From contig JBAIZL010000001.1 in assembly GCA_036971475.1 (NCBI GenBank), positions 206,557,841 to 206,621,840 on the forward strand: 64,000 nucleotides of DNA. The letters run 5' to 3'. The notes under the pieces are model-generated. The model was not told the DNA's origin and did not search any database. It saw nothing but the letters and a program-made list of their open reading frames with translations. A program made the position numbers and the translations under genes. Below, one piece after another: positions 1 through 64,000 of this stretch (its first letter is position 1; each line of letters opens with the position of its first letter). The stretch comes from Prosapia bicincta. Taxonomy: Eukaryota; Arthropoda; Insecta; Hemiptera; Cercopidae.

Positions 1-1981
1 ATATAGGATGAATTTTAAAAGACAAAATGTCAATTACAAATCCAAATCTGTCCTATTCTAATTTTATAGATCGGGTTTCAATTTTGTCTACTTATCAAAA
101 TAGTTCCGGGATACAAAAATCTACAAAGGTAGAGATTTATCTTAAGGAGGCGCCTATCGCATTAGAGAATGGTTTCTGCCCTATATCCCAGTGTATACAT
201 AAGCCGATATACCCACTCCACAACTCCCACATGTTTTATATGAGTTTCTGTGTCATATCTTCCTACACACACTTTATTTCTACGTGTAACGTCGTCGCGT
301 GCTTTTATCAAAAATATGAAAGGTGTTTGTTGGTTAATCCACTTACATGAATATATGCTCGAAATTATTTTACTACACCACAATGATGTCAATCATTTTT
401 CACTTTACCCAATTTTAGTTATACTAAGACAAACAATTATTCAAGGCCTTTTAGTGTATGGTAAATATAAGGGATTACCGAACAAGTGCGTAGAACAAAT
501 AATATAGAAAAAATATGTTCAAGTCAATTCCTTCTTACGTCACTTTTTATTTTATAATTATAATTATTATAAATATGTATATAAAACTTACAAAATCGCA
601 GTTTTAGGCGGCAAAATAGAAAAAGAATTTCCTTGCAATTTTCCATTTTAAAGTTTATATAGTCTGTGGTGTTGGACTATTATTTTTTGTTGTTGCTAAT
701 TACTCCCGTTTTCAATTCTAATTTTCAAAGCTGATGGTGGTCTATAACTTCACATTCTATCCACCTAATGCAATACTTCATTATTGTAACCTTTCTCTTG
801 TAATTTTGTAAGTCCTATTTTTTATAATCTCCACTTCTTCAAGTAATTTATTTCTAGCTATGGAAAATAGTAATTTTTATATGATCTAATCGCTCTACGT
901 TTTGAATAAAATGTTTCACTGTATTTAAAGAAATGCCTCCAACTTACAGAACTAAAATATATAATCATATATATTATAACATAAAGTACGAAGCTTTAAA
1001 TTAAATTAAATTAGTTGCTAAAATAAATCATCTATAGGATTTAGCAAAGAAAGATACAAATATTTTTTCTAGTGCGGACAAAGCAGGTACCAAAGCAGGT
1101 CATTATTCTTTTCCAGGAAAGTTATAAGTGGAGTCCGGCAAATTTGTCAATAGAAGGTCCAAATCTTGTTAAGATGGGAAATCCAGCGGCCGATATAGCC
1201 TGGGGAATGAACCGTGTACCGTTAGGTTTAGCTAATTGTAGAACTGTAGGAAACTGACAAAGAACGTATTGATGGTAGTGGGAGAGATTAGGAAATTCAT
1301 AAAAACTAAATGATCGGGAGTTTAAAAGAGTTTTGAGGAGAGTCTCGGAGGAGGAAGACAGGTTGGTGGGGACAAGGATGGAAGTGTTGTAAAGGGAAAA
1401 TTTTGTCCCTAAATTGGGTAGAGTTTTTTATAAGTAAAATTTAGTAAAGTGCGACGTAAAAGTTTGTTTGAAATATAAAGTAAGTTTTTTTATTATCAAG
1501 TGTAAGCGCGGAAGTGAACAAGCCAGGATTCCAGGGACTCTTCAGAACAATAAGTATATTTGAAATACGTGTAGCCAACAGACATCTATCTTTTAGTTTT
1601 AAACAAATTTTAAGTTCATCAAAGTTTATAAACTAATTCTAGTCACCATTTATAATTTAAAAGCAAAGTTCCCATAATAGCGACCCCGAGAGCAAGAATA
1701 CAATTTTAATACTGTTTTTTTGGGATTCTATTAGAAATCTAAAGCCTCAGAAGTCCACCTTTATTATTGTAATTTAGTTAAGATATCAAGCCTGTCAGTC
1801 ACTGCACAATATTAATATAAATTTGGGATAATGTGTAGAGTTAATTGAAGAAAATAAATGCAAGGGATGTTTAAAAATTGATAAGATTGTTATTTCATTT
1901 TATAAACCTCAAGGTGTGACTTTATTAGGTAAGGTAATTAAGTAACATTTAAAATAATTTTAATTATAAAAAAAAGTTAAG

Positions 1982-1985
<4 letters not shown>
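1..1985. other. Unassigned AT-rich flank
   Basis: I see no supportable gene here. A 61-codon open stretch at 1072-1257 has somewhat more balanced composition than its surroundings, but it has no recognisable motif, no paralogue in the window and no convincing splice or promoter context. Confidence 0.5.

Positions 1986-2044
<59 letters not shown>
1986..2044. repeat. (TA)n microsatellite
   Basis: An uninterrupted run of alternating A and T of about 59 bases. Confidence 0.97.
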
Positions 2045-2047
<3 letters not shown>

Positions 2048-2262
2048 CTAATAAAATAAAATGCAATAAACAACATAGTCTATAGATGTAATAATTATAC
2101 TCATTTAACACTAAACAATCTCTACATAGTTGAATGTTTTTACGTAGTTACTTTAAAACGTAATTAAAATCAGTTCATAGTTAGGCTTAGTATGGATGTG
2201 ATAGCTGGAAACAATGATCGTACATGTTGTAACATATATTGGAATATATTTGTATTGTGTAT

Positions 2263-2264
<2 letters not shown>

Positions 2265-2325
<61 letters not shown>
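2265..2325. repeat. (GT)n microsatellite
   Basis: An almost pure GT run of about 60 bases. Open frames across it (runs of Val-Cys or His-Thr) are artefacts of the repeat. Confidence 0.97.
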
Positions 2326-2326
<1 letters not shown>

Positions 2327-3954
2327 TTGTGTGTTCAGTGTTGTACATTTTAAAGCCACATTAAAAATTATTCTATGTAACACATCAGTGTTAGTATTTT
2401 GTAAATAACGGACATTAATTGTCTCTACAATAAAACTAGTCAAATCCAATTTAAGTTTTATTTTTAGCACTAAAGTAGCTAGAACGTGAAATAACACAAG
2501 TATTATGTACTGTATTTGAAACGATCGCCTTACACCTATTATATCACCAAACTTGATGGTCGTTGGAGTTATCTGTAACAATAATGTAAATTATTATTAT
2601 AGCGATGCATAATTTGTATTTGTAGAAGAGTAATTGTGTGTATTTTGAGTTAAGTCAATGACATTGAGTCAATTTTAACTTTTGTTTTAAATAATATTCT
2701 CTTCAATTCATCGTATTATTTGAAAGCACGAAGTATAGGTCTTATAAAGACAAATGTAAAAGATATGTTACACACGAGTAGCTCAGATTCATCCTAAAAT
2801 CTCGGTTCTGTACCTCTGTTCAACTTATTGAGACCTTTACTTGACCTTCAAACTTCTTAGGGTGCTTATAAAAGTTATTTCATATCTTCCATAAAGACAT
2901 ATTAGGCTCGCTGTGCCAGGGAAAGCAATACGATGGCAGCTTTAATACCCGGTGGCGATTTCAATATGAATGGCGAGGATAAATAATTAAACTGTAAAGA
3001 ACAGAAAAGGAGGAAAACAAAATGATTAAAATAAATGTGAAAAAATCTAGGACTTACTAAAAGAATTCATTCAGAGGTTAACCAAAGGAGATAAAAAAAA
3101 ATGAAAGAATAAACGGTTTTAATAGGGATGAGGCAAATCTTTTATGAAGATAATGTTGGTGGCGACTTTTCCTACAACGTGGCAAGTCAAATACGTGGAC
3201 AGGTAACAAATTCTAATTAATAATTACTAGTCAAGTAGCTATACTGCAAAGAGAAATAGTATCTATGGCCGTATAACCTGTACACGTTTTGAGGTCGTGC
3301 TACGTCGTATAACATTTACCCATATACAGCTAAAAAATGTTCCATGTTTTACAAAATTCTCATGTAATATAGGCTCCAGTAATTACTCACCCGATGCCCT
3401 TCCTTGACCCTTATTGAACACCGTACCTCACCCATATCAGCAAGATATCATCCAAAGCTAGATGAAATGCAGGTGGACAGATACTAAGTACGTCTTCTAG
3501 TCAGGCGGACAGGTAGAAGAGTCTGTAAGGTCCATTCAAAGTATATTGGTTTTGAGATATTATATCTTCAGAGTATATATATATTTTTAAATATAATATA
3601 TTATACAATATATATTTTTACATTACTGCAGAATAATATAATACTCCTTTTTTGAAAAATATAAATTCAATTATTAGTAACTAGCTACCATTTACCAAGT
3701 GTAGGCCATACGTCAGAGAGCTACGACTAATCCTAATTGGACTATTATTTATTTCATGAATAGTATTCGAACCATAAATGGTGATTTATTATACGGCGCA
3801 TTCTCAAAATTACCTTTAGAGTAAACTGGCTTTAACAAGCGACAAACAGATATACATTGTCTGTGAATTGAGGTATTGGGTTACGTGTTTTAGTAGTAGA
3901 AATAAATTACTATATACCTTATATTTACCTTTACCGCTTTGCAAATATATTAAA
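2326..3954. other. Unassigned AT-rich DNA up to the inverted duplication
   Basis: No coding signal is seen. The segment around 3560-3660 is almost pure A+T and lies just outside the place where similarity to the right arm fades. Confidence 0.45.
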
Positions 3955-4139
3955 TTTAGAAAAGTTCCAACTAAAAGCAAAATTACTTTGATTAGTAAAC
4001 TCAGTTATATAGATAAAGGACATCGAAGTGTTTTATTAAGTGGGAGATGATGTTATTGTGGCAAAAATATAAATCGTTAGTGACAAACGGGTATGATTAT
4101 CCAAGATATTAATTGTAACATTCATTTAAAACCAGAAAA

Positions 4140-4382
4140 TTCAGCATTCGCAATTTTGGACTACGATACATTTTTTAATATATTTTGTACGAAACTGTTA
4201 TTATACGAGTTATTAATCTGTGCAGAAGTAGTGCACAAGTAATATGTCGAAGTACCCCGTAATTTGTATCAGAGTAAACAGGCTTTTATCTTGTGACAAA
4301 TGAATATTTATTTAAAATGTCAATTACGGTCGTTGAATTTAGAAGGTTTTAGAGTCGTGAATACAGTTTTAAAATATATCAT
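4140..4382 (-). pseudogene. Repeat R1, copy a (decayed reading frame)
   Basis: This is one of four copies of a roughly 250 bp segment whose best copies hold a short open frame. The others are at 9295, 22501 and 48402. In this copy the frame opens with a Met-Ile-Tyr-Phe-Lys-Thr-Val-Phe start but is broken by several stops. It is the inverted-arm partner of the copy at 48402. The protein family is not recognised, and the sequence may simply be a repeat that is not translated. Confidence 0.45.
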
Positions 4383-4399
4383 AAATTTCATTTCATCCC

Positions 4400-6204
4400 C
4401 TTGTTACAGATCATTTTAACAACTTACAATAATAAGAAACTACTATCAACCGTAAACACTGAAAGTCTTAAGTATATCAAAAAGCTTCTACAATACGTAA
4501 ACTGAAATAAAACAACATACTCTATTAAAAAGTTAAATAAACGGAGTGTTTTGAAAACACACAATACACAATATGAAGCTATTTAAAACTGGTATAGAAA
4601 AATAAAACTATAGGTTTCATTATACAATAAAACTATATAATATTTAATGTAAAGTGTTAGAGTTATTGAATTTAGAATTTAATTTAGAATTTAAAATAGA
4701 ATATTTTAATTATAGAACTATTATGTTGTTTATTATATGGAATTTGTAGACTACTATCTAGTTTTATCTGTACTAGCCTAGATAAAAACTTGACTGCCGT
4801 AATGCGGGTCGCGTCAATTGTCCTCTTGAAAGCACTACAGTAGGAGTACATGTTTACATCCACAAATTTGTTCGCAGAATGGTGTTTGTCAAATCTCCAC
4901 CCACCCCCGCCGATAGTACCGCGTCAAAGCCAAGTAACAGCTCACGTGTCATCATCTATACTTGAAAAGGTTTCTGAATATAATGAATTGTATTATTAAT
5001 GAGACCAGCATGCATTAAATAATTGATTATTAATTTCGGACATAATCACTTTGGATAAAGTGTAGATATTGTATGGGTCACTGTAATTAACTAGTCCATC
5101 ACGACAGAAATTCAATTTTCTCAACCAGTCATATCAGAAATAATGTTAACATATCGATCACTCTAATACTGAAAACAAATATCAAATTATAAAATTTCGT
5201 TGCAATATAATACATATCCGACATATCATTAATTTTGAAATATATCCTAGGAACCATTATAACTCAATTACTTCACTCGATTATATTAGTCTTTTCTGTG
5301 AGGTAATTTAAAGGAATGGAATTTTAACTTTAATAATTACTTGTTTCTAAAATAAAATACGAAATTAGGTAATACAGAATACTTTAATGTCGGAATATTC
5401 CAATCCATTCAAAAAATACATACAAAACTAAACTGTTTGTCATATTCAAGTTATGAATTCATATTATACAGGCCATAAAGTGGATAAAGCTGTATAAGAT
5501 TGACTTTAGTCATAATAATATATGAAGTATCAATTTGTTTTGAATACATGAAAAAAAAAACAGATAAAGAACTTACCTTCCTTAAACGGAAGGTCTGGAG
5601 AAAAGATAGGTAGATATTGTTGTTGTATTTAGAAATGTTTTCTTATATAACTTTCTAAGACATGAAAAAATTATAAATTTTATGTCAAAATTATAAATTT
5701 ATGTTGAAATTATTAAAATAAAGACAACTCTATCCTTATTATTATCCGTCCACTTTGCCATACTGACTGCTTTGATTAAAAATTTGTGAAGATAGTGATA
5801 CAATAAAAACGTATGCATAGACGTTTATGTGTAAATGTGCCTATGTCTGTATGCACGCAAGTGTATGTGAATGGTTGTGCGTATGTTTGTCCTCTCTATA
5901 TGGTTTAACCACAGTAATATTTCAGCAGTAGGATCTAATGAAAATTGCTGAAACTAATTACTTAATTTAAAAAATGTATCTCCTTTTCCTAGAAAAGAGG
6001 CAGTAAATAAATGTGACAAAAAGTAATGAGTTATCAGTATCATTTATCTTCGCAACGCTCAGAAGAGAAAGAATGCCACAGAAAGTGACCAAATGTAAGC
6101 AATTAATTCTAAACATTTTCTTTGTGGTGAAACCATTAATCCCTGTTGTAATAAGAAGCTGAAAAATGTGCTCTAAAATTGTGTAAGAGATTAATAATGT
6201 AGTT
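4400..6204. other. Arm sequence without recognisable gene
   Basis: This AT-rich stretch is matched in inverted orientation by about 46720-48300 of the right arm. I see no coding signature beyond chance frames. Confidence 0.5.
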
Positions 6205-6830
6205 TAAAGGCGGGTTTACACGAAGCCAGTTGAAGAGACAATTGTCTGAGGACAACTTACTGGCATTAAATTATTGGTTACGTGTAAACACCTCTGGCCA
6301 ATTGGCGTGTAAACTGCCCTGCCAGTTGTCCTGAAATTCAATTGTCTCCAAGCGCACTCAATTGACTGGGTGCAGTGACACCCCCCACTCTATCAAGACA
6401 GTTGTCTACTAGATAATTGGCACCGTGTGACGTTGTAGGGCAGTAGATCGCTCGTGTTGGGCCAGTTTGCAACAGACATTCATGCAACTGGCGCAAGACA
6501 ACTGGCCCTGACAATTGTCTCTTCGATTGGCATCGTGTAAACCCGGCTTTAAGCCGAAGCGAAGAGACAATTGGTGGGGCCAGTTGTCTTGCGCCAGTTG
6601 CGTGAATATCTGAGGCCAGTCCAATTGAATGAAAACTTGTTCACACGGCGAAACTATTGCCACGCCAGTTAGTGATGAAAAATGGCGGAGTGCCTATCGT
6701 CTGTTTTGTCTCGTGATGAATTCAAAGTAATGAGTGAAGATATTTGTCGGGAATTTATAGCTGAAGCTTGAGAAGTTCTCGAGGAAGAGTTAAATAAGAA
6801 GAGTCCACAATCAGATTTGGCACTTTTCCG

Positions 6831-7310
6831 TTATTTTGAGAATTGAATGTTAAATGTACTGCGAAATGACTTTATCTTTGATTTTACTTCTGCTACACCG
6901 AATCCTTCAATGTTTAAATTTTCGACCATTGCAGCAAGTGCTGTCTCGCGAGCATTTCTGTCCTTATATAATTCTTCTCTTTGATCCCACAGGTACCTAT
7001 GCTCCTTATATAATTCTTCTCTTTGATCCTACAGACACCTATGCTCTTTATATAATTCTTCTCTTTGATCCCACATGCACCTATGCTCCTTATATAATTC
7101 TTCTCTTTGATCCAACAGGCACCTATGCTCCTTATATAATTCTTCTCTTTGATCCCACATGCACCTATGCTCCTTATATAATTCTTCTCTTTGATCCCAC
7201 AGGCACCTATGATCCTTATATAATTCTTCTTTTTGATCCCACAGGCACCTATGCTCCTTATATAACTCCAAGAATTTTAAATTTAAGTCATCACTCCATT
7301 TAAGAGCCAT
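6831..7310 (-). pseudogene. MADF-domain protein of a Harbinger-type element, with tandem internal expansion and a stop
   Basis: The frame reads Met-Ala-Leu-Lys-Trp-Ser-Asp-Asp at the start, then a helix ending in Leu-Tyr-Lys-Glu-His-Arg-Cys-Leu-Trp-Asp, and near the C-terminus a Lys-Asp-Arg-Asn-Ala-Arg-Glu segment and an Ile-Lys-Ser-Phe-Arg-Ser-Thr-Phe segment. These are the hallmarks of a MADF (Myb/SANT-like) DNA-binding domain, which Harbinger elements carry as their second protein. Such domains are normally about 85-90 residues. Here the first-helix segment is repeated about seven times as a 14-residue unit (42 bp), stretching the frame to about 160 codons. In one repeat a Trp codon has become TAG at 7026-7028. 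I chose the Met at 7310 because MADF proteins usually begin just before this Trp; an in-frame upstream Met exists at 7370. The frame is probably not functional. Confidence 0.75.
6963..7265. repeat. 42-bp tandem array inside the MADF frame
   Basis: Units start at 6963, 7005, 7047, 7089, 7131, 7173 and 7215, with a partial eighth at 7257. The unit is a multiple of three, so the minus-strand MADF frame stays open through it apart from one point stop. Confidence 0.95.
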
Positions 7311-7659
7311 ACTTTTCCAATAAACTACAGAAAATTTTAAAATAAACAATTCAAACCCCACCCGTAGCACTCTCGACTGACTATTGCAAACTGACCCAAA
7401 ACGAGAGATCTACTGCCCTACAACGTTCACACGGCGCCAATTGTCTAAACAACTGTCTTGATAGAGTGGCGGGGGTGTCACTGCGCCCAGTCAATTGTCC
7501 TCAGTCTACTCCTGGAGACAGTTGAATTTCAGGACAACTGGCAGGGCAGTTGGCACGCCAATTGGCCGGAGGTGTTTACACGTAGCCAATAATTTAATGC
7601 CAGTAAGTTGCCCTCAGACAATTGTCTCCTCAACTGGCATCGTGTAAACCCGGCTTAAG

Positions 7660-8370
7660 GTACGATATCGCCAATAAGACATATTTTGTTTCAGAACGTG
7701 CTAGTATTTCCTTGTTCATTATTAAAACATAACTTTAACCAAGCGCTATCTAGACTTTTAAATAAAAATAATTGCAATTTTAAAACATTGTAAATATTTA
7801 AATTAATTGTTGTTCTATACTTCAATCTATAACCATTCTTAACGCCCTTTTATAAATGGGTTTAACAATTATTTCTAGTATTCAAAAATATTACCATATA
7901 TTTTTTCTGGTCAATATGTAATTATAAAAAAAAAACAATAATATCAAAGCTAGCAATAAAATACTAAATATGAAGTCCTAACACAATCATTACCTAATAT
8001 CTACATACGTAGCCATTTATTTCAATAGTTTAGCAATGAACTAGTTAGGTAAGAAATAGTTAAATCTTTCAACTTAGTTAAATATTGAAGCTTGATTGTT
8101 GAGACCTTGCTGCTACTAGCAATAACAATACCTGTAACAACGTTGTAACAACTACAGTAATAAAGCAATAGCTTTATTATTTGTTTCTCCTTGCTTACGA
8201 CCGGAAAAACTGAATCCAATTAAATGTTTTTATTACTATTCGGATATATTATTGGTTGAAGATAATATTTGTGAACGTTCCTCGATGTAAATTTTACAAT
8301 AAATATATTTCTAATGTCCAGACACATGAAAATATAGTGAAAGATAGTTTAACTGAGCTTCTTTTGCATA
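7660..8370. other. Arm sequence without recognisable gene
   Basis: AT-rich sequence matched by 45541-46660 in the right arm. The right arm is longer here because it carries an extra tandem duplication at 45700-46030. Confidence 0.5.
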
Positions 8371-8376
8371 AACATT
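8371..8376. other. Paralogous empty site of the 20-kb element
   Basis: The left arm carries a single AACATT where the right arm carries AATGTT, then the 20224 bp element, then AATGTT. Flanks on both sides match: the sequence before 8371 corresponds to 45532-45560 and the sequence after 8376 to 25100-25295, all in reverse complement. Confidence 0.88.
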
Positions 8377-9294
8377 TTTGTATATAGGTTATATTCGTGT
8401 TTACCATGAGCAGACGTTTAACTAAAATTATTATATGGTAAACTGCTGATTGGTATTTAAAGTGTGAGCCCGTTTGTGTAAAAAATCATAGCAAACTAAG
8501 GGAAAAATTTCACTTAAGGTGATTACGATTAGTAAAGCATAACTCAAAATGTTTTAGAGTAAAATATTATTCACTATTGAATACGAGTATTGACGGTTTT
8601 CTGCAAAGAACTACACCACTCCTTATATTAGAACATGTATTACTTTAGAGGTTTAGCTTTCCAATTTTTTTGAAATATCTGTTCTCTACGCTATGGGATT
8701 ACAACTGCTGTAGAAAAGATCATTAGTAAGTGGATCAAAAGAGAATGAATGCCAGTGAGCATTTAGTGTAACAGAGGATCACCGCACACTGCGGCGTCAG
8801 TGGACTCATGGAGACTGATTTACTTGGACGAATAAGAACATCTTAACTTCAATTAAGTAGAAACAAATAATAATTTAGTAAAATAAACCGTAAGACAATG
8901 TATTTACAGCAAATACCAACCCTTTAGTAAAGATAAATATTTGAGACATTTGTTAGGCCAACGCCTAGTACTCCCAGAGCCATTAGAGTTGTCTGTTTTC
9001 GACTCCCAAATAGCGATTCAATACATAAAAAAACAGAATCCAAGGACCCACCATACTGTCCACTATGTAGCAACCACAACATGATGTTATAATCACGTAT
9101 AATAATGTAATAAACTGGCACATGTTTAAGTATATATAACTACATAAGGGCAGCTGTGATTTGAGTGGCTTACAAAAATTCACAATAATAGCGACCATGA
9201 CGTAGTAAAATAATTACTAGTATAATGAAATTGACGAATAAACCAATCTTTAATACTTTAACAACGTAGCAAAGGGATAAACTAAAATTTTATT

Positions 9295-9564
9295 CTAACA
9301 TTTATTTAAAAAAAAAATTCCAACATTCGCATACAGCGGGTACGATATATTATTGAATATATTTACAACAAAACTGTCATTGAATGAATAAATAATCAGT
9401 GCAAAAGTGGGGGTGCGTGTTATGTCGAAGTTCCACGCAATTTGAAGCAGAGCAAACTCGCTTTCAACTTGTGTAAATGAATGTTTATTTAAACTGTCAA
9501 TTACCTTCGTCGGGTTTAGCGTAAATGGTTTTGAAGCAGCGAATACAGTTTTAAAATATATCAC
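9295..9564 (-). other. Repeat R1, copy b (open 89-codon frame)
   Basis: This is the longest open copy of the R1 repeat. About 48 of 56 residues are shared with the copy at 22501 on the other arm. By eye the differences between the two copies are not concentrated at silent positions, which argues against strong selection on the protein. No family is recognised, and no promoter or splice site stands out. It is annotated as a repeat with a possible coding past rather than as a gene. Confidence 0.4.
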
Positions 9565-9949
9565 AAATGTTCCTGTGGAGGTTTTACGTTCCTGTAAACA
9601 TATGACATTTTTTTGTTACAATGAAACGAAGGAGCTACTATCATCATATATTACAGACCAAACCTGAGTAATGCCTGTTTTGTTAAGTCGGATAGACGTA
9701 TGAGATCGTCTTTTCACAAAATAACTTTAGTGCTCTTTATACACAATTAATCACTAATTCTTGCATATATATTCATTAGTCATAGACCTATGAAATGAGA
9801 TTTGTTCACATCGTATTACATCATATTGGGTTACAGGCAATAATTTATGGGAAAAAGCAATTTCTTTCACTGGCAACGACAAAGATGACCAAATAAACAA
9901 GCTAGGAACAACTCCCTCAGCCTGAACATCGTAGTACAGTCCGCGACAT

Positions 9950-10400
9950 TCCTAATACACATAACTCCACAAAATTGAATCAAGTTCGATTGAGAGACTC
10001 TTTAGGGGGGAAGGGGTAAGAGTAAGAAAGTCTTGTCTATAAAAAGACCAATTGACCATAACTTGCACCGAACTGTTAGTGTTGCACCATTCATCTGCTG
10101 TGAATATCTGCTGCGAACATGCAAGTTCGATTGAGGGACTCAAAGAGACCAATTGACCATATCTTGCACCAAACTCTTGGTGCTGCAGCATTCATCTGCT
10201 ACGAACCTGCAACTTAGTCATGTGCTGCTGACCCTTCAGGCTGTGGTGAAGTCATTCATACCGAGCTTCTTCAGGATTGCAGGACCCTTGCGGAGTCTCA
10301 GAGTTACGACAGTCACATCTTCAAGGAAGACCATCTCTGCTGGTCAGAGCATCTAAAAATGGCTCATGTCCCAAAGGTGGGCGTGGGCTAGTAAGTAAAT
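9950..10400. repeat. Exon-like conserved block, duplicated and mirrored at 19200-19560
   Basis: The block is less AT-rich than its surroundings and is matched by 19200-19560 in the other arm. An internal segment is repeated within it: an AAGTTCGATTGAG motif occurs near 9980 and again near 10125, each followed by similar sequence. On the plus strand it stays open for long stretches and ends in a GTAAGTAAA donor-like site near 10392. It may be a former exon or a less decayed transposon part. The product is not recognised. Confidence 0.4.
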
Positions 10401-12540
10401 ATTTCCTTTGAATATACAGTTGTTTTGAAATAGAAATGTACACGAGGGATTAAATAAAATGTTTTTTGCTTGAGACATTTTATTTAATAAAATTGTGATT
10501 TATGAGGTAGACATTACAGAAAAATTATTGAAGAAAATATAATCTCAAACAATTATATGTTTAGCCGAATAAGGTGATGAGTTCAGTAAATTGGAAGAAA
10601 TAAATTAACGTAAATACTACTATATAATCCCGATATTCATGAAGGTTTCTTATTATAAGATGCAATTTTTATTTACATCTACAAAAACAAAATAAAAAAT
10701 AGAAAATGAAAACCATGTTTATAGGGTTATAAAATAAACATAAAAACTATTAGGATCATACAATTTATTACGAGGACTTTAGAGGGAACGAAAACGAAAC
10801 AAATAGCTGACAAAATGGCTTACACATAAACAGTAAAATGTGGTTTAAGACAGAAGAAAAGGAATGTATCTTCATCAAAATGAATACGATACATAGTCTT
10901 GCATTCAAGAGTTGTGAATATAATAACAGTATAAATTGTTTTGAAAAATTAAACTTGAAACGTAAAAATCAATGAAAGAAATAATTTTATCGACATTGCT
11001 ACAGAAACTAATTGGAACGTGACATCATTTTAACTGTGAATGCAGAACGACCGTGCCCGAGTACAGACTTCATAGCTTTGTACTAGAGAGGTTTAATTGG
11101 TTTCGATATAAAATAATCATTATAAAGGTTCATTCGAAAAAGCTTTAAATTAGAACAAAATATTGTAAAATAATTTACTACTACGTCCCTTGATGTCGTA
11201 ATATTTTGTTGAATTTTAAAAGAATGAATTCATGAATAGGATTAGATATGAAATTACTTAAATTAAATTCAAACAAATCAAATGGGACGCAGAGTTAGAG
11301 AATTGTTTCCTGATAAACCAGAGCTAGTCAGTATAATTGTCACATTTGGCGAAGCATAAATGGACCCCAAGTTTTTACTATAAATGTTTAACAATTCTCA
11401 TACCTAATAAGATTTGCATTATTATTTAATACTGTATAATAATAGAAACTCCACCTAACATTTAAAATAATAGAATAATATTATCACACCGCCGTGAACT
11501 AGGTTTAACTTCTAGCTTTCAGATACCCTTTAACCTAAATATAGATTATCCTTATTGAATTAACAGTGAATTTCTAAATGGTATCTCTTTCCGGGTTGTG
11601 GACGGTGCGCTTCGAATACAATTTGCATTGACTATCATTATTAATAATTGAAATAAGAAATGTAACTGAATTTACCTAAATTTGATAGAAGGTCCCTCCT
11701 GTGAATCAAACATACTGAGTAAGCAAACCGTATACAAATGAGTGAAAATGTTTCTATTGGAATATTGGCAAAGCTTGCATTTTAGAATTTTAAATTGACT
11801 ATTTATAATCTTGAGTTACTTACAAAATTATAAAAGTTACGTCAATACAATATGTGTATTTGACTTACATTGCCCGTTATATTTTAATTTGTTATAAACA
11901 AATTAGTTACGTCTGTGGATTAAATAGATGTTACAAAAATACACCTCACTTAACCCAATACATTGTATAGATTAGTTTAGTCTGTAAACATTGACTTCTA
12001 ATACGACGTAAAACTTAAAACAATATAATACAAAAGAATTTGATTTAGAATCAACCTACAATTAAGCTATTAATAGTTTTCTATTAATCAAGTAAATATA
12101 ACCCACCAACCACAATACCAATATTTTTATTTTATTAAAATAACTTTATGTATACTTCGATTACATGGTAATCGTAAAGTAATATTAGTAAAATAAAGGA
12201 TTGTTGTAATGTGGTTAGTGGATTAGATTTACATAGTTATTATAATTGTACGTAACATATCTCTGCAGTAAAAGGCAGATCTAAGTTTAAAAGATAGTAA
12301 AAATTCGTTTCTACTCGTAAACTTGGTATTTAATAATTATAAGGAACAACTGTCAATACTATACTTTTACTTTCAATATCAAAGCCTACCGTTCAAATGT
12401 TTAAAAAATATTTTACATTTATTCTTTTACATTTAAAACTTATATTTCATTCAAATATCTGTGGAGAAAATATATATCAGACTTTTTCGAATGTTATGTT
12501 GGCTGTGGAGTCGGTTAGGTTTTAATTACCCTCCCTTCCC
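10400..12540. other. Arm sequence without recognisable gene
   Basis: AT-rich and matched by 17045-19230. No coding signal, RNA gene or terminal repeat was seen. Confidence 0.5.
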
Positions 12541-12639
12541 TTTTAACGTAAGTCTTTTGCGGACCACTTTAAACACTGCGCTAAGAATGACTGTATTGTA
12601 AAATTTATACGTATTTAATTCTCTAGTTTTATGAAATTT

Positions 12640-13110
12640 AAGGTAATGACATAAAATGCAGGAGAATATGTTAATATCAGGTATTAATTAGTATTTTAGT
12701 TATTCTTTTTATGTTGTAACCTGTGTATGTGAATGTGGTCCATTTTAGTGTTGTTTGTAGTTCGAGTTTAGGTTGTTTTAATTTATTTAATATTTTAAAC
12801 TGTAATTTATCTATAGCTTTTTATTGTATCCATTTTGTTTGCATATTTTAAATATTATTTGTTTTTATTGGCTTTCTCTTTACTTTTTAAAGGTAGTTTT
12901 AGCTTAATGTATAAGAGTAAGTTGAAAGCAGTCATTGTATGTTGTGGGGGACAGTTAGAGCAGTTTGGTATTGTATTAATGGTTTGTGAAGGTTTCCTAA
13001 AAATAGAGTATTCAATGTTATTTGGATTTCTGGTTATTGTTAGGTCTAGATAGTTTATGATTCTTTCGTCAAGTTTTTGGAGGTAAAGTTCTGATATTAT
13101 ACCTGAGAAG
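12640..13110 (-). pseudogene. Penelope-like element reverse transcriptase fragment (minus strand)
   Basis: On the minus strand the stretch around 12900-13080 reads Leu-Asp-Leu-Thr-Ile-Thr-Arg, then a Phe-Arg-Lys-Pro-Ser motif near 12994-13005, and then a Cys-Pro-Pro-Gln-His segment. This order matches the end of the reverse transcriptase domain of Penelope-like elements, where the family has a Tyr-Arg-Lys-Pro-Thr motif followed by a His-Pro...His-Lys segment. The frame is interrupted and the rest of the polymerase is missing. It is mirrored by the plus-strand fragment at 13540-14110, about a centre near 13380. Confidence 0.6.
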
Positions 13111-13539
13111 GGTGATCAAATTTCTAAGCCATGTATATCTTTATATACATGGCGTATTATTAAATATGAAATAGTTTTGGTTTAGTATGGTGCTTAGGCA
13201 TTTTGTTATTTGGTTTGTATATTTGTGGTGGGTTTTAAAATCAGTAATTTGTTTCTTATTATTTGGATAGTTTCTTTTATTATATATTAGAGTACATGTT
13301 TGTGTATTAGTATAAGTTTAGTAATATTGTTCATGTATATTGTTTTTAGTCTGTCGTTGTGTTATGTGTGTTGTAGTCAAGTGATTGTTGTATAATCTAA
13401 CAACCCATAGAAACCACGACCCCAATGGACATTGGGTACAGTAAATTGACGATGGATTAAACATCTCCCAAAATAAAGCAATAAATAATAATATTATCCT
13501 AAATTAAATCAACAACTTACACCCTAACATAAATTTCAT

Positions 13540-14440
13540 TATGGAAGAAGATATAAACAAATAATAAACTATCTATACCTAACAATAACCAGAAATACAA
13601 ATACCATTGAATACGTAGTCTATAGAAAACCTACACAAACCACTAATACAATACCGAACTACTCTAACCAACCCTCACAACAAAAATGGCTTATAACTTA
13701 TGCTAAAGGCTAAAACTATCTTTAAAAAATGAAGAAAAAGCCAAACAAAAACAAATGTAATATGAATAGCCCAAAAATTGGAACCAATAAAAACCTATAT
13801 ATAAATTAGAATTATAAATAATAAATAAGTTGAGATAACCTAAAATCGGACTACAAATAACGAAAAAATGAGCCACATTCACATACACAGGATACGACAT
13901 AAAAGAAATAACTCAAATTAAAAAAAATAATGTTACCATCCTTACAAAAATATCAAAAACATAATAAATAAGTTGAGATAACCTAAAATCAAACTACAAA
14001 TAACAATAAAAATGAGCCACATTCACATACACAGGATACGACATAAAAGAAATAACTCAAATTTAAAAAAAATAATGTTACCATACTTACAAATATATCA
14101 AAAACATAATCAATAAAATAAACCTGTCGGAAAAAATTTGTTCCACAGTTTGTGGGAACAAATTTGTGGGAACAGCTACAAATTCATAAACATAAAAATA
14201 ATATCATATACGAACAATTACAAATAAAATACAAAAAACGATTAATTATACAAAATAATAGACAAAATTATCCCCAAAACAAACTCAAAAGATTCCCACA
14301 GTACCGGGAAACTGAAAGTAGAACAATAACGGTATACCACGTGACAAAGGAGATTCCACACACCTGCTACAGTACCCAGTTCATACAATGCTCGAAAATG
14401 ATGATACTCTCAATTTTTAAAAGTAAACTCGCATAGATAC
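13540..14440 (+). pseudogene. Penelope-like element reverse transcriptase fragment (plus strand)
   Basis: The plus strand reads Leu-Thr-Ile-Thr-Arg-Asn, then Tyr-Arg-Lys-Pro-Thr at 13621-13635, then Gln-Pro-Ser-Gln-Gln-Lys, the same series of motifs as the minus-strand fragment at 12640-13110. A roughly 130 bp segment (about 13815-13945 and 13965-14100) is duplicated within it. Beyond it an open stretch at 14152-14436 is rich in Lys, Asn and Gln and could be the degraded connector region, but no GIY-YIG nuclease motif is seen. The fragment is not functional. Confidence 0.55.
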
Positions 14441-14469
14441 CAAGTAAGATTCTTGTGTAAGTACACAGT

Positions 14470-14535
14470 GTGTATGTTTGTGTGTGTGTGTGTGTTTGCG
14501 TGCATATACTTATGTATATACATAAATACACACAA

Positions 14536-14591
<56 letters not shown>
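14470..14591. repeat. Compound (GT)n/(CA)n/(TA)n microsatellite
   Basis: A GT-rich run (about 14471-14500), a CA run (about 14530-14558) and a TA run (about 14559-14591) border the foldback at 14592-14895 on its left side. Confidence 0.93.
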
Positions 14592-14596
<5 letters not shown>

Positions 14597-14893
14597 ATGT
14601 GCAGTTACTAACCGGAGTACATCCGTTTATTTCGCACTCCATAAAATCGCAGTTCCAACTTTTAGCTAGAATCTCATCTAGCATTATCGAGTTGAACCCA
14701 ACAACAGTTGAAGTGCGAATGAAGAGCGCAGACAAGTCTGCTCATATACTCGTATACTGCTGTTGGGTTTACCTCGTCAATGCTAGACGAATTTCTAATG
14801 AAACATTGGAACTTCGATTTTATGCGCTACAAAATGAAAAGATGAAGTAGTAGCTGGTCATTATATTTTTCATGCGTGAAGGAAAACGTATCA

Positions 14894-14895
<2 letters not shown>
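14592..14895. mobile_element. TA-flanked foldback repeat, family F1, copy 1
   Basis: The segment contains inverted arms: about 14630-14712 pairs with about 14755-14845. It is sandwiched between (TA)n tracts at 14559-14591 and 14896-14951. A second member with the same sequence and the same TA borders lies at 60457-60650. The shared part includes a GCTAGA...TCTAGC hairpin followed by a GAAA-like stretch on one strand. A short reading frame is conserved between the two members (Leu-Asn-Glu-Ile-Leu-Ala-Lys in the copy at 60500, minus strand), but this may follow from DNA conservation alone. The class is uncertain; the Penelope-like fragments next door make a terminal repeat of such an element possible. 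Confidence 0.65.

Positions 14896-14951
<56 letters not shown>
14896..14951. repeat. (TA)n microsatellite
   Basis: A pure TA run bordering the foldback on its right side. Confidence 0.97.
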
Positions 14952-14954
<3 letters not shown>

Positions 14955-17044
14955 TGTTACACATCAGTATTTCGCCATTAAAATTAAGTTTTATTTGCCT
15001 CCTTGCATGTGACAAATGAATATAAATTACGATACAAAAAGAACTACGACACATAAAAACATACCATTGGCAAAGAGTACATTAGCTTACGTAAATCGTT
15101 TTGTTGAGGGGCGTTGCCTCCCTTCTCTTTGACAGTTATAGACTAATAATATCGTCTGCAAATTTGGATAAATGTTTTGAGGGTTCTGCGTATTCGTCAA
15201 AAGATAACATCAAAGATCCTACTTTGTCAAATCGTGCTCAAGATATAATTCATGTATTTCAACTTTTGAACAGTAATCAACTTAGTTATATATCCTTCCA
15301 TACTCGTGATTAACAATTAACATCCTTTAGTATTCCTCTTAGGCCCTATTGGTTATTACATCAAACTAATTACAATGTAATCATAGGCCCTAATCTGACG
15401 AATTTATAGAAATTGACATACACAAATAAATTTAATTTCAAGAAGGAAATTATATTTGGACCTATTCTTCATCTGAATTTGTTGATTTTAGGCAAATGGA
15501 TATGTGAGTGTTTTGGCTATATTATCCCTATCATTTACCTGATAGTGGTTTCCTGAACCAGCAAGGAAGGTGTGAAAGGGCTTAATTTAAATCCTTTATC
15601 AAGAATGTTCCTACTCTCTGTGTAAGTAGTTAAATATAATAGTATAAGGTTGTAAGAAATGATTGAAATGCATTGAATTTAATGGTAATATACTGCAACT
15701 GCGTTTATAAGAGTATCATACATTATGATTATCAGTAGTATGAGATAGTATGATCATCTTGAGAAATGTTGATATATTACAGAAAGAAACCCTTACAAAA
15801 ATAAACACAAAGAATAGCGCGTGAAAGCAAAACATAGTTTTGGGAAAAGAGACATGGAACAGGTATAAACAGAGGATTATAAAATGTAAATGAATCGCTA
15901 TATAAATTTGTACACGTTTACCGAGGAGAAAGGAACAAAAATAAATACTACAAGATGTTTACATACTAAATCATAAACCCATGCCGATGAGAGGTAGAGA
16001 AAAAGAAACAGAGCGAAGAGTAGACAAATTAATAACACCGTTATGAGACGAATAAATTTCAAAATTAGTGAATAGAATTTATCTGTATGCATTCACCTGT
16101 ATGAAGAAGTAAAAGAATTAAATGTGTCGCGACCAAATATTAAACATTACTTTACCAATTTTTAATTAAAAAAAAGTATTTTAGTAGCAATTTATTTATA
16201 TCTATGTTTACAACAGTGTAACAATAAACTTTCATTAAATAAAGTAGTATGTTTCTTGAGAAAATACAGTCTATTTCAAACCCCTGATAACAATATATCA
16301 ATAGCAGTTTGTTTTCATCTCAGAAATGTAGTGGATTTATATCTTAGTGTATTCTTTATATAGTAGAGGAAAGCAAAGTAATATCTACAATATAAAGAGT
16401 TCATATTTGTAACAGTAGTGAAAAAAAAACAATTTTAGTAATTAATCTACTGAATAATAATTTAGTAAATTAGTTAATCTATATTAATTTCTAAAACAAA
16501 TTCAAACTAATTTTTCAGTGGATTAGAAACGTACCTTTGGACTTTACTTTGAACGGGACGACAATTTAATGATAGTGACAGAATGGATTATTTGGTAGGT
16601 AAAAGATATACTTTATAATGACAATCTGAAATTGTACACAATTTCTAGAATAAAATAATGATATAAGATTCATAAGAGGCAGAATAGTTATATAAATAAA
16701 TATTTTTAAATATTTATATCACCTTTCTTCAGTCTAAAATACAAATTTTGCAATCGAAATTCAATTCACTGTGCAATGTCCTAAAGGCTTTTCAACCAAG
16801 ACCACAGGACTGGATGTATAAACCATACCGTCACACACACATCCAGGTATAGTGTGCATATATAGTTGGGTGTGTGTGTGTATAAAACGTAAGATAATAT
16901 CAACCCATACAGTATCATGTTCTCTTGCAGTTTGATCTAATGCTTTAATTTTCATAAAACTAGAGAGTTGAATAGATCTAAAGTTTACAACACAGTTTTT
17001 CGTATTGAAGTGAGCTTGTTTGAAGGGACTGCATTGCGTTGAAA
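14952..17044. other. Spacer of the inverted duplication, no gene seen
   Basis: This AT-rich sequence is not matched in the arms. Small frames such as 15101-15313 and 15898-16092 show no motif. A short GT run lies at about 16869-16882. Confidence 0.5.
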
Positions 17045-20000
17045 TGAAGAAGGGAGGGCAATTAACATAAAACTGACTCCACAGTCAACATAACACTCGA
17101 AAGAGTCTGTTATATATTTGCTGCGCAGAGTTTTGAGTTAAATATGAGATTTAATTGTAAAAAAATAGATGTAAAATAATGTTTAAACATTTGAAAGTTA
17201 GGCTTTGGTATTTAAAAGTGAAATGACATTATAGTATTGACATTTGTTCTTTATAATAATAAAATACTTAGTCTACGAGTGGAAAACAATTTTCACTATC
17301 GTTTTAATTTAGATCTGCCTTTTACTGGAGAGATAAGTTATCTACAAAAATAATAACTAAATGAGTTAAACCTCCTAATCATGATACAAAAATCTTTATT
17401 TTCCTAAAATTACTTTATGATTACCATGCAATCGAAATGTACATAAAGTAACTATAGTAAAATAAAGATATTTGTAATGTGGTTAATGCATTATATTTAC
17501 TTAGTTAAAATTAGTTTACAGTATTAAAAAGGAATTAACACAAAAATAATGATAGCTTCGCTGTAAGCTGATTCCTAGGCACACCGTTTTGTATTATATT
17601 GTATTACGTCGTATCAGGAGACTCAGGCTAAATGTTTACCGACTAAACGTATCTATACAATGTATTAGGTTAAGTGAGGTGTATTTTTGTAGAGACTATT
17701 TATTTCACAGTAACTAATTTGTTAACGAAATAATTCCTAGTAAATTTCCTAAAATATAACGGACTATATAAGTCAAATACGCATATGTAACTTTATAATT
17801 TTGTGTGTATTTCAAGATTCAAAATAGCCAATATAAACTCCTAAAATGCAAGCTTTACCAATATTCCAATAGAAACATTTTCACTCATATGTATACGGTT
17901 TGCTTACTCTGCAAGATTGATTCACTGGAGGGACCTTCTATCAAATTTAGGTAAATTCAGGTACATTTGTTATTTCATTTACTAATAATTGGAGTCAATG
18001 CAAATTGTATTCGAGGCGCACCGTCCACAACTCGGAAAGAGATAACTTTTAGAAATTCAATGTTTAAGCATAATCTAAATTTAGGTTAAAAGGAATCTGA
18101 AAGCCAGAAGATAAACCTAGTTCACCGCTGCGTGACAAGATAATTCTATTATTTTATATTTTAGGTGGAGTTTCTATTATTTGAAAATAATTAATTTAAT
18201 GTGAATCCTATTAGGTATGAGAATTGTTACAAATGTATAGTAAAAACTTTATGCTTCGACAAATGCGACAATTATACTAGCTCTGGTTTATCATGAAACG
18301 ATTCTCTATACCTGCGCCCCATTTGATTTGTTTGAATTTTATTTAAGTAATTTCATATTTAATCATATTCATGAATACATTATTTTAAAATTCACCAACT
18401 ATTACGACATAAAGGGAAGTAGGGAAAATGAGTTTATATTTTTTTTTTTTACTAAAAGCTTTTTCGAATAATTTTTCATAACTATTATTTAATATCGAAA
18501 CCAATTAAACCTCTCCAGTACAAAGCTATGAAGTCTGTAATCGGACACGGTCTTTTGCATTCACAGTTAAAATGATGTCACGTTCCAATTAGTTTCTGTA
18601 GCAATGTCGATAGAATTATTTCTTTCATTGCTTTTTACGTTTTAAGTTTCATTTTTTTAAACAATCTATACTGGTATTATATTCAAAACTCTTGAATGCA
18701 AGACTATGTATAGTATTAATTTTTATCAAGATACATACCTTTTCTTCTGTCTTAAACCACATTTTAGTCTTTATGTGTAAGTCATTTTGTCAGATATTTG
18801 TTTCGTTTTGATTCCTTCTAAAATCCTCATAATAAAGTATATCATTCTAATAGCTTTTATGTTTATTTTATAACCCTATAAACATGGTTTTCATTTTTAT
18901 TTTTATTTTATCTGTACATGTAAATAAAACTTGCTTCGTATAATAAGAAACATATTTTCATGATTGACCATTTAAATAGTAGTATTTTCACACGGTTATT
19001 TATGTCGACTCATTTACTAAACTCATAACTTTATTCCACTAAACATCAAAGTGTTTGAGGTTATTTCTTCTTCAATTATTGTTTCTGTATAGTCTACCTC
19101 ATAAATCACAATTTTAATAATTAAAATGTTTTAAGTAAAGAACATTTTATCTAAACACTTATGTACATATCTATTGCAAAACAATCATGTTCAAGTCCAA
19201 TGCAAATATTTACTTACTAGCCAACGCAACCCTTGGGATGTAAGCCATTTTTGCGATGGTCTGACCCGTAGAGATGGTCTTCCTTGAAGATGTGACTGTC
19301 GCAAACCTAGGACTCCACCAGGGTCATGCAATCCTGAATAAGCTCGTTATTAATGACTTCACCACGGCCTGAAGGGTCAGAAGCACATGAATAGGATGCA
19401 GGTTCGCAGCAGATGAATGCTGCAACTCTTAGAGTTCGGTGCAAGATATGGTCAATTGGCCTCTTTGTGTCCTTCAATCGAACTAGATTCAATTTTGTGA
19501 AATCATGTTTATTAGGGACTTCGCGGACTGTACTCCGAAGTTCAGTCTGAGGGAGGTGCTCCATGCTTGTTTATTTGGTCACCTCTTTCATTTCCAGTGA
19601 AGTATACAAAGCAAAATCTTTTCTTTGAGAATAAGTAAATGAGCTAATCTGTAATAATTTCCCCTGAAGATAATTGCTTTGCAATAAAAATGTACGTAGT
19701 GGATTAAATTTAAAAAAAAATTGTCGTTAGAAATTTGTATTTATTTAAAATAAAAAATACGCCATATTTACCCTAAGTTTTTGTCACAACCTTTTCTTTA
19801 GCTGAAGTCATCTTGTGATATAGAACATATGGGACGAATAAATATGCAATACATTAGTGTGAATAATGTTCTTCTAACATCATACTATTTGCAGGTTTTC
19901 ACTATATTGTGAACCCCCTTTGAGCATAGTGAACTATATGTTTTCGAAAGTTATTAGTTATAATTATTCAGAATTGTGAAAATTAGAATTTATTATTTTC

Positions 20001-20327
20001 TCTTACATTGTGTCTATCCAATTAAACAAGTCTGCCAGCAGACATTAACAAGTGACAATGGACGTTTTGAAAAGACGTTTCTGCAATATTTTTTCAGCTT
20101 TACATTGTGAGAAATCGATCCAAATGTCATTGAGTCTCGTAAGTTGGTACACATTTAATATGTTTTTCATTTTTCCACTTTCTTTTATGCAAAGGTAGCT
20201 TCTGTCCAATAAAATATTTCTATTATTCATCAGTTATAACAGTATAAAACAACTGTGGCGTAATGTTTAATTTAAATGAATGGCATCTCAATACTTCAAA
20301 CGAATTTTTCTTTTATTTAAAACATTA

Positions 20328-20436
20328 TGTACATCTAAATTCCACAGTAATCATTCTCAGAGGAAATTCAATATAAATACCTACTTTTATTGTAAATTAC
20401 CTCTGAGGATGATTACTATGGAAGTGAAATGTACAC
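20328..20436. repeat. Palindromic repeat, same style as those inside the 20-kb element
   Basis: Two arms face each other: one runs from GTACATCTAAATT to CAGAGGAAATT, and the other is its inverse ending in GTAC. The shared core TCAGAGGAAATT plus an outer GTAC-T-TAAATT pattern also occurs at 28163-28273 and 29205-29335. A half copy lies near 19655-19700. It could be a small foldback transposon. Confidence 0.6.
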
Positions 20437-20639
20437 ACGGTTTTAACTAAAAGAAAAAGTCATTTGTGATATAGAGGTGTCATATATTTAAATGATTTAT
20501 CAGTTATTTGTATTTTATCTTATTAACATTTACCATTATCAATTACATTAGTTGCCTTTATTATATATGAGTTTAAGTAGACGAAACAATTATTATATTA
20601 TGTTTATAGTAAAATATCAATGTTAATAAAGCGAATTAT

Positions 20640-20830
20640 ACTGACGAGTGGAAGTGCCCTCGTCAGTCACCATTTCAGTTGGTAACTTGAGCAAAGCGAA
20701 TAAACCATTTTGTTGGTTTTGCGTTCTCGGTTGTACAAACTTTGTTGTTGCAACACAAACTTTAATACATTTAGACATTTATACTGTTACAGCTAGTTTC
20801 ATTTACTGTGCAAAGTGGATTTTGTTTCTG
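20640..20830. repeat. Dispersed repeat shared with 62885-63070
   Basis: Both segments share the order GTCACCATTTC, then AATAAACCATTTTGT about 40 bases later, then ACTTTG, then CTTACAGC or GTTACAGC, with intermediate divergence. A 73-codon frame at 20648-20869 lies within this copy, but the other copy does not support it as a conserved protein. Confidence 0.6.
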
Positions 20831-22500
20831 AATGACATCCCACTTCACTTATCGACCGATCCTCCTTAGCTTTAAGCATTTTATATAATAATTTATAATA
20901 CAAACGTTTAGGTAATAAAAGCAATGAAACTTGAGAAACGCTGAGCAATACTTTCCGCCAAACATTCATTGGAATATAACCTTAAGTTCTTTCCACAAAG
21001 ATTATGTTAGCTGCATGGACAGATAGAATTGTACAGACGGGAGTTATAATTATTGGTTAACATAAATGGGAAAGTTTGTCAGTGGATGTTTTCAACTTGT
21101 ACCCGATTATGTTGATATGTATTGCAGCGATGTGACGTCACACTAGACTTAGGTTTATCAAGTAAGCTGTGGTTTAAAAAACTGAAACAGATATGTTCTG
21201 CAATAGAGATCGGCTATGCTTCAGCTTGTACTTGGAATTGTTTTCCTGCGAAGGATTTATTTAGTTATGAACAATTAAAATGTAAACTAGATAAAATTTT
21301 AAATCATTCAAATATTTTGGATATGATGATAGCTATTGGTTGCTTTAAATGCCATTTTGCGTTTCATTAGTCGTAATTTATTGTAGTAGGTGAGTTTAAA
21401 TTTTTTTATAAATACTTAGTTTCACCTTCATTTACAACCAAATTTCTGGTAAACCTAATAATTTTAATCTTTGGTTTTTATTATTGTATTTTGGTTATGG
21501 TTTTGTGTTGTGAAATATCCAATACATTTGTATTTCCACATTGTGAACTATATTTACGGTTTTTCGTATTTCTTTATTCCTATAATTGTCTCAGAATTGT
21601 GTTTTAGAGAAACCTTGTAAAAGACTTTTCTAAAAATGTTTTTAGTCATAATAAAAGTTTGAATCGACATGTCAATACTACAAACTAATTTAATTTGTAA
21701 AACAAATGTATAGTTCTGTAATTTCGATATCGCTATATTACAAGTTATTTAGTAATACTTCTATATGAACTTTAGTAATACAACTAAATAATTATTTTTA
21801 AATATTTACAAACATAAAAATCCAGTTAAACATAAATTTCCCAGTTAATCCTTACAAATAATGGTTGAGCCTTTAAAAAACTATTCACTATCGGTTATTA
21901 AATATTACAGCTATTTGAAGCAAACAATCTAGAGATAAACACAGCTGCAATATGATATACGTTTAACGAAATTAGCTGACATATTAATATAAAAATATTG
22001 TCAACTATCGTAAAACATTTATGGTGATGACGAAATTAAAACCTTTTTCTTAAATCAAACAAATACATATGTTTTGTTAACATTTACGAATCGATCATTT
22101 TGAGAGGTAATTGTTTGTTATAAATTAGTGTAGACAATAGCCTGATTTTTTTTATAGAATTTAGTTTATTTTAGCGTAATTGTAAAACTCACACTCTTAC
22201 TTCAGCTTCCCTGGACTTAACCTCTAGCTTGACGTTTGATTTATACTCACAATCCAAGGTAAATTGCTTTTTTTCATAAATTATTGGCAGTAACCCAATA
22301 TTATGTAATAAGGTGTGAACAAACTCACACAATAGGCCTAGGGTTAGTAAATATATAGATTAATAAGAGATGAATTATGTATAAAGAACAAACAGGCATT
22401 ACACAGATTTACTCTGTAATAATTGAGTTTACTGATTATAATAACCTTTTCCTTACATTGTAACATAAAACTGTAATATGTAGGTAAAAGGAAATTTATA

Positions 22501-22674
22501 ATGTATTTTAATACTGTATTCGCGGCTCTAAAACCATTTATGCAAAACCCGACGAAGGTAATTGACAGTTTAAATAAACATTCATTTACACAAGTTGAAA
22601 ACGAATTTACCCTGCTACAAATTGCGTGGAACTTCGACATATCACGCACCACCACTTTTGCACTGATCAATTAA
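22501..22674 (+). other. Repeat R1, copy c (57-codon open frame)
   Basis: The frame is closely similar to the copy at 9295-9564, including Asn-Pro-Thr-Lys-Val-Ile-Asp-Ser-Leu-Asn and Ile-Ala-Trp-Asn-Phe-Asp-Ile. It ends at a TAA at 22672-22674, while the other copy reads through that point. No function is recognised. Confidence 0.4.
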
Positions 22675-23470
22675 TCATATATTTTGTTGGAAATATATTT
22701 AATAATATTTCGTACCCTCTGTATGCAATCGCTGGAATTTCTGTTTTCAACTAAATGTCTGATTTAAAATTTTATTTTATTCTTTTGCTACGTTGGTAAT
22801 ATATAAAAGACAGGTTTATTCTTAAATTTGTTTATACTAGTAACTTTCTTACTACGCTATGGTCGCATTATTGTGAATTTTCGTGCAATGCAAATTACAG
22901 CTGCCCTTATGTAGTAATATTACTTTCGTCTTCAACATGCTCCAATTAAATATAATAATATATGTACTCTTGAATATAATGTTCTGGTTGCTACACAGTG
23001 GACAGTATGGTTGGTCCTTGGATCCTGGTTTTTTATGTGTGCGGTCGCCAGTTGCGAGTTAAAAACAGACAACTCTAATGGCTCTGGGAGTACTAGGCGA
23101 TGGTCTAATCAATGTATGAAATATTTTTCCATCTATAAAGGGTTGGTATTTGCTGTAAATACTTTGTATTACGGTTTATTTTACTAAATTATTATTTGTT
23201 TCTACTTGTTTCAAGTTAAGATGTTCATATTCGTTCAAGTAAATCAGTTTCCTTGTGGCCATTGACGCCGCAGAGTGCCGGGATCCTCTGTTACACTAAA
23301 TACTCACCGACATTCACCAACTTTTGAGGCACTTACTAATTATCTTTTCTTGAGAAGTTTGGATCTAATAGCGTGAAGAACAGATATTTCGAAAAATTAA
23401 AAAAGTAAACCTCTAAAGAAATACATGTTCTGTTGTAAGGAGTGGAGTAGTTCTGTGGTGAAAACAGTCA

Positions 23471-24117
23471 GTACTCGTATTCAATGGTGAATAATATTTT
23501 TATCTAAAACATTGTGAGTTATGCTCTACTACTAGTATTCATCTTATGTGAAATTTCTCCCTTTGTATGTTATGTTTTTTTTCACAAACGGGATCACACA
23601 ATAATAAAAATCAGCAATATACCCCCGCAGTACTCGTATTTAATAGTGAATAATATTTTTCTCTAAAACATTGTGAGTTATGCTCTACTACTAGTATTCA
23701 TCTTATGTGAAATTTCTCCCTTTGTTGTTATGTTTTTTTTCACAAACGGGATCACACAATAATAAAAATCAGCAATTTACCCCCGCAGTACTCGTATTCA
23801 ATGGTGAATAATATTTTTATCTAAAACATTGTGAGTTATGCTCTACTACTAGTATTCATCTTATGTGAAATTTCTCCCTTTGTATGTTATGTTTTTTTTC
23901 ACAAACGGGATCACACAATAATAAAAATCAGCAATATACACCCGCAGTACTCGTATTTAATAGTGAATAATATTTTTATCTAAAACATTGTGAGTTATAC
24001 TCTACTAAGAATATTCATCTTATGTGAAATTTCTCCCTTTGTATGTTATGTTTTTTTTCACAAACGGGATCACACAATAATAAAAATCAGCAATTTACCC
24101 CCGTCAGTACTCGTATT
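23471..24117. repeat. 159-bp tandem array, expanded from a single-copy arm segment
   Basis: Units beginning GTACTCGTATT start at 23471, 23630, 23788, 23947 and 24107, giving a period of 158-160 bp. The left arm has only one equivalent (about 8465-8615). The fifth unit is split by the piggyBac relic and resumes at 25097. Confidence 0.92.
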
Positions 24118-24222
24118 TAACCCTCACGCACGCGCGCCTTTTTATCTAACGTAAGTAGGCGCGTTGTTGTATTTTATACAACATCTCGGTTTTCTACATT
24201 TACCTTAATTTCAGTCAAGTTA

Positions 24223-24477
24223 TTAAAAAATTGGTCTTACCAATGAAAAAATTACTTGTGAGTTAACCCCAGCAATGCTTATCAGAGCAAAAACTAATGC
24301 AACAGGCCATCTTCTTGTCCTCCGGGCAACGCTATATGAAGCACAAAGCTGGTCATTACTATCAACTCCACCTTTCGTTCTGTTGTACTGCAATATAATT
24401 TCTGGCTTATTTGTTTGTTCGTCAACATCATCTGAGCCGTGCATAGTCGAAATCAATATTACAGCTTTATTTATTTT
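24223..24477 (-). pseudogene. piggyBac transposase, C-terminal fragment
   Basis: The frame reads Ile-Ser-Thr-Met-His, then Asn-Lys-Pro-Glu-Ile, then Asn-Arg-Thr-Lys-Gly-Gly-Val-Asp, then Tyr-Ser-Val-Ala-Arg-Arg-Thr-Arg-Arg-Trp-Pro and Ile-Ala-Gly-Val-Asn-Ser. These are the conserved motifs of the late catalytic region of piggyBac transposases, including the last conserved Asp after Gly-Gly-Val. The catalytic Asp residues that lie further upstream are absent and the C-terminal zinc-binding cysteines are not visible. The product cannot be an active transposase. Confidence 0.85.
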
Positions 24478-24582
24478 GTCGTATATGAGACCATGGTTCG
24501 ATCATTGTGGAACCCAAACAAGGAAGTACTTGGCTGATTGGTTTTATAAGGCAGAAATTATTGTGGAATTTCCCGTTTGTTC

Positions 24583-24836
24583 TTACATAGAGTGCCAATC
24601 ACTTTCCAATTCACTTTCTGAGTTATGATCACTTTTTTCAGCTTCAACGTAGCTCAGATCATCGTCACTTTCAATAAAATCAGCATTATCAATTTCTTCA
24701 TCAGAAATATCCTGTAACATTTTTGGAATATCTTCCAAATTCACTCCTAAAAACATGAAAATTTATAAAAATGTTGAACAAAACAAATAATTACATAATT
24801 CTTTAAACAAATGTATATAAAAAACTTACGTTCCAT
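24583..24836 (-). pseudogene. piggyBac transposase, N-terminal exons
   Basis: An ATG at 24836 is followed after seven coding bases by a GTAAGT donor (from 24829). An AG acceptor precedes 24746, and joining these keeps the frame. Exon 2 encodes an acidic segment rich in Asp, Glu and Ser, typical of the start of piggyBac transposases, and ends at a stop at 24583-24585. The sequence then jumps to the C-terminal fragment, so roughly the central 400 residues of a normal piggyBac protein are missing. Confidence 0.65.
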
Positions 24837-25096
24837 CGTGGAGAAAAAAAACTGCACCGAAAAAATAAAAACGTCAGAAGGCGCCTTGTTGTATTTTGTA
24901 CAACAGTGATGACTGACCAGAACTAATCGCACACTGAGGCTATGTTGATAGAATAAAGACATTGATGATAACTGATAAGAGTAGTGGGGGGACCAATAGA
25001 AGAATAGAACGGTGATTTGAACAAATAACTACCAACAGGTTTCAACAAGAATCAAAATATTAAAACTGTTGTACTTTTTACATCTGCGCCCGTTCT

Positions 25097-25240
25097 TGTG
25101 AATAATATTTTTCTCTAAAACATTTTGAGTTATGCTCTACTACTAGTATTCTGCTTAAGTGAAATCTCTCCCTTTGTATGTTATGTTTTTTTCTCTCAAA
25201 CGGAATCACACAATAATACAAATCAGTAATTTACCAAATA
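25097..25240. repeat. Remainder of the fifth 159-bp satellite unit
   Basis: It continues the unit interrupted at 24117, with several substitutions relative to the array. Confidence 0.8.
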
Positions 25241-25295
25241 TTAATTTTAGTTAAACGTCTGCTCATGGTAAACACGAATATAACCTATATACATC

Positions 25296-25301
25296 AATGT
25301 T
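25296..25301. other. Left target site duplication AATGTT
   Basis: Identical to 45526-45531. The unoccupied homologous site at 8371-8376 has one copy in the opposite orientation. Confidence 0.9.
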
Positions 25302-25339
25302 AGTAGATGTCAAAACCACAGTTTCGCCACAAAAACAGG

Positions 25340-25545
25340 TGGTTTTGATGAAAAATACGTTACTTTTCCGTTACAAACGGTTACGTGAGGTATGAGGGGT
25401 TGGTTTCAGCGATTATTGGAGGGTAACGTGAATGGGAGGAGATATAAAATGTGCGCGGTTGTGCGCGGTTGTGCGTAGGTGTAGGTGGCAGGTGTTTTTT
25501 TTAGAAATACGTTAATTTTCCGTTAAAGACCGTTAGGTGAGGTAG
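25340..25545. repeat. Subterminal direct repeats
   Basis: A motif starting AAATACGTTA, followed by TTTTCCGTTA and then GTGAGGTA, occurs at about 25352-25393 and again at about 25505-25545. A duplicated GTGCGCGGTT lies between. The same arrangement is present at the right end in inverse order. Such repeats near an end often bind the element's own recombinase; that role is inferred. Confidence 0.7.
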
Positions 25546-25663
25546 TATGGGTTGGTTGGTGATATGCGTGTTGGCTGTTGTGTGATGTAATTAGAAGCAT
25601 GTTCGGACATGTTGGTTACCTAGAGAATGAGGTAATTTTGGCATGTGTTTTTTGTGGAGGACC

Positions 25664-26452
25664 GTGTGTATTATATTCTGTACCCAGTTCGTTGCTGGCC
25701 TATATTTTTACTATAACATCGCGTGTGTACGGTTGAAATCCGTTACGAGGTGATGGGATTATTTTCGCTATAAATGTGTCAGTCGCAAAGACTGAACGGT
25801 GACTTCTCTGTTTGTTCTTCAGATCTTTACTGGTTAAAAAATGTAAAAGCATGTTAATTTATTGATATAGGTTCCTCGCTCGTGAGCTAATGTGTTTACA
25901 CATCGTTGTGCTAGCGATTGTTTGTTGTAACAGGTATTTGGCCTGAATAAATTGTTTTTGAAAACCTACCTCTAGAGAATGACGTCATTTTGACATGTGT
26001 TTTTGTAAAGGAACGTGTGTATTATATCTCGTACCCAGTTCGTTGCTGAGTGTGACGTAATTAGAAGCATGTTCGGACATGTTGGGGGGTAATGTAAAAA
26101 CCGTTGTTTACCTAGAGAATGTGTGTATTATATTCTGTACCCAGTTCGTTGCTGACCTATATTTTTACTATAACATCGCGTGTGTGTACGGTTGAAGTAT
26201 TTTTTTTAAAACCGTTGAAATCCGTTACGAGGTGATGGGATTATTTTCGCTATAAATGTGTCAGTCGCAAAGACTGAACGGTGACTTCTCTGTTTGTTCT
26301 CCAGATCTTTACTGGTTAAAAAATGTAAAAGCATGTTAATTTATTGATATAGGTTCCTCGCTCGTGAGCTAATGTGTTTACATATCGTTGTGCTAGCGAT
26401 TGTTTGTTGTAACAGGTATTTGGCCTGAATAAATTGTTTTTAAAAACCTACC
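25664..26452 (+). promoter_or_regulatory. Tandemly duplicated promoter-like block upstream of the RING frame
   Basis: A block of about 320 bases occurs at 25664-25978 and again at 26121-26452, with a partial third piece at 25980-26090. Each full block has a TATAAA (25769-25774 and 26251-26256), followed by a CAGTC...GACTG hairpin, a CTTCAG or CTCCAG site, and a TTGTTGTAACAG acceptor-like site shortly before the RING frame. Copies also exist in the right repeat at about 44375-45165. Promoter function is inferred. Confidence 0.5.
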
Positions 26453-26651
26453 TAAGGCTTTAGTTACTAGGAAGACCTCATTGGCAGCAGATATACTTCG
26501 TGCAGAATGTAAAATCTGTCTATCAGAAGTTCAAGTGGTTTATTTACCCTGCAGACACGTTATTGCTTGTTTGCTTTGCGGATTAGCCTGCAAAACTTGC
26601 GGAATTTGCAGAGAAACTGTTGACTCTTTTATGAGAATTTATCTTTCCTAA
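26433..26651 (+). CDS. IAP-type RING-finger protein (possible 3' exon), left copy
   Basis: The open frame of 72 codons has no ATG upstream of the RING. It contains a full C3HC4 finger with spacing C-x2-C-x10-C-x-H-x3-C-x2-C-x6-C-x2-C (Cys26, Cys29, Cys40, His42, Cys46, Cys49, Cys56, Cys59) and ends about 13 residues later in Arg-Ile-Tyr-Leu-Ser. This spacing and end position are those of the C-terminal RING of inhibitor-of-apoptosis proteins, which act as ubiquitin ligases. No BIR domain is visible nearby. The missing start suggests a 3' exon (TTGTAACAG acceptor-like site at about 26406-26415) or a truncated gene. An identical frame lies on the minus strand in the right repeat (44176-44394). 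Confidence 0.65.
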   Translation: MVFKNLPKALVTRKTSLAADILRAECKICLSEVQVVYLPCRHVIACLLCGLACKTCGICRETVDSFMRIYLS

Positions 26652-27027
26652 CATTTGTAATAATTTTTTGTTTAACAACAATATTTCTTTTTAAAGTTCA
26701 AGTGGTTTATTTACCCTGCAGACACGTTATTGCTTGTTTGCTTTGCGGATTAGCCTGCAAAACTTGCGGAATTTGCAGAGAAACTGTTGACTCTTTTATG
26801 AGAATTTATCTTTCCTAACATTTGTAATAATTTTTTGTTTAACAACAATATTTCTTTTTAAAGTTCAAGTGGTTTATTTACCCTGCAGACACGTTATTGC
26901 TTGTTTGCTTTGCGGATTAGCCTGCAAAACTTGCGGAATTTGCAGAGAAACTGTTGACTCTTTTATGAGAATTTATCTTTCCTAACATTTGTAATAATTT
27001 TTTGTTTAACAACAATATTTCTTTTTA
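26527..27027 (+). repeat. 167-bp tandem triplication of the RING 3' half
   Basis: Units beginning AAGTTCAAGTGG start at 26527, 26694 and 26861. Each encodes the RING from the second metal pair to the stop codon plus about 45 bases of 3' flank. Only the first unit is joined to the upstream Cys pair. The right repeat carries the same array at about 43800-44300. Confidence 0.92.
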
Positions 27028-27186
27028 ATAGTATAATTATTGTAACTTATTATTTAAAAAATATATAAATATTATGTCTTGTAGAAAAAATGTAATTTTG
27101 TGTTTGCTTTGGCCAAGCTTAAGTCATTTTACACCTTTGCTCAACTAAAAAATCCTCTATTTTATTAATATTCAAACATCAAACAA

Positions 27187-27236
27187 TACACACACACACA
27201 CACACACACACAGACACACACACACACACACACACA
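27187..27236. repeat. (CA)n microsatellite in left TIR
   Basis: CA run with one interruption. The right-repeat copy (43586-43639) is longer, which explains most of the offset between the two repeats. Confidence 0.95.
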
Positions 27237-27339
27237 AGTGTTGGGGGATACCGGCTTGACAGCCAGATGTTGAGGCCAGCTGCGAGTTGGGAAACAGTAT
27301 ATAACATGTGGCGACTTGTTATCCTATAGCAATAAAATC

Positions 27340-27611
27340 ATGAGCGTCGGTAAGGCAACAATTGTACAACAGCTTGAAATTTCCGACTTCGTGTCGTTGC
27401 TGCGCATTGGGGTAGCATACGACATGTGGAAGGAAGACTATAAAAAAGTGGAAATTTCTCTTTGGTGTTGAGGTCTAAACGAAAACTCACCGCTAGGGAA
27501 AGAGCCATTGTAGAGAATTGCAAGAGCCTTCCTTGTCAGGAGGTTATAGACCTCCTTCGCTCTCCCAAAAAGCCGGTACTATTGTTGACTTTCTACCGAC
27601 AACCAAAGTGA
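27340..27611 (+). pseudogene. Small TIR gene (family S), left copy, frameshifted
   Basis: It has the same sequence as the intact right-hand copy (43209-43481) except that one C is missing between 27463 and 27464, which shifts the frame after about 41 codons. Start ATG, stop and the downstream hairpins are otherwise preserved. Because the two repeats are otherwise nearly identical, the loss is recent, or is a sequencing artefact. Confidence 0.7.
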
Positions 27612-27634
27612 GCGTGATGGGTCTGCATAGACCC

Positions 27635-27780
27635 TAGAGAAAACAGCCCTATAGTGTAAAACACAGTCTTATACTATAGGGCTGTTTTCTCTACATTAAA
27701 ATTTCATTTTAGCTATAGTGAATACTTGTGCGACAAGTATTACACTATAATTTTAAAGTCACGCGTGACTTTATAATTAT
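27635..27780. terminator. Three consecutive perfect hairpins after the small gene
   Basis: Hairpin 1 has 21-bp perfect arms (27635-27655 and 27673-27693) with a 17-base loop and begins 24 bases after the stop codon. Hairpin 2 spans 27714-27749 (outer TATAGTG/CACTATA, inner AATACTTGT/ACAAGTATT). Hairpin 3 is centred on ACGCGT at 27761-27766 with arms spanning about 27747-27780. All are repeated in the right TIR (43040-43185). A similar hairpin follows the paralogous gene (29798-29864). Roles in 3' end formation, replication or protein binding are possible; none is shown. Confidence 0.7.
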
Positions 27781-28162
27781 ATTGTAATATTTGTTGACCG
27801 TCACCTACGCTGACCGAGTGTTCTAATAGTGAACATACGTCAGAGCACCAGAGTAACGAGTGAACGGATTCTACTAGGTCTTACACGTTTATATAGAGCA
27901 AATAGCATTCTTTGTTTAGCGCGCAATATTTACATCTGTCGATTCTAAAATGAGCTCTGTTTTTCATGGTTGTTATATGCTACGTTCTCCCACAGTGTCG
28001 GGATTAGGTTAGAAACATATTTAAACAAATTAACATATGAACAGGGTAAATAGTTGACGATAACTATCAAATTATGTATGTAATTTCATATTTTTTAAAA
28101 ATATATTTTTTTAATAAAATTATAAATAAACAAAACCTCTTGAGCAACATTTTTTTTATATC

Positions 28163-28273
28163 CTTATGTGCATTTCGATTGTTAAGCAATAATCTTTAAA
28201 GGAAATTACTAAATGCTTAATATTTGTAGTAATTTCCTCTGAAAACGATTGATTTGCAATCTAAACGTACATC
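28163..28273. repeat. Palindromic repeat P, first TIR copy
   Basis: Arms of about 45 bases face each other around an AT-rich centre. The innermost part is GGAAATTACTA and its inverse, and the outer part resembles GTACGTTTAGATTGCAAATC. It is part of a larger block (28012-28290) that is repeated directly at 29040-29340. Confidence 0.75.
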
Positions 28274-28369
28274 AGGAGATTATCGGAGTTCTAGACATTA
28301 ATGCAAGACAAGGTGGATGCTATCTTCTTAGGTAAAGGGATATAACTACTTCCACCATACTCTTAATTT

Positions 28370-28732
28370 TTACCTAATCTCCATCCAGACCCCGTGTTCG
28401 GTTATTTTCAAAACAATCTCCTGCATACATTCCCTGGCTACGTTTTCCAGGTCTGATGCAAAAGTAATTTTTCTGTTCCTAGTTATAAACGCTCTCTGAG
28501 ATATTTCTCCTTCCACATTTACAAATTCGGACTCCATCACAAGTCCAAACTTTATAAAATTTAAACGAATGAGCTCCTCTTACAACAGCTCCACTACAAC
28601 ATCGCTCGCTTCAATTATGTAATCGTCCAAATAGAGTTCGCTCACGTTCAATAGTTGAGTAAATAAGGTATTGTGGGAGGTGGAAGGAATTGAAGTGTTC
28701 CAAATCACAAATTGAAGTAACTCTGCGGGGGA
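28370..28732 (-). pseudogene. Polymerase B N-terminal remnant, left TIR copy
   Basis: This is the mirror copy of 42088-42450, where it is described. It has the same in-frame stop. Confidence 0.55.
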
Positions 28733-28804
28733 ATTGAACTTATAATAAGTAACTCTGCGGGTTACTTGAACTTATAATAATTATTTTTTTTTTCGGGGAG
28801 GAGG

Positions 28805-29048
28805 TACAGAATGTATTAAACTTTAATCCAAGCTTTGGAAAATGTGTGAAGCATTTCCTTCCAGCTAAGAACTGGGTCAAGCTCGTTTAAATATTTAAAA
28901 TTTTTTTCCCTTAAAACTATGGGAAAGAATAGGAAGGAGTGACTCTAAGCAGAATGTACTGAATATCCTCCTTGTAACACTCTGCACAAAGGGATCCCTA
29001 GGCGCTCTACTAGACTGGAACGCAATTCGTCACGTCACCAGAAATTAG
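28805..29048 (+). pseudogene. Unidentified coding remnant U, left TIR copy
   Basis: From 28920 the plus strand is open for 42 codons, beginning Trp-Glu-Arg-Ile-Gly-Arg-Ser-Asp and including Cys-Thr-Lys-Gly-Ser-Leu-Gly and Leu-Asp-Trp-Asn-Ala-Ile. A protein-like stretch upstream (28849-28887, Lys-His-Phe-Leu-Pro-Ala-Lys-Asn-Trp-Val) is in another frame and ends in a stop. A third, internal copy at 38739-39120 continues further downstream, so this copy is truncated where it joins the repeated block at 29040. The family is unknown. Confidence 0.5.
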
Positions 29049-29340
29049 GTTAGAAACATATTTAAACAAATTAATATATGAACAGGGTAAAGAGTTGACC
29101 ATAACTATCAAATTATGTATGTAATTTCATATTTTAAAAAATATTTTTTAATAAATTTAGAAATAAACAAAACCTCTTGAGCAACAATTTTTTTTTTTAT
29201 ATCCTTATGTGCATTTTGATTGTTAATCAATCATCTTTTAAAGGAAAATTACTAAATGCTTAATATTTTGTAGTAATTTCCTCTAAAACGATTGATTTGC
29301 AATCTAAAACGTACATCAGGACATTATACTGAAAATTGTG
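29040..29340. repeat. Second direct copy of the 28012-28290 block
   Basis: It begins TTAGGTTAGAAACATATTT, as does the first block, and includes palindromic repeat P at about 29205-29335. Together with the following RING and small-gene remnants it shows that the TIR contains a duplicated multigene module. Confidence 0.85.
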
Positions 29341-29393
29341 GTCGGTTAAGAAATGGAGAGCAATTTCTCTTTCAAGCAGCTGTTTGAATCATA

Positions 29394-29516
29394 TGTTATG
29401 TAAAATCTATAGATCAGAAGAAGTTGGTGTTCTATTTGCCCCTGCAGACACGATCTTGGTTGTATTTGTAAAGAGACTGTGGGCTCTCTGTTAAGAGAAT
29501 TTATCTTTCTTAACAT
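29394..29516 (+). pseudogene. Decayed second RING-finger copy
   Basis: The sequence aligns with the RING frame at 26500-26651. The Cys-Lys-Ile start, the Pro-Cys-Arg-His centre and the final Glu-Thr-Val segment can be followed, but one base insertion shifts the frame and about 30 bases of the middle are missing, removing several zinc ligands. The 3' flank (29515-29650) matches that of the intact copy. It is mirrored at 41304-41426. Confidence 0.7.
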
Positions 29517-29797
29517 TTGTGATAATTTTTGTGTGTAACAACATTATTATTCTTTTTAATAATATAATTATTGTAACTTATAATTTCTAAAAAAAGAAAA
29601 AAAATATATATATATTATGTCTTGTAGAAAAAAAATGTAGTTTTGCGTTTGCTTTGACTAAACCTAATATTGGTTTTTTTTATTGCTCTATAACTCCTGT
29701 ACAGCTCTTTGATAATTGGAAATGTAATTTTTTTGAAGTTATCTTTTACTTGCTTTGACCCATTTGTCATATAACTTTCAAGCTCAAATTTTGTATG

Positions 29798-29864
29798 TAG
29801 AGAAAATAGCCCTATATTGTATAGAAACTGTTTCCAGTTTATACAGTATCTGGCTTTTTTCTCT
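29798..29864. terminator. Hairpin following the paralogous small gene
   Basis: Arms beginning AGAGAAAATAGCC and ending GGCTTTTTTCTCT resemble the perfect hairpin at 27635-27693 in sequence and in position, about 20 bases after the gene's stop codon (the gene is on the minus strand here). It is mirrored at 40956-41022. Confidence 0.65.
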
Positions 29865-29884
29865 GGGGAGGGGGTTTTCCTCCC

Positions 29885-30160
29885 TCACTTTGGCTTCATG
29901 TAAATGTGTACAATTAACACCGGACTTTTGTATGAATCTAATATATTTTCGGCTAAAGCATCACAAGGAAGCTTACTACAATTTTCTATCACTTCCATAT
30001 CCTCTTGTGTCAGTGGGTGTTCGGATGAGTTCACCGAAATTGAAAACTCAACAGTGTCATACTTTTAACGTCTTAGCTCGATGCCTTGTATAACAAAGGG
30101 TATTTGATCGACGTGGGATATCACCAGCTTATAAATGATTGTAGCTTTACCCAGTTTCAT
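29885..30160 (-). pseudogene. Small TIR gene, second paralogue (family S), left copy
   Basis: A 92-codon frame on the minus strand begins Met-Lys-Leu-Gly-Lys-Ala-Thr-Ile and ends Tyr-Met-Lys-Pro-Lys. It aligns without gaps, apart from a slightly different serine-rich middle, to the small gene at 43209-43481, sharing Gly-Lys-Ala-Thr-Ile, Val-Ile-Glu-Asn-Cys versus Ile-Val-Glu-Asn-Cys, Leu-Pro-Cys, and a Ser-Pro-x-Leu run. An in-frame TAA lies about one third of the way in, in both TIRs, so it predates the copying or homogenisation of the repeats. Its orientation is opposite to that of the first paralogue relative to the RING copy. Confidence 0.65.
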
Positions 30161-30337
30161 GATTCAAATGCTAATGTATACGTAAACGCTGATCGTTAAA
30201 TACTTTTAATTTGGTAGTGGTTAATATAACCTGTTTTAATTGAATTTTAAAAACTTTCAAGGTTAAAATTTCTTAGAGAAATATCTTACAGTATACTCAT
30301 TCTGTTTTCATTCTTTATATATTATATATGGGGGGGG

Positions 30338-30590
30338 GGCACGGTTCATGAACGGTTCAATTGAAGCGCTTCATTTGAAAGACTCAGTGAACCGCGGTTT
30401 TTTTTAAAAGAATTGCCTTTCACCGGTTCTCTTCTGAAGCGCTTCAGTAAGATTCAGTTAATCACGGTTCTATGAGAAAGAATTGTCTTTCATCTGTTCT
30501 TTCGGTTCTGAAGCGCTTCAGTAAGAACCAAAGAAAGGAGTGAACCTATGGTTCAGTCAGTCAGTGAGCCAGTCTTCTCTTGTGGTTCGT
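30338..30590. repeat. Cluster of GGTTC/GAACC and GAAGCGCTTC palindromes
   Basis: Three GAAGCGCTTC palindromes occur within about 150 bases (near 30365, 30435 and 30510), each with flanking GGTTCA, GAACGGTTC or TGAACC motifs, after a run of G (30331-30339). It is mirrored at 40230-40489. It could be the subterminal region of a small inserted element or a protein-binding array. Confidence 0.55.
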
Positions 30591-30599
30591 CATGCTAAT

Positions 30600-31556
30600 A
30601 TGTAACATACAAACCGAATTCGTACTGTTTCAATTCGGCAAATATTTTACTGTAGTTTATTATTTCGACAAATGAGAAATTATTTCCAGCCTCATTTGAT
30701 TGAAAATTCAATCAACTCTTTAAAGTGTTACTATTTGGAAGTAACTTTAACAAAAACTAAGAAAAAATAATTTTTTTCTAAAAGAAAATCTCACGTTAGA
30801 AAAATTTTGATATAATTTGTAAATTTTTAATTTAGACAACAATTTTTGGTATAGTAATATGTTAAATTGTTTAGTAACTTGATAAGCAATGTGGTTCTTC
30901 TAAATCATACCAGGGTTAGATAAAAATTTATAATTATATTTTTAATAACACAAATCATCAAAGTTGTATTGTTTCAACACAAAAAATAGATTTTGCTATT
31001 GTTACTAAGATCCTCTACAAATTGAGATTAAGAAATTTGCACATATAGATTAATTATTTAATATAAAATGATAATTAATATTATGACTATCGTAACACCG
31101 ACATTATTTTATATAATGTTCCACCGAGCGATCGAAAACGTTCTGTCTCAGTAAGTTTTAACAAATTTACAAAACTCAAAGTTCGCATAGTCATAAACTA
31201 TTGTTTAAGTGATTAATAAGATTCGCCGAACGTAATGGAGTACAAAATTCAATAATTATTTTTATTATTAACTTATAAATTAAAATTTGTGTGTGTGTGC
31301 GTGATCACATACATAATCATTAATTACAAGAATATAAATTAATATCACGCAAGTTATAAATTAATATTACCGGAATAAACACATATTTACTATAGTACTA
31401 TGTTGCTAAATAATACAATAAGTGTAGTTATGTTTATAAAGCCACACCTAGTCAATATTTACGTTTGATTCATCCGTTTTTTGTTTATAATGTATTCTTC
31501 AATAACATTTTTTGAAAATGTTAGTTGAGAGCCATTTGGCCAAGTATTACTCACAA
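30600..31556. other. Inner TIR, no gene seen
   Basis: Very AT-rich. No coding or RNA signature is seen. Similarity with the right TIR ends at about 31556/39266. Confidence 0.6.
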
Positions 31557-31809
31557 TTTAACAAAATGGTCAGTTTGTACTGTTTTATCTATATTGCTAC
31601 AATGTGGTTATCATTAAAATAACCTTACAGGCTGAGTTCGAACAATAGTACGTTCGTAAATTGGTTGGAATAATAGCAGTTTAATAGGGTGTACAACACA
31701 TTACATCTGTCGTACATATAGTACCACCATCTGCTATAAATTCATTACACCTAGTTTTACACAAGCTTGGAAAACATACAACACCTTTCAATATCACCTG
31801 CTAGTCGGT

Positions 31810-31823
31810 GTATATATATATAA
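31810..31823 (+). promoter_or_regulatory. TATA-rich promoter candidate for the 146-aa frame
   Basis: A TATATATATATAA run ends 63 bases before the ATG at 31887, the spacing expected for a TATA box with a short 5' leader. Confidence 0.5.
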
Positions 31824-31886
31824 CAAAACGTTCCATCTCTTTACTTGTATTTCAACTCTTGAAACCGAGAAGTACTCCACGGCATT

Positions 31887-32327
31887 ATGTCTATCTTAAG
31901 AACTTTATTAAAGAAGCAAGTTAAAGATAATATAAAATTGCGGGAAATATTTGATTACTTTAAAATACCTGATGTCGTAACCCCTATAGATGAAGTAAAA
32001 GATTATGATATTCAAAAAATTTGTGAAAAATTCAAAATGCCAAAACTGCTGTCACCAATAAGAAATATATCTCGGCCAACGGAATTAATGAAAAATGACT
32101 GTAAAACTATTAAAATAAAGATAAATAAATTAAAAACTAATTCAAAATATTTTTATAACAAAACATTGATTAAAAAAAAAATTGTATTTTTAGAATTAAA
32201 TAATGAAGATGGAAAAAAATTTATATTAAAAATGCCTACTAAAACAAACTTGCCAAAAAGAATTACAAAAAGACACTATTTAACGAAAATATTTAAAAAC
32301 CAACAACCGTTTTGGGATGTGATATAA
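31887..32327 (+). CDS. Lysine-rich 146-aa protein of unknown family, unique core
   Basis: This is the longest non-repetitive frame in the window and the only sizeable one in the unique core. The product is strongly basic: about a quarter of residues are Lys or Arg, concentrated in residues 70-140, which suggests nucleic acid or membrane-surface binding. Near the N-terminus a motif I-x3-F-K-x-P-x4-P-I occurs twice with a period of 24 residues (residues 21-34 and 45-58). I see no signal peptide or membrane segment. A TATA-rich run precedes the ATG, and AATAAA signals overlap and follow the stop codon, followed by a poly(A) run at about 32370-32398. No intron is evident. It could be a virus-type accessory or DNA-binding protein; the family is not recognised. 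Confidence 0.6.
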   Translation: MSILRTLLKKQVKDNIKLREIFDYFKIPDVVTPIDEVKDYDIQKICEKFKMPKLLSPIRNISRPTELMKNDCKTIKIKINKLKTNSKYFYNKTLIKKKIVFLELNNEDGKKFILKMPTKTNLPKRITKRHYLTKIFKNQQPFWDVI

Positions 32328-32367
32328 ATAAAAAAAATAAATAAAAACCTTCTCCTTTCCTAACAAA

Positions 32368-32405
32368 AAAATAAAAAAAAAAAAAAAAAAAAAAAAAAAC
32401 AAAAA
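32368..32405. repeat. Poly(A) tract after the 146-aa frame
   Basis: A nearly pure A run about 40-70 bases after the stop. It could be a genomic homopolymer or the remains of a retrocopy tail. Confidence 0.8.
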
Positions 32406-32995
32406 ATAACTTTAAAAAAACATAATAAAAAAAATTGTAATACATTGTCATATTTGCCATGAATCTTTGGCTTAATTTTTGTTTGACTGTATTTTTTTAT
32501 AAATCTAATACAAACAATTTTTACTTATTTTAAAATGTTAAATAATCTAAGTCCTATTGTTATTTAGTTTTAAAACTTGTCATATTTACATTATTCATTA
32601 TTGGTGTCTGAAATGTAAAAATAAGACTGTTGTTGTATATATCGGGGGGGGGGGTCTCAATATGTCAAGGGAGTATTAGATACAAAGTGATTTTTCCAAA
32701 AGCATGTAAGTATAAAGCGAATTTCTTTTTTCAGTTGGTTTCCACACCACATTAAGTTTAAATATATATGTATTGACCTGTTATACACAATAATACATAT
32801 ATATAAATCTACTAAGCTGTACAACTGAATGGCGCGTTAAGAGTTTTTTTATGGAACTCTTTCCCCATTAGGCCTATAAACCACAATGAACAGTAACATT
32901 GAATTAAAAATTTGATGCCCCCCCCCTAATAAATAAGACAAAATTTTAAACAACATGTGAATAAATATATAAGTTATATTTTACAATGTACTTAC

Positions 32996-33047
32996 CAAAT
33001 TTGATTATTAGCTCATGGCTACTCATGCTTTCCTCGTAATATTCCAT
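32996..33047 (-). other. Possible short first coding exon
   Basis: An ATG at 33047 is followed by 17 codons and then a GTAAGTAC donor consensus (from 32995). No matching acceptor and downstream exon was identified, so this is only a candidate. Confidence 0.25.
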
Positions 33048-33077
33048 ATGAACCTAATCTATTATGGATAGTGTTTG

Positions 33078-33430
33078 TTACTGGGTGACTCTATACATTC
33101 CTTCCAGGGTAACACAAACAATTATTTCAATTGTATATGCCCACATAAGACTCCTCAATAGATTGGATGGTAGGTACGTAACGCTTCTGACCATTTCATG
33201 CATCACTGAGCTATAACTAATGTGATCATTTTCCACGAGTTCAACTTTCACTAAAACACTAGAATACATAAGCCGGAAGGATTCTACGCTGTTAGAAATC
33301 GTTCTTAATTCCGAAACATTACGCACTATTCTTTCAAAGTAAATGTAAGCATAAGTATTAGGTTCCATTGCGAGACAATTGTGTAGTAATACAAGCACAT
33401 CATTTTCTCGTGTATATATATAGAAAGATA
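33078..33430 (-). CDS. Exon-like 118-codon open frame, unknown
   Basis: The minus-strand frame begins immediately after a strong acceptor-like site (TTTTGTTTTTTACAG ending at 33431) and stays open to a TAA at 33078. Composition is less AT-rich than the surroundings, with Cys, Met, Glu and Arg in balanced use and no homopolymers. The C-terminal third is hydrophobic (Leu-Met-Trp-Ala-Tyr-Thr-Ile...Ile-Val-Cys-Val). No family is recognised. The product could be the last exon of a spliced gene of the element; an upstream exon was not located. Confidence 0.4.
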
Positions 33431-34166
33431 CTGTAAAAAACAAAAGATACTTAGCATATAAACTTTACTTGTTCACCTGTGTACCGGTATGCAGACATAT
33501 TACCGTTTTAAGCTTACTTGATCACCCCGCAGATATATTTTCCAGACATGTTTCAATAGGGGCAGTCAATGCCCGCTTTCCAACCTGGTTCATATCCATA
33601 TTTTTTCTGCAGCTATTCTTAGTAAATATTTAGCGGTATACGTAATTTTTAAGTGCGTGAGCGTTTGTGTGAATGAATACGCAAGCGCATTCTTTAAAAT
33701 ATATATGTATTTAATATTAGTTTTGTATTTTAAAGTGTGTAATATTTTGTTCACTGTGACATGCTCGACTGCACACAGCTATTCATTGCAAATGTACCTA
33801 TTTTAACAATTTATATATACCATTTTTCCGTAACTAATTCATCATAAAATAATTTTTTCAACATTTATATGTTATATAAAACGTTGTGTGTGTGTGTGTA
33901 TATATGTTACATATAAAATTATCAATCGTTAATAAAATACTTTTTATTCATCCACTCTAGTCTAAATACATTGATTTAAACTTGTACTAGATGACACTTC
34001 ACGGTAATAGTTTTTTTGGAACTTACGTATTATACTGAGACCAGTAATATATACAGTATATAGGTAGGTACGTAGTAATGTATAAAATTACAACCACATC
34101 TATCCTGAATAGATAATTCATAGGTATATTCATTTTTAGATGTAATACAATGGGATGTTGCTACTG

Positions 34167-34168
34167 CG

Positions 34169-34222
<54 letters not shown>
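34167..34222. repeat. (CG)n/(CA)n microsatellite
   Basis: A short CG run passes into a CA run of about 45 bases. Confidence 0.96.
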
Positions 34223-34225
<3 letters not shown>

Positions 34226-37200
34226 CTACATGTCTAAAACGAGTTAACATAATAAAAACTTTTCTCTCTTTAACTTATCCATAGTGAGTTGTTCTGAGAT
34301 GCAGTAAACATATTCCATACAACGTTCCGCTCAGTTAATTTATACACTCTTGACATTTCCTAACAAAACCACTAGAGCACAGTAGACCCGCAGTTTTGAG
34401 TTGAACAAACTTGACCTTGCCTAATATGGTATAGCAGCTTTTGAACCATGACAAGTTTCTGTATCGGGTTTAGCCAGCATATGTCCATGCAATGCGTTCA
34501 GCAAGCGGTGTATGTTACTTTTTTTGTGACGTGTTAGTTTTTCGTGTTAGTTTAGTGTGTTTTTAAATGTTAAAATTTTGAATCTAAATGTATTTATTTA
34601 CAGCGTTTCACTTCTGTTAACATTATTATAATGTTTATTACTTGTTGGTAAGTAAACAGAATAATTTTTTAATTTTTTTAAATTTACAAATATTTACCTA
34701 TATTAATTGTAATATAGCCTATATATAAAAACTCTTTTTCCTCTGAAAAATAAAAAACATAATTTTTCACCTGTATTAAATATGATTTTTGTGTTCAAAT
34801 ATATGAAATCTTTTAAAAATAATAATGTAATAGTTTTTTTTACATAATTTTGTAGGAAATTTCTGCATATAATAATTTAGGTAAGATTTTTTCTGATATC
34901 GTTAAGACAAGTAAGCGTGCACAATATCTATATAAAACTAAATACAAAATCGTATAAAACAATTGCGTGTAGATATGGCATTTTAAACACAAAAAATCTA
35001 TTGTAAAATAGTATTGCTGTCTCTGCGTGATATTATAGCTTTGGAAAGGCTACAATACCACATCTTTTTATTGTATATAGGTTTTTAACATATGGAATTA
35101 TTGCACACAATATTTCGTATTTACTAATAATTATAGAATACTGCATTCAACGTATTGGCTTAAACATGCCTTTACTAATTCTAAAAAACGTTTTAATCAG
35201 CAGGATATTAAATCCTAATAATTATTTATTAATAGGAGAATAAATCCTGAAATTTCGTTTTTTTTGTGAAGGAAGGAACCGTTTTCCATTGTTACCGCTA
35301 AACTTTATTCTTCCTTTTGCATTCATAAATGTCGGAACTAACACAAAGGATGTCAATTATATAACAGATATTAGACTGTTTCTAACCTGTTTCTTTCCAT
35401 AAGCTGAAAATTATATTTTTATACTAGTTCAAATAATTATTTATTTATATATATTTATATATTTATTTTATTATATAAAAAAATATATAATACATATAAT
35501 ACATATATTATTTATTTATATATATTTATTTTATTATATAAAAAAATATATAATATTAATTGCTATATTTTTAATAAATAACATTTTTATTTAATTTTAA
35601 ATCGTTAACAATTTGTGCTAAAAATTAACAAATTACTTTCGGAAAACTACATTAAAAATATATATACTTAATATTTATTCATTTATTCTGAAATGCAATA
35701 TATGTTCAACTTTAAGTATACTTTCCTGTTCTCAAGTACGGCTCAATTAAAAAACATTAATGAGTTGCACAGTTATAAATCATTTGAAACCCTTTCAATA
35801 TTAGAGGAATAGATCCTTAAAATTCTACGCTAATTTCATTCTACTATTAAAAGTAAAAACTAAAATTTCTCCATTAAAAGACGTATACGAATGTTAAATT
35901 TGCAAAGTATCGAAGTGCTTCAATAATTTGTAAACTAAATATATGTCCAATAATGTTTAGCTCGTTATAACTTTACCGCTGCACAGTAAATGTTATGCTT
36001 TTTCATAAAAGAACTATAAATTGAATAAGCTATGCAAATTTAGTTAACTAGTTTTTTTATTTTAATATTTAAATATAAACGAACCGAAATAAAAAATATT
36101 ATAAAAATTAGAACCTTTATTTAAAAATCAGTTACTTTGTACACTGTAAAAGTCTGCCGCAGAAACTTAACAACCAGTTCTATAAAGACAAAACCTGTCT
36201 CGTTCTTTGCCCTATGTCAACAACCAGCAGGTGTGACAAACAGGTGACTTTGAAAACTGCACGTTTCTCCGCTTATGTGGGGCGCGTTTATGTAGAAGTG
36301 CGAGCTTGTAACATGACCTCCTCTTGACTACAGGATTAAATGAAAAAACCCTCAATATATACAAAGTAAGATTTTTGTTATAATAAATTATATAATTGCA
36401 TATCATTTATTATTTAATTATTGTTACAGCAATAAAAGAGTAGCCGTATTGAGCGCATGACTGTAAAATCAAGTGTCTTAACTAGCGTTTATTTTTAATT
36501 GTTTATTTTTAACACTGATTTCATTATTATAATTCTTTTAGTAGAAAAAGTTACTATATCTATTCACAAGTAAATTAAGGTATGCCTGTTTTTGTGTATT
36601 AACTTATAAATTATATTATATAACATCTGAAACTAGACAAATGTAACCCACATACGTTTAATTCTGACTTTTTGGAACGTTATAAAAAATATTCTCTAAA
36701 TTTGTTGAAATCAGATGTTGTACTCGTAATTTTCTGCATCGATAATAATTCTAAAAATAATTACCAATATTTTAATCAAATCTATCCTGACTGAATACTT
36801 TGTGCTGTTTTAATTACAGAACCACACGGCACATGTATTTCATGAGTAAATAAATATAATTGCTACTCGTTTGGAAAATAATATATATTTAATATAGCTT
36901 TTTATATTCTTAAGGACGTTTTTTTATTTATCTAACAAACAAAAATATTCACAGTTGATAAAAACTAGTTCTTTTGACTTAATCTAAGCGCAAGATGTCA
37001 TTTTTTCCCTACAAGTTACTACGAGTTATACTCTTAACGTTTTTATATAATTTATTTAATTATTCAACTTCTTTTTAAGGAAAAGCTTATTAAATTTTTA
37101 TTAATAAGGGAAATTAGTTTATGTAATTCAACAATAGGACACCTATTTCTGATAATATTAGCAACAAAACATTACTAGACCCTGAATATTAACTTTGTGT

Positions 37201-38400
37201 AAATTACACTAGGTTTAAAATTGAACCTGGTCGTTACGTTATTATAAGCCATACAAATATAAACATAGTACTCTATGTACAAATAATATTGTTTAGTATA
37301 AGATCTCCTTTCATTATGAGTTACCAGGAATTAAAAAAAGTAATATAGAAAAAAATGAGTTTTTTAAATTAAATTCCTAATAAAACCGATGAAGAAAAAT
37401 TTTGTTATATATTTATTGTTAAAATTATCATAACAGTTAATATATAAATAAATATGTATATAAAAAAAATAATATTTTCTCCCTCTGTACAGTATATGGT
37501 GTTTTTTTGTATATTATTTTTGTTTGTTACTATTTAATTAGTTTCTTTTTTCGTTTCTAATTTATGAAACTGATAGTGCTCTATAACGTATCATTTTATT
37601 ATTTATCTCTTGTAATGCTTTATTATTGCAATGAACGTTTTTTCTTATAATTTTATATACCTATTAAAGTAATCGCTTTCCTACAATTCCGCTAGCTCGT
37701 GTGTATGTGCTCGTGTGTGCGCGTACGCGCGCGCATGTTTGTGTGTGTTTGTTTTGAAATACAATGCAATTACGTTAGGATTAATAAAACTCAGACTGAC
37801 AGGTGTTAAGACAGGTGTTGTGGGGGGGACGGGTAAAACTAGGTTTGATGAACTCAGAGGGGGCAGGTGTTGCACTGCATGTAGGTATTAGCTGTATATA
37901 AACGCGCAAAACGTTTAGGGACTGTTCACTTCTATGCATGACTTTATAGAGTGAATACTATGTTCTTGTTAGCTTTTAAGATATTTCAATGTTTTAATAT
38001 ATTTTTTATTCCCTTGTATTTTATATAGGTTACTTTGGTTTTATGCTTTGTAAAGAAGGTATGCACCCAGAGATAACGGTTTTTTGCGGTTCAAAATAAG
38101 TAACCATGCTTGAAACCCAAAAAATCTGCGAAAATATCGCCAGTTGTATATTGTTCGCATATCTTGGTCATATCTTATTTCCAAAGCATATAATTTGAGA
38201 TAACATCTCTGTATTGTGAGTTTTTGTTAGCTTGTTAAGAAATACAATTATAATATATGTTTATTCCTTGTTGTACTTTATATAGCTCACTTTGGTTTAC
38301 ATTATATTGTATTATTTAATTTTTTTGTGCATGTTAGACTAAATGTTTAGATGTATTTTGTGGTTGCATGTTAAATTTTATTTTTATAATTATAGCATAA
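34223..38400. other. AT-rich core, no recognisable gene
   Basis: Almost all A+T. Frames found here are short and composed mainly of Ile, Lys, Asn, Tyr and Phe. A GC-richer patch at 37690-37870 includes GT/CG repeats. I looked for polymerase, integrase, packaging ATPase, protease and capsid motifs expected in a Polinton and saw none. Confidence 0.5.
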
Positions 38401-38625
38401 ACACAGCATGTTTTTCAGGTTAAAATAATTATATATGTATTTCTTCCAGGTTTATATAAATAATACCAATATTTATTCTTGTTTCAGCACGTTTTTCAGG
38501 TTAAAATAATTATATCTTTATTTATTTCAGGTTTTATATAAATAATACCAAATTTATTTAATAACATTTTTTTATTGTTTATTTTCAGGTAAAATAATAT
38601 ATGTTTCTTACTTCCAGGTTTACAT
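38400..38625. repeat. Degenerate tandem repeat
   Basis: Three copies of a segment with TTTTCAGGTTAAAATAAT followed by a CAGGTTTATATAAATAATACC-like part occur at a spacing of about 70-80 bases. Confidence 0.65.
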
Positions 38626-38738
38626 CATTAATATCCCTAATACTCCTTCCTCTTTCACGCATGCTAAGGCTATCTCCGGATAGTTTGTCTAGGGGCAACC
38701 CTGGCAAAGCGTGTTGTCCTGGACATCATAGTTTCTGT

Positions 38739-39120
38739 TCACTGGGAGCTTGATATCCAACCCTCACCCCCGCCCACCTTTTTGTCTTTTCCCCGAGGTG
38801 AGTAAACGTAGCGGATGATTGGCGAGATGAATTTCGCGTCATTCGTTGCATCACCCGGCTTCCAATAGTCATATAGCAAGAACGAATTCAGCGTATGTCT
38901 ATTATTCACTTACACCCCAATCCCTCTAGGTTGCCGTTGGTCTATTCGGCTGGTGACGTGACGAATTGCGTTCCAGTCTAGTAGAGCGCCTAGGGATCCC
39001 TTTGTGCAGAGTGTTACAAGGAGGATATTCAGTACATTCTGCTTAGAGTCACTCCTTCCTATTCTTTCCCATAGTTTTAAGGAAAATTTTTTTTTAATAT
39101 TTAAACGACCTTGACCCAGT
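38739..39120 (-). pseudogene. Unidentified coding remnant U, internal copy (longest)
   Basis: On the minus strand the frame runs from about 39120, through the same Trp-Glu-Arg-Ile-Gly-Arg-Ser-Asp and Leu-Asp-Trp-Asn-Ala-Ile motifs as the TIR copies, to a TAA at 38910-38912. It then continues in the same frame for 56 more codons (Asp-Tyr-Trp-Lys-Pro-Gly-Asp; Pro-Ile-Ile-Arg-Tyr-Val-Tyr) to a TGA at 38739-38741. The TAA coincides with a GTAAGTG donor-like site at 38907-38913. This copy alone holds the downstream half. About 125 bases are identical to the TIR copies, so copying was recent. The family is unknown; it may be a former structural or replication gene of the element. Confidence 0.5.
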
Positions 39121-40659
39121 TTCTAGCTGGAAGAAAATGCTTCACACATTTTCCAAAGCTTGGATTAAAGTTAGAATACACACAAATTTAAATTTATAAG
39201 TTATTATAAAATAATTATTGAATTTTGTAGTCCATTACACTGACCATTTTGATAAAATAAGATTTTGTGAGTAATACTTGGTCAAATGGCTCTCAACTAA
39301 CATTTTCAAAAAATGTTATTGAAGAATACATTATAAACAAAAAACGGATGAATCAAACGTAAATATTGACTAGGTGTGGCTTTATAAACATAACCACACT
39401 TATTGTATTATTTAGCAACATAGTACTATAGTAAATATGTGTTTATTCCGGTAATATTAATTTATAACTTGCGTGATATTAATTTATATTCTTGTAATTA
39501 ATGATTATGTATGTGATCACGCACACACACACAAATTTTAATTTATAAGTTAATAATAAAAATAATTATTGAATTTTGTACTCCATTACGTTCGGCGAAT
39601 CTTATTAATCACTTAAACAATAGTTTATGACTATGCGAACTTTGAGTTTTGTAAATTTGTTAAAACTTACTGAGACAGAACGTTTTCGATCGCTCGGTGG
39701 AACATTATATAAAATAATGTCGGTGTTACGATAGTCATAATATTAATTATCATTTTATATTAAATAATTAATCTATATGTGCAAATTTCTTAATCTCAAT
39801 TTGTAGAGGATCTTAGTAACAATAGCAAAATCTATTTTTTGTGTTGAAACAATACAACTTTGATGATTTGTGTTATTAAAAATATAATTATAAATTTTTA
39901 TCTAACCCTGGTATGATTTAGAAGAACCACATTGCTTATCAAGTTACTAAACAATTTAACATATTACTATACCAAAAATTGTTGTCTAAATTAAAAATTT
40001 ACAAATTATATCAAAATTTTTCTAACGTGAGATTTTCTTTTAGAAAAAAATTATTTTTTCTTAGTTTTTGTTAAAGTTACTTCCAAATAGTAACACTTTA
40101 AAGAGTTGATTGAATTTTCAATCAAATGAGGCTGGAAATAATTTCTCATTTGTCGAAATAATAAACTACAGTAAAATATTTGCCGAATTGAAACAGTACG
40201 AATTCGGTTTGTATGTTACATATTAGCATGACGAACCACAAGAGAAGACTGGCTCACTGACTGACTGAACCATAGGTTCACTCCTTTCTTTGGTTCTTGC
40301 TGAAGCGCTTCAGAACCGAAAGAACAGATGAAAGACAATTCTTTCTCATAGAACCGTGATTAACTGAATCTTACTGAAGCGCTTCAGAAGAGAACCGGTG
40401 AAAGGCAATTCTTTTAAAAAAAACCGCGGTTCACTGAGTCTTTCAAATGAAGCGCTTCAATTGAACCGTTCATGAACCGTGCCCCCCCCCATATATAATA
40501 TATAAAGAATGAAAACAGAATGAGTATACTGTAAGATATTTCTCTAAGAAATTTTAACCTTGAAAGTTTTTAAAATTCAATTAAAACAGGTTATATTAAC
40601 CACTACCAAATTAAAAGTATTTAACGATCAGCGTTTACGTATACATTAGCATTTGAATC

Positions 40660-40935
40660 ATGAAACTGGGTAAAGCTACAATCATTTATAAGCTGGTGAT
40701 ATCCCACGTCGATCAAATACCCTTTGTTATACAAGGCATCGAGCTAAGACGTTAAAAGTATGACACTGTTGAGTTTTCAATTTCGGTGAACTCATCCGAA
40801 CACCCACTGACACAAGAGGATATGGAAGTGATAGAAAATTGTAGTAAGCTTCCTTGTGATGCTTTAGCCGAAAATATATTAGATTCATACAAAAGTCCGG
40901 TGTTAATTGTACACATTTACATGAAGCCAAAGTGA
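40660..40935 (+). pseudogene. Small TIR gene, second paralogue (family S), right copy
   Basis: Same sequence as 29885-30160, including the in-frame stop. It is followed by the related hairpin at 40956-41022. Confidence 0.65.
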
Positions 40936-41303
40936 GGGAGGAAAACCCCCTCCCCAGAGAAAAAAGCCAGATACTGTATAAACTGGAAACAGTTTCTATA
41001 CAATATAGGGCTATTTTCTCTACATACAAAATTTGAGCTTGAAAGTTATATGACAAATGGGTCAAAGCAAGTAAAAGATAACTTCAAAAAAATTACATTT
41101 CCAATTATCAAAGAGCTGTACAGGAGTTATAGAGCAATAAAAAAAACCAATATTAGGTTTAGTCAAAGCAAACGCAAAACTACATTTTTTTTCTACAAGA
41201 CATAATATATATATATTTTTTTTCTTTTTTTAGAAATTATAAGTTACAATAATTATATTATTAAAAAGAATAATAATGTTGTTACACACAAAAATTATCA
41301 CAA

Positions 41304-41426
41304 ATGTTAAGAAAGATAAATTCTCTTAACAGAGAGCCCACAGTCTCTTTACAAATACAACCAAGATCGTGTCTGCAGGGGCAAATAGAACACCAACTTC
41401 TTCTGATCTATAGATTTTACATAACA
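41304..41426 (-). pseudogene. Decayed second RING-finger copy, right TIR
   Basis: Mirror copy of 29394-29516 with the same frameshift and internal deletion. Confidence 0.7.
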
Positions 41427-41771
41427 TATGATTCAAACAGCTGCTTGAAAGAGAAATTGCTCTCCATTTCTTAACCGACCACAATTTTCAGTATAATGTC
41501 CTGATGTACGTTTTAGATTGCAAATCAATCGTTTTAGAGGAAATTACTACAAAATATTAAGCATTTAGTAATTTTCCTTTAAAAGATGATTGATTAACAA
41601 TCAAAATGCACATAAGGATATAAAAAAAAAAATTGTTGCTCAAGAGGTTTTGTTTATTTCTAAATTTATTAAAAAATATTTTTTAAAATATGAAATTACA
41701 TACATAATTTGATAGTTATGGTCAACTCTTTACCCTGTTCATATGTTAATTTGTTTAAATATGTTTCTAAC

Positions 41772-42015
41772 CTAATTTCTGGTGACGTGACGAATTGCGT
41801 TCCAGTCTAGTAGAGCGCCTAGGGATCCCTTTGTGCAGAGTGTTACAAGGAGGATATTCAGTACATTCTGCTTAGAGTCACTCCTTCCTATTCTTTCCCA
41901 TAGTTTTAAGGGAAAAAAATTTTAAATATTTAAACGAGCTTGACCCAGTTCTTAGCTGGAAGGAAATGCTTCACACATTTTCCAAAGCTTGGATTAAAGT
42001 TTAATACATTCTGTA
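41772..42015 (-). pseudogene. Unidentified coding remnant U, right TIR copy
   Basis: Mirror copy of 28805-29048. Confidence 0.5.
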
Positions 42016-42087
42016 CCTCCTCCCCGAAAAAAAAAATAATTATTATAAGTTCAAGTAACCCGCAGAGTTACTTATTATAAGTTCAAT

Positions 42088-42450
42088 TCCCCCGCAGAGT
42101 TACTTCAATTTGTGATTTGGAACACTTCAATTCCTTCCACCTCCCACAATACCTTATTTACTCAACTATTGAACGTGAGCGAACTCTATTTGGACGATTA
42201 CATAATTGAAGCGAGCGATGTTGTAGTGGAGCTGTTGTAAGAGGAGCTCATTCGTTTAAATTTTATAAAGTTTGGACTTGTGATGGAGTCCGAATTTGTA
42301 AATGTGGAAGGAGAAATATCTCAGAGAGCGTTTATAACTAGGAACAGAAAAATTACTTTTGCATCAGACCTGGAAAACGTAGCCAGGGAATGTATGCAGG
42401 AGATTGTTTTGAAAATAACCGAACACGGGGTCTGGATGGAGATTAGGTAA
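42088..42450 (+). pseudogene. Polymerase B N-terminal region remnant (Polinton/adintovirus type), right TIR copy
   Basis: The plus-strand frame is open from 42088 to a stop at 42448-42450, except for one TAA at 42238-42240. After that stop come Glu-Glu-Leu-Ile-Arg-Leu-Asn and Ile-Lys-Phe-Gly-Leu-Val, then Ala-Phe-Ile-Thr-Arg-Asn-Arg, an Asp-Leu-Glu turn, a Glu-containing helix and a Gly-Val-Trp near the end. This order matches the conserved region preceding the DNA polymerase B of animal Polintons and adintoviruses, where I expect an (Arg-)Ala-Phe-x-Thr-x-Asn motif and a Gly-Ser-Gly-Trp end. No exonuclease or polymerase motifs follow; the sequence meets a GTAAAAAT donor-like site and then non-coding DNA. 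It cannot encode a functional polymerase. Confidence 0.6.
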
Positions 42451-42546
42451 AAATTAAGAGTATGGTGGAAGTAGTTATATCCCTTTACCTAAGAAGATAG
42501 CATCCACCTTGTCTTGCATTAATGTCTAGAACTCCGATAATCTCCT

Positions 42547-42657
42547 GATGTACGTTTAGATTGCAAATCAATCGTTTTCAGAGGAAATTACTACAAATAT
42601 TAAGCATTTAGTAATTTCCTTTAAAGATTATTGCTTAACAATCGAAATGCACATAAG
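42547..42657. repeat. Palindromic repeat P, right TIR copy
   Basis: Mirror of 28163-28273. Confidence 0.75.
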
Positions 42658-43039
42658 GATATAAAAAAAATGTTGCTCAAGAGGTTTTGTTTATTTATAA
42701 TTTTATTAAAAAAATATATTTTTAAAAAATATGAAATTACATACATAATTTGATAGTTATCGTCAACTATTTACCCTGTTCATATGTTAATTTGTTTAAA
42801 TATGTTTCTAACCTAATCCCGACACTGTGGGAGAACGTAGCATATAACAACCATGAAAAACAGAGCTCATTTTAGAATCGACAGATGTAAATATTGCGCG
42901 CTAAACAAAGAATGCTATTTGCTCTATATAAACGTGTAAGACCTAGTAGAATCCGTTCACTCGTTACTCTGGTGCTCTGACGTATGTTCACTATTAGAAC
43001 ACTCGGTCAGCGTAGGTGACGGTCAACAAATATTACAAT

Positions 43040-43185
43040 ATAATTATAAAGTCACGCGTGACTTTAAAATTATAGTGTAATACTTGTCGCACAAGTATTC
43101 ACTATAGCTAAAATGAAATTTTAATGTAGAGAAAACAGCCCTATAGTATAAGACTGTGTTTTACACTATAGGGCTGTTTTCTCTA
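43040..43185. terminator. Three hairpins after the intact small gene
   Basis: Mirror of 27635-27780. The 21-bp arms of the first hairpin are 43127-43147 and 43165-43185, starting 24 bases beyond the stop codon of the minus-strand gene. Confidence 0.7.
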
Positions 43186-43208
43186 GGGTCTATGCAGACC
43201 CATCACGC

Positions 43209-43481
43209 TCACTTTGGTTGTCGGTAGAAAGTCAACAATAGTACCGGCTTTTTGGGAGAGCGAAGGAGGTCTATAACCTCCTGACAAGGAAGGCTCTTGC
43301 AATTCTCTACAATGGCTCTTTCCCTAGCGGTGAGTTTTCGTTTAGACCTCAACACCGAAAGAGAAATTTCCACTTTTTTATAGTCTTCCTTCCACATGTC
43401 GTATGCTACCCCAATGCGCAGCAACGACACGAAGTCGGAAATTTCAAGCTGTTGTACAATTGTTGCCTTACCGACGCTCAT
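43209..43481 (-). CDS. Small TIR gene (family S), intact right copy, about 90 aa
   Basis: The 90-residue product starts Met-Ser-Val-Gly-Lys-Ala-Thr-Ile and ends Phe-Tyr-Arg-Gln-Pro-Lys. I prefer this Met because the paralogue at 40660 begins at the equivalent point; an in-frame Met lies eight codons upstream. The middle is basic (Arg-Ser-Lys-Arg-Lys-Leu-Thr) and a predicted helix with Glu-Asn-Cys precedes a conserved Leu-Pro-Cys. The C-terminus is a short hydrophobic strand ending in Pro-Lys. No signal peptide or membrane helix is present. The family is not recognised. Conservation of the start, the two cysteines, the end and the following hairpin between two diverged paralogues argues that it was a real gene. 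The upstream neighbour in the same direction is the RING frame at 44176-44394. Confidence 0.65.
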   Translation of the reverse strand: MSVGKATIVQQLEISDFVSLLRIGVAYDMWKEDYKKVEISLSVLRSKRKLTARERAIVENCKSLPCQEVIDLLRSPKKPVLLLTFYRQPK

Positions 43482-43583
43482 GATTTTATTGCTATAGGAT
43501 AACAAGTCGCCACATGTTATATACTGTTTCCCAACTCGCAGCTGGCCTCAACATCTGGCTGTCAAGCCGGTATCCCCCAACAC

Positions 43584-43585
<2 letters not shown>

Positions 43586-43639
<54 letters not shown>
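43586..43639. repeat. (GT)n microsatellite in right TIR
   Basis: Longer and purer than the left copy at 27187-27236. Confidence 0.96.
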
Positions 43640-43641
<2 letters not shown>

Positions 43642-43799
43642 TGTTTGATGTTTGAATATTAATAAAATAGAGGATTTTTTAGTTGAGCAAAGGTGTAAAA
43701 TGACTTAAGCTTGGCCAAAGCAAACACAAAATTACATTTTTTCTACAAGACATAATATTTATATATTTTTTAAATAATAAGTTACAATAATTATACTAT

Positions 43800-44300
43800 T
43801 AAAAAGAAATATTGTTGTTAAACAAAAAATTATTACAAATGTTAGGAAAGATAAATTCTCATAAAAGAGTCAACAGTTTCTCTGCAAATTCCGCAAGTTT
43901 TGCAGGCTAATCCGCAAAGCAAACAAGCAATAACGTGTCTGCTGGGTAAATAAACCACTTGAACTTTAAAAAGAAATATTGTTGTTAAACAAAAAATTAT
44001 TACAAATGTTAGGAAAGATAAATTCTCATAAAAGAGTCAACAGTTTCTCTGCAAATTCCGCAAGTTTTGCAGGCTAATCCGCAAAGCAAACAAGCAATAA
44101 CGTGTCTGCAGGGTAAATAAACCACTTGAACTTTAAAAAGAAATATTGTTGTTAAACAAAAAATTATTACAAATGTTAGGAAAGATAAATTCTCATAAAA
44201 GAGTCAACAGTTTCTCTGCAAATTCCGCAAGTTTTGCAGGCTAATCCGCAAAGCAAACAAGCAATAACGTGTCTGCAGGGTAAATAAACCACTTGAACTT
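43800..44300 (-). repeat. 167-bp tandem triplication of the RING 3' half, right TIR
   Basis: Mirror of 26527-27027. The unit at about 43941 carries a T for A change (CTGCTGGG for CTGCAGGG). Confidence 0.92.
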
Positions 44301-44394
44301 CTGATAGACAGATTTTACATTCTGCACGAAGTATATCTGCTGCCAATGAGGTCTTCCTAGTAACTAAAGCCTTAGGTAGGTTTTTAAAAACAAT
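44176..44394 (-). CDS. IAP-type RING-finger protein, right copy
   Basis: Mirror of 26433-26651 with the same eight zinc ligands and the same lack of an ATG. It lies upstream of, and in the same direction as, the intact small gene at 43209-43481. In the right TIR both frames are therefore open, and they could share the duplicated promoter block at 44375-45165. Confidence 0.65.
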   Translation of the reverse strand: MVFKNLPKALVTRKTSLAADILRAECKICLSEVQVVYLPCRHVIACLLCGLACKTCGICRETVDSFMRIYLS

Positions 44395-45525
44395 TTATTC
44401 AGGCCAAATACCTGTTACAACAAACAATCGCTAGCACAACGATATGTAAACACATTAGCTCACGAGCGAGGAACCTATATCAATAAATTAACATGCTTTT
44501 ACATTTTTTAACCAGTAAAGATCTGGAGAACAAACAGAGAAGTCACCGTTCAGTCTTTGCGACTGACACATTTATAGCGAAAATAATCCCATCACCTCGT
44601 AACGGATTTCAACGGTTTTAAAAAAAATACTTCAACCGTACACACACGCGATGTTATAGTAAAAATATAGGTCAGCAACGAACTGGGTACAGAATATAAT
44701 ACACACATTCTCTAGGTAAACAACGGTTTTTACATTACCCCCCAACATGTCCGAACATGCTTCTAATTACGTCACACTCAGCAACGAACTGGGTACGAGA
44801 TATAATACACACTTTCCTTTACAAAAACACATGTCAAAATGACGTCATTCTCTAGAGGTAGGTTTTCAAAAACAATTTATTCAGGCCAAATACCTGTTAC
44901 AACAAACAATCGCTAGCACAACGATGTGTAAACACATTAGCTCACGAGCGAGGAACCTATATCAATAAATTAACATGCTTTTACATTTTTTAACCAGTAA
45001 AGATCTGGAGAACAAACAGAGAAGTCACCGTTCAGTCTTTGCGACTGACACATTTATAGCGAAAATAATCCCATCACCTCGTAACGGATTTCAACCGTAC
45101 ACACGCGATGTTATAGTAAAAATATAGGCCAGCAACGAACTGGGTACAGAATATAATACACACGGTCCTCCACAAAAAACACATGCCAAAATTACCTCAT
45201 TCTCTAGGTAACCAACATGTCCGAACATGCTTCTAATTACATCACACAACAGCCAACACGCATATCACCAACCAACCCATACTACCTCACCTAACGGTCT
45301 TTAACGGAAAATTAACGTATTTCTAAAAAAAACACCTGCCACCTACACCTACGCACAACCGCGCACAACCGCGCACATTTTATATCTCCTCCCATTCACG
45401 TTACCCTCCAATAATCGCTGAAACCAACCCCTCATACCTCACGTAACCGTTTGTAACGGAAAAGTAACGTATTTTTCATCAAAACCACCTGTTTTTGTGG
45501 CGAAACTGTGGTTTTGACATCTACT

Positions 45526-45531
45526 AATGTT
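45526..45531. other. Right target site duplication AATGTT
   Basis: Identical to 25296-25301. Confidence 0.9.
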
Positions 45532-45699
45532 TATTCAAAAGAAGCTCAGTGAAACTATCTTTCACTATATTTTCCTGTGTCTGGACATTAGGAATATATT
45601 GATTACAAATATTATATTCAACCGACAATATATCCGAATAGTAATAAAAACTTTTAATTGGATTCAGTTTTTGCCGTTCCTAAGCAAGAACCAAAAAAT

Positions 45700-46030
45700 A
45701 ATAAAATTTCAACTAACCTTGTAAATGTTTTTTTAAAAATACATATTATTTTAAAAACTAAATTTTACATTAGGGATTGCAAAAATAATGTCCCATTTAA
45801 TTATAGACCAAAAAAATCATTTGTCATTTACTAGCATTTTAAAATAAATGTTAGAAGTTTTAAAATAATAAAATTTCAACTAACCTTGTAAATGTTTTTT
45901 TAAAAATACATATTATGTTAAAAACTAAATTTCACATTAGGAATTGCAAAAATAATGTCCCATTTATTTATAGACTAAAATAATCATTTGTCATTTTACT
46001 AGCATTTAAAAATAAATGTTAAAAGTTTGT
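45700..46030. repeat. Tandem duplication, unit about 170 bp
   Basis: The segment starting AATAAAATTTCAACTAACC at about 45698 recurs at about 45867, followed by the same TGTAAATGTTTTTTTAAAAA and AATAATGTCCCATTTA blocks. The left arm lacks the duplication. Confidence 0.88.
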
Positions 46031-48401
46031 ATAAAGTTTGCAAGATATATTCAGCTTACAATAAACAGGGGAACATGACAGGAAAGGAATCATCATTATT
46101 CCGCACGTCTTTTCATAAACACTCCATTTTAAATACTCAGAAAAAATGGCCATAGCACCTGCCCAGCCTGACACAACCATTGGAATGCTTATTCTCACGT
46201 TAGTAGCAGCAAGGTCTTATAACAATCAAGCGACAATATTAAACTAAGTTGAAATATGTAACTATTGTTTTCCTAACTAGTTAAATGCTGAACTATTTAA
46301 ATACTTGACTACGTATTTTGATATTAGAAAAGGTCTGTGTTAAGACTTAATGTTTAGTATTTTATTGTAAGCTTTAATATTATTATTTTTTATAATTACA
46401 TATTAACCAGAAATAATTATACGGTAATTAATGAATACTAGTAAATATTGTCTAACCCATTTATAGAAGGGTTTTAAGAAAAATTATCGATTGAAGTATG
46501 GAAAAACCAATAATTTAAATATTTGTAATGTTTTAACAATTGCAATTATTTTTAGTTAAAAGTCTAGACAGCTCTTGGTTAAAGTTATGCTATGATAAAG
46601 GTTTTTATAATGAACAAGGCAATACCAGCACGCTCCGAAACAAAATATGTCTTATTGGCGATATCGTACCTTAGACTACATGATTAATCTCTTACACACT
46701 TTTAGAGCACATTTTTCAGCTTCTTATTACAACAGGGACTAATGGTTTCGCCACAAAGAAAATGTCTAGAATTAATTGCTTACATTTGGTCACTTTCTGT
46801 GGCATTCTTTCTCTGCTGGGCGTCCAGAAGATAAATGATACTGATAACTCATTACTTTTTGTCACATTTATTTACTGCCTCTTTTCTTGGAAAAGGAGAT
46901 ACATTTTTTTAAATTAAGTAATTAGTTTCAGCAATTTTCATTAGATCCTACTGCTGAAATATTAACGTGGTTCAACCATATAGAGGGGACAAACATACGC
47001 AAAACCACCCACATACACGTTGCGTGCGCACAGTCATAGGCACATTTACCCATAAAGTTCTATGCATACGTTTTTATTGTATCAAATTCCCTATCTTTCA
47101 CAAATTTGTAATCAAGGCAGTCAGTATGGCAAAGTGGACGGGTAATACTGAGGATAAAGATGTCTTTATTTTAATAATTTTACATTAATTTATAATTTTT
47201 ACATGAAGTTTATGTTTTTTAGATACTTTAGCTGGTTATATTAAAACACATTTCTACAAACAACAACAACATATACTTTACTCCATAATGTTTAAGGACG
47301 TTAAGTTCCTTATCTGTGTATTTATTTTCCTGTATTAGAAACAAATAGATACTTCATATATTACTATTATTACTAAAGTCAATCTTATACAGCTTTATCC
47401 ACTTTATCTAATAAATAATATGAATTCATAACTTGAATATGACAAACAGTTTAGTTTTGTATGTATTTTATTTGTTTGGAATAAATTATTCCCACATTAA
47501 AGTATTCTGTATTACCTAATTTCGTATTTTATTTTAGAAACAAGTAATTATTAAAGGTAATATTCTATTCCTTTAAAATACGTCACAGAAAAGTCTAATA
47601 TGATCGAGTGAAGTAATTGAGTTATAATGGTTCCTAGGATATATTTCATAATTAATGATAATATGACGGATATATATTATATTGGATTGAAATTTTATAG
47701 TTTGTATATTTGTTTTCAGTATTAGCCTGATAATTAATTTTACATTATTTCTGATATCACTCGTTGAGAAAATTTTATCTTTATAGTTACGGACTGAATA
47801 AACATAGTGATGCATACAATGTCTATACTATACCCAAAGCGTTTATGTCTTAAATTGTAACCAATTTTGGTCTCATTCATAATACAATTCTATTTATTCA
47901 GAAGCCTATTCAAGTTTAGATAATGACACGTAAGCTGGTACTTGGCCTTGACGGCACTATAGGCGGAAGGGATGGTTAGGATTAGGCTAGTTTCTATCTA
48001 GGCTAGCACAGATGAAACTAGATAGTACACATTCTGTTGCAACGTGAGAACACGGAGTATCCGTTGCAAAGTGATTGTGAAGGTGCCTCTCAATATTCTA
48101 TTCTAAATTCTAAATTAAATTATAAATTCAATAATTCTAAAAATTTATATTGTATAGTTTATTGTATAATAAAACTTATAGTTTTATTTTCTATAACAGT
48201 TTTATATATCTTCATATTGTATATTGTGTGTCTTAAAAACACTCCGTTTAATAAACTTTTTAACATAATATGGTGTTTTATTTCAGTTTACGTATTGTAG
48301 AAGCTTTTTGATATACTTAAGGCTTTAGGGTTTACTGTTGATAGTAGCTTCTTTTTATTGTAAGTTTTTAAAATCTGTAACGGGAGGATAAAATTAAATT
48401 T

Positions 48402-48640
48402 ATGATATATTTTAGAAGTGTATTCACGGCTCTAAAACCTTCTAAATTCAACGACCGTAATAGACAATTTAAGTAAACATTCATTTATCACAAGTTAAAA
48501 GCCTGTTACAAATTCTATTACTCTGATACAAATTGCGTGCTACTTCGACATATCACGCACCAATACTTCTACACAGACTAAATATTTGTATAGTAACATA
48601 TTATTTAAAATATATTTTATAATATAGCCTACTCGCCAAA
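48402..48640 (+). pseudogene. Repeat R1, copy d (decayed)
   Basis: The inverted-arm partner of copy a at 4140-4382, opening Met-Ile-Tyr-Phe-Arg-Ser-Val-Phe and then broken by stops. Confidence 0.45.
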
Positions 48641-48912
48641 TTCAAATGCAGAAATTTCTATTTTTAAATACATTTTAGAATTAAAATCTAGGATATTCAT
48701 ACTCATTTGCCACTAAAGTTGTATGTTGTTGACACAATAACGTCGTACCCCACTTAATAAAACACTTCCATGTCCTTTATCTATGTAACTGAGTTTATTA
48801 ATTAAAGTAATTTTGTAATTTGGTTGAAACTTTGGTATGTAGTTTTGAACTCTAATTTTTGTCTGTTATATTTATTTGTTTGTTATATTTATACTTCATA
48901 ATTGCAAAGATC

Positions 48913-48916
<4 letters not shown>

Positions 48917-48964
<48 letters not shown>
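48917..48964. repeat. (TA)n microsatellite
   Basis: Pure TA run bordering the foldback at 48965-49230. Confidence 0.97.
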
Positions 48965-48966
<2 letters not shown>

Positions 48967-48984
48967 AAACAACATAGGTTATTC

Positions 48985-49062
48985 AAATACAAGAATATTT
49001 ATTATTTTATATCCAAAGCTTTTCGTTGGTAAACAGTACCAACATCATCAGGAATGAAAATT
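48985..49062 (-). ncRNA. Hammerhead-ribozyme-like motif H1, intact core
   Basis: On the minus strand the core reads CTGATGA (49051-49045), then a stem-loop with GTTGG and CCAAC arms, then GAAA (49024-49021), then the self-complementary AAGCTT as a minimal stem III. Sequence on either side (TTTTCATTC before, GGATATAAAA after) can pair as stem I. A short or self-complementary stem III is what is known for hammerheads of Penelope-like elements. One unpaired T lies between the core and stem II, so activity is uncertain. Confidence 0.5.
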
Positions 49063-49134
49063 ACAATAATGTAAGCTACATATTGAATAGCTTACATATT
49101 CATTATAATAATGAATAGCTTACATTAATGTAAT

Positions 49135-49205
49135 TTTCATTCCTGATGGTGTTGGTACTGTTTGCCAACGAAAAGCTTTGGATATAAAATAATAAATATT
49201 CTGGT
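49135..49205 (+). ncRNA. Hammerhead-ribozyme-like motif H1, mutated copy
   Basis: The core reads CTGATGG (49143-49149), with the last invariant A changed to G, followed by GTTGG...CCAAC and GAAA (49170-49173). Likely inactive. Confidence 0.5.
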
Positions 49206-49249
49206 ATTTGAATAACCTATGTTGTTTTAAATTATTAAACAAGAAAACG

Positions 49250-49253
<4 letters not shown>

Positions 49254-49297
<44 letters not shown>
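49254..49297. repeat. (TA)n microsatellite
   Basis: Pure TA run bordering the foldback on its right side. Confidence 0.97.
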
Positions 49298-49300
<3 letters not shown>

Positions 49301-49624
49301 AAAGGTATAATTAAGGCATTGCATAGCCTCTAAAATAACGCTGTTAGGTAAAATCTTCCGAGCATGAATAGTCAAAAAGAAACAAAATTATACCAAAAAG
49401 TATAATATTATAATACCATAAAGAGACACCGTAAATATGTTTACAAATATCCAAACCATAATCGCTTATTATTTTAATAAAAGGACGTGTAATGCTAAAA
49501 GAAATGAGAAAGTAGTAAATGTGATTACATTAAGCTATTTAAAACCATAAATAATATTCGAGCTGGCTTGTGAGTGAAAGTTATAATTAAAGAATAAAAA
49601 TATGTTACAACTCACAAAAATAAA

Positions 49625-49690
49625 AATTTGTATTTCATACGCGTTTCAACGACTAATTTGTCGTCATCCTCAGTGAAGATACACAAATCA
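49625..49690 (-). ncRNA. Hammerhead-ribozyme-like motif H2, intact core
   Basis: On the minus strand: CTGAGGA (49673-49667), stem II with ACGAC and GTCGT arms, GAAA (49647-49644), and the self-complementary ACGCGT as minimal stem III (49644-49639). The sides pair well as stem I: GTAT-C-TTCA before the core with TGAA-ATAC after it. As in H1 there is one extra T before stem II. Confidence 0.55.
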
Positions 49691-49754
49691 AATTAACTAA
49701 AAAAAAAAAATATAATATATTAATAATATATATTTTTTTTTAGTAAATTTTGAT

Positions 49755-49812
49755 TTGTGTATCTTCACTGAGGAGGACGAGAAATTAGTCGTTGAAACGC
49801 GTATGAAATAAA
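49755..49812 (+). ncRNA. Hammerhead-ribozyme-like motif H2, second copy
   Basis: CTGAGGA (49768-49774) and GAAACGCGT (49794-49802) are intact, but one stem II base is changed (ACGAG facing GTCGT), which weakens the stem. Confidence 0.5.
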
Positions 49813-49858
49813 AAATTGTATACTTGTGAGTTGTACCATATTTTTATTCTTTAATTAT

Positions 49859-50959
49859 TTAAAACCATTTTGCAATATAATAACTTAGTCTGTAAAGTTT
49901 CGGAGTAGCTCTGTGCCCTCCCAACTGCCAACCCTTATAATCCCTTTTCAACCACCCATTGCCTGGACTAGCAATTTGTTCCCTATTATGTTTTGCAAAA
50001 TGTAAACTTATTTTATTTATTAACAAAAATATAACAAACTTTATTTGGAATGAGAATAACAATTAAAGAACAACTGTACCAAAAACTAAACAATTTCGTT
50101 ATTAAATGAACTTTATAGTTTCATTTCTTTAAATTTTACAATGTTATGAACCATAAAATTGATTTTCTTATAAAGTATTATAGTCTTGGCATATTTTTTC
50201 ATTATCTCGTATCGTCTTTCCAATGAAACTACAATTCTATTGTATTCTATTGATATTTTTGCGACCAAGTAGAATAAGTTTTTATTTTGCACAATATAAT
50301 AGGTGACCAATGGTCCTTTATAAATCCGATGGAGTTATAGGTTTTGGTCGGCCGGCAGTCTGAGGGAACAACGCTCATATACAATTTGATTTGGCTGTAT
50401 TATTAATCAATTTTTTAATAATATTTGGGTAATAGTCTAAACATTTTTTAAATTTTAATAAAATGTGAAATAGTGTAATGATGTTTGTAGAGTCTTATAA
50501 TGTTTGACTCCCAAGATCTCCAAATATGTATAAGGAACGATTTTACAAATCAGTTGAAATAACGGACGTAAAAGGGAGGGGTGAGACACGAAGAAAGAAG
50601 ATAATTTCTATAAAATTAAGAGAGCACTATTTGAGAGAGTTAGTCATTTTAACTGCAGTAGTTCGGTCTTCACACTCAAATAAACGCAGAATTGTTGGTA
50701 CCTTATTTCAGAGACGATATCTGAAGCACAACGCAACGATAAATAATTCGGTTGACTAAACCTAAAGTGAGACCACTTGGACAAAGTTGGTTTGTAATGT
50801 ATGCTCGAGCAAGCAGCGGGACAAGTTGGGGCTAACCAAACTCTGCGGCATTATCACTCTTCCTCTAACACTTGTTCTACGTTAATTCACTTCTTCTTAG
50901 AATTTATGTGACCTTGAAAATTTTGTGACCTAGATTCCACAACAAAAAATAAATGTTGT
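49859..50959. other. Unassigned sequence
   Basis: AT-rich with a GC-richer patch near 50330-50370. A 77-codon basic frame at 50526-50759 has no recognised motif and is not annotated as a gene. Confidence 0.45.
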
Positions 50960-52817
50960 TACTTTTTCCAACAGTAATAAGCTACTAACTGTAATAATAA
51001 ATTTATTACTAACTGTAATAAAAATGTAGTACTAGATGTTAAGCTAAATGCAACTGTAATACTAAATGTAGGTAGTATTAACTGTGATACTAAATGCAGT
51101 TCTAACTGATATACTACATGTATCACTGACTGTAATACTAAATTTAGTACTAAATGTAATCCTAAATGAATTACTAACTTTAATAATAAATGTTGTAATA
51201 ACTGTAACAATAAATTTAGTACCTAATGTGATGCTAAATGAAGTACTAACTGTAATAATAAATGCAGTATTAGCTGTAACACTATATGTAGGTAGTACTA
51301 AATGTGATACTAAATGCAGTACTAACTGTAATACTAAATGAATTACTAACTTTAATAATAAATGTTGTAATAACTGTAACAATAAATTTAGTACCTAATG
51401 TGATGCTAAATGAAGTACTAACTGTAATAATAAATGCAGTATTAGCTGTAACACTATATGTAGGTAGTACTAAATGTGATACTAAATGCAGTACTAGCTG
51501 TAATACTAAATGAATTACTAACTATAATAATAATAAGTGTATTAATATCTATAACAATACATTTTGTACCTAATGTGATGTTAAATGAAGTACTAACTAT
51601 AATAATAAATGCAGTATTAGCTGTAATACTATATGTAGGTAGTACTAAATGTGATACTAAATGCAGTACTAACTGTAATACTAAATGAATTACTAACTTT
51701 AAGAATAAATGTAGTAATAACTGTAAAAATAAATTTAGTACCTAATGTGATGTTAAATGAAGTACTAACTGTAATAATAAATGCAGTATTAAATGTAATA
51801 CTATATGTAGGTAGTACTAAATGTGATACTAAATGCAGTACTAACTGTAAAACCTTATGAATTACTAACTTTAATAATAAATGTAGTAATAACTATAACA
51901 ATAAATTTAGTACTAAATGTGATACTAAATGTAGTTCTAACTGTAATACTAAATGAATTACTAACTTTAAGAATAAATGTAGTAATGACTGTAAAAATAA
52001 ATTTAGTACCTAATGTGATGTTAAATGAAGTACTAACTGTAATAATAAATGCAGTATTAACTGTAATACTATATGTAGGTAGTACTAAATGTGATACTAA
52101 ATGCAGTACTAACTGTAAAACCTAATGAATTACTACCTTTAATAATAAATGTAGTAATAACTGTAACAATAAATTTAGTACCTAATGTGATGTTAAATGA
52201 AGTACTAACTGTAATAATAAATGCAGTATTAACTGTAATACTATATGTAGGTAGTACTAAATGCATTACTAAATGAAATACTAACTGTAATAATAAATAT
52301 TGTAATAACTGTAATAACAAATATATTACTAAATGTGATGCTAAATGCAGTACTGACTGTAATGATAAATGTATTACTAACTGTATTAATAAATGTATTA
52401 CTAAATGTGATGCTAAATGTAGCACTGACTGTAATAATAAATGTAGTACTAACTATAATAATAAATGGAGTGCTGAATGTGATACTAATTGCAGTACTGA
52501 CGGTAATGATAAATGTATTACTAACTGTATTAATAAATGTATTACTAAATGTGATGCTAAATGTAGCACTGACTGTAATAATAAATGTAGTACTAACTAT
52601 AATAATAAATGGAGTGCTGAATGTGATACTAATTGCAGTACTGACTGTAATAATAAATGTATTACTAACTGTAATAATAAATGTATTACTAAATGTGATG
52701 CTAAATGTCTCACTGACTGTAATAATAAATGTATTACTAACTGTAATGATAAATGTATTACTAAATGTGATGCTAAATGCAGTATTGAATGTAATAATAA
52801 ATGTAATACTAATGTGG
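50960..52817. repeat. 12-bp satellite with 172-bp higher-order units
   Basis: The basic unit is of the type ACTAAATGTGAT or AATAACTGTAAT (12 bp). Higher-order units beginning GTAGGTAGTA recur at 51289, 51460, 51635, 51807, 52075 and 52247, so spacing is mostly 171-175 bp. The last 550 bases lack that marker. Since 12 is a multiple of three, long open frames arise in several frames on both strands. One plus-strand frame of about 52278-52840 gives Cys at nearly every fourth residue. No promoter or start is evident for it, and coding is not supported. Confidence 0.93.
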
Positions 52818-53680
52818 GGGGGGGCGCAAGCTTGTAGAAATTTGGGGCATTAACTTGAGAGCTTGAAGAAATCTAGAACAGTATTGTTAGATGGGGGAGG
52901 ACGTGAGCTTAAAAATAAAAAGATAAAAACGCCACATAGGCCAACAGAGTGAAAAGGTTGCGGTGTTGCGAATTTCTTCCAAACTGTAAAAGTTGATAAT
53001 AAAAGGTTAATTAAAATGTCCCAACCTCTAAATATTTTCATTATATTACAAGAATATTATAATAGAAATCTTTTTATACTTCCGTTTTGCAGATAAATTC
53101 CATCTCTAAATTATAATTTGTTGCACTTTAGAAAGCATTTATCTCCCACACTTCTCTTACATTTCCATTCTTGATTAACGAAGTTTTACTTTGCAATGTC
53201 ACTATTTTTAAAATAACATAGAAGCGGAGAGTTCTCTCTACAGAGGACTAGTGTTGTAATTCTTAGAAGTATATTCCAATGTGGTTGTACGGTCATCTAG
53301 AGGATTATTTATATGCTTTGTCTAACCTACTTTTCAGGCTTCTAATATTCTAAAAACGAGTAACTCCCGCCAATCTATAAAAGTTTCTATATCTAATAAT
53401 GAATGTTTTTAAATTTTGTATTTCAGATGCAAAAGATAAAATGAAATCTCTTCACACATTCTTTAGAGCCTAGTTCCGGGTTCGTTTTTTAGAACTTTCT
53501 CACAGCTCTTTTTCTGACTTTAGTGTTGTTCGGTTTACCGCTTGAATATCTGTTTCAAGTCAATCACTTTCTTCTTTTCTTCCATTTCCGAAAGCGATAA
53601 ACTTCATCTTAAAACCAAAACTTTTCCAATATGTAATTTAAAATTGATTTTAGGTAAAATATTACGTCTACCATCAACTT
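52818..53680. other. Unassigned sequence between satellites
   Basis: No coding or RNA signature seen. Confidence 0.5.
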
Positions 53681-54010
53681 AATATCCGCTCACCTAAGAC
53701 TTTTAAACATGTTCAAAGTGTTATCATTCTATTTTAATATCCGCTCACCTAAGGCTTTTAAACATGTTTAAAGTGTTATCATTCTATTTTAATATCCGCT
53801 CACCTAAGGCTTTTAAACATGTTCAAAGTGTTATCATTCTATTTTAATATCCGCTCACCTAAGGCTTTTAAACATGTTCAAAGTGTTATCATTCTATTTT
53901 AATATCCGCTCACCTAAGGCTTTTAAACATGTTCAAAGTGTTATCATTCTATTTTAATATCCGCTCACCTAAGGCTTTTAAACATGTTCAAAGTGTTATC
54001 ATTCTATTTT
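53681..54010. repeat. 55-bp tandem array, six copies
   Basis: Units begin AATATCCGCTCACCTAAG at 53681, 53736, 53791, 53846, 53901 and 53956 and are almost identical, differing at only two or three sites. There are no unique spacers between them, so this is not a CRISPR array. Confidence 0.98.
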
Positions 54011-57000
54011 CCTCTAAAATCTATAGCTTGTTTCTAGATGCATAAATGGCAACTTTTAAGCCCTTCTTATAGTTTGGATTACTCTTGTTCTGAACTTCAA
54101 TGCAGTGGCTGTCCAACTTCAAGTGTATTCTATAAGCTGGATTATAAGTTGGTTATTCTGCATTGGGGAATATTAGATTAAACATATTTTAGGTTTATAG
54201 AATAATATAACCAAAGGCCTTCAAATTGGAGCACAGCTGATGTCTACCGCAACTGTCTCGTCTACCATATTCAGTATTTCGTTATTTCATTTAATTATAT
54301 TTTCCATTAATAATGATGAAACATTGTGTTCAGTAACAAATAAGTTTTGACAACAAGATACGTTGTATTCAGCTCTCGTGTGTTTTTATTTTCATTCATT
54401 TGGAAGATTCAAACGGGAATAATTGCTACTTAAAATGTTTACAAATTAATCTTTTTTGTACAGTGTACTTTAAAAGTCTAATAAATTTACTTAAAACATT
54501 GGACTGTGTATTTAATATGTTTAGCTTGCCTATAGTATCACTTACTTTTTGTTTCTTATTAGGACGGGAGCTTCGCCAGATGTGTTCCATTGTCAACTCA
54601 GATTGTCACTGTATCTAACTAATAATACGTTTTTAGATGAAGAATTTATTTTAATAAGAGTTAAAATGATCCATATAAACTTTATTGTATTACTGTCCGG
54701 ATAAATATTGACAAACTTATGTAATAACTTTGACATAAAATTAAGAGTTGTATTTCTATAAATTTGCAAGGTCATTTATATTTTAAAAGTGGATTAGAAT
54801 AACTAGGATACAGCGTTTTCTTAATTTCAATGTTTCAGCTGCTTTCACCTGTAAAAAGGTACGTTGCAATCCCCGTAAGTATTTCCTGAGGGGAATAAAT
54901 TTCCCTTGATTCAATGAGCTATTCCACGACTCTTACCGAACAGTTTCACCCTCACACCTCTTCAACACTTATCTTCTATAAGGTAGATACAACCTAATTA
55001 AAAAAAAAAAAAAAACAGAAGAACAAACTATATACCTACAAACCCATTCCAGTAATATTATCTGAGCTTTAAAACGAAAATACTAAATGCTTAGCATGCC
55101 TGTATCAGGTGATACAGTGCTACAATATATAAATACAGTGCTCTGCTCCGTAAACCACCAAGTATTCTGTATGTTTTATTCATTTTCCAGTATAAATGAG
55201 AATACAAAGAGAGTGCAAGACACTCTCTCTAGAGACTCCATAACAAGGTAGTTATAAGAAAATACTGTTCCCTACCTTCTAACATACGGATATCTAAGCA
55301 CCCAGAGCACCTATATCAATCAACTCGATGTTCCACCAGAGCTTTTTATTTTCCCTTCATTTACCCAATAATTACAGTTCTGTTTCATTTTACCATATAC
55401 GATGCAATATACGATGAATATTAGGCTTGCATAGAGTTAAAACGAGTTTAAGGATATATACCAACGTTTAAGGCTCAGAACGAGGCTCCATCAAGATGCA
55501 AATTAGACCAGACGGTAGAGAAGGACTAGGGATTTATAACTAGTTTAAATGTATTAAGCTATTGTGGTTGGTAGTTTGACACTGAAATCCGCTAGTCGTA
55601 ATATATTGTTCAGATATTTGTAGAAATAAAATATACGATATTAGCGGAGTTTATAAATTGGAATTGCTTTTAGGGAATTGCACTCCACTATCTCTTCATT
55701 CGCAGAGCTTTCAATTACTTCAAGATAAAATACCCCTCTTTATCCTTTTCAACTCGATGTAATATTTTTACCCATAAATATACGATATACTTCATGCTCT
55801 TGTTAGATTCATAATGTAATTGAGTTTAAAATTACTAAAACATAAACGAATAAATAATTAAAGAGTAATTTGGTGTAAATATGTTTATTGTAAAGGTTCA
55901 GGGCAGACGCGCTGTAACAGATTAGCTGCCCTACATTCTAAACATTTGAAACCTAATTTAATACAATGATATTTTGACTTAATGAAATAAAGTAACTATA
56001 AGTAAAATATATTGAAAATAATTTTAAAAGAATTTTAATGAAGGTAAAATATGAAGTTTCCTACATGCAAATACAATTATACGTTAAAAAATATGATTAT
56101 TATTTTGTTGGTATTTCTAAATTCTGGAGAATTGAATGTTTTTAAGCACTTAATTTGACACTAAATTTACTGAAAATGTGGGATTTTTATAGTTTAAAAG
56201 TGAAGAGCTAGTATTATTTGATATGCCTAGGAGGGTTATGATCAGAATACCTGTGGTATTAAAGTAGGGACATAACCTTTCCCACGCGGTAGAGGATATA
56301 AATATTCGAAACACCTGTTTCCGATAACGGCATACCTGAAATTAACCTAATTATCACAGTCATGTGAATGTGCATAATTTTTACTCATGAACAAAGAAGG
56401 ATTTAGTAAAGAAATTAGGATTCGAGAAAAGAAAGTACATAATGATCCCGTGGTATTCGGATTAGGATTAAATTAATCATGTCATGATTAGTTAAGATAT
56501 TTTACCAAAGAAAACACCCTCAACTGGGGTTACCCGGTGCTTGAACAGGATTCTTAAAGGAAAAATGTTTTACTTTCAAAAGTGGCTCTATTTGTAAAGT
56601 AGTCAAATTCTATCTATCTAAATAGTTTCTGAAAATATTTTATAGTGGGTAAGAAAGGGGTTCGTTCAAAATATGCATACAAAGGATGAATATTTCTCGT
56701 TTTACTGTTTAATAAAATTTAAGAATAAAAGGAATGCACTCTATAAATACCGTTAATAATAATATATTATAGCAGCAGATGGCAATACATCACGAGCGTG
56801 TTATATTATCTAAAGGAAAAGCGTTGAGTTTTAAATAGTAATTCGTTCAACTCATAGTAATCTGCCATTTTATTACACCCTATCGAAATGTAATATATTC
56901 ACAGGTTATTTAACAAAGGGCAGAACAAAATTTTATGGTCTAGTTTACCGCTGTAGGCTTGGATATACAACCTGTTTATATGTAAAGATGTGACGAAAAT

Positions 57001-58098
57001 TGACACTGTAAAAGCACTGATGTACACGTGTCACAGTCAGTTTACTCTGACACCAATTTCCTGAAACTATGGTTCAGTACAATATTCTACCTAGTCTGAA
57101 CTCATTAAATTATTATAATAACGACCACACTTTGGAAATAGTGAATTATTTAAGCGTAGTGTTTGGCAATTTTGATTGTTTTTTGTCTGTGAATATTTTA
57201 TGTAATATTTGGGAATTGAGTTTATGTCAAATTATTGTATTCGTAAAACTTATAATTGTATAACATTAAGTCGAACGAAAAGTTTATCGCACTGTAATTT
57301 TCTTCCTATGTATTTTTCCAATCAGGAATGTTGAGATCTAATCTGTTTATATTGCACCCGTATTGGTTACAATATTCTCTAACATGTTACGTTATTTCAC
57401 GTTTCAAAGGCTTTAACAGGAAAATTGACAAGTAAAATCTATTGTTTCATGTTATTTTGGAAAGCTAATAATATTAAATTGTATGGTAAATAAACTAAAA
57501 AAGTCTGTTACAAATATCAGTTTTCAACTCATTCACATGGTAATAATACCTATTAGGAATTGAAAATATTATAAAATAAATCATCCAGTATAACTTCCTT
57601 GAAGTAAAAAATTAAATATTTTGATTTTTTCAGAAATTATCTACAACATATATAGATATAATTTAGACAACAAATATATAAAGCGTAAATGATTCTATAA
57701 TTGAATGTAAAGAAATGATAAATTTAGAAAAGCATTTAGGTATTATCAAGGAAATATAATAATACTATCCTATTGTGGTGTTCAAATTTTACCGGTTTTG
57801 AAATATTGAATTGTCCTAAGGGAGAATTGGTAAGTCCACACATAAGGCAAGTCTACTTAGGTAAGCGACCTTAGCTACTCATGAGACGAATAGTTTTATG
57901 CTTGTCTCAGTAACACGTGATCATTATGTATCTCCCTTATAGTAATGCTCTTATTTGTAATTAATGGATTAAGTCGTAACGTTTTTATTGCATCTTTACC
58001 AATCTAATAAAACTTTTATATTCGACATCTTTTAGAAGATATTGTTCAACAATATACCAAGTTATTATTTTTTTAATTTTAACATATTGAAAAGAAGA
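54011..58098. other. Unassigned AT-rich DNA
   Basis: No conserved motif, terminal repeat or RNA gene was seen in this 4-kb stretch. Frames of 60-75 codons at 54400, 54593 and 57069 look random. Confidence 0.45.
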
Positions 58099-59760
58099 TG
58101 GTTACTAAGCAGCATTTGGTAGAGTATTTTACGAAAAAAGGAAGAATAAAGAAATATGCTGAAAAAAACGATAGTGACAGAGAATGCCTTGTCTCAAGCA
58201 CAACCATCTTTTCCAAGTACACTAAGATAGATTGTTAGTGTGGAGCATAGCCTGTCTAACGTGTGAAAGCATTACCCCAACGAATCCATTTTCAATCTCG
58301 TGATGGGTGACTTATGTCATTCTCTAAACGGGGAGCGTATTGCCATCACCCGTGGTACCAGTATGGACGGGTTTTGCAACCTTACTGTAAGGGCTGGACT
58401 GATTACTGGCCCGTCCCTGGGACGAAACGAACTCTAAATATACATTAAGGTTCTACCGTTTATCGAAAAAAAATCGGTACCAGTAAAACTATCCTAACGG
58501 TCATCAAATCTCAAATAGATGTAATCAGTACCCCGTGTTTTTAGTTTGGTACAAGTATCGCAACTCCATCTACACTCGGTTGTTACTAAGGGCCGGACCA
58601 TCAGACGCGGGACCTGGCCTTGAGTGGCATAAGTAGGGTTGACTCTAGTTCAAGGCTGCAATATGTAATATTGCAACGTTTTGTCAGCTGTAGACCGAAG
58701 GCTGATATTTTGATCGTTTTAATTTGAAATAGTTATTCAGTATTCGTGTTTATATCCTTTAGCATAGCCTTATGTGGAAATACTTGTTGACGATTTTTTT
58801 TTTAATGTACCTACTCATGTGGCGCGTAAGGATATAATTATAACATAAATAATCAGTTGTTTAAATGGGCTCTGAATGAATATCTGACACATTAACGTTA
58901 ATTATTATTTAGCTACTCTAAACAAGCTTGATTTTTATTATATTCTATAAAAATTATTCAACCAAATACATAATTTACGGCAAATATTTCCAGTTTATTA
59001 CCATCCTAAGTACTGTAATTAATACTAACAGAAGGAAACAAAAAATATACTGCCTTGAGGACCAGAATGGTTGCGGGTCACAATATCCCACACCTCGTAA
59101 GCGAGTAGTAGGACCACTACAGCTAGTCTAGCCCCTCAGACGTCGGATGGGACTTACGGCGCTTTCCAGACTAGACGGGATGCCGTACCGCTAAATGTCG
59201 GCAAAGAAAAACTAAGCACTGGTCAAAGTAAACCGTATGAAGTACTGATACGCTGAGGTTGGCTGATAATACTGCAACGTTAACAACAATGGAAGCTGTA
59301 GCATACAGTAATATACGCCTACAGGATTGCTACATTGTGAACTGCGGCCGCTGTGTAGACTCTTACTTCTGATGATTGGACCTGTATGTAATGTCACCTT
59401 GGTATACAGACAACACTGTTTTTATGCACCTTGACCGTACTACTAGAAATAATATCTCTCTCGAGTAATGGTAACGCTGTAGTGGTCCTGAAGCGTTCTA
59501 GAACTGAGGAGATAGAAACGAATCTGCTGGAAGTACACGTCTTACTCAATAACCATTCCGTGACAAGTCTAGGCTTAGAAGTATCTGGTGACACATAGAT
59601 CTTGAGGCTTGAAAGAATCCAGACCCCAATGTTCGGGGCTAGACTAGTTAACGAGCGCGAGAGTCATGAGTTTGAGATTGAATTCGTGAGTGGAATGGTT
59701 TTACATTCTGCATTGTATAGGCTTAAACCTAAGTTGGACTCTAACGTAGATTGAGGAAAT
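58099..59760. other. GC-richer segment of unknown nature
   Basis: Composition is clearly less AT-rich than either side, with CCCGTCC, GGGACG and CCGGACC words around 58260-58660 and 59060-59660. A 47-codon ATG-started frame lies at 58099. No protein motif, tRNA or rRNA signature was recognised. It may be a decayed transposon or former gene. Confidence 0.35.
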
Positions 59761-60355
59761 TAAGACTCCGTACGATTTCGTTTTATCTGTACCATTTAAA
59801 TTCCTCGTTTCTGTTATCCTCACCCACACTCTATCACACTTAGTTTTTAGATAAATACATTACTATTTATTTACAATATTATCTCTTGAATTGTATATTC
59901 CATTACGTTCGGTGAATCTTAAACACAAATTTATGTTAAAATAAAGCGATTGCAAATAGATATAAATCTTTATATACCAATTTAATCTATGACTGTTTTA
60001 TTCTATGTGCTTCAAGTGTGAACAACATTACAAGGTAATAAAATCCAAAATAGTTGGTATCATTGGTTTCATTTCCACTATTCCCTTAAAACGCCTTAAG
60101 GTGAAAGACTTAAGGCATGGTCGGGCCGAATATGGTCGAAGTTGCTGTTTAACCAGCAATGGTCTCAGTAATAAGACTCACAATAGTTTTATGCAAATGT
60201 AGTGGGTTCTAACTCGTTCTCATAGTATGTATATAAAACATGGAAACTTCACGAATAGGCCAACAGTAATATCATATCCCTATAAATATGAATATCAGAC
60301 TATCACTATCATATTGGAAACCGAAAGAAACAGCATTTGAAAACTAATGCATATG

Positions 60356-60387
60356 TATATATATCTATATATATATATATATATATA

Positions 60388-60456
<69 letters not shown>
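60356..60456. repeat. (TA)n microsatellite
   Basis: TA run of about 100 bases with two interruptions (ATCTATAT). Confidence 0.97.
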
Positions 60457-60458
<2 letters not shown>

Positions 60459-60645
60459 TGATACGTATTCCTTCACGGATGGAAAAATATGATGAATAGT
60501 TGTTATATGGAGTACATCCGTTCATTCTGCAGTGCATAAATTCGCAGTTCCGACGTTTCGCTAGAATCTCATTTAGCATTGACGAGGTGAACCCAACAAC
60601 AGTTACTCGCTCTTCTGGATGTACTCCAGATAATAACTATTCATC

Positions 60646-60650
<5 letters not shown>
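60457..60650. mobile_element. TA-flanked foldback repeat, family F1, copy 2
   Basis: It shares with 14592-14895 the segments GCTGATACGTATTCCTTCACG (inverted there), GAGTACATCCGTT, CGCAGTTCC, CTAGAATCTCATTTAGCATT (with changes) and GAACCCAACAACAGTT. Both copies sit exactly between (TA)n tracts, here 60356-60456 and 60650-60712. Confidence 0.72.

Positions 60651-60712
<62 letters not shown>
60651..60712. repeat. (TA)n microsatellite
   Basis: TA run of about 62 bases. Confidence 0.97.
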
Positions 60713-60715
<3 letters not shown>

Positions 60716-61765
60716 AAACATGAGATGAGGAAATTCAATTACGAATTAAAGGAAATTATTACCTTATAGCGTCTTTTTTAATGTGTCACATATTTAATTC
60801 TCAGTGGAACTACTTTAATTGTTACTTTAATAATTGACATGAATTTATCTTCTAAGGGCATTTATATAATTGTTATTCTAGAAGTAGAAAGCTCTTGTTT
60901 TTTTGGAAACAAAGAACATTTTATATAAAATCTTGGGAAATCACTACCATTTCTTCATTAAATCGACAGAAATAGTCCAGAAGGTTGAATGAACGTAATT
61001 TCCATGGTTGGCTTCTTTTATTTTCAATGAAAAACGTTATTTCTCGTTTCAAGTCTGAAATTAAAGTAAAGCTTAAGAATTGTGAGACTTATAAATGAAC
61101 ATGCAATAAAATAGACACAAGGAAATAACATGGTTCGTTACAGCACAAAGTTAGCTTAGCTTTGTTTAAGTGGACAATAAAAATAAAAGACATATTCTCA
61201 AGTCGCATTACAACCTCCCCGCTGTCTTCTTCCTTCCTTTCTTATGGGTCTTAGAGTTACACTACCATTTTAATATGCAATTTTGTTATTGCCTTTAACG
61301 ATGCTGCTATTTCTCTAATGATAATTACTACTTCATAAATTGCGTTATATATGAAGCTGTTAGGATAGCTTTTGCTGTTCTAAATATAACTGGAAAGAAT
61401 CCTTTTCATAACACGCGTAGAAGTCACTGAGACAGTCGGGCAGTAGAGCTCGGTAAAATCAATAGCGGACTTACTGTCAGCTTAGATATATTATTGTTAG
61501 CAATGTAAACAAACATGCAACACAAAGATGGCCGATTTACCAACGTGAAACTAACACAGTCAACAAAAATAACTAGGAAAGGTTGGTTTAAACATTTAAT
61601 AGATTGTAATTGGGAAATACAACGTCTTTGACATTTTAGATTTGATATCTAAATTTAAACATTGGCCAACGTATGTCTATTTAAAAGCTCTAAATGTTTA
61701 ACCTTCGCAGTTAAGGTGGCGGTAATTTCCGCCTGAAAGTAAGTCCATTGGAATGTCTATAAGAG
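60713..61765. other. Unassigned AT-rich DNA
   Basis: No feature seen. Confidence 0.45.
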
Positions 61766-62270
61766 TACCTAAAGGTAAGTTGAACCGAGAATGGATTGAG
61801 GTCCGATCGCACTGCCTGGATCTTACAGTTCTCAGGAGGTAATGAGATGGACTCATGTTCACCTAGTCTGAGGACCAAGACCTTAGTGTTAGAGTCCTAC
61901 CTCTAGGTAAGGTTAACCGAGAATGAATTAAGGTCTGCCTTAATCAAACTGTTCTCACGATATAATAGAGATGTACTCATGGTCACCTAGTCTAAAGACC
62001 AAGTTCCTAGTATTAGACTGCCTAAAGGTATGGTTAACCGAGAGTAAATTAAGGTCCGATTGGACTGCCTGGATCAAACAGTTCTCAGAATCTAATGAGA
62101 TGGACTCATGTTTACCTAGTCTAAAGACCAAGTCCCTAGTTTTCGAGTCCGACCTTTAGGCAAGTTTAACCGAGAATGGAATAAGGTCCGAATGCACTAC
62201 CTGGAATGAATCGGCCTGACAGGGCTAGAGGTAAGAGGAAACTTGTAGTTTAGAAGGTTCTACAGGGTCT
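61766..62270. repeat. Minisatellite, unit about 120-132 bp, nearly four copies
   Basis: Units containing TTAACCGAGAATG, then GGTCCGA, CTGCCTGGAT, CAGTTCTCA, GAGATGGACTCATG and CCTAGTCTAAAGACCAAG occur from about 61780, 61910, 62030 and 62163, with moderate divergence. Confidence 0.88.
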
Positions 62271-62365
62271 CAAGTACAAGGTTTAGAAGGTCTCGAGTAG
62301 TTCTGTAAAAAAAGGTTTATTCCAAAGTGTCTATTTGGAGTTGTAAGTAAGTGTCTATGGTAGCA

Positions 62366-62420
62366 ACACTTACTTATGATTATGACTTTGCAATTGAAAC
62401 GCGTATAAGTCAATAAACGA
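62366..62420 (+). ncRNA. Degenerate hammerhead-like motif
   Basis: CTTATGA (62373-62379) takes the place of the invariant CTGATGA and is followed by GAAACGCGT. Flanks ACTTA and TAAGT can pair as stem I. Stem II is lost. It looks like a dead relative of the motifs at 49625-49812. Confidence 0.35.
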
Positions 62421-62632
62421 TTAATTTGTGAATTTTGTGTACGTCTATTATTTGTTGTAACATAACCTTCAAGCTTAGCTCGAAGAATAGTTGTATTAAT
62501 AGTTAGGATTATTCTTTTCCTTTAGGATTGAAGTGTCGTTTGTGACTTTTGGGGAGTATTGGTATCATTCAGATTCTGTGTTCAAGATCACGTTGTCAAA
62601 ACCTATATAAATGTTGATTCTTTGTATGTTGC

Positions 62633-62636
<4 letters not shown>

Positions 62637-62664
<28 letters not shown>
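62637..62664. repeat. (TA)n microsatellite
   Basis: Short TA run. Confidence 0.95.
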
Positions 62665-62667
<3 letters not shown>

Positions 62668-62884
62668 AATAGTTGTTTCACTGTGCGTTTTCTTGATCTA
62701 TTATACTCTCAATACAATATTTATCTTTAGCTATGTTGTATTAGGCCTATTTGTTTTTCTTATTTATTACCTCAAGGTTTTCGTAACAATTACGAGTTTA
62801 CGTTGACGTAAAAGTTAAACCGTTATCTTTCATTGATAATACAAAAATTATTGTAAAGGCTAATAGCAGAACTGAAAATTATTT

Positions 62885-63070
62885 GTCAAGTTAAAGTGCT
62901 CTTCAGAGTCACCATTTCCGGATGGAAACTAGAGCAACGCGAATAAACCATTTTGTCTGTTTTACGTGCTCAGTCATAAAAACTTTGCTGCTGCACTAAA
63001 AACTTCAATTTATTTAGAAATGCACACTCTTACAGCCTGCAATAAATATTTATCAGACAAGGTCGATATT
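62885..63070. repeat. Dispersed repeat shared with 20640-20830
   Basis: See the partner entry. The open frame of the other copy is not conserved here. Confidence 0.6.
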
Positions 63071-63504
63071 GTCTCTTTCGTAATAACTTGTAGAAGCCTT
63101 TCCCTATTATTTCATAAATATTTAAAGATTATTTGTTTTTTTAATGTTAGATGGTAGAACCATACTTTATTCAACATATTTACAATAAATAAAATCACCT
63201 GTCAGAACAAGTAAGGATTATAACGTATATGTCTTTTCGTCCTTATCTATACTATTTATTGTATGTATTACTCTTACATCAGCAAAGGGTCAAGAGTGTT
63301 GAGCGTTAAAATTACCAAGAAGCTGAAAACAGAGACAATGGCAATAATAATATCCATTTAAATATACTTGAAAAAACCTAAATAAGCTTTTCATTGCTTT
63401 TTTAAAGTAATAAAATTTGAAAAATCAAAATGAACTGGGAAATAGTAATTTAATTTATATTTGTGTATCTCAAATATTAAACAAACACATGCGCGCGCAC
63501 ACAC

Positions 63505-63544
<40 letters not shown>

Positions 63545-64000
63545 AACAAAACAAGTACAATACCAAGTAAAATAGTTTATAAGAATAATATGAATAACTG
63601 AATATAATACCATTGAAAACTACATAATACAAAATATCATTTCACGTTAATTGTAAACAAATAATCGATTGAATGTTTAGGCATATTGAGGAAACATTGA
63701 ATAAATAAGGTGTGAATGATAATTGATGATAAAAAATCGTAATGACTAATAATTTACTAAATTTAATCCTTTAAAATATTATTGGTTATTAATATTTCGA
63801 TTATATTGTTGGTGGTGTAAAAGTTACAAGTATATTTTTTCTATAAATAACTATGTCATTGCAGATAGAAGTAAATAACATCAAAAATTTACTAAATGTG
63901 GATATTTATATAGACTTAACATCTCCTTTTACACAACTGAAACCAATATTCATACTTTTAATACATTTTTTTACATAATTAAACAACGTAATGGTAATTT
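63071..64000. other. Unassigned AT-rich DNA with a CA repeat
   Basis: A CA-rich microsatellite with a few CG interruptions occupies about 63490-63545. The rest shows no feature. Confidence 0.6.

What the first reader, a model, noticed from the sequence alone, without database searches (positions are those of the whole stretch)
25302..45525. A 20.2-kb Polinton-like element with 6.25-kb inverted repeats and its empty site in the same window
Seen directly: AATGTT on both sides, termini AGTAGATGTC...GACATCTACT, inverted repeats covering over 60% of the element, and a paralogous unoccupied site at 8371-8376 with one copy of the duplication. Known: 6-bp duplications and AG...CT ends are typical of Polintons/Mavericks. 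Unusual: Polinton terminal repeats are normally 0.1-1.5 kb; here they contain whole genes. Inference: a new, rearranged, probably non-autonomous lineage.
Basis: partly seen in the sequence, partly recalled or inferred. Interest (0 to 1): 0.88.

Follow-up and report, generated by a model that had tools for sequence, protein, structure and literature searches.

The report
Gene-poor Polinton with giant inverted repeats
A 20-kb mobile DNA element has lost the genes it needs to move, carries 6-kb mirror-image ends, and sits in several copies in its host genome beside gene-bearing virus-like relatives with the same ends, which probably move it.

Summary
Element 25302-45525 has ~6.25-kb terminal inverted repeats (99.75% identical), a 6-bp duplication AATGTT and a clean empty site. 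The 2.2-Gb host genome holds many same-tip copies. 13 of 14 with both tips readable have an exact 6-bp duplication; five further copies read almost throughout have ~6-kb arms and the same ~7.6-kb centre. So the long repeats are a family trait, not an assembly error. The window copy shows no integrase, polymerase or capsid domain. One same-tip copy (C8:27569277-27589878, 20.6 kb, 981-bp repeats) is a gene-bearing Polinton: integrase, PolB, ATPase-like, double-jelly-roll capsid, BIR and RING frames. The window element contains pieces of it, including a fragment of the PolB frame. It is a non-autonomous, rearranged Polinton derivative, probably replicated and inserted in trans. Left and right arms of one copy are closer to each other than to other copies (6 of 6 inner arms; 10 of 13 tips): arms are equalised each cycle, or by later gene conversion. 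Length stays near the gene-bearing copy's, and no pair among the listed tips is under 17 kb; that fits packaging but does not show it.

The parts
25296..25301 (.). left target-site duplication AATGTT
45526..45531 (.). right target-site duplication AATGTT
8371..8376 (-). empty paralogous site with one AATGTT
   Evidence: flank alignment
25302..31556 (+). left terminal inverted repeat (similarity resumes to ~31573 after a short indel)
   Evidence: 99.75% over 6264 columns
39265..45525 (-). right terminal inverted repeat
25309..25349 (+). terminal hairpin CAAAACCAC..GTGGTTTTG; stem kept in the gene-bearing copy and 4 other family tips folded (one with a mismatch); copy at the right tip
   Evidence: RNA energy parameters
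26433..26648 (+). IAP-type RING frame, 72 aa, no start codon at its head; inverted copy 44179-44394
   Evidence: PF13920 9.9e-9; BIRC3 RING 4.5e-9
26527..27028 (+). three tandem 167-bp units holding most of the RING; inverted copy 43799-44300
43209..43481 (-). K1, intact 90-aa frame; left-arm copy 27340-27611 lacks one base
   Evidence: model pLDDT 89
27635..27693 (+). hairpin with 21-bp perfect arms, beginning about 24 nt after the K1 stop; right copy 43127-43185
40660..40935 (+). K2, paralogue of K1 with the same in-frame stop in 12 of 12 arms; left copy 29885-30160 (-)
28370..28630 (-). K3 = fragment of the N-terminal region of the Polinton PolB frame, with a stop; right copy 42190-42450 (+)
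31557..39264 (.). centre; shared by the 5 further copies read
31887..32327 (+). 146-aa frame, open in 6 of 6 copies, no homologue found
33078..33368 (-). 96-aa frame, open in 6 of 6 copies, unknown
37739..39169 (-). centre part matching the right-end interior of the gene-bearing Polinton (95-96%)

Best explanation
A non-autonomous Polinton (Maverick). It is related by rearrangement to a gene-bearing Polinton of the same genome: tip, RING 3' part, right-end interior and a PolB fragment are shared (shown). An inverted duplication made the ends grow from about 1 kb to about 6.2 kb, and the core genes were lost (inferred). It keeps only the cis parts: the AGTAGA tips and a tip hairpin. PolB and integrase of gene-bearing Polintons are thought to copy it by protein-primed replication from both tips and insert it with a 6-bp duplication (inferred). 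Both arms come out nearly identical in each new copy (pattern shown; cause inferred, with pairing of the ends during strand displacement as the likely step).
For: Repeats, duplication and empty site. 6-bp duplications in 13 of 14 same-tip copies, 12 independent sites as two copies share a segmental duplication. Same architecture in 5 of 5 further copies read almost throughout, with no open frame over 154 codons in their ten halves. No core Polinton domain in six frames of the window copy's centre and right arm. Gene-bearing same-tip copy with rve integrase (chromo match below cut-off), PolB, an A32-like ATPase (below cut-off) and BIR, double-jelly-roll capsid and RING, 981-bp repeats, and a 6-bp duplication CCTAAC read by eye from the printed tips. 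Homology blocks between it and the window element. Two other Polintons here also end AGTAGA with 6-bp duplications; PF03175 has 197 matches, many in frames of 1273-1407 aa without stops. Own right arm nearest to the left arm in 10 of 13 tips, 0 of 20,000 label shuffles as close; arms sister in 6 of 6 copies in the inner-arm tree.
Against: One gene-bearing same-tip copy was read, about 14.9 of 20.6 kb; its PolB domain is split over two frames, so it may itself be inactive. Mobilisation in trans is not shown. The tip match to that copy is 90% over 578 bp, so the direct parent may be another subfamily. Copy C199 has no duplication and mixed tips; 3 of 13 tips do not pair with their own arm. In the inner arm of C8a the own arm is barely closer (0.27%) than the nearest other copy (0.29%). 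Gene conversion after insertion could also equalise arms.
Confidence: 0.9

Rival explanations
1. Arms are equalised after insertion by gene conversion between the two arms, not at each replication cycle.
For: Inverted repeats of 6 kb at 99.7% could convert; two of six copies have 0 differences over 4.5 kb.
Against: Nothing here separates the two; arm differences vary by copy (0 to 12 per ~4.5 kb), as expected of different ages.
Confidence: 0.3
2. A Foldback/Galileo-like element of another DNA-transposon superfamily with expanded internally repetitive repeats.
For: Long, internally repeated inverted repeats resemble Galileo as described in a listed abstract (PMC3573991).
Against: 6-bp duplications in 13 of 14, AG..CT tips, and shared sequence with a PolB/integrase-bearing Polinton.
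Confidence: 0.03
3. Assembly artefact: a false palindrome.
For: Long inverted repeats are hard to assemble; no reads were available.
Against: Same architecture at separate loci with different duplications; copy-specific arm differences; paralogous empty site.
Confidence: 0.02
4. Provirus of an unknown virus with long inverted ends and its own genes K1, K2, ORF146.
For: K1/K2 are diverged coding paralogues (24 of 57 residues; identity by codon position 32, 39, 20 of 57; dN/dS 0.36 by NG86 and 0.29 by LWL85).
Against: K2 and K3 carry the same stop in 12 of 12 arms; no capsid or polymerase domain found; shared sequence with a Polinton.
Confidence: 0.05

Closest known systems
Polintons/Mavericks (vertebrate Mavericks, PMC8097293, passages read)
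   Same: 6-bp duplications, AGT-type tips, similar size (paper: intact elements 12.7-24.6 kb); the gene-bearing same-tip copy has PolB, integrase, ATPase-like and double-jelly-roll capsid frames
   Different: paper gives repeats of 46-1447 bp; here ~6.2 kb; core genes absent from the window element
Polinton families with 1308-aa and 1273-aa PolB frames in the same genome (one copy each examined)
   Same: terminal hexamer AGTAGA, 6-bp duplications
   Different: repeats 620 bp and about 1.4 kb; no tip homology to the window element found beyond the first bases
Teratorn (PMC6431247, passages read)
   Different: piggyBac/herpesvirus element, 41-182 kb; piggyBac elements use TTAA (recalled)
Galileo/Foldback elements (PMC3573991, listing only)
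   Same: long, internally repetitive inverted repeats
   Different: P superfamily; 7-bp duplications (recalled)

Membership tests
Polinton/Maverick (as a mobile lineage) | 6-bp target-site duplication | tested here: met
   13 of 14 copies with both tips
Polinton/Maverick (as a mobile lineage) | AG...CT termini with inverted repeats | tested here: met
   AGTAGA shared with two other Polinton families
Polinton/Maverick (autonomous) | own protein-primed PolB | tested here: not met
   six-frame Pfam scans; only a fragment of the N-terminal part of the frame
Polinton/Maverick (autonomous) | own retroviral-type integrase | tested here: not met
Polinton/Maverick (autonomous) | double-jelly-roll capsid protein and A32-like ATPase | tested here: not met
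Non-autonomous Polinton derivative | same tips as, and sequence shared with, a gene-bearing Polinton | tested here: met
   (one gene-bearing copy read)
Non-autonomous Polinton derivative | moved in trans by that Polinton's enzymes | not testable with these tools
   needs an assay
Galileo/Foldback (P superfamily) | 7- to 8-bp duplication (recalled) | tested here: not met
   6 bp in 13 of 14
piggyBac/Teratorn | TTAA target (recalled) | tested here: not met
   no TTAA duplication among 14 copies

The most novel reading that the evidence does not exclude
The element is a satellite of a virus-like Polinton: it has no capsid genes but is copied and packaged in the helper's particles, and its giant repeats persist because they keep its length near the helper's 20-21 kb and are copied back to identity at each round. 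Copies then carry a birth-date clock in their arms, and the family is genomic evidence for Polinton particles.
Probability: 0.22. Interest if true: 0.82.

Novelty: new variant of a known kind. Interest (0 to 1): 0.6.

Why it matters
Polintons are studied by their genes. Here is a coding-poor lineage that seems to have multiplied on cis sequence alone, with repeats several times longer than the 46-1447 bp reported for intact vertebrate Mavericks (PMC8097293, passages read). Its paired arms give a natural record of how the two ends are made alike, a prediction of end pairing in protein-primed replication that has had no genomic test that I know of (recalled). Non-autonomous copies that keep the gene-bearing length bear on the open question whether animal Polintons form particles; the same paper already argues from size constancy in intact elements.

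Tried and rejected

Results against or limiting the reading: the PF03175 listing scored 76 of 1591 candidates and does not list the gene-bearing same-tip copy, so it cannot show that a copy lacks PolB. One search scored 40 of 847 candidates. One search lists 100 of 439 tips; the backwards-read control pattern gave 49, so some of the 439 are chance. The tip hairpin is not seen in the same form in the two other Polinton families. Rows dropped: for the label shuffle I left out C8d (segmental duplicate of C8c) and C79b (right tip not in the piece); C8c (21.7 kb) may be a gene-bearing copy and was kept. C79b is also missing from the 14 copies.
Full report
OBSERVATION. The two arms of 25302-45525 match inverted over 6264 columns at 99.75% (8 mismatches, 3 gaps). 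The tips are AGTAGATGTC...GACATCTACT, flanked by AATGTT. The window is itself an old inverted duplication (blocks at 83-86%), and the element sits in one arm of it. The other arm keeps the empty site at 8371-8376. The flanks align there without a gap, so both edges and the duplication are set by sequence.

NOT A SINGLE ODDITY. The window lies in a 2.2-Gb genome of 361 contigs. The first 2 kb of the arm matches 67 places there, with 40 of 847 candidates scored, many as inverted pairs about 20 kb apart. I fetched both halves of five more copies. All five have ~6-kb arms and the same ~7.6-kb centre, in either orientation; for one of them (C340) the arm length rests on each half matching the window arm. 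Of 14 same-tip copies with both tips readable, 13 have an exact 6-bp duplication, at 12 independent sites because C8c and C8d are one segmental duplicate; C199 has none. This settles 6 bp, which the window alone left open. A tip pattern with up to 3 mismatches has 439 places (backwards control 49). The 100 listed exact tips form 45 inverted pairs and 10 unpaired tips; 38 of 45 pairs lie between 19.1 and 21.1 kb and the shortest is 17.3 kb (positions typed). Which of these pairs are long-repeat copies and which are gene-bearing was read only for the few fetched.

WHAT IT CARRIES. Six-frame Pfam scans of centre and right arm with X at stops show one family: an IAP-type RING (E 9.9e-9 for the frame alone; closest solved chain is the RING of BIRC3, E 4.5e-9). 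The RING frame lacks the N-terminal part and start that the gene-bearing copy's frame has. Two small frames in the arm, K1 and K2, are paralogues (phmmer E 7e-11): 24 of 57 residues agree, identity by codon position is 32, 39 and 20 of 57, and dN/dS is 0.36 (NG86) or 0.29 (LWL85), so they once were, or K1 still is, a coding gene. K1 is intact in 11 of 12 arms; K2 and K3 carry the same stop in 12 of 12. A strong hairpin of related sequence follows both K1 and K2 by about 20 nt; I suggest an RNA 3'-end signal, untested. A 146-aa and a 96-aa frame in the centre are open in 6 of 6 copies and have no relative found.

WHERE IT COMES FROM. The genome is rich in Polintons: 197 matches to PF03175, many in stop-free frames of 1273, 1308 or 1407 aa. 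Two families whose ends I found, one copy each, end in AGTAGA with 6-bp duplications: repeats about 1.4 kb in pieces of 89-95% and 620 bp at 99.8%. The latter has integrase (rve; chromo below cut-off), A32-like ATPase, double-jelly-roll capsid, phospholipase-like and dUTPase frames. One copy of our own tip family, C8:27569277-27589878 (20,602 bp), is gene-bearing: integrase (PF00665 8e-9), PolB (PF03175 8e-13, with an endonuclease VII domain), A32-like ATPase (E 7e-4, below cut-off), BIR (4e-16), capsid (PF21738 7e-66) and RING (8e-11); its repeats are 981 bp at 99.7%. Its PolB is split over two frames in this copy. The window element shares its tip (90% over 578 bp), its RING end (98%), its right-end interior (95-96%, in our centre) and part of the N-terminal region of its PolB frame (87%, now K3 in both arms). 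So the window element is a rearranged, non-autonomous derivative of this lineage.

HOW IT MAY WORK. Shown: cis parts and precise insertion. The tip folds into a hairpin (-16.3 kcal/mol with RNA parameters; 2 of 500 shuffles as low); the stem is kept in 5 other tips of the family that I folded, one with a mismatch, and not in that form in the two other Polinton families. Inferred: replication and insertion by enzymes from elsewhere. The arms give a further clue. Over the outer 1150 bp, the own right arm is the nearest, or tied nearest, to the left arm in 10 of 13 copies; mean 0.30% against 2.8% for shuffled partners, 0 of 20,000 shuffles as close (tree). Over 4.5 kb of inner arm, left and right are sisters in 6 of 6 copies, although copies differ little there (median 0.38%) and C8a's own arm (0.27%) is barely closer than the nearest other copy (0.29%). 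So each copy has largely its own arm version on both sides. I take this as equalisation at each cycle, as expected if the ends pair during protein-primed replication (recalled from adenovirus); gene conversion after insertion remains possible. The three exceptions are C199, C313c and C8b; C199's two tips resemble those of the other two and it lacks a duplication, which suggests recombination between copies.

LENGTH. The six long-repeat copies read measure 19.9-20.2 kb, the one gene-bearing same-tip copy 20.6 kb. PMC8097293 (passages) argues from about 10% size variation of intact vertebrate Mavericks that genome size is constrained as in adenoviruses. A coding-poor family at the same length fits that idea, but all long-repeat copies may descend from one founder, so they count as one event; the lack of short pairs among the 45 is the more independent hint.

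NOVELTY. PMC8097293 gives 46-1447 bp for repeats of intact vertebrate Mavericks (passage). I found no paper with 'non-autonomous Polinton' or 'Maverick' in the library, which does not cover Repbase or most subscription journals. I rate it a new variant of a known kind.

Noticed in passing
24226-24501 (-): Fragment of a piggyBac-type transposase (PF13843, E 2.1e-10) just left of the insertion.
   Followed up: no
3961-12000 vs 17600-25301 and 45526-48833: Window-scale inverted duplication at 83-86% that supplies the empty site.
   Followed up: partly
50976-52853: Long degenerate tandem array open in several frames for up to about 200 codons.
   Followed up: no
G000 C340:46.93 Mb and C313:89.80 Mb: Two copies sit at the same site of a repeated sequence (duplications AGCGTT and its reverse complement AACGCT); flanks of some copies are repeats of each other.
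   Followed up: no
G000 C199:135.34 Mb: Copy without duplication and with tips from two subgroups, yet inner arms without a substitution over 4540 aligned bases.
   Followed up: partly
G000 C8:27575909-27576295 (L055:410-796 -): Separate BIR frame in the gene-bearing Polinton, about 12 kb from its RING frame: an IAP-like pair on a Polinton.
   Followed up: partly
27635-27693 and 29798-29864: Hairpins of related sequence about 20 nt after the stop codons of K1 and K2; the first and its inverted copy are the only ones with perfect arms of 15 bp or more that my scan of the window kept (composition filter).
   Followed up: partly
G000 C146:195.9 Mb (L047, L048): 1407-aa PolB family without detectable inverted ends in 20 kb.
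   Followed up: no
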